IMG/VR virus record: IMGVR_UViG_3300012964_000059
Span: 1 to 23,140 of that record
DNA from: a virus
Strand: one strand, 5' to 3'
DNA: 23,140 nt
Shown here: piece after piece, positions 1 to 23,140 of the stretch
How the letters are laid out: every line of letters begins with the position of its first letter
Numbering within the stretch: the stretch's first letter is position 1
Position numbers and translations under genes: made by a program
The notes under the pieces: generated by a model
What the model was told of the DNA's origin: nothing
Seen by the model: the letters and a program-made list of their open reading frames with translations, nothing else
The model's database searches: none

Positions 1-1
1 A

Positions 2-112
2 GCTGTAGAACACAGCGTGCAGCGGATTTGCTGTACGGACTGCGATACAGAGGTATCGGAAGATGATGCCGCTTGCCCCAAGTGTGGTCTGCGAAATCCC
101 GCAAACCGCTAA
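2..112 (+). CDS. 3' end of a cassette gene with zinc-ribbon tail (partial)
   Basis: An open frame runs from the window edge to a TAA at 110-112; its start lies outside the window. The last 37 residues contain Cys pairs (CCTDC, then CPKCG) typical of a zinc ribbon, and end in PANR. The codons AVEHSVQ match AVEQSVQ near the end of the cassette gene at 21453-21701, and both stretches overlap the left arm of an attC site. The C-terminus is therefore encoded within the recombination site. This may be a genuine zinc-binding tail or read-through of a gene into its attC. No function can be assigned to the missing N-terminal part. Confidence 0.55.
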   Translation, partial: AVEHSVQRICCTDCDTEVSEDDAACPKCGLRNPANR

Positions 113-127
113 CGCAAACCGTTAGAC
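5..127 (+). repeat. attC site (long type), left edge
   Basis: The left arm carries AACACAGCGTGCAGCGG and the right arm CCGCTAACGCAAACCGTTAG. They pair as an interrupted palindrome, with the core-like ends GTAGAAC (5-11) and GTTAGAC (121-127); the latter fits the attC core GTTRRRY. The same arms recur in the sites at 21645, 22142, 22571 and 22927. The middle of this long variant is the zinc-ribbon coding stretch of the overlapping gene. Orientation matches a cassette array read on the plus strand. Confidence 0.8.
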
Positions 128-128
128 C

Positions 129-145
129 CCTGTCTTGCAAACAGG
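129..145 (+). other. tRNA anticodon-arm-like hairpin
   Basis: Five base pairs (CCTGT/ACAGG) enclose the seven-base loop CTTGCAA, with the geometry of an anticodon arm and the anticodon TGC (Ala). No D arm, T arm or acceptor stem is found around it. It could be a leftover of a tRNA gene at an attachment site or chance; it starts right after the attC core site. Confidence 0.25.
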
Positions 146-168
146 CGTATCTTATCAAATAAATGTTT

Positions 169-291
169 CGGATGGTGGCGTGGAACGGGTCACGCGCATT
201 GAGCATCGGACAACCCGAATCCATCCGTTCAGATATTCCCCGCCATGCCTAAGTGTCCCCGAAGGGTATAGAATGCAAATGGAAGGCGGGG
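169..291 (+). ncRNA. Candidate structured RNA in a gene-less cassette
   Basis: There is no convincing gene between the two left attC sites. Nested complementarity is visible: CGGATGG (169-175) pairs with CCATCCG (221-227). Inside it GCGTG (178-182) pairs with CACGC (191-195), and the loop bases CGGGT (186-190) can pair with ACCCG (213-217), giving a pseudoknot. A second stem CCCCGCC (238-244)/GGCGGGG (285-291) follows, with an inner CCC-GAA-GGG hairpin. It matches no RNA family I could name. Strand and transcription are inferred from the cassette direction. Confidence 0.4.
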
Positions 292-419
292 TCTAACACA
301 GTGTCCACCCGACGCGGGGGAAGCTGCGGCGTCTCAGGCATTATCCAAGCCCGAAGTTTTGTTCACTCAACAGGCGGAGTCTACACCCGCCCCCACGCTG
401 GTAATGTAAACCGTTACGA
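291..419 (+). repeat. Degenerate attC site
   Basis: GTCTAAC (291-297) fits the RYYYAAC core, and GGTAATGTAAACCGTTA resembles the right arm of the other attC sites (compare GGGTAACGCAAACCGTTAG). After GTTA the sequence diverges (GTTACGA instead of GTTRRRY), so the crossover side is mutated or replaced. The interior has no stop in the frame that encodes the zinc-ribbon stretch in the other long sites, although the cysteines are gone. This is the last attC before the phage genes. Confidence 0.55.
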
Positions 420-430
420 AAGGATAATCA

Positions 431-610
431 ATGCACTATCAAAAAATTTTCAGCAAATTAGGTTTTCTTCTAGCCGTTCTCTCCACCCTCGAACTTGAAA
501 GAATCATGGTTCTTGGAGAAACTTCAAGGCTCCCCATCGGGACCGACACCACGGGAACCGTGATCCTGCTGGCGGTCTCCCTTTGCCTGTATTTGGTTTT
601 CGACAACTAA
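431..610 (+). CDS. Small two-helix membrane protein, 59 aa
   Basis: ATG at 431 is preceded by AAAGG eight bases upstream and the frame ends with TAA at 608-610. The protein has a hydrophobic segment at about residues 9-20 (KLGFLLAVLS) and a second at about 43-57 (TVILLAVSLCLYLVF), separated by a short polar loop. This is consistent with a small inner-membrane protein. It follows the degenerate attC directly and precedes a strong hairpin, so it looks like a one-gene transcription unit. Function is unknown; a holin-like or host-membrane role is possible only as speculation. Confidence 0.5.
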   Translation: MHYQKIFSKLGFLLAVLSTLELERIMVLGETSRLPIGTDTTGTVILLAVSLCLYLVFDN

Positions 611-637
611 TACAACGGCAGAACCGCCTCGGAAACA

Positions 638-685
638 GCCCCCGGACATGAGATGTGACATTTGTCACGTTTTGCGTCCGGGGGC
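638..685 (+). terminator. Strong inverted repeat, probable terminator
   Basis: GCCCCCGGAC (638-647) is perfectly complementary to GTCCGGGGGC (676-685). The loop itself contains the small palindrome GTGAC-ATTT-GTCAC (655-668). There is no pure T-run right after the stem (CTTGACTTTTG), so it may be a weak terminator for the gene at 431 or an insulating hairpin upstream of the next promoter. Confidence 0.5.
655..668. promoter_or_regulatory. Palindromic operator copy 1 (GTGAC-N4-GTCAC)
   Basis: This is one of four copies of the same 14-bp palindrome in intergenic DNA (also 4307, 6680 and 21338). It reads GTGA-N6-TCAC, the half-site spacing known for CRP/FNR-family regulators. Here the centre is 46.5 bp upstream of the -10 box at 708-713, 16 bp further than in the other three copies, and this promoter has its own -35 box. 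Confidence 0.5.
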
Positions 686-713
686 TTGACTTTTGCTCTG
701 GAATAGGTAAAAT
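686..713 (+). promoter_or_regulatory. Sigma70-like promoter for the replication operon
   Basis: TTGACT (686-691) and TAAAAT (708-713) are separated by 16 bp. They face the genes from 879 onward and lie just after the hairpin at 638-685. The leader downstream contains the large inverted repeat at 739-862. Confidence 0.55.
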
Positions 714-738
714 GTAATTACAACTTAGCACTTTGGCA

Positions 739-862
739 GGTGCATAAAAAACGAAAAGATTCACCTTTTTAGATGAGTCTTTGTCGAAGCAACCCGTTTA
801 TCGTTTTTCGGACTGCCAAGCAGAGACAAAGATTCATCCAAGAAGGTGATTTTTTATGCACC
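739..862. repeat. Large imperfect inverted repeat in the leader
   Basis: The outer arms GGTGCATAAAAAA (739-751) and TTTTTTATGCACC (850-862) are perfectly complementary. Continuing inward, 759-785 pairs with 825-850 over about 26 positions with a few mismatches, and the left arm carries an extra segment of about 9 bp. The loop is about 40 bases. The whole would form one long hairpin between the promoter and the first replication gene. It could be a regulatory leader structure, a small non-autonomous mobile element or a DNA structure used in replication. Confidence 0.6.
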
Positions 863-878
863 AAAAACAGGAGTAAGC

Positions 879-1082
879 ATGTCAATAGAAGAATATAAAG
901 TCAGAATTGATAACATCCTCTCCAGTATAGATCGTCACGCACAAATGATGGAGAAAAAAGAATACACCACGCGTGAGGAATTATCCCGCGACATGGCAAT
1001 TGGTATTGAGTTGGGTCAACAATACGTAGACATGCTTGGAGAAATCCTGGAAGATGATGAAGTTTTGATGGTGGAGTGGTGA
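879..1082 (+). CDS. Small hypothetical protein, 67 aa
   Basis: The ATG at 879 is preceded by CAGGAG at a good distance; a GTG at 846 in the same frame lies within the inverted repeat and is less likely. The protein is mostly charged and probably helical (MSIEEYKVRIDNILSSIDRH...), with an acidic C-terminus ending in VEW. It is the first gene of the replication operon; its stop is followed immediately by the initiator gene (ATG at 1084). No family is recognised. A regulatory or replication-accessory role is inferred from position only. Confidence 0.65.
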   Translation: MSIEEYKVRIDNILSSIDRHAQMMEKKEYTTREELSRDMAIGIELGQQYVDMLGEILEDDEVLMVEW

Positions 1083-1083
1083 C

Positions 1084-1944
1084 ATGGAAAAGAAACAGGA
1101 GAATTACGTTACAGAGTCCGAGGAGGCATTGGAGATGCTAGGGAAAGGGTATAACAACGATCCAATAGCAACCGAATTTGTATCCACCCTTAGCGGATTT
1201 ACACCAGCCCCAGACGTATTGATAACAGAGTATGGATACGTGACCGCACTTGTTTGGGGTCGCGCATGGAGATACTGCCAAATGGCGGATGGTGTATGCA
1301 GATCAGCACTCGAAAAATTGGCTCTTGGTTTGGGGATGTCAGAGCGAACGATTATCAGACACTTGGATACACTTTGTGAAGGCGGGTATTTATTCGACAC
1401 AACCCCAGACCTGAAAAACAAACCTCACATTTACGCCGATACTGGCAAGATTAGAATAAGAGTAAACGTAGAGGCTGGTATGACTTTAAGTCAGGGCAGG
1501 GTGACAGAGAGTCAACGTGGGGGTGACAGAGAGTCAGTTGAAGAAAGTATTAAGAAAGACTTCAAGAATAAGCCTAAAGGCGATTTGGTTGATTTCGAGC
1601 TTTCAAAACTTCCTGCGAAGTCCATCCGTCAGTCAATCCATGAATATTTCAGACTTAACGTCAATTGGGAGACAAAGACGGCTCGGCAGTGGATGGAGTG
1701 GGCAATTGGCGAGAATATTACCTCCTCACAAATTGAAAAGGCGGCAGACCTCTGGAGGGTGGATAAACGCTTCAATTGGCAACATCCAACCCTCAAGGGA
1801 ATATTCGAGAATTGGCAAATACTTAATGACACGCATGAGGAAGTCCGCAAAACAGGCGGAGAACATCCTGAATACAAACCGCTTCCTCCAGACCCCAATG
1901 AAGGACAATATGTTCCTCCACCCCCAAGAAGGAAAACAGCATGA
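1084..1944 (+). CDS. Replication initiator / replisome organizer with winged helix
   Basis: The protein (286 aa) has an N-terminal winged helix-turn-helix at about residues 45-110 (ALEKLALGLGMSERTIIRHL, then a wing CEGGYLF), as in phage replisome organizers. A polar linker follows at about 130-160, then a second helical domain to about 255 and a Pro-rich tail (PPPPRRKTA). It overlaps the helicase gene by 4 bp (ATGA), the usual arrangement of initiator plus DnaB. The linker is encoded by three 13-bp iterons (1481-1536), so the gene probably contains the origin it binds, as in lambda O. The assignment rests on the winged helix, the context and the iterons rather than on clear family homology. 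Confidence 0.65.
   Translation: MEKKQENYVTESEEALEMLGKGYNNDPIATEFVSTLSGFTPAPDVLITEYGYVTALVWGRAWRYCQMADGVCRSALEKLALGLGMSERTIIRHLDTLCEGGYLFDTTPDLKNKPHIYADTGKIRIRVNVEAGMTLSQGRVTESQRGGDRESVEESIKKDFKNKPKGDLVDFELSKLPAKSIRQSIHEYFRLNVNWETKTARQWMEWAIGENITSSQIEKAADLWRVDKRFNWQHPTLKGIFENWQILNDTHEEVRKTGGEHPEYKPLPPDPNEGQYVPPPPRRKTA
1481..1536. repeat. Three iterons, candidate phage replication origin
   Basis: The 13-bp units TGACTTTAAGTCA (1481-1493), TGACAGAGAGTCA (1502-1514) and TGACAGAGAGTCA (1524-1536) share TGAC-N5-GTCA. They are spaced 21 and 22 bp apart, two helical turns, so their faces align. They lie within the linker-coding part of the initiator gene, the location of the lambda-type origin. Confidence 0.6.
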
Positions 1945-3383
1945 TACCCGATCCTTTTGATTCTTTTATTACGGAAGAACAAGCCAAACAGATTTCAGAT
2001 CCAACCCCGTTCGCTTCCTTCGCGGACTTCGAGGTGGAATACGAGTTGATCGGGTCCATTCTTCGCAAGGGAACTATTTACGAGGATGTCATTTCTGCAA
2101 TCAATTCCGATATGTTCCACAATTCAGTTTGTCGTGATTTGTTCAATTCAATGGGGAAAGTTCGTGAACACGGACTTGTTTTGGACGTGATTACAATCGC
2201 AGATCAACTGGAGCGCGATGGACTCCTTTCAACAATTCAATATTCTCCGTTTACAGGACGCACCGCCATCGGGGCGATTCGGGAACGCGGGAACCCCAAG
2301 AATTTCTCGTCTTATGTAGACCTCATCGTGGACTACTGGGCAAAACGTCAACTGGACTATATCGCCCAGACCATGACGCAACAGGCACGTAATGGGCGCA
2401 GGGCCGTTGATATTCTATCCGACACACGCGTAAAGTTTGATGAAATTGACGTTCTAGGGGGAAATCTGTCAACCAATACATATAATTCATCATCACTTGC
2501 ATCTATGGCATACGATCATGCGACAGACGCTGCCAATGGAAAAATTAGGGGTGTTCAGACAGGTTATCTCGATTTGGACAAAATTATTAAAATGCTTGCG
2601 GGAGACTTGCTTCTTGTAGCGGGTCGTCCAGGTCAGGGAAAATCTGCTCTTGTGGATTCCATCGGACTCAACGCCGCTAAAGCTGAAAAGAAAGTTGCAA
2701 TCTTCTCGCTGGAGATGAGTGGAAAACAGGTTGCCACCCGCCTTTTGTCCCAGATTTCCGGGGTTCCAACTCATCGGATTCTTGAAGGAAAGATGACTGA
2801 GTTGGAATGGCCTCTTTATACTCAGGCGGTTGAGATTTTTGAAAAACTACCGATTATGATAAACGACAAGGCGGGCATAACCATTCCTCAAATGAGGACG
2901 GAAATAAAACGAATGTCACGAGACTTGGGGGGGGTGGATATTTGCATAGTGGATTACATTCAATTGATGAAATCCATCAAGAAAGTCCAAAGGCGCGATC
3001 AGGAAATTGGAGAATTATCAAGAGGTCTAAAAGAACTTGGACGGGATTTTGATATTCCAATTCTAGCCGCCGCCCAAATGTCCCGTGCGGTGGAAATCAG
3101 AAGTGAGAAACGTCCTGTTCTTTCTGACTTGCGAGAGTCCGGGGATTTGGAAAATGATGCCGATGTAGTCATGTTCATTTACCGCCCCGATCAATACGAA
3201 AAAGATAGCACAAAACAGAACATTGCAGAAATCATTGTTGCCAAACAACGTAACGGGCCAGTGGGAAGTGCGGAATTGATATTCCGTGGCGCATTGGCAA
3301 AATTTGAAAACGCAATGACGAGAAATTTCAATCCAAATTCCGAACAGAACTGGCAAAATCGCCAAGACATAGGAGATGACTAA
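1941..3383 (+). CDS. dnaB: Replicative DNA helicase, DnaB family
   Basis: This 480-aa protein has the usual DnaB length and layout. An N-terminal helical domain covers about residues 25-150 (EYELIGSILRKG...) and a RecA-like motor domain runs from about 205. Walker A is GRPGQGKS near residue 227, the next motif is FSLEMSGKQVATRL, and Walker B is DICIVDYIQLM near 333-343. Later motifs include AAQMSRAVEIRSEKRP and the arginine-finger region LRESGDLENDADVVMFIYRP. It unwinds DNA at the fork with ATP and is presumably loaded by the upstream initiator. ATG overlaps the initiator stop (ATGA), and its own stop overlaps the next start (TAATG). Confidence 0.95.
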   Translation: MIPDPFDSFITEEQAKQISDPTPFASFADFEVEYELIGSILRKGTIYEDVISAINSDMFHNSVCRDLFNSMGKVREHGLVLDVITIADQLERDGLLSTIQYSPFTGRTAIGAIRERGNPKNFSSYVDLIVDYWAKRQLDYIAQTMTQQARNGRRAVDILSDTRVKFDEIDVLGGNLSTNTYNSSSLASMAYDHATDAANGKIRGVQTGYLDLDKIIKMLAGDLLLVAGRPGQGKSALVDSIGLNAAKAEKKVAIFSLEMSGKQVATRLLSQISGVPTHRILEGKMTELEWPLYTQAVEIFEKLPIMINDKAGITIPQMRTEIKRMSRDLGGVDICIVDYIQLMKSIKKVQRRDQEIGELSRGLKELGRDFDIPILAAAQMSRAVEIRSEKRPVLSDLRESGDLENDADVVMFIYRPDQYEKDSTKQNIAEIIVAKQRNGPVGSAELIFRGALAKFENAMTRNFNPNSEQNWQNRQDIGDD

Positions 3384-3658
3384 TGACCATTATTCTCAAT
3401 GACGGTTTCGGGAAGCCAGTTCCAGTCGGCGAAACCGTGACAGTATTCGACGCCACCAAAAACTACAAGATCGGGGACGTGGTGGACGTGGCAGATCAGT
3501 ATCGAGTGCGTGTCGGCAGGGCGCGTTGCGTCAGGCGTTATGCAGACGAACCGAAGTGGACAAGCAGTGTCTATTCCGACCCCCGTCGTTCCGAATCGCT
3601 TCCGCAGATCAATTTTGGGGAAGATCACTACGATTTCGAGATCATCGAGGAGGTGTGA
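3383..3658 (+). CDS. Hypothetical protein, 91 aa
   Basis: It starts in a TAATG overlap with the helicase stop, so it is probably translated by coupling. The sequence suggests a small beta-rich domain: GETVTVFDATKNYKIGDVVDVADQ resembles an SH3-like or carbohydrate-module turn pattern, followed by a Cys/Arg-rich part (VRVGRARCVRRY) and an acidic end (IIEEV). No family is recognised. It belongs to the replication operon by position. Confidence 0.65.
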   Translation: MTIILNDGFGKPVPVGETVTVFDATKNYKIGDVVDVADQYRVRVGRARCVRRYADEPKWTSSVYSDPRRSESLPQINFGEDHYDFEIIEEV

Positions 3659-3715
3659 ATAAGAAATCACCTATCAACACATTTTCATTGTCTATTTTTT
3701 GAAAAGGAGAACCGC

Positions 3716-3946
3716 ATGAAACCGCTGTACAAAACAAGATTGTTCGTCAAGACCAACGATAAAACCCTCGCTCTCGCCATTGCCGGGTTCGTGGTGAGGG
3801 ATGTAATTGACATGAACACATCGATGGAAACTGGAAACGATACCCGCACGATCACCGTCATGTTGACCGACGACATGGGAAAGAGGGTCGGACCCTATAC
3901 CATCGACCAGGATGATACCGAAGTCAGAGAGGTATCTGCATCATGA
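3716..3946 (+). CDS. Hypothetical protein, 76 aa
   Basis: AAAAGGAG lies 6 bases before the ATG, a strong ribosome binding site. The protein is a mixed alpha/beta sequence (YKTRLFVKTNDKTLALAIAGFVVRDVIDMN, then TRTITVMLTDDMG) without signal peptide or cysteines. It ends overlapping the next gene by 4 bp (ATGA), so the two are co-translated. Function is unknown. Confidence 0.65.
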   Translation: MKPLYKTRLFVKTNDKTLALAIAGFVVRDVIDMNTSMETGNDTRTITVMLTDDMGKRVGPYTIDQDDTEVREVSAS

Positions 3947-4302
3947 ACGCCGAAGAAGCCGTAAAGAAATTCAAGGATGACGTGGAGAACTTCGTGGACG
4001 GGGAAGTGTTCCATCAAGGTTCTGTGATCGGAGTGCTTGAAAAGGCGTGTGGTGGAAAGGAAAACCGCTACCTGCTCCTCAAAGCCTTGACCGGAAAGAC
4101 TTCAAGCAAGTTACTGACCCACGCTGAATGGTACGCGCTGTGCAAGTTAGTCTTGCCCTACAAGCCCCAAAATGGGCATTGGACAACCCAGCACGGGGAA
4201 AATGACCTGCATAACCTGTGCGGGGCTATTTTGACCCGTTTTTGGGCAGAGAACGGGCAAATTTCGATGTTTCCTCCTCCCGAATCTTCTCCGCAACCAT
4301 AA
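3943..4302 (+). CDS. Hypothetical protein, 119 aa
   Basis: ATG overlaps the preceding stop (ATGA). The N-terminal part is helical and charged (AEEAVKKFKDDVENFVDGE). The middle has a Lys/Leu-rich helix (NRYLLLKALTGKTSSKLL) and the C-terminus is Pro-rich (MFPPPESSPQP). The stretch KALTGKTSSKLLTHAEWYALCKLV has the look of a DNA-modification or replication accessory protein, but this is an impression, not a family match. It closes the first early operon; a palindrome-containing promoter follows. Confidence 0.6.
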   Translation: MNAEEAVKKFKDDVENFVDGEVFHQGSVIGVLEKACGGKENRYLLLKALTGKTSSKLLTHAEWYALCKLVLPYKPQNGHWTTQHGENDLHNLCGAILTRFWAENGQISMFPPPESSPQP

Positions 4303-4306
4303 AAAC

Positions 4307-4349
4307 GTGACAAATGTCACTTTTAATTCAGGAGTGACAGGAATACAAT
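4307..4349 (+). promoter_or_regulatory. Palindrome-activated promoter, copy 2 (leaderless)
   Basis: GTGAC-AAAT-GTCAC (4307-4320) lies 23 bp upstream of TACAAT (4344-4349), the same spacing as in the copies at 6680 and 21338. The centre is about 42 bp upstream of the expected start site, as in class II CRP-family activation, and there is no good -35 box. TACAAT is followed by 6 nt and then the ATG at 4356, so transcription would start at the start codon. Confidence 0.55.
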
Positions 4350-4355
4350 CAGGAA

Positions 4356-4667
4356 ATGAAAGTTTCTCACTTCAAAACTGGAAACCGTGACGACAACGAA
4401 AAGGAAATCATCCTCCTGCTGAACAGGCGCAATGTCAAGTACACGCAGTTCAAGCCGGGGGATGGTGCCGACCTCCTGATTTGGATTTCACCGATGGAAG
4501 TATGGGAAGTGAAAAACCCAAAACAACCACCATCCAAAAGACAGTTGACAAATGAAGAAAAAGAGGCAATGGCCTACTGTCAGGAAATCGGAATACCGTT
4601 TATTGTGATCGAAACACTGGAAGAAGCAAACGACAGGTTGAACCTGTATTTTTCAAAAGGAGATTGA
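4356..4667 (+). CDS. PD-(D/E)xK nuclease, VRR-NUC-like
   Basis: A 103-aa protein with a compact nuclease core. It has an N-terminal helix with Glu (NEKEIILLLNRR), then GDGADLLIW carrying the catalytic Asp, then VWEVKNP giving the ExK pair, followed by a helix and the strand IPFIVIETLEEA. This order fits the VRR-NUC/Holliday-resolvase-like branch, which cuts DNA with Mg2+ during replication and recombination. It begins the second early operon, 6 nt after a -10 box, and the next gene follows after one base. Specificity (flap, junction or plain nuclease) cannot be read from the sequence. Confidence 0.7.
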   Translation: MKVSHFKTGNRDDNEKEIILLLNRRNVKYTQFKPGDGADLLIWISPMEVWEVKNPKQPPSKRQLTNEEKEAMAYCQEIGIPFIVIETLEEANDRLNLYFSKGD

Positions 4668-4668
4668 T

Positions 4669-5475
4669 ATGGACAATAAAACTCGAAGCGTTGTTGATGT
4701 TTTGAATCGCCCGTCGCAGAAGCAGGCTCAGGAAAGAGCCAAAATCGCTGACAATCGAAAACGAGGATCGTGGATCGTCCGCAATGCAAAATGGTTCCTG
4801 TTTGCGTTTTTCAACGCGGTGGCTCTTGTTTTTGACGGACTAGCCGTAACCACCGTCTACTCGCTGACACACGGCAGTATTCTTTTGTCTGCCCTATCGT
4901 TACTTCCAACCGGAATTCCGATGTTCCTGTGGGAGGCCGGGTGGTTGAATCCACTATCAGATACCGAACAAAAACGGCGCGCTATCTGGGGTGTTGTTCT
5001 GAGTGTTGCATCGGCAGCCGTTGTTGGATTTATGGCGATTCTGGCAGACATCGGCGGATCGGATTTGCGTTTCTGGCTTTCGTTTGTCCTGCTTGCATGG
5101 TGCGTTGTGGCTGTTATCGTTCATGGAGTAATGGCGGCGCTCTATTTCTACAAGGACCCGATCACCGTCCGAGATCATTCCCTCCAGGCGACCATTTCAG
5201 AAAATGAATTCCAAAAAGATACCCTCGAAGCTGGAAAGTCCCTCATGGATTCGGCTACTGAAATGCTTACACGCGAAAAAGAATTGCGCGAGACATTTGG
5301 TGACGATGCGGTCAACCGGACACTTGAAATCCTGCTTGGAATCGATCTGAATGGCGACGGAACTGTTGGCGGAAAGAAACAAACTTCTCCCCCAAATCAG
5401 CCAGTCAAAATGTTCAGCGGCAACGGAAGCAAGCCAGAACCGATCAAAGAACCTGTATACCCTCACCAGCGGTAA
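4669..5475 (+). CDS. Multi-pass membrane protein with EF-hand-like loop
   Basis: CAAAAGGAG precedes the ATG. The 268-aa protein has a basic cytoplasmic N-terminus (about 1-40) and four probable membrane spans at about 43-63, 68-88, 105-125 and 133-160. A long soluble C-terminal part contains a charged helix (EMLTREKELRETFGDD) and the loop DLNGDGTVGG. The latter matches the calcium-binding D-x-N-x-D-G core of EF-hand/dockerin loops. The tail is Pro-rich. Function is unknown; a host-membrane takeover or superinfection role is only a guess. It is followed by a strong terminator. Confidence 0.7.
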   Translation: MDNKTRSVVDVLNRPSQKQAQERAKIADNRKRGSWIVRNAKWFLFAFFNAVALVFDGLAVTTVYSLTHGSILLSALSLLPTGIPMFLWEAGWLNPLSDTEQKRRAIWGVVLSVASAAVVGFMAILADIGGSDLRFWLSFVLLAWCVVAVIVHGVMAALYFYKDPITVRDHSLQATISENEFQKDTLEAGKSLMDSATEMLTREKELRETFGDDAVNRTLEILLGIDLNGDGTVGGKKQTSPPNQPVKMFSGNGSKPEPIKEPVYPHQR

Positions 5476-5518
5476 CGGGCGGCCTACCCGTCACCGCGCA
5501 GGAACAGGGCGAAAAACC

Positions 5519-5545
5519 ATCCCCGACGCAAGTCGGGGATTTTCC
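5519..5545 (+). terminator. Rho-independent terminator
   Basis: ATCCCCGAC (519-527 of the 5,000s) pairs perfectly with GTCGGGGAT around the stable loop GCAA, followed by TTTTCC. It ends the operon of the nuclease and the membrane protein. Confidence 0.8.
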
Positions 5546-5561
5546 TCGTTCGGAAACTGAC

Positions 5562-5966
5562 ATGACGGTAATGTCAGACGAGATTTCTTCTTGGCTTGGG
5601 ATGTTGCATGAAGGAACCGCCGAAACAGTCGTCATGTCAGATGGGAAGGGATATTATTTCAACTGCGATGGAACGGCGCATTACCTCTACGAAAATGACA
5701 TGACAAAACGAGAACCGAACGGACGTTTCAAGCGTGTTTACAAAGGAAAGATAGAAAATGAAACAGTTACCTACAAAGGAAAAACAACAGAAATCCCCTG
5801 CAAGACCAGTCATGTCAGATGGTCAACTTCCCGTCATGTCAGATGTAGAATTCGTCAAACAACGGGAAACGATGCTGGACGCTCTGGCAATCCTCAAGGA
5901 CGCGATGAATATGTACCCTTGCAGGATGCCGAATGGCAAGACCCCCGCTCCCAAATTGTTCACTAA
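5562..5966 (+). CDS. Hypothetical protein A, possibly frameshifted into B
   Basis: The frame opens with ATG at 5562 (or ATG at 5571) just after the terminator. About the first 80 residues look like a real protein (SSWLGMLHEG, ETVVMSDGKGYYFNCDGT, YKGKIENETVTYKG). After the overlap with the next frame the sequence becomes Arg-rich and implausible (HVRWSTSRHVRCRIRQ), and the repeated VMSDG motif is then read in the other frame. The gene may end naturally in a spurious tail, continue by +1 slippage at CCC-T near 5796 into B, or be a mutated remnant. Function is unknown. Confidence 0.4.
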   Translation: MTVMSDEISSWLGMLHEGTAETVVMSDGKGYYFNCDGTAHYLYENDMTKREPNGRFKRVYKGKIENETVTYKGKTTEIPCKTSHVRWSTSRHVRCRIRQTTGNDAGRSGNPQGRDEYVPLQDAEWQDPRSQIVH

Positions 5967-6108
5967 TTACGGTGTTTTGCTTGTTCCTTTCCCATCTGGC
6001 GGTCATGTCATTGAAACAGTCGTCATGTCAGATGGGAAAATGGATTTCAAGGTGGATGGAATTTCCATAATTCCCGTCATGTCAGGAGAAGAAGATGAGA
6101 AAAAATAG
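5758..6108 (+). CDS. Hypothetical protein B with repeated VMSDG motif
   Basis: ATG at 5758 has AGGAAAG seven bases upstream, so an independent start is plausible despite overlapping A by 209 bp. The protein contains PVMSDGQLPVMSDV near the N-terminus, a helical core (RETMLDALAILKDAMNMY), and ETVVMSDGKMDFKVDG. The last resembles ETVVMSDGKGYYFNCDG in A, so A and B share a duplicated unit. It overlaps the SH3-like gene by 14 bp. No family is recognised. Confidence 0.5.
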   Translation: MKQLPTKEKQQKSPARPVMSDGQLPVMSDVEFVKQRETMLDALAILKDAMNMYPCRMPNGKTPAPKLFTNYGVLLVPFPSGGHVIETVVMSDGKMDFKVDGISIIPVMSGEEDEKK

Positions 6109-6664
6109 ATTTTTCTTGTCAATTTTACTATTCACAACTTTCGCATGTTCATTTCAGGGTGTTACATCAAGATCAATTGCCGTCATGTCAGTCACGGAAA
6201 CTTCCGAATCGTCTCTTGAAATGACCGTGGAAGCCGAGGAAGGTCTCTGGCTTCGCACGGTTCCGGACGGTCAAGGTGGAATCCAGATCGCTCTAATGCC
6301 GCCAGGAGCCGTACTTATTCCCATGTTTTGCCAGAACTTCGACGGGCAACTCTGGATTTACGGAACCTACGAAAACCAGTCAGGATGGTCGTCAGCAGAA
6401 TTCCTGAGCGGTTCCTGTGATCCAAACATCGTCATGGTGGACTCCGTTCCCGATGCTCCGTTGTACCCCCCCATCCGATATAGATATGTGTGTGTGGACG
6501 AGGCTGGGGTGTATGGGGCTCCTAGGAAAAATCCCGATTGGTTCCTTTACACCATCCCGCGCGGAGAACAGGTACGTGTTCTTGAGATGGCACGCGGCAC
6601 GCCAGAAGCGTGGGCGATGATTGAGACTGCCCACTGGGTGAAGTGGACAGATTTATGCGAGTAA
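6095..6664 (+). CDS. Secreted or lipoprotein-like protein with SH3-like domains
   Basis: This 189-aa protein begins with a basic start and a hydrophobic stretch (MRKNRFFLSILLFTTFACSF), a signal peptide with a weak lipobox (FAC). Two SH3b-like units follow. The first is at about 50-105 (GLWLRTVPDGQGG...WIYGTYENQSGWSSAEFL) and the second at about 130-188 (GVYGAPRKNP...GEQVRVLEMA...WVKWTDLCE). Bacterial SH3 domains bind cell-wall peptides or glycans, so the product probably acts at the envelope, e.g. in lysis or in changing the host surface. GGAGAAG precedes the ATG. One GTCATGTCAG repeat lies in its coding region. Confidence 0.7.
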   Translation: MRKNRFFLSILLFTTFACSFQGVTSRSIAVMSVTETSESSLEMTVEAEEGLWLRTVPDGQGGIQIALMPPGAVLIPMFCQNFDGQLWIYGTYENQSGWSSAEFLSGSCDPNIVMVDSVPDAPLYPPIRYRYVCVDEAGVYGAPRKNPDWFLYTIPRGEQVRVLEMARGTPEAWAMIETAHWVKWTDLCE

Positions 6665-6679
6665 CGATATTCAGAACAA

Positions 6680-6722
6680 GTGACATACGTCACTTCCCCG
6701 TAATGCCTTGTTTTGGTACACT
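6680..6722 (+). promoter_or_regulatory. Palindrome-activated promoter, copy 3
   Basis: AAGTGAC-ATAC-GTCACTT (6679-6695) is the longest of the four palindromes. TACACT (6717-6722) lies 23 bp after its GTCAC core, the same spacing as in the copies at 4307 and 21338, and again no -35 box is evident. It would produce a leader of about 135 nt before the gene at 6865. Confidence 0.5.
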
Positions 6723-6864
6723 TTAGTCAATCCCTGAGTTGTGCGCGATTGGGAGTTAGGGAGTTTATCCACTTCCTGCCCCGTTGTATAAGCCACATCT
6801 GATAAGATGAGACTTTGTGAACGGCAACTTGGGGATGTTTTTTCAAAGAAATACTGGAGAAGTT

Positions 6865-7425
6865 ATGAATTCCAACGATCTACTAAAAGTCTACTCAAAA
6901 CAAGCTATTCAGGCAGATGGGGACGCCGATAAGATGATGTGGAAATCGGCTCTTTTTTGCTCCCGTATCGTTGGGAAGTACGATAGAGGCGCAAAACTTG
7001 GGTTGGCAAGTGACATGAACAGAAGTACAGATACCATCGAAGATCGCGCACACGCCTACATGATGTTCGAGGCGCTCTGCAATCTGGACGGCGGGAAACC
7101 CCGTCGTTTCGTTTTTGCGGCTCGCAGGATGCCGTATATCCACATCTCGCACTTTCGGGCATTGTACGACGCAATGATTACCTATAAGTTACAACCTGAA
7201 AGGATGTTGAATATTCTGTTCGATATTGTGCAGGGCGAGGGAACTCTTTCCAGTCGTGATATTGATAAACACATCCGTTCCCGATACGGTGCGGAAAGGC
7301 CGTGGACTTATTACACCAGCAAGGTAATGAAAGACATTCACAACACCTTGCAGCATCCTGAGTTACCGAAGGAAATCAGGGATGTTCTTGTCAAGACCTA
7401 CGAAAAACTTGGAGACGATGAATGA
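6865..7425 (+). CDS. Hypothetical protein with possible HTH, 186 aa
   Basis: ATG at 6865 is preceded by GGAGA; a GTG at 6817 in the same frame would add 16 residues but lacks a good binding site. The protein is helical and basic. LGLASDMNRSTDTIEDRAHAY has a helix-turn-helix-like pattern, and a C-terminal helical domain contains RSRYGAERPWTYYTSKVMKDIH. A DNA-binding regulator or late-gene switch is a reasonable guess, given its own palindrome promoter and its position at the end of the early region, but no family is recognised. It overlaps the next gene (ATGA). Confidence 0.6.
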   Translation: MNSNDLLKVYSKQAIQADGDADKMMWKSALFCSRIVGKYDRGAKLGLASDMNRSTDTIEDRAHAYMMFEALCNLDGGKPRRFVFAARRMPYIHISHFRALYDAMITYKLQPERMLNILFDIVQGEGTLSSRDIDKHIRSRYGAERPWTYYTSKVMKDIHNTLQHPELPKEIRDVLVKTYEKLGDDE

Positions 7426-7595
7426 ACGTATCTGAGTTTATTACCGTGACCATCTGGGGGAGTATCCTGATACTCATGTTTGGAATTTTGACTGGGGTAT
7501 TTCAGAACAATTTCACATCCTGGTTCTTCTTTACCTTCCTGTGCTTGTTTGGAATCGTAAAATATTCCATGGATAGGCAAACAAAAAGGCCGTGA
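7422..7595 (+). CDS. Small two-helix membrane protein, 57 aa
   Basis: ATG overlaps the preceding stop (ATGA). Two hydrophobic segments span about residues 6-26 (FITVTIWGSILILMFGILTG) and 32-46 (TSWFFFTFLCLFGIV), followed by a basic tail (DRQTKRP). Size and topology are like those of class II holins, but without a lysin next to it this stays speculative. The stop codon lies inside the bidirectional terminator. Confidence 0.55.
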   Translation: MNVSEFITVTIWGSILILMFGILTGVFQNNFTSWFFFTFLCLFGIVKYSMDRQTKRP

Positions 7596-7612
7596 ATTCA
7601 CGGCCTTTTTTT
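7583..7612. terminator. Perfect bidirectional terminator
   Basis: A 28-bp perfect palindrome at 583-610 of the 7,000s (core GGCCGTGAATTCACGGCC) is flanked by A5 and T7 runs. It serves both the plus-strand early genes and the minus-strand tail operon that converge here. Confidence 0.9.
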
Positions 7613-7625
7613 ATTTAACAAGAAA

Positions 7626-7958
7626 TCATATATTCTTTTTTTGCAACCTTTTTTCCAACTCTTCGACATACACTACCAAATCCAGCACGATTAGAGCAAT
7701 AGATTTATCTGTCTTTGCCGCTTCTGCTATCGCCTCGGCATGTGCGAGCAGGGGATCAGCTTTTGGCTTGGGGGACTGGACAATAAAATCGGGGGCAATA
7801 ATAGGCACATCGAATTTTTGTTCTGTCTTTACAAGATACTTTAGTCTGTCCGCTTCGGACTGAATCTTCTGAGCTTTGATTTGAGCTAGTTCTTCTGCGG
7901 TTAGTTCGACTAAATGTTCCTTACCATTTGAACAGTCTACAACAAGTTTTGAAACCAT
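7626..7958 (-). CDS. Small protein at the end of the tail operon, 110 aa
   Basis: Start and upstream stop overlap as TAATG. The N-terminal half is helical and charged (LTAEELAQIKAQKIQSEADRLKYL), the middle has a Pro-rich linker, and the C-terminus has a Leu-rich helix (LIVLDLVVYVEELEKRL) suited to coiled-coil formation. Last position after the fibre gene suggests a fibre-associated or assembly protein; this is inferred from context only. Confidence 0.6.
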   Translation of the reverse strand: MVSKLVVDCSNGKEHLVELTAEELAQIKAQKIQSEADRLKYLVKTEQKFDVPIIAPDFIVQSPKPKADPLLAHAEAIAEAAKTDKSIALIVLDLVVYVEELEKRLQKKNI

Positions 7959-8755
7959 TATTTTGCTCCGTATAATGTTGCTCTTGTTCCAGCTTTCCAG
8001 TTAGAACTAGAGTGTGTAATAAGTTTCACCTCTGTAATTGCTGCCGTGTTTCGCCAATTCGTGACAGAATTCCAGAAGTAATTATTGGTAACGGTAGAAT
8101 CGGAAAACCCTGAACAGACAAAGCAGACCTTCTCGAATGTCGTACCCAAGTAGTTCGGGATAATCATATCAACAACGGCCTGCATGGAACCACGAACTAC
8201 ATTTGTTCCGGGTATCACGCCTGCGTATGGGATAGAGGAACCTGCCACGCCTGCCGCCGCAATGGTGGCGTGATTGCCATATAAATATTGGGTGTCGTAA
8301 TTTGCACCCGTATCCGCATTGAATTGAACTGTAAGATTATCTACTGAACCAAGAGTAGAGCGTCCACTTAAAACTAATCGCAGGTGCTTATAGGTAGCAG
8401 GTATGGAGGAAAATGTGATGCTTGCCGCATCCGCTCCTAAAGTACTGTCGGCGATTAGTGCCCAGTCATGCCCAGCATGATTTCCCGCCGCCGCCTGTGT
8501 TGCCCCAGTTCCAAGAGTATGGTGCAGGGAGGACGCGGCGGCGTCTGTGTCTGGAGATTGATGCGTGTTTGCTTGTGCCAGTTTCGGGCTGTCCGTTGTA
8601 CCTGTGTGGGTGTGGGCAACAAGAGCATACAAGAGCGTTATTGCACTTTTGATACCTGCCCACGTCAGGCGATTATTTGCACCAGCACGCGCAACGATAA
8701 AGTCATCGGCGTCCTGCGGGGTGGTTCCATTGGGGTAGGAGGAAATCTTTGCCAT
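7958..8755 (-). CDS. Tail fibre / tip protein with HxH motif
   Basis: This 265-aa protein starts MAKISSYPNG, a common opening of phage fibre proteins. It has HTHTG near residue 48, followed by a His/Ala/Gly-rich stretch to about 95. HxH motifs in fibre stalks bind metal in trimeric structures such as T4 gp37. From about 100 on, a beta-rich domain (TFSSIPATYKHLRLVLSGRS... to TRATLYGAK) looks like a receptor-binding head. It is translationally coupled to the gene that follows (TAATG). Confidence 0.7.
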   Translation of the reverse strand: MAKISSYPNGTTPQDADDFIVARAGANNRLTWAGIKSAITLLYALVAHTHTGTTDSPKLAQANTHQSPDTDAAASSLHHTLGTGATQAAAGNHAGHDWALIADSTLGADAASITFSSIPATYKHLRLVLSGRSTLGSVDNLTVQFNADTGANYDTQYLYGNHATIAAAGVAGSSIPYAGVIPGTNVVRGSMQAVVDMIIPNYLGTTFEKVCFVCSGFSDSTVTNNYFWNSVTNWRNTAAITEVKLITHSSSNWKAGTRATLYGAK

Positions 8756-8756
8756 G

Positions 8757-9188
8757 CTATTTCTTCATCAATTCCAATGCTCTATTCCAATCATAGAACT
8801 TCCTGAATATCTCCGGCATGTTTTCTTCTTTTCCGCCACTCCACTCGAAAATATAGGCATAGAGTTCTGCCGATGTGATTCGGAAGGGGTTATAGTCATA
8901 CACTCCGCGGAATGCCATGATGTTGGTTGCAATTCTGGACGGGTGGCCGTTTTGTGCCTCGACCAGCACGTAGGTAATCACCGCCTCTTTGAATTCATGT
9001 TTATTGCTGATCCAGCCCGCCTCCCAATCCAAGCGATGAGCGATTTCATGAATACATGCGGAATCCGTCCTGCACCACCACAACCCTGAAATAGAGTTGA
9101 ATCCGCCGCCATCACTTTGGTTCGGAAAAGGAATGGATAGAAAAATAAAAAACATCAAAAGCAGAATAAACGCAGGAATCTTTTTCAT
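8757..9188 (-). CDS. Secreted HExxH metallopeptidase-like protein
   Basis: The 143-aa protein has an N-terminal signal peptide or anchor (MKKIPAFILLLMFFIFLSIP). The zinc motif CIHEIAHRLDWEAGW is near residue 45 and SAELYAYIFEW near 105, where a Glu could be the third zinc ligand, as in lethal-factor-like gluzincins. It starts in a TAATG overlap with the fibre gene before it. Placement among fibre genes suggests degradation of host surface or envelope proteins. Substrate and exact family are unknown, and the protein is short for a complete gluzincin. Confidence 0.6.
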   Translation of the reverse strand: MKKIPAFILLLMFFIFLSIPFPNQSDGGGFNSISGLWWCRTDSACIHEIAHRLDWEAGWISNKHEFKEAVITYVLVEAQNGHPSRIATNIMAFRGVYDYNPFRITSAELYAYIFEWSGGKEENMPEIFRKFYDWNRALELMKK

Positions 9189-10261
9189 TATCTTGGTCCT
9201 ATGGCAAGCCAGGTTACATCTATATTTACGGTTACAGGCGCATTAAATTGCATATAGATATTGAAAGTGCTTGCCGTGATACCCTGATAACCCATATCGT
9301 TGATTACGGCACCCTGATACGGAGTTGTCAGAAGAATTATTGGAGACTGGGAAAATGCAACAGGAAAAGTAACAGCAACAAAAGCAGCGGCAGCCGCCAC
9401 AAATACAATTCTCGCAACTCCTCCCTGCATGATTGCATTTGTAGGTGTATAGTTATTTGTTCCCTGACTAAACCAAACACTTGAACTTCCTCCCTGCCGC
9501 CTCCATAACACGCCACTGCCATCGTCAATCAACCAGCGGGTCGTTGTGATGTCGTAATATAGATCAATACTTCCATTTGAGATAAGCGTAAAGTCGGAAC
9601 CAGTGCTGACTGTAATTCGATTGGCAGCAGATGACAGGACGCTTTCATGTTTTAGTACAATTGAAAAACTCCCGACATTTTTCAAAGTAATCCGCCTGCC
9701 CTTCGACCCTTCGGCAATTCCCGTTATATTTCTAAGGGCGTCCGACGAAAGGCGGATAACCTCGTAACCTCCAACAATATAATTATTTTGATCGGCGGTA
9801 ATCTGGGATGGAGTATTCTCCTTTGACAATCCGCTTCCTTCCAATTGCACACCCTCGATCCATCGAAGTTGCGTTGAGTCATAGTACACTACAACACTTG
9901 ACCCAGGCATGACGATGGTATCAACGCTTGTCGCAAATTTGAAACGATTAGCCGCAAGTGACGAACTGCTTTGATGAGAAAGGACGAGTGGGTAACTCCC
10001 TGTATTGAAAATTTTAACAAATCTTCCCTTCACGCCCCCAGACATTCCAGTAATGGTTCTAATGGCGTCCCCCGAAATTCTCAAAATATCGTAGTTTCCG
10101 GGCACGTAATTATTCTGGTTGGCGGTCAGTTGTGTGGGGGTGTTCTCGTTGGCAATATCATACAGCGGCAAATTCGCCACCACGCGGCGAAGCGCAGAGC
10201 GAATATCATTGACATCACGTATCAATCTCAATAAAACATCATCGTGGCGAATGCTGGGCAT
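9188..10261 (-). CDS. Tail fibre protein with duplicated repeat and lectin-like end
   Basis: A helical N-terminus (about 1-35) is followed by two tandem units of about 105 residues. They start ENTPTQLTANQNNYV and ENTPSQITADQNNYI and each contains a matching SAANR/LAANR end, so they arose by duplication. The C-terminal part (about 275-357, ending VTWLAIGPR) has the pattern of an H-type lectin fold that binds glycans. The gene is preceded by TATAAT exactly 6 nt before its ATG, so it may be expressed separately from the upstream tail operon. Confidence 0.7.
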   Translation of the reverse strand: MPSIRHDDVLLRLIRDVNDIRSALRRVVANLPLYDIANENTPTQLTANQNNYVPGNYDILRISGDAIRTITGMSGGVKGRFVKIFNTGSYPLVLSHQSSSSLAANRFKFATSVDTIVMPGSSVVVYYDSTQLRWIEGVQLEGSGLSKENTPSQITADQNNYIVGGYEVIRLSSDALRNITGIAEGSKGRRITLKNVGSFSIVLKHESVLSSAANRITVSTGSDFTLISNGSIDLYYDITTTRWLIDDGSGVLWRRQGGSSSVWFSQGTNNYTPTNAIMQGGVARIVFVAAAAAFVAVTFPVAFSQSPIILLTTPYQGAVINDMGYQGITASTFNIYMQFNAPVTVNIDVTWLAIGPR

Positions 10262-10267
10262 ATTGTT

Positions 10268-10273
10268 ATTATA
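10268..10273 (-). promoter_or_regulatory. -10 box of a leaderless fibre-gene promoter
   Basis: On the minus strand TATAAT is followed by AACAAT and then the start codon ATG at 10261. This places the expected start of transcription at the A of ATG. No clear -35 is seen. The promoter would compensate for separation from the tail operon by the inserted endonuclease gene. Confidence 0.5.
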
Positions 10274-10335
10274 CTCTTTTCATGATAAAATTATTTGTAT
10301 GAACGGTTAGTCAGAACCGCCAATATTTCTTGAAT

Positions 10336-10378
10336 AACACCTGCTTTGTTTGCTGACTCAAACAAGGTGGGTGTTTTC
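10336..10378. terminator. Hairpin with T-run ahead of the HNH gene
   Basis: AACACC (336-341) with TTGTTTG (346-352) pairs with CAAACAA (359-365) and GGTGTT (370-375), followed by TTC. It may be a terminator for transcripts entering from either side, or an attenuating leader of the endonuclease gene. Confidence 0.45.
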
Positions 10379-10391
10379 TATTGGAGATACA

Positions 10392-10844
10392 ATGAAACTA
10401 ATACCATTAACTCAGGGAAAATTCGCTAAAGTGGACGATGAGGACTACGAATGGTTGACACAATGGAACTGGTATTTTGAGAAAAGAGGTTATGCAGGAA
10501 GGCGCTCTGGAAACAAAATACTTAAAATGCACAGAGAGATAATAAAAACTCCAGACGGGTTGTTTACAGATCACATAAACGGAGACAGAATTGATAATCA
10601 GAAATCAAACTTGAGGATATGTACTATCATGCAAAATACACATAACTCAAGAGTTCGCAAAGATAATCTTTCTGGATATAAAGGCGTGTCGTGGTGTAAA
10701 AGAGAAAGAAAATACCACGTTAGAATTTATTGTAACTACATCAAGAAATCAATCGGATATTTTGATGACGTTATTGAGGCTGCTTTAGCATACGATAAAG
10801 AGGCGAGGAAATTATACGGTGAATTTGCAAGAACAAATTTCTAA
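10392..10844 (+). CDS. HNH homing endonuclease with AP2 domain
   Basis: ATG at 10392 follows TTGGAGA; an in-frame upstream start at 10350 lies in the hairpin. The 150-aa protein has the HNH_3 pattern: MHREII near residue 48, DHINGDRIDNQKSNLRI at about 61-78. A C-terminal AP2-like DNA-binding domain follows (GYKGVSWCKRERKYHVRI, then AALAYDKEARKLYGEFA). Such free-standing endonucleases cut related phages at intact sites and spread by repair. It lies antisense between two tail genes, ending 8 bp from the converging tail gene. Confidence 0.9.
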   Translation: MKLIPLTQGKFAKVDDEDYEWLTQWNWYFEKRGYAGRRSGNKILKMHREIIKTPDGLFTDHINGDRIDNQKSNLRICTIMQNTHNSRVRKDNLSGYKGVSWCKRERKYHVRIYCNYIKKSIGYFDDVIEAALAYDKEARKLYGEFARTNF

Positions 10845-10851
10845 TCTCCTG

Positions 10852-12141
10852 TTACTGGTTACTGGCATCAATTTTACTACGGCCAGTCACGGTTTCCTTG
10901 CCCGTTTCGTCTTTCGCCACATACACAATATCCACTTCCACATTCCAGCGTTGCCCCGCGTACTCCACGGGAAGCAGGTCGCCCATGTCCCAATCTATCC
11001 CGTACAACGATTGAGGTGTGTCTGCACTTCCGGGGGTATTGAGAAAAACAGCGCTCAACTCCTCTTTGGGGGTATTTTGATAGAGGGTTTCATATCCGAA
11101 TCCAGCGAGGTTGGCCTGATCTGGTTCGTTGGATGCGTCCTTGAAAATCTCACTGCGGTTCCAGCGCGAGGAGTATATTCCATCGCTATCCACAATATCC
11201 CATTCACGGCTGTCTCCCCTCCCGAAACCCTTCACAACTGCAGAGTTCGCTTCGTCCAGGTGATTGAGTGAATAATAGGGAGCTTCAAGGTTATTGTTTT
11301 CCACCGAGAAGATCAATCCCGAAGCAGTTCGGTCAATCCCCCGCAACCCTGCGAAGGTTTCAAAGCGAAATCCGAGGTCGGTATGCTGGATGAGTGTCAG
11401 TTCATCGAGAAGCGCAAAGCCCATTTCGTCCAGAATTGGATTATTTGGATTCGCCTCTTCAAGGATTTCCTCCACCAATCCGGTCAATTCCATCGGGATC
11501 ACGTCGAAGTAAATCTTTTGGTTTGCGGTATTGTCGTTTGCGAGCTGGAAGGATGCGTCACGCAGTTCCTTCAAAATATCCAGCACGTTTCTTTCCTGAA
11601 AGTTATAGGTGATGCTGGGTCCGAGTGTCAGGTTTCCCTGAACTAGAAATTCGCCCGCAGGCCACGCGCGGTTCGCTAAAACTACACCATCAGGGTCGGT
11701 AGCGTTGTTGTAAAGCATCTGTTCCCGCACCACCTCTTTCATCATGTCGTCAATGGCCGCAGTCTTGCGGGTATAGGCCGTCCCTGCCGCCTGTACCACA
11801 ATGCGCCGATTGAGCAGGTCTTTGGCGTCGCGTCCATATAGAACCACCATTTGCACCGCATCCGTCTCACGCGTGTAAATCTTATACATACGCAAGAGGT
11901 ATGTCTTTTCCCTCCGCAGGGGAACTCCCTGTTTCGGGGATCGCCACACGTCGATACGCCTGTCGGGTTGGAAGAACGGACTGACTTGTTCCTTGAAGAT
12001 GTTATAGGGAATCCCGATCTCGAACGTGGAAAAACCATTCACGCTTTTCGAGTACGAGAAGAAGGAATAATTCTCAAAACGCAGAATTCGCCTGCCGCCG
12101 TCATCGAGAAGAAAAAATTCATAGGTGGAAGTCTCTGTCAT
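10852..12141 (-). CDS. Tail protein, Siphovirus ReqiPepy6 gp37-like
   Basis: The start at 12141 overlaps the preceding stop (TAATG), giving 429 aa; longer openings lie inside the upstream gene. The sequence (GRRILRFENYSFFSYSKSVNGFSTFEIGIPYN; DVWRSPKQGVPLRREKTYLLR; GRDAKDLLNRRIVV) follows the pattern of gp37-like tail proteins, which act at the baseplate hub / tail tip after the distal tail protein. Here it occupies the same position. It ends with a beta-rich part (VEVDIVYVAKDETGKETVTG). Role in host attachment or tail-tip closure is inferred from family and position. Confidence 0.75.
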   Translation of the reverse strand: MTETSTYEFFLLDDGGRRILRFENYSFFSYSKSVNGFSTFEIGIPYNIFKEQVSPFFQPDRRIDVWRSPKQGVPLRREKTYLLRMYKIYTRETDAVQMVVLYGRDAKDLLNRRIVVQAAGTAYTRKTAAIDDMMKEVVREQMLYNNATDPDGVVLANRAWPAGEFLVQGNLTLGPSITYNFQERNVLDILKELRDASFQLANDNTANQKIYFDVIPMELTGLVEEILEEANPNNPILDEMGFALLDELTLIQHTDLGFRFETFAGLRGIDRTASGLIFSVENNNLEAPYYSLNHLDEANSAVVKGFGRGDSREWDIVDSDGIYSSRWNRSEIFKDASNEPDQANLAGFGYETLYQNTPKEELSAVFLNTPGSADTPQSLYGIDWDMGDLLPVEYAGQRWNVEVDIVYVAKDETGKETVTGRSKIDASNQ

Positions 12142-14588
12142 TAGAAACCTGCCTCGTCTGCCATTGCATCCGCCGACCAGTGGCGGGGAGCATAATAAAT
12201 CCGCATACTTGCCGAAATGTCGTTTTCCATAAGCGCCGCAATCCTGTTTTCTCCGGGTAACAGACTCCACGCCCGCAGATCGCTGCCGGGTAGAATGGCA
12301 TAGGAAATATCTCCTCGAATATTGCTCAAGACCTGTCCCGTCCCGAAATTGATCGTCACTTCCTCGCTGCTGAGGATCTCCAGATCGGCATACACCCGCT
12401 TTTGGGTGGTTTGGTTCTCCAGCCAGCGGAGAGTACACGGCCCCACGATATAAACAATGGGATTGGTCTCCGCCGTTCCCATCACATCCAGCAGGGTGAT
12501 GGAGGCATAGTCGGCAAGGGTGGCGTTTGGCGAAACGAATATATTCCCAGCCTTATCCCACTTCGCCGCGTAACAGGTTGCGGCAACCTCAATGTCCAGG
12601 TTCACCCACGTTGCACCGTTGTACATGGCGACCCCGTTGGCATTGGTGCTTCCAATACGTGTAAATGCGCCTGCCGCAAGGATGTTATCGTGGTTGTCAA
12701 CATCGAGATTGTAAATAACATCGTTCGCACCCGCTCCGAGGTTGTACCAGGCCGAACCGTTCCAGTAGGAGATATACAACATGGGTTGAGCGCCGCTGAG
12801 GGTGAAATCTCCGCCTGCATACAGGCGTCCAGCCATCGTCAGAACCAATTTGCGAACGGTATTGTCGAACCCATCCCCAAGCACAAAGAATTCATTATAG
12901 GCGGTCTCGTACAACGCGACGTAGTTCAGTGCAAGATTTCCGGGGCTGGTTCGTTCGTCTGTGAACGCACCTCCAAGAAATACCTGGGTTCCATCGTTTG
13001 AGATCACAATGGAATACACCGTATTGTTGAGTCCGAGATAGGTTCCCATGTTGTGCCACATGGAACCGTCCCAGCGGGCGCAGTATCCGGCGGTGGTTCC
13101 TCCAGCGGTGGTAAACGATCCGCCCACGTACACATCCCCGTTCGGCGCAACTTTCACGGAGAATGCTGCCGCATTGAGTCCGGTTCCCAAAGCACTCCAT
13201 GCAGACCCGTTCCACTTTGCAATGCGGTTGCACGCCACGCCGCCGATGTTGGTGAAATCGCCAACCACGTATATATCTCCAGTGGGGGATATGGCAACGG
13301 CGTTGATGACCGTTCCCGTGTCCACGCCCGCTCCGTAACCCCGCCACTGGGTTCCGTCCCAATAGGCAATACAATCGCTGTGAATTTGTGGATCAATGGC
13401 TGTCGGCGAATTGTTGGATAGGTTGAAAAGACCGACTGCAATGATCTCTCCCTTCCTGCCAACCTCGAAATCGTAGATGACATTATTCATGCCGCCGTTC
13501 ATGGCACTCCACGCCCCGTTGTATCTCTGCATGGCGTAGTTGATCGTACCGCGTTCACGGAAATTGATCTGTTCCGCCTCGTAGTTATCGTCAAGCAGGT
13601 ACGGCGAAACGGCAAGGAAGCGTATCGGAAACGACTGAAAGAAACGATTCCGCACATCCCAGCTTCCCTCAAGTCCGGCCTCGTAGCGCACGAGACAATA
13701 CACGGGAATGTCACCATCCTTGTATTCGATGGTGAATTCCTGCCCGCCGTTCGTTCTATCGGGTCGAATGATGTCGAAAAGCATCCTCCGCAGGGCGTGA
13801 AGTTTTCGGAGTGACTTGTCGTTCTTGTTGTGCAAATCGGGTGAATTGGCATGGAAGGTGATCGTAACCACACGATCCAGAGTTTTTGTATTTTGATAGT
13901 ACGAACCTGGCGCATCCGCATAAGACTGAATGTTGTTTCTCACCGGAGCGACTCCCAATCCTCCAATGACCGTGATGTACAAATCCTGTTCGTCCCGGTC
14001 ACATCCGGCCAACTCCACCCACCTGCCCCCCTCACGGGTATAGGCGGAGCGGGTTGAAATACTTCCGTGTTCGTAGATATTCCAGATACAACCCGGCTGG
14101 TCTCCGTCGCAATAGGTAGTCGGATATGCTTTTGGTTCCAATTGGAGCCCGTCGGCATAGAAGGTGACGGCCTGTGCGGTCTTATCCGTTTCAACGTACA
14201 CCCGCACGTCATCGCCTCCGTGACACCTTCCAGAAACGTATAAACGTTGCCATCTTTGGTCAGTTAGTGAAACGGTTTCTGAAACCCACTGTTTCCCGGA
14301 AAGATTGTCGATCAAGCGCAGGCGCACTTTTCCAGTCCCGCGCACGTAAACACTTGCGGTAAGGGGGGATTGAATTCCAACCAGCCAGGTCAGGCGATAA
14401 TAGAACCCCTCATACACCACACTTCCATTGGTGATGGATTTCAGGGAGGCGAATCCGAAACGTGCCCGATCCAACGTCCTTGAGATCGTACTGCCAGCGG
14501 CGGTGTATCCCGTCGTATCAAATCGGAGGGACGGATTCTTGATGTAGTTCGTCGTATTGTCCGGTATTAAAATTCTTAGACTTGCCAT
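12141..14588 (-). CDS. Distal tail protein (Dit-like) with CBM and inserted propeller
   Basis: In this 815-aa protein, residues 1-165 look like a CBM4/9-type jelly roll (NYIKNPSLRFDTTGY; YADGLQLEPKAYPTTYCDG). Residues about 170-340 carry the Dit-like domain (RVVTITFHANSPDLH; LRKLHALRRMLFDIIRP; PIRFLAVSPYLLDDN). Residues about 345-690 hold at least six propeller-like repeats (AYWDGTQW, AKWNGSAW, ARWDGSMW, SYWNGSAW with DVYVGGSFT-type strands). From about 705 the Dit C-terminal domain resumes (ADLEILSSEEVTINFGTGQ; AILPGSDLRAWSLLPGENR). The propeller is thus inserted between the halves of Dit. It probably decorates the tail tip for host recognition. Confidence 0.8.
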   Translation of the reverse strand: MASLRILIPDNTTNYIKNPSLRFDTTGYTAAGSTISRTLDRARFGFASLKSITNGSVVYEGFYYRLTWLVGIQSPLTASVYVRGTGKVRLRLIDNLSGKQWVSETVSLTDQRWQRLYVSGRCHGGDDVRVYVETDKTAQAVTFYADGLQLEPKAYPTTYCDGDQPGCIWNIYEHGSISTRSAYTREGGRWVELAGCDRDEQDLYITVIGGLGVAPVRNNIQSYADAPGSYYQNTKTLDRVVTITFHANSPDLHNKNDKSLRKLHALRRMLFDIIRPDRTNGGQEFTIEYKDGDIPVYCLVRYEAGLEGSWDVRNRFFQSFPIRFLAVSPYLLDDNYEAEQINFRERGTINYAMQRYNGAWSAMNGGMNNVIYDFEVGRKGEIIAVGLFNLSNNSPTAIDPQIHSDCIAYWDGTQWRGYGAGVDTGTVINAVAISPTGDIYVVGDFTNIGGVACNRIAKWNGSAWSALGTGLNAAAFSVKVAPNGDVYVGGSFTTAGGTTAGYCARWDGSMWHNMGTYLGLNNTVYSIVISNDGTQVFLGGAFTDERTSPGNLALNYVALYETAYNEFFVLGDGFDNTVRKLVLTMAGRLYAGGDFTLSGAQPMLYISYWNGSAWYNLGAGANDVIYNLDVDNHDNILAAGAFTRIGSTNANGVAMYNGATWVNLDIEVAATCYAAKWDKAGNIFVSPNATLADYASITLLDVMGTAETNPIVYIVGPCTLRWLENQTTQKRVYADLEILSSEEVTINFGTGQVLSNIRGDISYAILPGSDLRAWSLLPGENRIAALMENDISASMRIYYAPRHWSADAMADEAGF

Positions 14589-16915
14589 TAGCCACCTGCC
14601 AATGATGACATCATATTGAAATCAGCGATAACCGGCTCGTGGTTTGCGTTCGTATTGACGGTCTGGCTGAAATAGTTGTTCGTGCTGGAGTTGTTCGTAG
14701 TCTGCGAGGCCGCCGAAGCCATCATTTGCGGAGCCGCCGCGGCGGGCATGACCATTGCTCCCATTGCGGATTGCATGGCCTTTTGAAGCATCGGGATATT
14801 CGACAGGATGCCCTGTGAGAAACCTTCCATTGTCAATTCACCGAACTCCCATGTCACCTGTGATGGAGAACGCATCTTCAACACGGTTTTTGCAGTCGTC
14901 AAGGCCCCGTTAATGGCCGTGGACATGGCGGTTTGCAGTAACGTTACATTACTGAAAATTCCCCCGACAATTCCCATGATGATATTTCTGCCAACCTCCC
15001 ACCAGTTTATATCCGTGGTAATGGCTCTTTGCATCATATTTCCGATTGAAATAATGATCTGTCCGAGGGGTCCAAGTCCCATCAGGATACCATTTATCAA
15101 TCCTCCTATGATCTGGGGGCCAGCGCGCACAAAATCATCAATCAGGCTTCGGATGGTGCTGTTTGAGTTCGTATAGAATTCAAGGAATTTCTGCTTGACA
15201 ATCTCAAAGGCAGTTATGAATCCAGATATGAATATCCCTATGACAACTCCGTAGATAAGGCCAATGATTGCGGCTGTCAGAACGATGATCCCAACTACAA
15301 AAGCCTCCCAGAATGTTACCAGGGTTGCAATGGCGAGTACGATACTTCCCACGAACAGGATGACTCCAAACATCAACTTCGCAATCCAGCCCGCCACTTC
15401 AAGAATAATGGCAAGTTTGGCGAGTCGTTCAATCCACAGGGCAATTTCATCCTTGTTGTCCTTGATCCACTGGGTCAATTTCTCGATGCCGGGAATAAGG
15501 TCTTTGTGTATCCAGTCGGAGAGGCTTTGGTTGGGTTCCCCGCCAAAAGCAGTTACCAGCACGTCGCCTATCGCTCCTGCAAGGGGGAGGAGGGCGATAA
15601 AGACGGGAATCAGGTCATCCCGAATGAACGGGACAAGCACTGTTCCGATCCAGCTCGCTACATCCTTTAAAACAGGCAGGAAGTCGTTCATAAACCAGGA
15701 ACCGACTTTTTCGAGAAGTGCGAGACCGTCTCCTGAAAGCCAGTTGACAAATCCAGTAAAGGCAGGAACCAAAAAGTTGGAAACCCAATCCACTACGTTG
15801 CGTACCCAGTCTACAATATCATCCGAATGGACATCCAGCCATTCGGAAACATTGGTCAAGCTATCCAGTATCATCACTGAAAAACTGCTTGCGCTGGGGG
15901 CAAGGTCGAGTATTTTTCTGACGATGTTGGAAAGAGAATCTCCTATTTTTGTAGCAACAGACGTAAATTGATCCCACCTCGTTTCGCTGGTTAGATTATC
16001 CATAAACTCAGCTACGCGGCCGCCGACAACATCCAATATCGGCTTGACAACATTGAATCCGATGATTGATTTGACAAAATCCTTCAAGTTAGCCGTCGCA
16101 CCTTGAAAAGTTCTTGCCATGTTTTGCGCGGCACCCTGAAAACGTTCTTCCACGATCTGCGAGAAAGCAGTCATGAAGGCATTGACGCCCTCTGTGGATG
16201 TTTTGAATTTATCAAACTCCGCACCAGTCAACCCCACATTTTCCTGCATCCTTTGTAGAATATCGTTCACTGGAACAAACGCGCCGCGAGCCAGGTCGTT
16301 CATTTCACGTTGAGTTACTTTTCCCTGCTGAACCATTTGTCCGAAGTTGACGATAATTCTTTCAATCTCCACATTACCCAAACCCATCCCTGCCGCAAAA
16401 GAGGTGATGTCTTTCGTTAAATCCTGAGCCTCCGTTGCCGCAAAGCCATAGGAACGGGCAAGGGTGAATACATTGGCAATATCCTGATTATCGTATGGAG
16501 TGGTTGCGGCAAGTTTTTGAAGCCACGCAAATTGTTCCTTCGTCAGTTCTATTGATTTTGTCTGAGCATCGTTCAAATCCATCCCGGATTCGACGAGAGA
16601 ATTGAAGTTCAGGCGTTGAAGGCGTAATTCAAGAGTCTGGAATTCGCTTCCCGCTTCGATGGTCGCTGATACCAATTCGCTGATCTGTGTTACCACCCAT
16701 TGCACCGCATCGGCAAGGATTTCCCCCAGCGCATAAGCCAGTGTGTTGGCGATGAAATCCGAAAATCCTGAGAGAATATTTCCCAGGCCGTCGAACGCCT
16801 TGCCCAGCAGTCCAGTGGACGGTATAAGTCCCTGAATACTGCTGTCCATCTTATTCATGCCGCCGAGGAAATCCTGCAAGCCCTCGACAACCGCTTCAAC
16901 ACCTACTTTTTCCAT
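14588..16915 (-). CDS. Tail tape measure protein
   Basis: The 775-aa protein has the typical layout. An N-terminal tape-measure domain covers about residues 90-290 (SGMDLNDAQTKSIELTKEQFAWLQ; FGQMVQQGKVTQREMNDLARGAFVP), followed by amphipathic helices. A hydrophobic block of several possible membrane spans lies at about 505-575 (AKLMFGVILFVGSIVLAIAT...). The C-terminal end has Ala/Asn-rich, low-complexity sequence. It sets tail length and may help DNA cross the membrane. It follows the tail assembly chaperone pair directly, the conserved order, and overlaps the Dit gene as TAATG. Confidence 0.9.
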   Translation of the reverse strand: MEKVGVEAVVEGLQDFLGGMNKMDSSIQGLIPSTGLLGKAFDGLGNILSGFSDFIANTLAYALGEILADAVQWVVTQISELVSATIEAGSEFQTLELRLQRLNFNSLVESGMDLNDAQTKSIELTKEQFAWLQKLAATTPYDNQDIANVFTLARSYGFAATEAQDLTKDITSFAAGMGLGNVEIERIIVNFGQMVQQGKVTQREMNDLARGAFVPVNDILQRMQENVGLTGAEFDKFKTSTEGVNAFMTAFSQIVEERFQGAAQNMARTFQGATANLKDFVKSIIGFNVVKPILDVVGGRVAEFMDNLTSETRWDQFTSVATKIGDSLSNIVRKILDLAPSASSFSVMILDSLTNVSEWLDVHSDDIVDWVRNVVDWVSNFLVPAFTGFVNWLSGDGLALLEKVGSWFMNDFLPVLKDVASWIGTVLVPFIRDDLIPVFIALLPLAGAIGDVLVTAFGGEPNQSLSDWIHKDLIPGIEKLTQWIKDNKDEIALWIERLAKLAIILEVAGWIAKLMFGVILFVGSIVLAIATLVTFWEAFVVGIIVLTAAIIGLIYGVVIGIFISGFITAFEIVKQKFLEFYTNSNSTIRSLIDDFVRAGPQIIGGLINGILMGLGPLGQIIISIGNMMQRAITTDINWWEVGRNIIMGIVGGIFSNVTLLQTAMSTAINGALTTAKTVLKMRSPSQVTWEFGELTMEGFSQGILSNIPMLQKAMQSAMGAMVMPAAAAPQMMASAASQTTNNSSTNNYFSQTVNTNANHEPVIADFNMMSSLAGG

Positions 16916-17203
16916 CTATTTCTTCCTCGGGGTTTTTCGTTTTGCGGCCTTCGCCTCCGCATCAGATTGATGATTTTTCATCGCAATTTCAATGCGGCGC
17001 TGGGCAATGATTATGGCACGTTCCATTGGCTCCATGCCATACCATTGCTCGATACTCTTGTCTCTTTCGATGCGCGCCGAGTGTTCCTCGAATAATGGAA
17101 CCAAATCAGGGGCGAGTTTACGCCACGAGATTCCGGCACTAATCAGGTTATCCACTTCAAGGCGGGTAATGTTCTCTTGAACGTCACCCGCCCTCTTGGT
17201 CAC
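16916..17203 (-). CDS. Tail assembly chaperone, downstream frame (T part)
   Basis: A 95-residue frame opens with GTG inside the end of the preceding gene and lies immediately before the tape measure gene. It is charged and helical (EWYGMEPMERAIIIAQRRIEIAMKNH-like pattern, Lys/Arg-rich end KRKTPRKK). By position it is the T part of a G/GT pair, normally made only as a fusion with the upstream frame through ribosomal frameshifting. The GTG start has no clear binding site, supporting fusion rather than free expression. Confidence 0.7.
   Translation of the reverse strand: MTKRAGDVQENITRLEVDNLISAGISWRKLAPDLVPLFEEHSARIERDKSIEQWYGMEPMERAIIIAQRRIEIAMKNHQSDAEAKAAKRKTPRKK
17184..17189 (-). promoter_or_regulatory. 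Probable +1 frameshift site GGG-TGA-C
   Basis: On the minus strand the upstream frame ends GAG-GGC-GGG-TGA-C. A tRNA on GGG slipping forward by one base onto GGT would continue as GGT-GAC-GTT in the T frame. UGA-C is a weak stop context, as in the bacterial RF2 frameshift site, and AGAGGG just upstream could act as an internal Shine-Dalgarno. A -2 slip would give the same frame. Confidence 0.5.
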
Positions 17204-17735
17204 TCCCAGAAAAGGTTTCAGCGGCGCTTACGTCCGCCTCCTTTACTCCCGAAAGGCGCTTGACATGATCGCCGATCAACTGCATATCCTTGTCGGTGGG
17301 AGCGGCGATGTAGAGAACCCAAGCAATGTAACGCCACGCCGGGCTGTCACTCACAACCGGAAGTCCCAGGGCTTTGTAATCCTTGATCCAAGTGTCATCC
17401 TTCGGATCGGGAACGCCCTTTGGTTTGCTTTTCAATTTCGTTCCAAGACCGATCAACGCGTTCAGCATGGCGGAGTTGTACTCCATTTCCCATGCCTTCA
17501 CGCGCTTGATGTAGTCCGGGTCGTCCGGGTTTTCCATCGTCCTCCCCATCGCCTCCATAAATACCTGCGGGGGTTCCGGGCGTTCTTTGGCGGTCATGAT
17601 GCGGATCAACATGCTTGGATTCGCCTGATGGACGTACAGTTCAACTCCGGTGGAAAGGGTGATGTAATCCTTCTCACCCTTTTCCACCTCGTCGATCTTC
17701 CTTGCAACCGATTTATCTGCTTTCGAGATACTCAT
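17184..17735 (-). CDS. Tail assembly chaperone, upstream frame (G part)
   Basis: The 183-aa protein lies between the tail tube and tape measure genes, the fixed position of the phage tail assembly chaperone. The N-terminus (about 25-50: KDYITLSTGVELYVHQANPSMLIRIMTAKE) has the beta-strand pattern of these proteins. A helical middle includes YNSAMLNALIGLGTK and the acidic C-terminus ends SGSDQEGG. AGAGGAAG precedes the ATG. With the frameshift the fusion would be about 270 residues. These chaperones coat the tape measure protein during tail assembly. Confidence 0.75.
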   Translation of the reverse strand: MSISKADKSVARKIDEVEKGEKDYITLSTGVELYVHQANPSMLIRIMTAKERPEPPQVFMEAMGRTMENPDDPDYIKRVKAWEMEYNSAMLNALIGLGTKLKSKPKGVPDPKDDTWIKDYKALGLPVVSDSPAWRYIAWVLYIAAPTDKDMQLIGDHVKRLSGVKEADVSAAETFSGSDQEGG

Positions 17736-17766
17736 TGCTTCCTCTGCTTCCGATACGATTCTCTTG

Positions 17767-19272
17767 TTACGCGCCGCTCATCTTGAGCGCAATGCCAGCG
17801 GTTCCATTGGACGCCAGACCAACCGCAAAGGCGGTATTGGCGTACTTTGTGCAACCGCGTACTTTACTGAGATAGGAATTCGCAACAGCGGTTCCCTTCT
17901 TGCCCTGCGGAAGTACAACCCACTCATTGCCAGCGGTGATGGTGCGAAGAATGTAGGACTGACCACCGGAACGGGCGGCGATAAATCCCTCCGCCTCGGA
18001 TACGAATTCAATATCGTCGATGCGCGTGTAGGTGGCGGGCAGGCCAATCTGTGTCCAGGTAACGCCTGCGTTGACGGTCAACCAAAGTTTTCCACTACCG
18101 CCAGCACCTTCGCCGACCAGCCATGTCTTTGCATCCCACATCCAACATGCGCCCAGGTTGACACCCACGGAAGGACCTGTCACGGTTTCCCATGTGGAAC
18201 CGCCATTGGATGTATACACCACGGCATTTGAATTTCCAACCGTAAGGACATTCTTGGTATCAAGCGCATGGACGGCATTGAGATTTTGTGTGGTCTCCAC
18301 TCCGGCATCCTGCACTTCCACACTGACCTTGAAGTTCTTCGAGAAGTAGATATATCCGCCGTTGCCGACGATCCATATGTGGCGAACGTCCGCAACAGAC
18401 ATGGCGTTTGGATTCTTGCCAAACACAAAGCCGGTGTTGACCTGATTCCATGAATTTGCGTTCGTGTAAACTTCCTCAATATCAGTCCAGTGGATTTCGT
18501 TGGCGGTGTTCGAGATCAATACCAAAGCACTTCCGACAACCGCAGAATCGACGATGTTCTCATTGGAGAACAGGGTGGAAATGGTCTGCGAGGAGAACGA
18601 TTCTCCGCCATCCTCCGAGTAGAGCAGGGAGGGTTGCGTGCCAGGGGTTGCACTTGCGCCCGCCATTGTCATCAAGACCTTCGAGCAGGTGTCCGGGCAG
18701 TCGTCACAGTTCTTCCCGTTGTATACGTCCACGGTGTAGATTTCCCGTGTGGTGGAGGCGGAACCGATCTGATCCTGACGCATGTACAGATATTCCCAAT
18801 AATCCTCGGCGGTCATGTCAACCGCTTCATTGGTTGGATTGTTCTCATCCAGACCGTATGCGCCGAAGTTCTCGTATCCATGCCCTGAGATTTTCCCGTC
18901 CGGGAAATATACCCACTTTTCGCCGCCTTCGGTGAAGTCCTGCGGATTTCCGCATTTCCCGGAAAGGGCGAAGATGTCCACGCGGCACTGCTTGTTCTTC
19001 CACTCCAAAAGGATGGATTTCTGGGCGGTGGAACGAATTCCGATTGCAAGCGTGGCGCGTTCCCGTTCAGCCGCTACCGTTCCAACCTGAATGTCACGGT
19101 TGAAGTTGTTCGGGTCGGGTACGCTGATCTTTGTTTCCTCGCCAATGGTAATGGCGGGATCGTCCGAGAACTTCCCCAGCGCGAGGAATTGCGGAGATTT
19201 CGAGGGATGCACGCCGCCCTCGACGTACCAAACGCGCTGGTTGATTGCAGTAAGTTGTTGCAAGTTAGTCAT
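17767..19272 (-). CDS. Major tail tube protein fused to Ycf48-like propeller
   Basis: A very strong AGGAGGT precedes the ATG, fitting a highly made protein. Residues about 1-190 look like a tail tube domain (ALGKFSDDPAITIGEETKI; ERERATLAIGIRSTAQKS; WVYFPDGKISGHGYENF). From about 200 on there are repeated blades of the Ycf48/BNR kind (LLYSEDGGESF, WIVGNGGYIYFSKN, VVYTSNGGSTWETV, LWLTVNAGVTWTQIG). Four cysteines lie in the linker (CDDCPDTC). The propeller would stand out from the tail tube surface in many copies, perhaps to bind host or environmental surfaces. Confidence 0.8.
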   Translation of the reverse strand: MTNLQQLTAINQRVWYVEGGVHPSKSPQFLALGKFSDDPAITIGEETKISVPDPNNFNRDIQVGTVAAERERATLAIGIRSTAQKSILLEWKNKQCRVDIFALSGKCGNPQDFTEGGEKWVYFPDGKISGHGYENFGAYGLDENNPTNEAVDMTAEDYWEYLYMRQDQIGSASTTREIYTVDVYNGKNCDDCPDTCSKVLMTMAGASATPGTQPSLLYSEDGGESFSSQTISTLFSNENIVDSAVVGSALVLISNTANEIHWTDIEEVYTNANSWNQVNTGFVFGKNPNAMSVADVRHIWIVGNGGYIYFSKNFKVSVEVQDAGVETTQNLNAVHALDTKNVLTVGNSNAVVYTSNGGSTWETVTGPSVGVNLGACWMWDAKTWLVGEGAGGSGKLWLTVNAGVTWTQIGLPATYTRIDDIEFVSEAEGFIAARSGGQSYILRTITAGNEWVVLPQGKKGTAVANSYLSKVRGCTKYANTAFAVGLASNGTAGIALKMSGA

Positions 19273-19281
19273 GGGAACCTC

Positions 19282-19575
19282 CTAAACAGTTTCCTTTTCA
19301 AACTCTGAAAATTTTTCAAGTATCAATTGAGCGTCCACGTTATATGCTTCCTGCAACGCTCCAATCAGGACATGGGGTTTGCGGGCATCCTCATATTTCA
19401 GGATTCCGCGTTCGTATAAAATGTTGTGCAGGCGGGTCGCAAATGGTTCAGGGAGACCCAGTGCGTCCACAAGCCCTTCGACGGGTCCGATAATGATGTA
19501 TGCGCCTTTTTGTTCATCTGGAGATACATAGGCCTTGTATTTTCTTTCTCCTTGCATTACTTCCTGTGTCTCCAT
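19282..19575 (-). CDS. Hypothetical tail-region protein, 97 aa
   Basis: ATG at 19575 follows AAAAGGC and lies 4 bp after the upstream stop; the longer start at 19623 would overlap that gene by 44 bp. The protein is alpha/beta (KYKAYVSPDEQKGAYIIIGPVEGL) with a helical C-terminus (ARKPHVLIGALQEAYNVDAQLILEKFSEF). It lies next to the tail tube gene, so a head-tail joining or tail completion role is possible, but no family is recognised. Confidence 0.6.
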   Translation of the reverse strand: METQEVMQGERKYKAYVSPDEQKGAYIIIGPVEGLVDALGLPEPFATRLHNILYERGILKYEDARKPHVLIGALQEAYNVDAQLILEKFSEFEKETV

Positions 19576-19579
19576 TGGG

Positions 19580-19813
19580 TTATGCCTTTTCAATCCAATG
19601 CCATGTTCCAGGCTTTGAACCATCCGCCAAGAATGGAAGATGCTGATTGAAAAATATTCCAGTCGGATTTAGAACACAAAGAGAAACAATTCCCTGGTCA
19701 ACATCCTCAATTTCGGTAATGACTGCCGCTCGGTGAACATTCTGAGGAAATTCACCTTTTGGAGTTCCATACGCAACATAATGAACCATTCTTCCTACCG
19801 TTAGACCTTCCAT
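19580..19813 (-). CDS. Conserved small phage protein, 77 aa
   Basis: The pattern VGRMVHYVAYG, HRAAVITEIED, VSLCVLNPTGIFFNQ, GTWHWIEKA is that of a small protein widely found in tailed phages, of unknown function, usually near structural genes. Its predicted fold is a small beta barrel. GGAG precedes the ATG. It starts 10 bp after the connector gene ends. Confidence 0.75.
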   Translation of the reverse strand: MEGLTVGRMVHYVAYGTPKGEFPQNVHRAAVITEIEDVDQGIVSLCVLNPTGIFFNQHLPFLADGSKPGTWHWIEKA

Positions 19814-19822
19814 GATATTCTC

Positions 19823-21037
19823 CTATTTATTTACTCTTACACCTGAATGCTGTATAGTTCTGTACGCGTACAAAGCGCCTTGAGACGTGCCAAGACGGTT
19901 CGCCGCAAGTTCGGCGGTCATTCCGCCCTCTTCCTGCGAAGAAAATGCGCCGTCCCTGCGCCATTTGTCTATGAACTGATTGACGTTACTGCATCCGCAA
20001 ACTGGACGTTCAAACTTTGATGCGGCGAAAAAGGCAATTGCGTATTTCCATTGCGGAGAAAGTTCAACGTAGGGACGGGCCAGGGAGTTATCACGATACC
20101 CTGAGTAATACCAAAAACGAACCTGGTCTGGTTCTCGACATGCTGAAAATTCCGCCGAATCAAATGTCTGGTCGGTGGAGTTCCATGAAGCAGGAGCAGG
20201 CACCGCAAAACCAAGACGGTGATCTCGCAGATGGAAACAAGCTGCCTGGGAACTAAATTGGCACGCCACGCACGTTCCACAACACCCAACAGGTTCGCTC
20301 TCCCACATTAATTGCGCTTGCGTAGCCGGGTCGTTGTAGACACGATAAATGTCAACCGTCGTCTCGAAATTTCCCGCCGTTTCTGCGTCCAGCGGATCGG
20401 GATTGAGTGTTTCCAGTTTGTTTGCCGCAACGATCTGCCAAATCTTGAAAGTAACAACTGCATTTGCGCCGGAAAGTGAAACCTTGATGGGTTTGATCTC
20501 CCAGCCGTCATCCCCGCTCTTTGCCGGATAGTACGCACGGATTTCGTTTATGTCCGTCACCGTGGTTGGGACGGTAACTGTGCAGGTCTCCTGAAACGTA
20601 TCGGAATCTGTGTCGGATCGAACCACTGCCGCTCCTGCCTGAATAACAGCCTTTGCCTTCACACCCCCAGAGATGATGTATCCCTTCCCCAACTCCACAG
20701 ATTTCAATTGATACCGTGGATTGATCCCGTACAGGTTGAATGATTCAGGGAACGCGGGTCGGGGGTAGGGGAGACGTTCGTCAACCGTCCAGTCAGGAAT
20801 AAGATTGAACCCGATTTCCCGTGCGATTTCCTGCTCCGCCTGCTGAATTGCCATTGCAATTGTGTCACGGCCTACACGGTCTGAATGCTGCCAGTCACTT
20901 TGGAAAAAAATATCGCCACACGTATTGTTACGGCGGAACGTAGAGGATGACAGTTGATTAAACGCCAAAGGATCGAGTCCGATAATTTGAGACCATTCAT
21001 CCAGACTGAGCCATGTTCGTATGTCGGAACGAGCCAT
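19823..21037 (-). CDS. Probable neck / head-tail connector protein
   Basis: This 404-aa protein starts MARSDIRTWLSLDEWSQIIGLDPLAFNQ, a pattern reminiscent of phage connector proteins, with helices containing IQQAEQEIAREIGFNLIPDW. The middle is beta-rich. A Cys-rich stretch (CCGTCVACQFSSQAACFHLRDH) and CGCSNVN near 355 suggest metal binding. The C-terminus is helical (GGMTAELAANRLGTSQGALYAY). Its place before the tail tube gene supports the connector role; the exact family is not certain. It overlaps the upstream zinc-ribbon gene by 41 bp. GGAAGGAA precedes ATG. Confidence 0.5.
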   Translation of the reverse strand: MARSDIRTWLSLDEWSQIIGLDPLAFNQLSSSTFRRNNTCGDIFFQSDWQHSDRVGRDTIAMAIQQAEQEIAREIGFNLIPDWTVDERLPYPRPAFPESFNLYGINPRYQLKSVELGKGYIISGGVKAKAVIQAGAAVVRSDTDSDTFQETCTVTVPTTVTDINEIRAYYPAKSGDDGWEIKPIKVSLSGANAVVTFKIWQIVAANKLETLNPDPLDAETAGNFETTVDIYRVYNDPATQAQLMWESEPVGCCGTCVACQFSSQAACFHLRDHRLGFAVPAPASWNSTDQTFDSAEFSACREPDQVRFWYYSGYRDNSLARPYVELSPQWKYAIAFFAASKFERPVCGCSNVNQFIDKWRRDGAFSSQEEGGMTAELAANRLGTSQGALYAYRTIQHSGVRVNK

Positions 21038-21314
21038 TTGCAGTATTCCTTCCGCGCTTTTGGATCTCCTCTGCCCGCCGCCTCGTTTTTACAAAATAGT
21101 ACCAAAACGATGGATGGGACGGTGGTAAATCCTCGAGCCGACGAATAGAGTCGTCCAACAACTTGGACGAGTACCAGCATGGCTTCCATAGCTGACAATG
21201 TGGACATTCATACCCTTCAACTGTGTAAATATTATCCAGTGGCCTTCTGGATAAGTTTCTCCAATCCACCATAACCAAATTTCGGCAGTTTGGACACAGG
21301 TCAGGCAGTTCCAT
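20997..21314 (-). CDS. Zinc-ribbon protein, 105 aa
   Basis: The ATG at 21314 lies exactly 6 nt after TATAAT (21326-21321), so leaderless expression supports this start. The longer frame from 21344 would start inside the palindrome. LCPNCRNLV and YECPHCQLW form a treble zinc-ribbon (CxxC-x~30-CxxC), followed by a helical basic part. It is the first gene of the tail operon here, where a normal phage would have capsid and portal genes upstream. Function is unknown; nucleic acid binding or regulation is possible. Confidence 0.6.
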   Translation of the reverse strand: MELPDLCPNCRNLVMVDWRNLSRRPLDNIYTVEGYECPHCQLWKPCWYSSKLLDDSIRRLEDLPPSHPSFWYYFVKTRRRAEEIQKRGRNTANGSFRHTNMAQSG

Positions 21315-21320
21315 ATCGCA

Positions 21321-21326
21321 ATTATA
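21321..21326 (-). promoter_or_regulatory. -10 box of the tail-operon promoter (leaderless)
   Basis: TATAAT on the minus strand is followed by TGCGAT and then ATG. The palindrome at 21338-21351 overlaps the place of the -35 element, so its binding protein would block or replace -35 contact in this direction while facing the plus-strand -10 at class II spacing. Confidence 0.5.
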
Positions 21327-21337
21327 CTTCAAAAGTA

Positions 21338-21380
21338 GTGACATTCGTCACGTTTCAAGGGTAGGAAAATAAACTATAAT
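21338..21380 (+). promoter_or_regulatory. Palindrome-activated promoter, copy 4, facing the cassettes
   Basis: GTGAC-ATTC-GTCAC (21338-21351) is followed 23 bp later by TATAAT (21375-21380), the same spacing as at 4307 and 6680. It faces the first cassette gene (21453) with a leader of about 65 nt. It would serve as the cassette promoter in place of the Pc promoter that normally lies in an integrase gene. Confidence 0.55.
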
Positions 21381-21452
21381 TTATTTGGTTAGATTTATAG
21401 TGTACATTCCGCTTAAGCAATAGTTCTACCGCCATTTTCAAAAGGAGTAGTC

Positions 21453-21701
21453 ATGTCTGAAAAAGTTGAAATCGAAATTGAGTTGTTAAAAGATTTGGTT
21501 GATGCCGCTGGCTATGTCTCTACCTTCTACACTATGTTTCTAAATCACGAAACGCCAGAAGATTGTGGGGATTTGAATGCAACTGAATATCTCGCCAGTG
21601 AAGCGTCGTCTATTGCCGAACGTGGTCGCGCGGTCTTAGAGGCGGTAGAACAAAGCGTGCAGCCGACTTGGGGTAGGCTCCGGCAAAAAAGCGAAGTCTA
21701 A
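21453..21701 (+). CDS. Cassette gene 1, helical acidic protein, 82 aa
   Basis: AAAAGGAG precedes ATG. The protein is mostly helical and acidic (KVEIEIELLKDLVDAAGYVSTFYTMFL; ATEYLASEASSIAERGRAVLEAVEQSVQ). The last 17 residues (from EQSVQ on) are encoded by the attC site at 21645. The same AVExSVQ codons end the partial gene at the left edge, so the two share either ancestry or an equivalent attC join. No function is recognised; toxin-antitoxin-like or phage-interaction roles are common for such cassettes but unproven here. Confidence 0.7.
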   Translation: MSEKVEIEIELLKDLVDAAGYVSTFYTMFLNHETPEDCGDLNATEYLASEASSIAERGRAVLEAVEQSVQPTWGRLRQKSEV

Positions 21702-21771
21702 GCCCAAGCAGAAATCCGTCAAATCAGTTGGTCAGCGTCCCGCCCCAAGCGGGTAACGCGAGCCGTTGGCT
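21645..21771 (+). repeat. attC site (long type), after cassette 1
   Basis: The left arm has GTAGAACAAAGCGTGCAG and the right arm GGGTAACGCGAGCCGTTGGC, with the core GTTGGCT (765-771), which fits GTTRRRY. It is the most diverged of the right-hand sites. The preceding gene reads into its left arm. Confidence 0.75.
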
Positions 21772-21791
21772 GGCTAAAGCAAAGGAATCTT

Positions 21792-22217
21792 ATGGCTAGA
21801 AATATGTCTTTCATGCTCACCACTGAGCAAGTCCGAAAGCAAAAGAAAACTGTCACACGCCGTTTGGGTTGGGATTTCTTGAAAGCGGGTGACGAATTGA
21901 ACGCATGTGTAAAGTGCATGGGTTTGAAGAAAGGTGAAAAGATTGAGCGCCTTGCAAAAATCCGTGTAGTGAATGTGCGTCGTGAAAGGCTTTACGACAT
22001 CACGCCCGATGATGTTATTCGTGAAGGCTTTGAAGGTCAGATTGTAGAATGGTTTATTGATATGTTCATGCGCGAGATGGGTGTGCCATCATCAACTGAA
22101 GTCACACGCATTGAATTTGAATACATCAATCCATCTACGCCTGCCAACAAAGCGTGCAGCGGATTGGCTTTGCCGTCCGCGAAATTGTCAGGTCTGGCGC
22201 AAGTCGCCAACCGCTAA
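21792..22217 (+). CDS. Cassette gene 2, ASCH-domain protein
   Basis: The protein (141 aa) starts MARNMSFMLTTEQVRKQKKTVTRRLGW and contains KCMGLKKGEK, VVNVRRERL, REGFEG and VTRIEFEYI, the pattern of ASCH-like proteins common in phages and mobile elements. These bind RNA or modified nucleosides. The domain ends near residue 115; the rest (TPANKACSG... to VANR) is encoded by attC. So the gene has no stop of its own before the recombination site and borrows the attC stop (AACCGCTAA). AAAGG precedes ATG. Confidence 0.8.
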   Translation: MARNMSFMLTTEQVRKQKKTVTRRLGWDFLKAGDELNACVKCMGLKKGEKIERLAKIRVVNVRRERLYDITPDDVIREGFEGQIVEWFIDMFMREMGVPSSTEVTRIEFEYINPSTPANKACSGLALPSAKLSGLAQVANR

Positions 22218-22232
22218 CGCAAACCGTTAGGC
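22142..22232 (+). repeat. attC site (short type), after cassette 2
   Basis: TGCCAAC (142-148) and GTTAGGC (226-232) are the core ends, with CAAAGCGTGCAGCGG on the left and CCGCTAACGCAAACC on the right. The 91-bp length and interior are close to those of the site at 22927. Confidence 0.85.
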
Positions 22233-22256
22233 GCTTCGTGGCGCAAAGGAGAATAT

Positions 22257-22565
22257 ATGTCAATTGCAGTAGTCCGTTACGATTCTACAACCGGAATAAT
22301 TATCGAAAAAATTGGTGATGGTTTTATGTCTGTAAGTTCTGCAAACCAATACCGGAACTCTCTACCAATAGTTCCCGGAACTATGACAAAACTTGAACAG
22401 AGTTCAACACCCGTTGTCGGATATGCTCCACCTGTTCACGCCGAATCTGCTGAGGATGCGCCAGTTGCTAGAAATCAATTTGCCGATCCTCCGTTTTATA
22501 TCGGCATGATTATATGTGCATTGTTGATTGCGGGTATTGTGTTCTTTTTGCTCAATCCCGCATGA
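22257..22565 (+). CDS. Cassette gene 3, C-tail-anchored membrane protein, 102 aa
   Basis: AAAGGAG precedes the ATG. A polar N-terminal part of about 75 residues (AVVRYDSTTGIIIEKIGDGFM...) is followed by one strong membrane helix near the C-terminus (YIGMIICALLIAGIVFFLL), leaving NPA at the end. The protein is thus tail-anchored with the bulk in the cytoplasm. It ends before the attC, with its own TGA. No family is recognised. Confidence 0.7.
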   Translation: MSIAVVRYDSTTGIIIEKIGDGFMSVSSANQYRNSLPIVPGTMTKLEQSSTPVVGYAPPVHAESAEDAPVARNQFADPPFYIGMIICALLIAGIVFFLLNPA

Positions 22566-22570
22566 TACAC

Positions 22571-22696
22571 GCCTAACAAAGCGTGTACCCGACAAGTGCC
22601 TGCTGTCGCGCTGAAATCATATCTGGCATACGTCAGGGTGAACCTAGCTTATGTGCTAATTGTGGCGGCACTTGCGGGTAACGCAAACCGTTAGGC
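22571..22696 (+). repeat. attC site (long type), after cassette 3
   Basis: GCCTAAC (571-577) and GTTAGGC (690-696) are perfect complements and fit RYYYAAC/GTTRRRY. The inner arms ACCCGACAAGTGCC and GGCACTTGCGGGT pair, with a covarying change from GCGG/CCGC in the short sites to CCCG/CGGG here. This supports selection for the folded attC. The interior can be read as a zinc-ribbon-like peptide (CCRAE...LCANCGG) but is separated from the upstream gene by a stop. Confidence 0.9.
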
Positions 22697-22720
22697 ACTT
22701 ACTTTCAAAAGGAGAATCGC

Positions 22721-22921
22721 ATGATACGCAAATGTTATGCAGTCGTAAAGGTTACGCTTGTCCGCCAAGTTGAATTTGAATTGGATGACGATGACCCTGC
22801 GCTTGACGCAGAATCCGAAGCGGTCAGGTTCGCAGAAAAAGAATTTCACATTACGGTTCGAGAAGATGACGAACCGCAAGATGAAGAAGTCGAAGTGCTT
22901 GAATGTGATTGGGCAGATTAG
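22721..22921 (+). CDS. Cassette gene 4, acidic protein, 66 aa
   Basis: CAAAAGGAG precedes ATG. After a short basic start (MIRKCYAVVKVTLVRQVEFEL) the protein is very rich in Asp and Glu (DDDDPALDAESEAV; REDDEPQDEEVEVLECDWAD). The predicted fold is beta-alpha-beta. High acidity in small phage or cassette proteins is seen in DNA-mimic inhibitors of host defence, but this is only a possibility. The gene ends 6 bp before the attC. Confidence 0.7.
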   Translation: MIRKCYAVVKVTLVRQVEFELDDDDPALDAESEAVRFAEKEFHITVREDDEPQDEEVEVLECDWAD

Positions 22922-22926
22922 AACGT

Positions 22927-23017
22927 GCCTAACAAAGCGTGCAGCGGACTTGCTTACGGGCTGGCGAAATTGGCTCGTCTTGCACAATCCGCCAACCGCT
23001 AACGCAAACCGTTAGGC
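22927..23017 (+). repeat. attC site (short type), after cassette 4
   Basis: GCCTAAC (927-933) and GTTAGGC (23011-23017) are perfect complements. The arms CAAAGCGTGCAGCGG and CCGCTAACGCAAACC match the site at 22142 with an interior of similar length. Confidence 0.9.
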
Positions 23018-23026
23018 GGCTGTGCT

Positions 23027-23140
23027 GTGCGGGTGGTGGAATTGGCAGACACAACCTCGAAGGCAAGTTCATGGCTTGCGTCGCCCACATCGTAAACCCG
23101 TAGGGTGTGGGGGGCGGAGGTCGGGAGCGTTGAAGGTTCG
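23027..23140 (+). tRNA. 5' part of a tRNA-Leu-like sequence, cut by the window end
   Basis: GTGCGGG, TG, then GTGGAATTGGCAGACAC reproduces the acceptor stem start and D arm of bacterial tRNA-Leu very closely, and GAAGGTTCG at the end looks like the start of a T arm. Between them ACCTC (23054-23058) can pair with GAGGT (23117-23121), but the enclosed 58 nt far exceed a 7-base anticodon loop. The gene would thus hold an insertion or be a decayed tRNA. The 3' end lies outside the window. It starts 10 bp after an attC core, so it would be a tRNA inside a cassette. Confidence 0.4.

Follow-up and report, generated by a model that had tools for sequence, protein, structure and literature searches.

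Candidate class II sites for a host CRP/FNR-family activator before two operons and a cassette array on a phage contig

Why does a phage contig carry the same 14-bp palindrome, GTGAC-N4-GTCAC, four times, and each time between genes? The window analysed is a whole IMG/VR virus record of 23,140 bases. The copies, found as exact pattern matches on the plus strand, are GTGACATTTGTCAC at 655-668, GTGACAAATGTCAC at 4307-4320, GTGACATACGTCAC at 6680-6693 and GTGACATTCGTCAC at 21338-21351; the initial annotation had described these four as intergenic, and its coordinates are exact. A shuffled window is expected to contain 0.01 copies, and four or more were reached in none of 100 shuffled windows, so the comparison with shuffled sequence that had been named as a possible refutation reveals a clear excess. 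The pattern GTGA-N6-TCAC returns the same four sites and no others.

The ORF and domain scan gave a replication module (846..4302, plus strand) with an O-like initiator (1084-1944, +; the winged-helix match is weak), a DnaB helicase gene (1941-3383, +) and small ORFs. Genes at 4356..6664 (+), behind the 4307 palindrome, encode a 103-aa protein with a weak TnsA-like nuclease hit, a 268-aa protein, small ORFs and a 189-aa protein with a weak SH3_3 hit; their order suggests one operon. Two genes of unassigned function (6865..7595, +) lie 3' of the 6680 palindrome. Judging by gene content, we presume an early role for the plus-strand operons. The minus strand bears a long tail module with the tape measure and minor tail proteins, and the 21338 palindrome separates this tail operon from plus-strand cassettes. 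The latter form an integron-like array (21453..23018, +), in which small ORFs are each followed by an attC-like repeat (GCCTAAC...GTTAGGC); repeats of the same kind are found again at 1-130. The array extends as far as the end of the contig, and no integrase was recognised among the part of the ORFs scanned. Considering that both contig ends lie inside attC-like repeats and that the ORFs scanned included none recognisable as a head or packaging gene, the phage record may be incomplete.

Three of the palindromes are followed on the plus strand by a -10 box at exactly 23 bp: TACAAT (4344-4349) after 4307, TACACT (6717-6722) after 6680, and TATAAT (21375-21380), directed towards the cassette array, after 21338. 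In the hexamers 16-18 bp 5' of these boxes the best match to TTGACA is at most 3/6, i.e., there is no good -35. The probability that three of eight flanks have one equal spacing in the range of 13-33 bp is about 4e-4 for flanks drawn from the window and about 4e-3 for shuffled intergenic flanks. With a predicted start approximately 7 bp past the -10 box, the palindrome centre falls near -42, which is the class II position; a symmetric GTGA-N6-TCAC-like site, a fixed distance to the -10 box and the lack of a good -35 thus occur together at all three sites. The predicted start after the 4307 site coincides with the ATG at 4356, so this message may be leaderless, and an ORF starts within about 10-50 bp in several promoters of the same kind in the bacterial genomes described below. 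Another -10-like TATAAT (21321-21326, minus strand) is located 11 bp from the 21338 palindrome and is directed towards the tail operon; a protein sitting on the palindrome could interfere with its use.

The copy at 655 departs from the 23-bp rule. The nearest -10 box, TAAAAT (708-713), is 39 bp off and is part of a promoter-like element read from the sequence, TTGACT (686-691)-N16-TAAAAT (686..713, +), 5' of the replication genes; around the palindrome there is a strong terminator-like hairpin (637..686, +; -39.1 kcal/mol, z -7.7). The distance to this promoter is close to, yet out of phase with, the class I position at -61.5, and with the palindrome inside a hairpin, class I activation from this copy is at best a possibility. 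The layout that the initial annotation described for the last three copies, with exactly 23 bp to a -10 box and no good -35, is thus retained for 4307, 6680 and 21338; the copy at 655 lies in a hairpin and is followed by an ordinary promoter.

Does the same layout exist in bacterial chromosomes? We infer that the host of the phage is an Anaerolineae-like member of Chloroflexota, as judged from sequence. In searches confined to Anaerolineae, the 20-bp attC core was found exactly in 2 of 298 genomes, one of which has an attC array of the same type, and a part of the 815-aa tail protein had matches in 17 of 150 genomes (identity up to 46% over 222 residues). The viral contigs searched contained no relative of this tail protein. 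A search for close phage relatives by DnaB returned only homologues with 23-39% identity, and no palindrome was found in the loci examined.

The pattern GTGACATTYGTCAC-N(15-31)-TATAAT was scanned in 84,980 species genomes and gave 70 matches, by record title 24 in Chloroflexota and 46 in other phyla. Ornatilinea apprima, a cultured Anaerolineae strain, is among the carriers. The spacing in Chloroflexota is 22-25 bp in 24/24 matches and exactly 23 bp in 14/24; in other phyla it is scattered over 15-31 bp with some excess at 22-24 bp. Under uniform spacing, 24/24 in four of 17 values has P of about 1e-15, to be read with the fact that some matches represent the same promoter in related genomes. 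The 199 Anaerolineae genomes contain 24 matches, against one for the reversed control pattern, and 20 of them have a spacing of 21-24 bp; most of these genomes have no match with a perfect TATAAT. Candidate pairs number 70 in the two Anaerolineae genomes richest in them, and in 27 the spacing is exactly 23 bp (P about 5e-18). Many host matches come from related genomes and hence are not independent. The scan of host genomes for motif and spacing, proposed initially as a further check, thus showed a sharp recurrence in Chloroflexota chromosomes. A scan of viral contigs gave no clear virus-wide spacing peak, since AT-rich contigs dominate there. The two genomes sharing the attC core (G166 and G250) lack a clear 23-bp regulon, and the idea that attC-sharing genomes carry it was dropped.

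A relaxed search, in which only GTGA-N6-TCAC, the 23 bp and TATNNT were fixed and the inner bases were left free, returned 33 host sites and none in the control. The host motif that emerges is GTGAYAWWTRTCACTA with TATAMT after it, and it lacks a -35. Nearly all of the 33 sites have the form GTGAYAWWTRTCAC, with the next base usually T and often TA, and with the -10 box often TATAMT. The phage sites match this consensus once C is permitted at the ninth position, as in some host sites. In 40 host promoters the -35 region hardly differs from shuffled spacers, which is to be expected if an activator replaces the -35.

The first downstream genes, scanned in 20 cases, show that the 23-bp motif heads anaerobic and redox genes. 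They include a tungsten-type aldehyde:ferredoxin oxidoreductase, an AMP-binding synthetase, a HypB-type GTPase, a thioredoxin-like 2Fe-2S ferredoxin (HoxE/NuoE type), a NapC/NirT-type cytochrome, a multihaem cytochrome, a ThiS/MoaD protein, a pyridine-nucleotide oxidoreductase with a 4Fe-4S domain and a sulphur transporter, as well as several ArsR-family regulators and PocR-domain regulators. Taken together, these 20 genes make the host sites look like an anaerobic/redox regulon.

A variant with a spacing of 22 bp also exists in the same Chloroflexota; its palindrome is GTGACNNNNGTCAC, mostly AAAGTCACA, with the -10 box downstream. It heads genes for NosZ, DUF438/hemerythrin, NapC/NrfH-like and COX1-like proteins, and in two host genomes it directly adjoins CRP/FNR genes, which links host CRP/FNR proteins to the palindrome. 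A related CRP/FNR protein is present in 19 of 22 genomes; each host genome has several paralogues, too many to choose among, so selection of the regulator by orthology was given up and none is singled out.

We believe that the palindromes at 4307, 6680 and 21338 are best read as class II sites for a host-encoded activator of the CRP/FNR family, and we would put the probability of this reading at roughly three in four (0.77). The initial annotation had proposed a CRP/FNR-like site at class II distance; the host spacing, the adjacency of the 22-bp variant to CRP/FNR genes and the redox targets all argue for it. The activator is probably FNR-like, considering that the host regulon looks anaerobic/redox; its signal and the exact host protein are putative. 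In the proposed mechanism, a host CRP/FNR-family dimer would sit on GTGAC-N4-GTCAC with its centre about 42 bp before the start, and the bound dimer would replace the missing -35 and bring the host RNA polymerase to the -10 box at 23 bp. The phage promoters would thereby join the anaerobic/redox regulon of Anaerolineae-like Chloroflexota, so that expression of two phage operons and of the cassette array would coincide with activity of the host regulator, most likely at low oxygen or in an altered redox state. The phage would probably borrow the host regulator to turn its genes on.

The palindromes might instead be operators of a cI-like, TetR-like or LexA-like repressor, encoded by the phage or by the host, that blocks the promoters. 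We consider this unlikely. Palindromes of 14 bp near promoters are typical operators, a protein bound at 21338 would obstruct polymerase at the opposed TATAAT, and the repressor gene could be missing if the record is incomplete. However, a repressed promoter should keep its -35, and none is present at the three phage sites; the near-shuffled -35 region of the 40 host promoters speaks against a repressor in the same way. A fixed 23 bp over unrelated host genes is also better suited to an activator that touches the polymerase.

The scan of the window gave no HTH_Crp_2 protein, and in eight further viral records carrying the motif, several of which are 64-145 kb long, a search of the same type gave none above the cut-off; a phage-encoded CRP/FNR protein was rejected as a candidate on these grounds. 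The host is then the simplest source of the regulator, in agreement with the initial annotation, which had called it probably a host protein. It is still conceivable that the regulator is encoded in a missing part of the record and has a specificity like that of the host protein, since the contig stops within attC-like repeats at either end and the scanned ORFs yielded no recognisable head or packaging gene. We regard this as distinctly improbable: besides the eight records, motif and spacing are plentiful in host chromosomes.

The redox-related regulon and the outer GTGA...TCAC, which is common to both, bring to mind the redox-sensing repressor Rex, with the consensus TTGTGAAW4TTCACAA (PMC2883068). 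Nearly all of the 33 host sites, however, have GTGAY...RTCAC and none has GTGAA...TTCAC; the form TTGTGAA-N4-TTCACAA is not that of the host sites, which argues against Rex, and we rejected a Rex regulon as very improbable. Chance juxtaposition of unrelated palindromes and -10-like hexamers is equally hard to credit: the hexamers are short and the spacing coincidence by itself reaches only P = 4e-4 to 4e-3, but the excess of palindromes (four against 0.01 in shuffled windows) and the independent recovery of an equal spacing in host genomes rule against it.

Returning to activation by a host regulator, one may ask how far it extends among phages. On an 88-kb phage contig (L076) there are four sites with the exact 23-bp spacing, all on a single strand, one of them 48 bp 5' of a gene whose product has a DNA polymerase beta-clamp domain. 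The palindrome is absent from the examined parts of seven further viral contigs whose attC repeats are of the same type as here; palindrome control is therefore not general to such arrays, and the idea that all of them have this promoter was discarded. It is tempting to propose that Chloroflexota phages repeatedly wired operons, and once a cassette array, into the host redox regulon through the class II layout; we put this forward tentatively, at somewhat less than even odds. If it is true, infection and cargo expression track the redox state of the cell. The phage appears to use a host activator rather than to carry its own, and expression of the cassette array would be conditional. The promoter rule, GTGAYAWWYRTCAC followed after 23 bp by TAYAMT, can be tested in a phylum whose transcriptional regulation is little known.

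Among known systems, the E. coli CRP site is TGTGA-N6-TCACA and the FNR site is TTGAT-N4-ATCAA. Like CRP/FNR class II promoters, the phage sites have GTGA-N6-TCAC as a two-fold symmetric core of 14 bp, which lies some 42 bp ahead of the start and would replace the -35. They differ in the GTGAY half-site, which combines the G of CRP with an FNR-like fifth base, and in the spacing and flanks (TA after the palindrome), which are peculiar to the Chloroflexota group. The palindrome and the downstream -10 box are shared with the 22-bp variant regulon, whereas by their spacing the phage sites belong to the 23-bp class.

The open-access literature yielded no description of the motif in Chloroflexota or of a phage cassette array controlled in this way, and in the part searched Vibrio is the only case in which a class II CRP/FNR-type site before cassettes is shown. 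This nearest parallel is Pc, the cassette promoter of the Vibrio cholerae superintegron: its CRP box, centred at -41.5 relative to the cassette-array start, overlaps the -35 in a class II arrangement; the box also serves the neighbouring integrase gene, and control is by cAMP-CRP (PMC3948777). As read from the phage sequence, the cassette promoter at 21338-21380 has a similar layout, and by analogy the mechanism would be the same class II activation. The differences from Vibrio are the phage contig on which the array lies, the other phylum, a GTGAY half-site, a regulon that appears to be redox-related, and the lack of a recognised integrase beside the array among the ORFs scanned. We believe that the novelty lies in the phage-borne cassette array, the phylum and the 88-kb phage contig with the design present four times. 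A second case, unrelated to that of Vibrio, would suggest that cassette expression has repeatedly been tied to host metabolism.

The palindrome GTGAC-N4-GTCAC at 655 sits within a long, perfect-looking hairpin (637-686), which is followed by a weak T run; therefore, it may serve as a terminator, either in addition to or instead of being a protein site.

Another motif, GTCATGTCA, is repeated at 5558-6190. Seven plus-strand copies (5631, 5809, 5833, 6002, 6022, 6076 and 6182) are clustered in a stretch of roughly 550 bp, and two further copies are inverted (5558 and 5696). The region covers several small overlapping ORFs. In the minus-strand tail module, a plus-strand gene (10350-10844) encodes an HNH endonuclease with an AP2 domain and is probably a homing-endonuclease insertion. 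The 815-aa minor tail protein (12144-14588) includes a domain (approximately residues 400-660) that resembles repeats of large Anaerolineae proteins and is perhaps a shared surface-binding domain.

The end of the contig (23025-23140), judged by eye, resembles the 5' portion of a tRNA gene (GGTGGTGGAATTGGCAGACAC...); ARAGORN reports no complete tRNA there. This stretch directly follows an attC-like repeat of the cassette array. Repeats of the same type are present in seven further IMG/VR contigs (L264-L270), several of which have multiple copies, and the palindrome is absent from the examined portion of each. These contigs may belong to cassette-carrying phages; alternatively, they may be integrons of chromosomes that were wrongly classed as viral.

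In Ruminococcus genomes (L108, L109, L120, L133, L136, L144, L153, L167), 28-31 bp separate the palindrome from TATAAT, and the palindrome is often doubled as two overlapping copies (GTCACTTT...GTGACATTTGTCAC); these sites probably belong to an unrelated regulator. Chloroflexota have a second motif class, GTGACNAAAGTCACA-like with a spacing of 22 bp (L257, L258, L261, L263), which is adjoined by CRP/FNR genes and lies beside nitrogen-oxide genes, namely those for NosZ, DUF438/hemerythrin, a flavodiiron protein and a NapC/NrfH-like cytochrome. Finally, a group of AT-rich viral contigs with a G+C content of 0.32-0.35 (L038, L039, L042, L044, L045, L048, L053, L059, L063, L064, L065, L073, L074) has in common one nearly identical promoter, GTGACGAATGTCAC-N23-TATAAT; these contigs likely represent another host group with the same promoter architecture.

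Follow-up and report, generated by a model that had tools for sequence, protein, structure and literature searches.

The window, that is, the whole stretch of 23,140 bases analyzed here, is an IMG/VR virus contig. It is probably part of the genome of a tailed phage that has a site for docking integron cassettes (a phage attI) but encodes no integrase, and that would use the IntI of its host in trans. The cassette array at the right end of the window starts at the 23-bp attI-like site TGTACATTCCGCTTAAGCAATAG (21401-21423, plus strand, 0 mismatches to the array-start motif), and the cut in G/TT falls between 21423 and 21424. The first cassette begins at 21424, directly after the last G of the site, a point absent from the initial annotation. 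The bases that follow 21423 (TTCTACC) match the R'' of attC site s3 over 8 bases. As in an attI, the first cassette is joined at the G/TT of a conserved non-attC site. There is no intI beside the site in the window, and among the phages with the site, only G004 shows this adjacency.

The consensus of the array-start site in phages is TGTACATTCCGCTCAAACACTAG followed by TT. It is not attC sequence, and it recurs at the boundary of the first cassette. The motif TGTACAYTCYRNWYAWVHMMTAGTT, which was built from array starts, occurred in the window with 0 mismatches, while the best matches in 15 shuffles of the window had 5-7. A blind scan of IMG/VR with this motif alone returned 18 stretches. In the loci that were fetched, an attC lay no more than 1.5 kb away for 16 of the 18 and for the window; for the other two (G022 and G004), the array was located downstream in the full record. 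When near variants were counted and duplicates were collapsed, 17 distinct phage contigs had the site, the window included, and the 23 bp stand behind unrelated upstream sequences in them. In most phages, an ORF ends no more than 20 bases before the site; such a gene is lacking in the window, where promoter prediction also gave no consensus promoter near the array start. In G003 and G005, the arrays begin at differing sequences, with only the last bases in common. No intact site was found at the lone attC of G015 (13.4 kb) or at the array of G034, and no empty attI-like site was found. The site was present in 1 of 396 Anaerolineae genomes, with no attC found at that place.

The attC sites of the window are real. 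They were detected with our own motif-plus-pairing scanner, which scores conserved arms and their pairing, and 60 dinucleotide shuffles of the window on both strands served as the null. The maximum score of the shuffles was 32. On the plus strand of the window, s1 (5-127) scored 38, s2 (291-419) 31.5, s3 (21645-21771, from R'' GTAGAAC to R' GTTGGCT) 33.5, s4 (22142-22232) 38, s5 (22571-22696) 40 and s6 (22927-23017) 40.5. Five of the six sites are therefore clear. The site s2 is of a divergent subtype (GTGTCCACCCGAC / GGTAATGT) and lies at the edge of noise by score alone; it has a cassette-end match of 7 bases and counterparts in other phages, with 74% identity to an attC-like region of G004 (44096-44226) and 72% identity to G019. 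The initial annotation had proposed four attC sites on the right and two more beyond the phage genes. The four R'' starts at 21645, 22142, 22571 and 22927 were verified, with the last R' ending at 23017, and the other two sites are s1 and s2 at the left end.

The R''/R' and L''/L' arms of the sites pair, and it is the pairing that is conserved rather than the sequence. The CCCG/CGGG L arms of s5, already noticed as covarying, are a genuine compensatory change. All four variable L-arm bases were paired in 100 of 113 related sites, which had been picked without regard to pairing, in 12 combinations; with shuffled partners, the number was 20 (maximum 32). The start of each cassette was also compared with its own R''. 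In the window, the matches were 8, 3, 5, 6 and 7 bases, and the 3 alone is weak. The mean over 75 phage pairs was 5.3 bases against 1.4 when shuffled, and in host arrays it was 6.8 against 1.5. Such a match is the mark of cassettes that once were circles, and both ends here derive from the same circle, the start being complementary to the cassette's own R''. The scanner scores, the L-arm covariation and the cassette-end matches together indicate that the elements of the window are integron cassettes. With at least two attC sites and no intI nearby, the window holds a CALIN.

All cassettes of the window lie on the plus strand. Cassette 1 (21424-21765, ends matching over 8 bases) contains the gene 21453-21701 (82 aa) and most of s3. 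Its DNA is 85% identical to that of a cassette in the phage G022, and the homology (21430-21661) begins near the core site. In cassette 2 (21766-22226), the gene 21792-22217 (141 aa) reads through s4 and ends with the TAA in the L' box as its stop codon. Cassette 3 (22227-22690, 5 bases) carries the gene 22257-22565, which encodes 102 aa with a C-terminal hydrophobic segment, and cassette 4 (22691-23011, 6 bases) carries the gene 22721-22921 (66 aa). After the G/TT of s6, cassette 5 starts (23012-23140); it is cut by the contig end, and no gene was called in it. Its tRNA-Leu-like start (GGTGGAATTGGCAGACAC) had raised the suspicion of a tRNA, and none was found by ARAGORN or Rfam. On the left, there is a cassette end (1-121) in which the attC loop (30-117) encodes a zinc ribbon that ends in ICCTDCDTEVSEDDAACPKCGLRNPANR and a stop, followed by a cassette that reaches to the G of s2 and shows no clear gene (122-413, ends matching over 7 bases). 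The claim that a small plus-strand gene with its own ribosome binding site precedes each right-hand attC held, as an AAAGGA-type site was present in 4 of 4 genes. The four proteins matched no protein family.

The window encodes a tape measure, minor tail proteins and a DnaB helicase. The tape measure and the minor tail proteins are hallmarks of Caudoviricetes; terminase and portal are absent from the fragment. No head genes were seen in the window record, and it was therefore taken as a phage fragment. The replication genes (an HTH protein and the DnaB helicase; 1084-3383, plus strand) lie downstream of the left array. The tail operon (10852-21344, minus strand) has its first gene at 20997-21344, divergent from the array, and gene annotation confirmed that it stands next to the array as described. 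Upstream of the gene 879-1082 and adjoining it, a very strong RNA hairpin is predicted at 739-862 (-53.5 kcal/mol, z -9.0, 13-bp perfect outer arms); in G015, a similar leader, ending in AAGAAGGTGATTTTTTATG, precedes the early genes. An HNH/AP2 homing-endonuclease-like gene (10350-10844) lies within the tail operon on the opposite strand, and its relatives are located elsewhere in other phage records.

The tail operon is syntenic with that of a family of uncultivated phages, and in this family, attC arrays were located within the genomes of two relatives, G015 and G034. In G015 (55,960 bases), one array lies at 27.6-29.8 kb and a second one at 44.1-44.8 kb, directly upstream of a homologue of the replication gene 1084-1944 of the window. 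In G034 (61,500 bases), the array at 49.8-52.0 kb separates the tail genes g19823 and g19282, which adjoin in other relatives. Unrelated phages (G001, G003, G004, G005, G008, G017 and G022), in which genes for terminase, portal, tape measure or endolysin were seen, also contain arrays of the same type. The array of G017 and its flanks were found again in three records from different metagenomes. The search of related phage genomes that had been proposed was thus positive in G015, G034 and several other phage families. The initial annotation had left it open whether the phage carries cassettes or a prophage sits in an array; the arrays inside the genomes of relatives favor the former, and the phage-type start site speaks against the latter. 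Searches of the GenBank phage collection with the DNA of the array, with the tail protein and with the small protein described below gave no match. In a further virus record, G013 (L104:10218-17422), 26 tRNA genes form an array with a single attC inside.

A gene of approximately 65 codons ends just before the attI-like site in at least nine phages. A blind search of IMG/VR with this small protein returned 10 loci; an attC array followed in 10 of 10, and in 9 of 10 the site stood 1-37 bases after the gene. The small protein is absent from the window. G034 has a truncated copy before its array, and G004 has a frameshifted copy. There was no match in 298 Anaerolineae genomes, and the same search recovered 5 of 8 phage records. 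Nothing in Pfam was above threshold. The structural model consists of two helices at low confidence (pLDDT 71), and a fold search with this low-confidence model gave nothing significant. Since the fold search and Pfam were empty, a ribbon-helix-helix identity stays a guess from sequence.

The phage cassettes are compact. Their median spacing was 350 bases, against 788 in host arrays. Among phage attC sites found via one attC consensus, 30 of 77 were read through by an ORF that has a ribosome binding site and for which the TAA in the L' box is the stop codon; the corresponding numbers for the other two frames were 2 and 9. In hosts, read-through was seen at 11 of 136 sites overall and at 1 of 55 in long arrays (Fisher P ~1e-7, for sites that are not fully independent). 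The attC loop of the read-through genes encodes the tail of the protein. By a strict pattern, zinc ribbons were encoded in eight phage attC sites, including s1 of the window, and in 0 host sites (0.2 expected from shuffling, maximum 2). Loops that code in frame for C-terminal zinc ribbons or hydrophobic helices were observed at 30-117 of the window, L090:11528-11656 and L104:14890-15015, and they are enriched in phages. No report of coding attC sites was found in an open-access literature library. Among 80 cassette proteins that were scanned, including the four of the window, there were N6/N4- and Dam-type DNA methylases, MT-A70, a C5 methylase, a Mom-like DNA modification protein, PAPS-reductase-like proteins, an RNA ligase and an ASCH protein; most of the 80 had no family. 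The many DNA methyltransferases and the Mom-like modifier would fit interchangeable counter-restriction genes.

The attC type points to a host group. The exact 19-mer of the right arm was found in 30 genome contig stretches, mostly from Anaerolineae and other Chloroflexota. The right-arm pattern occurred in 34 of 298 Anaerolineae genomes, with many copies in several, while the reversed control gave scattered single matches. Several Anaerolineae genomes that carry this attC type have a full-length IntI. Because the attC type is mostly in Anaerolineae and other Chloroflexota and several Anaerolineae genomes with it encode IntI, the host of the window phage probably belongs to this class of Chloroflexota. 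Homologues of the tail proteins were present in only 2 of 396 Anaerolineae genomes at ~30% identity, and this gives no direct link to a host.

The last 16 bases before the cut were then compared between host attI sites beside intI and the best phage site. The matches were 15/16 in G039, 14/16 in G058 and 14/16 in G041, and weaker in G134 (13/16), G049 (12/16) and G045 (10/16). Against shuffled cores, which were likewise scored by the best-matching of the 18 phage sites, P was at most 0.004 for G039, G058 and G041; over the six hosts it ranged from below 0.001 to 0.006, except for G045 (0.24). The first 8 bases of the phage site have no such likeness to host attI, and the TGTACA part at the 5' end is phage-specific. 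The 3' part is most naturally read as a predicted integrase-binding core, and TGTACATT would be a phage addition. The phage arrays share the attC consensus and the 3' core of attI with the sedentary chromosomal integrons of Anaerolineae. In contrast to the phage arrays, intI adjoins attI in those integrons, the cassettes are longer and the attC sites are rarely read through. The attI1 of class 1 integrons also joins the first cassette as G/TT; it is longer than the phage site and adjoins intI1. The phage site differs from it in being short, in its TGTACA part and in the lack of intI in most of the phages.

During infection, the IntI of the host would act in trans on the phage attI. It would recombine free or host cassettes, with the attC folded single-stranded, into the phage attI, and could then shuffle or excise the cassettes of the phage. 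The cassette genes might be expressed by transcription that enters over the gene before attI or from a nearby promoter; the ORF ends close before the site in most phages hint, more weakly, at entering transcription. The small protein may bind TGTACA and regulate or help recombination, which is a guess.

The window record, itself a fragment, had no match to TIGR02249, in agreement with the reported lack of an integron integrase, and so it does not hold the intI gene of a complete integron. Most of the other phage records searched had no full-length IntI either: none was found in the window, G001, G003, G005, G006, G008, G010, G016, G017 or G022. G004 (44,297 bases) is the exception. It has a divergent full-length IntI-like gene (L076:859-1908) that precedes the same attI-like site by 0.7 kb and also lies upstream of an attC array, and the record also contains terminase, portal, endolysin and a phage integrase. 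A phage IntI family was considered for this gene and rejected, as the search of IMG/VR found only the gene itself, which is ~30% identical to host IntI and sits on a long branch. G004 may represent a phage integron that is complete, or else a prophage that sits in an array.

The phage family could encode its own IntI elsewhere, with the window fragment merely lacking it. The partial record with its missing head genes and the IntI-like gene of G004 upstream of the same site agree with this, and since the phage records are metagenomic and may be incomplete, an intI outside the recorded sequence is possible. We consider this explanation unlikely, because the larger site-bearing records of 80 kb (G017), 60 kb (G001) and 56 kb (G015) have no full-length IntI and because the IntI of G004 matches only itself in IMG/VR. 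The insertion of a prophage into a chromosomal integron array, in which case the flanking arrays would be host DNA, has a much lower probability. It is true that attC sites of one orientation lie to either side of the phage genes, and the arrays at both contig ends of G004, beside its phage integrase, would fit such an event for that record. The start site in the window, however, belongs to phage arrays and not to host arrays; in relatives, arrays lie within the phage genome and can even separate tail genes; the first cassette is whole and not split by an insertion; the cassettes are half the host length (350 against 788 bases) and often read through attC; and no phage integrase is present in the window.

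IntI is known to insert cassettes off target, and by this route or by illegitimate recombination, the array could have become a passive passenger. The G034 array and the 13.4-kb attC of G015, which have no intact attI-like site, are in line with this account. We judge it as improbable as the prophage, since the same 23-bp site recurs at the first-cassette boundary in 17 contigs behind unrelated upstream sequences, and G034 itself keeps a truncated copy of the attI-linked small protein. Repeats of attC can cause misassembly, but a chimera of host array and phage contigs is hardly conceivable when the G017 array and its flanks appear in three records from different metagenomes and the boundary motif recurs across many phages. 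Loading by the host IntI at a phage attI thus stays the probable explanation for the window. We lean, with caution, to a broader interpretation of these sequence patterns, namely that they reflect a dedicated phage integron without an integrase. Its phage-specific attI (TGTACA plus a host-like core), often with a companion protein, would exploit host IntI to load compact cassettes, in which attC hairpins code for C-terminal tails such as zinc ribbons.

The remark that cassette arrays on phages are rarely described was fair. Qi et al. 2023 (PMC9892861) reported 17 phage attC clusters without integrase (CALIN), of which some attC work with IntI1, noted methyltransferase cargo, and suggested that cassettes enter phages by off-target or illegitimate events. 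The presence of attC sites on phages is therefore not new. Like the reported arrays, ours lie on tailed phages, lack intI and contain DNA methyltransferase cassettes. They differ from those described there in that many uncultivated phages are involved, the attC is of the Anaerolineae type and the start is a conserved attI-like site. A conserved phage attI with a companion gene, and coding attC sites, are not described in the passages of PMC9892861 considered here.

A conserved phage attI would provide an entry route for arrays that were earlier known as attC clusters without a clear way in. It leads to a testable prediction, namely that phages receive interchangeable counter-defence genes through the action of host integrases. 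To our knowledge, there are almost no cultured phages of Chloroflexota. Coding attC sites would show that a recombination hairpin has been put to use as protein. If the proposal is true, bacterial cassette pools and phage genomes would form one exchange system.
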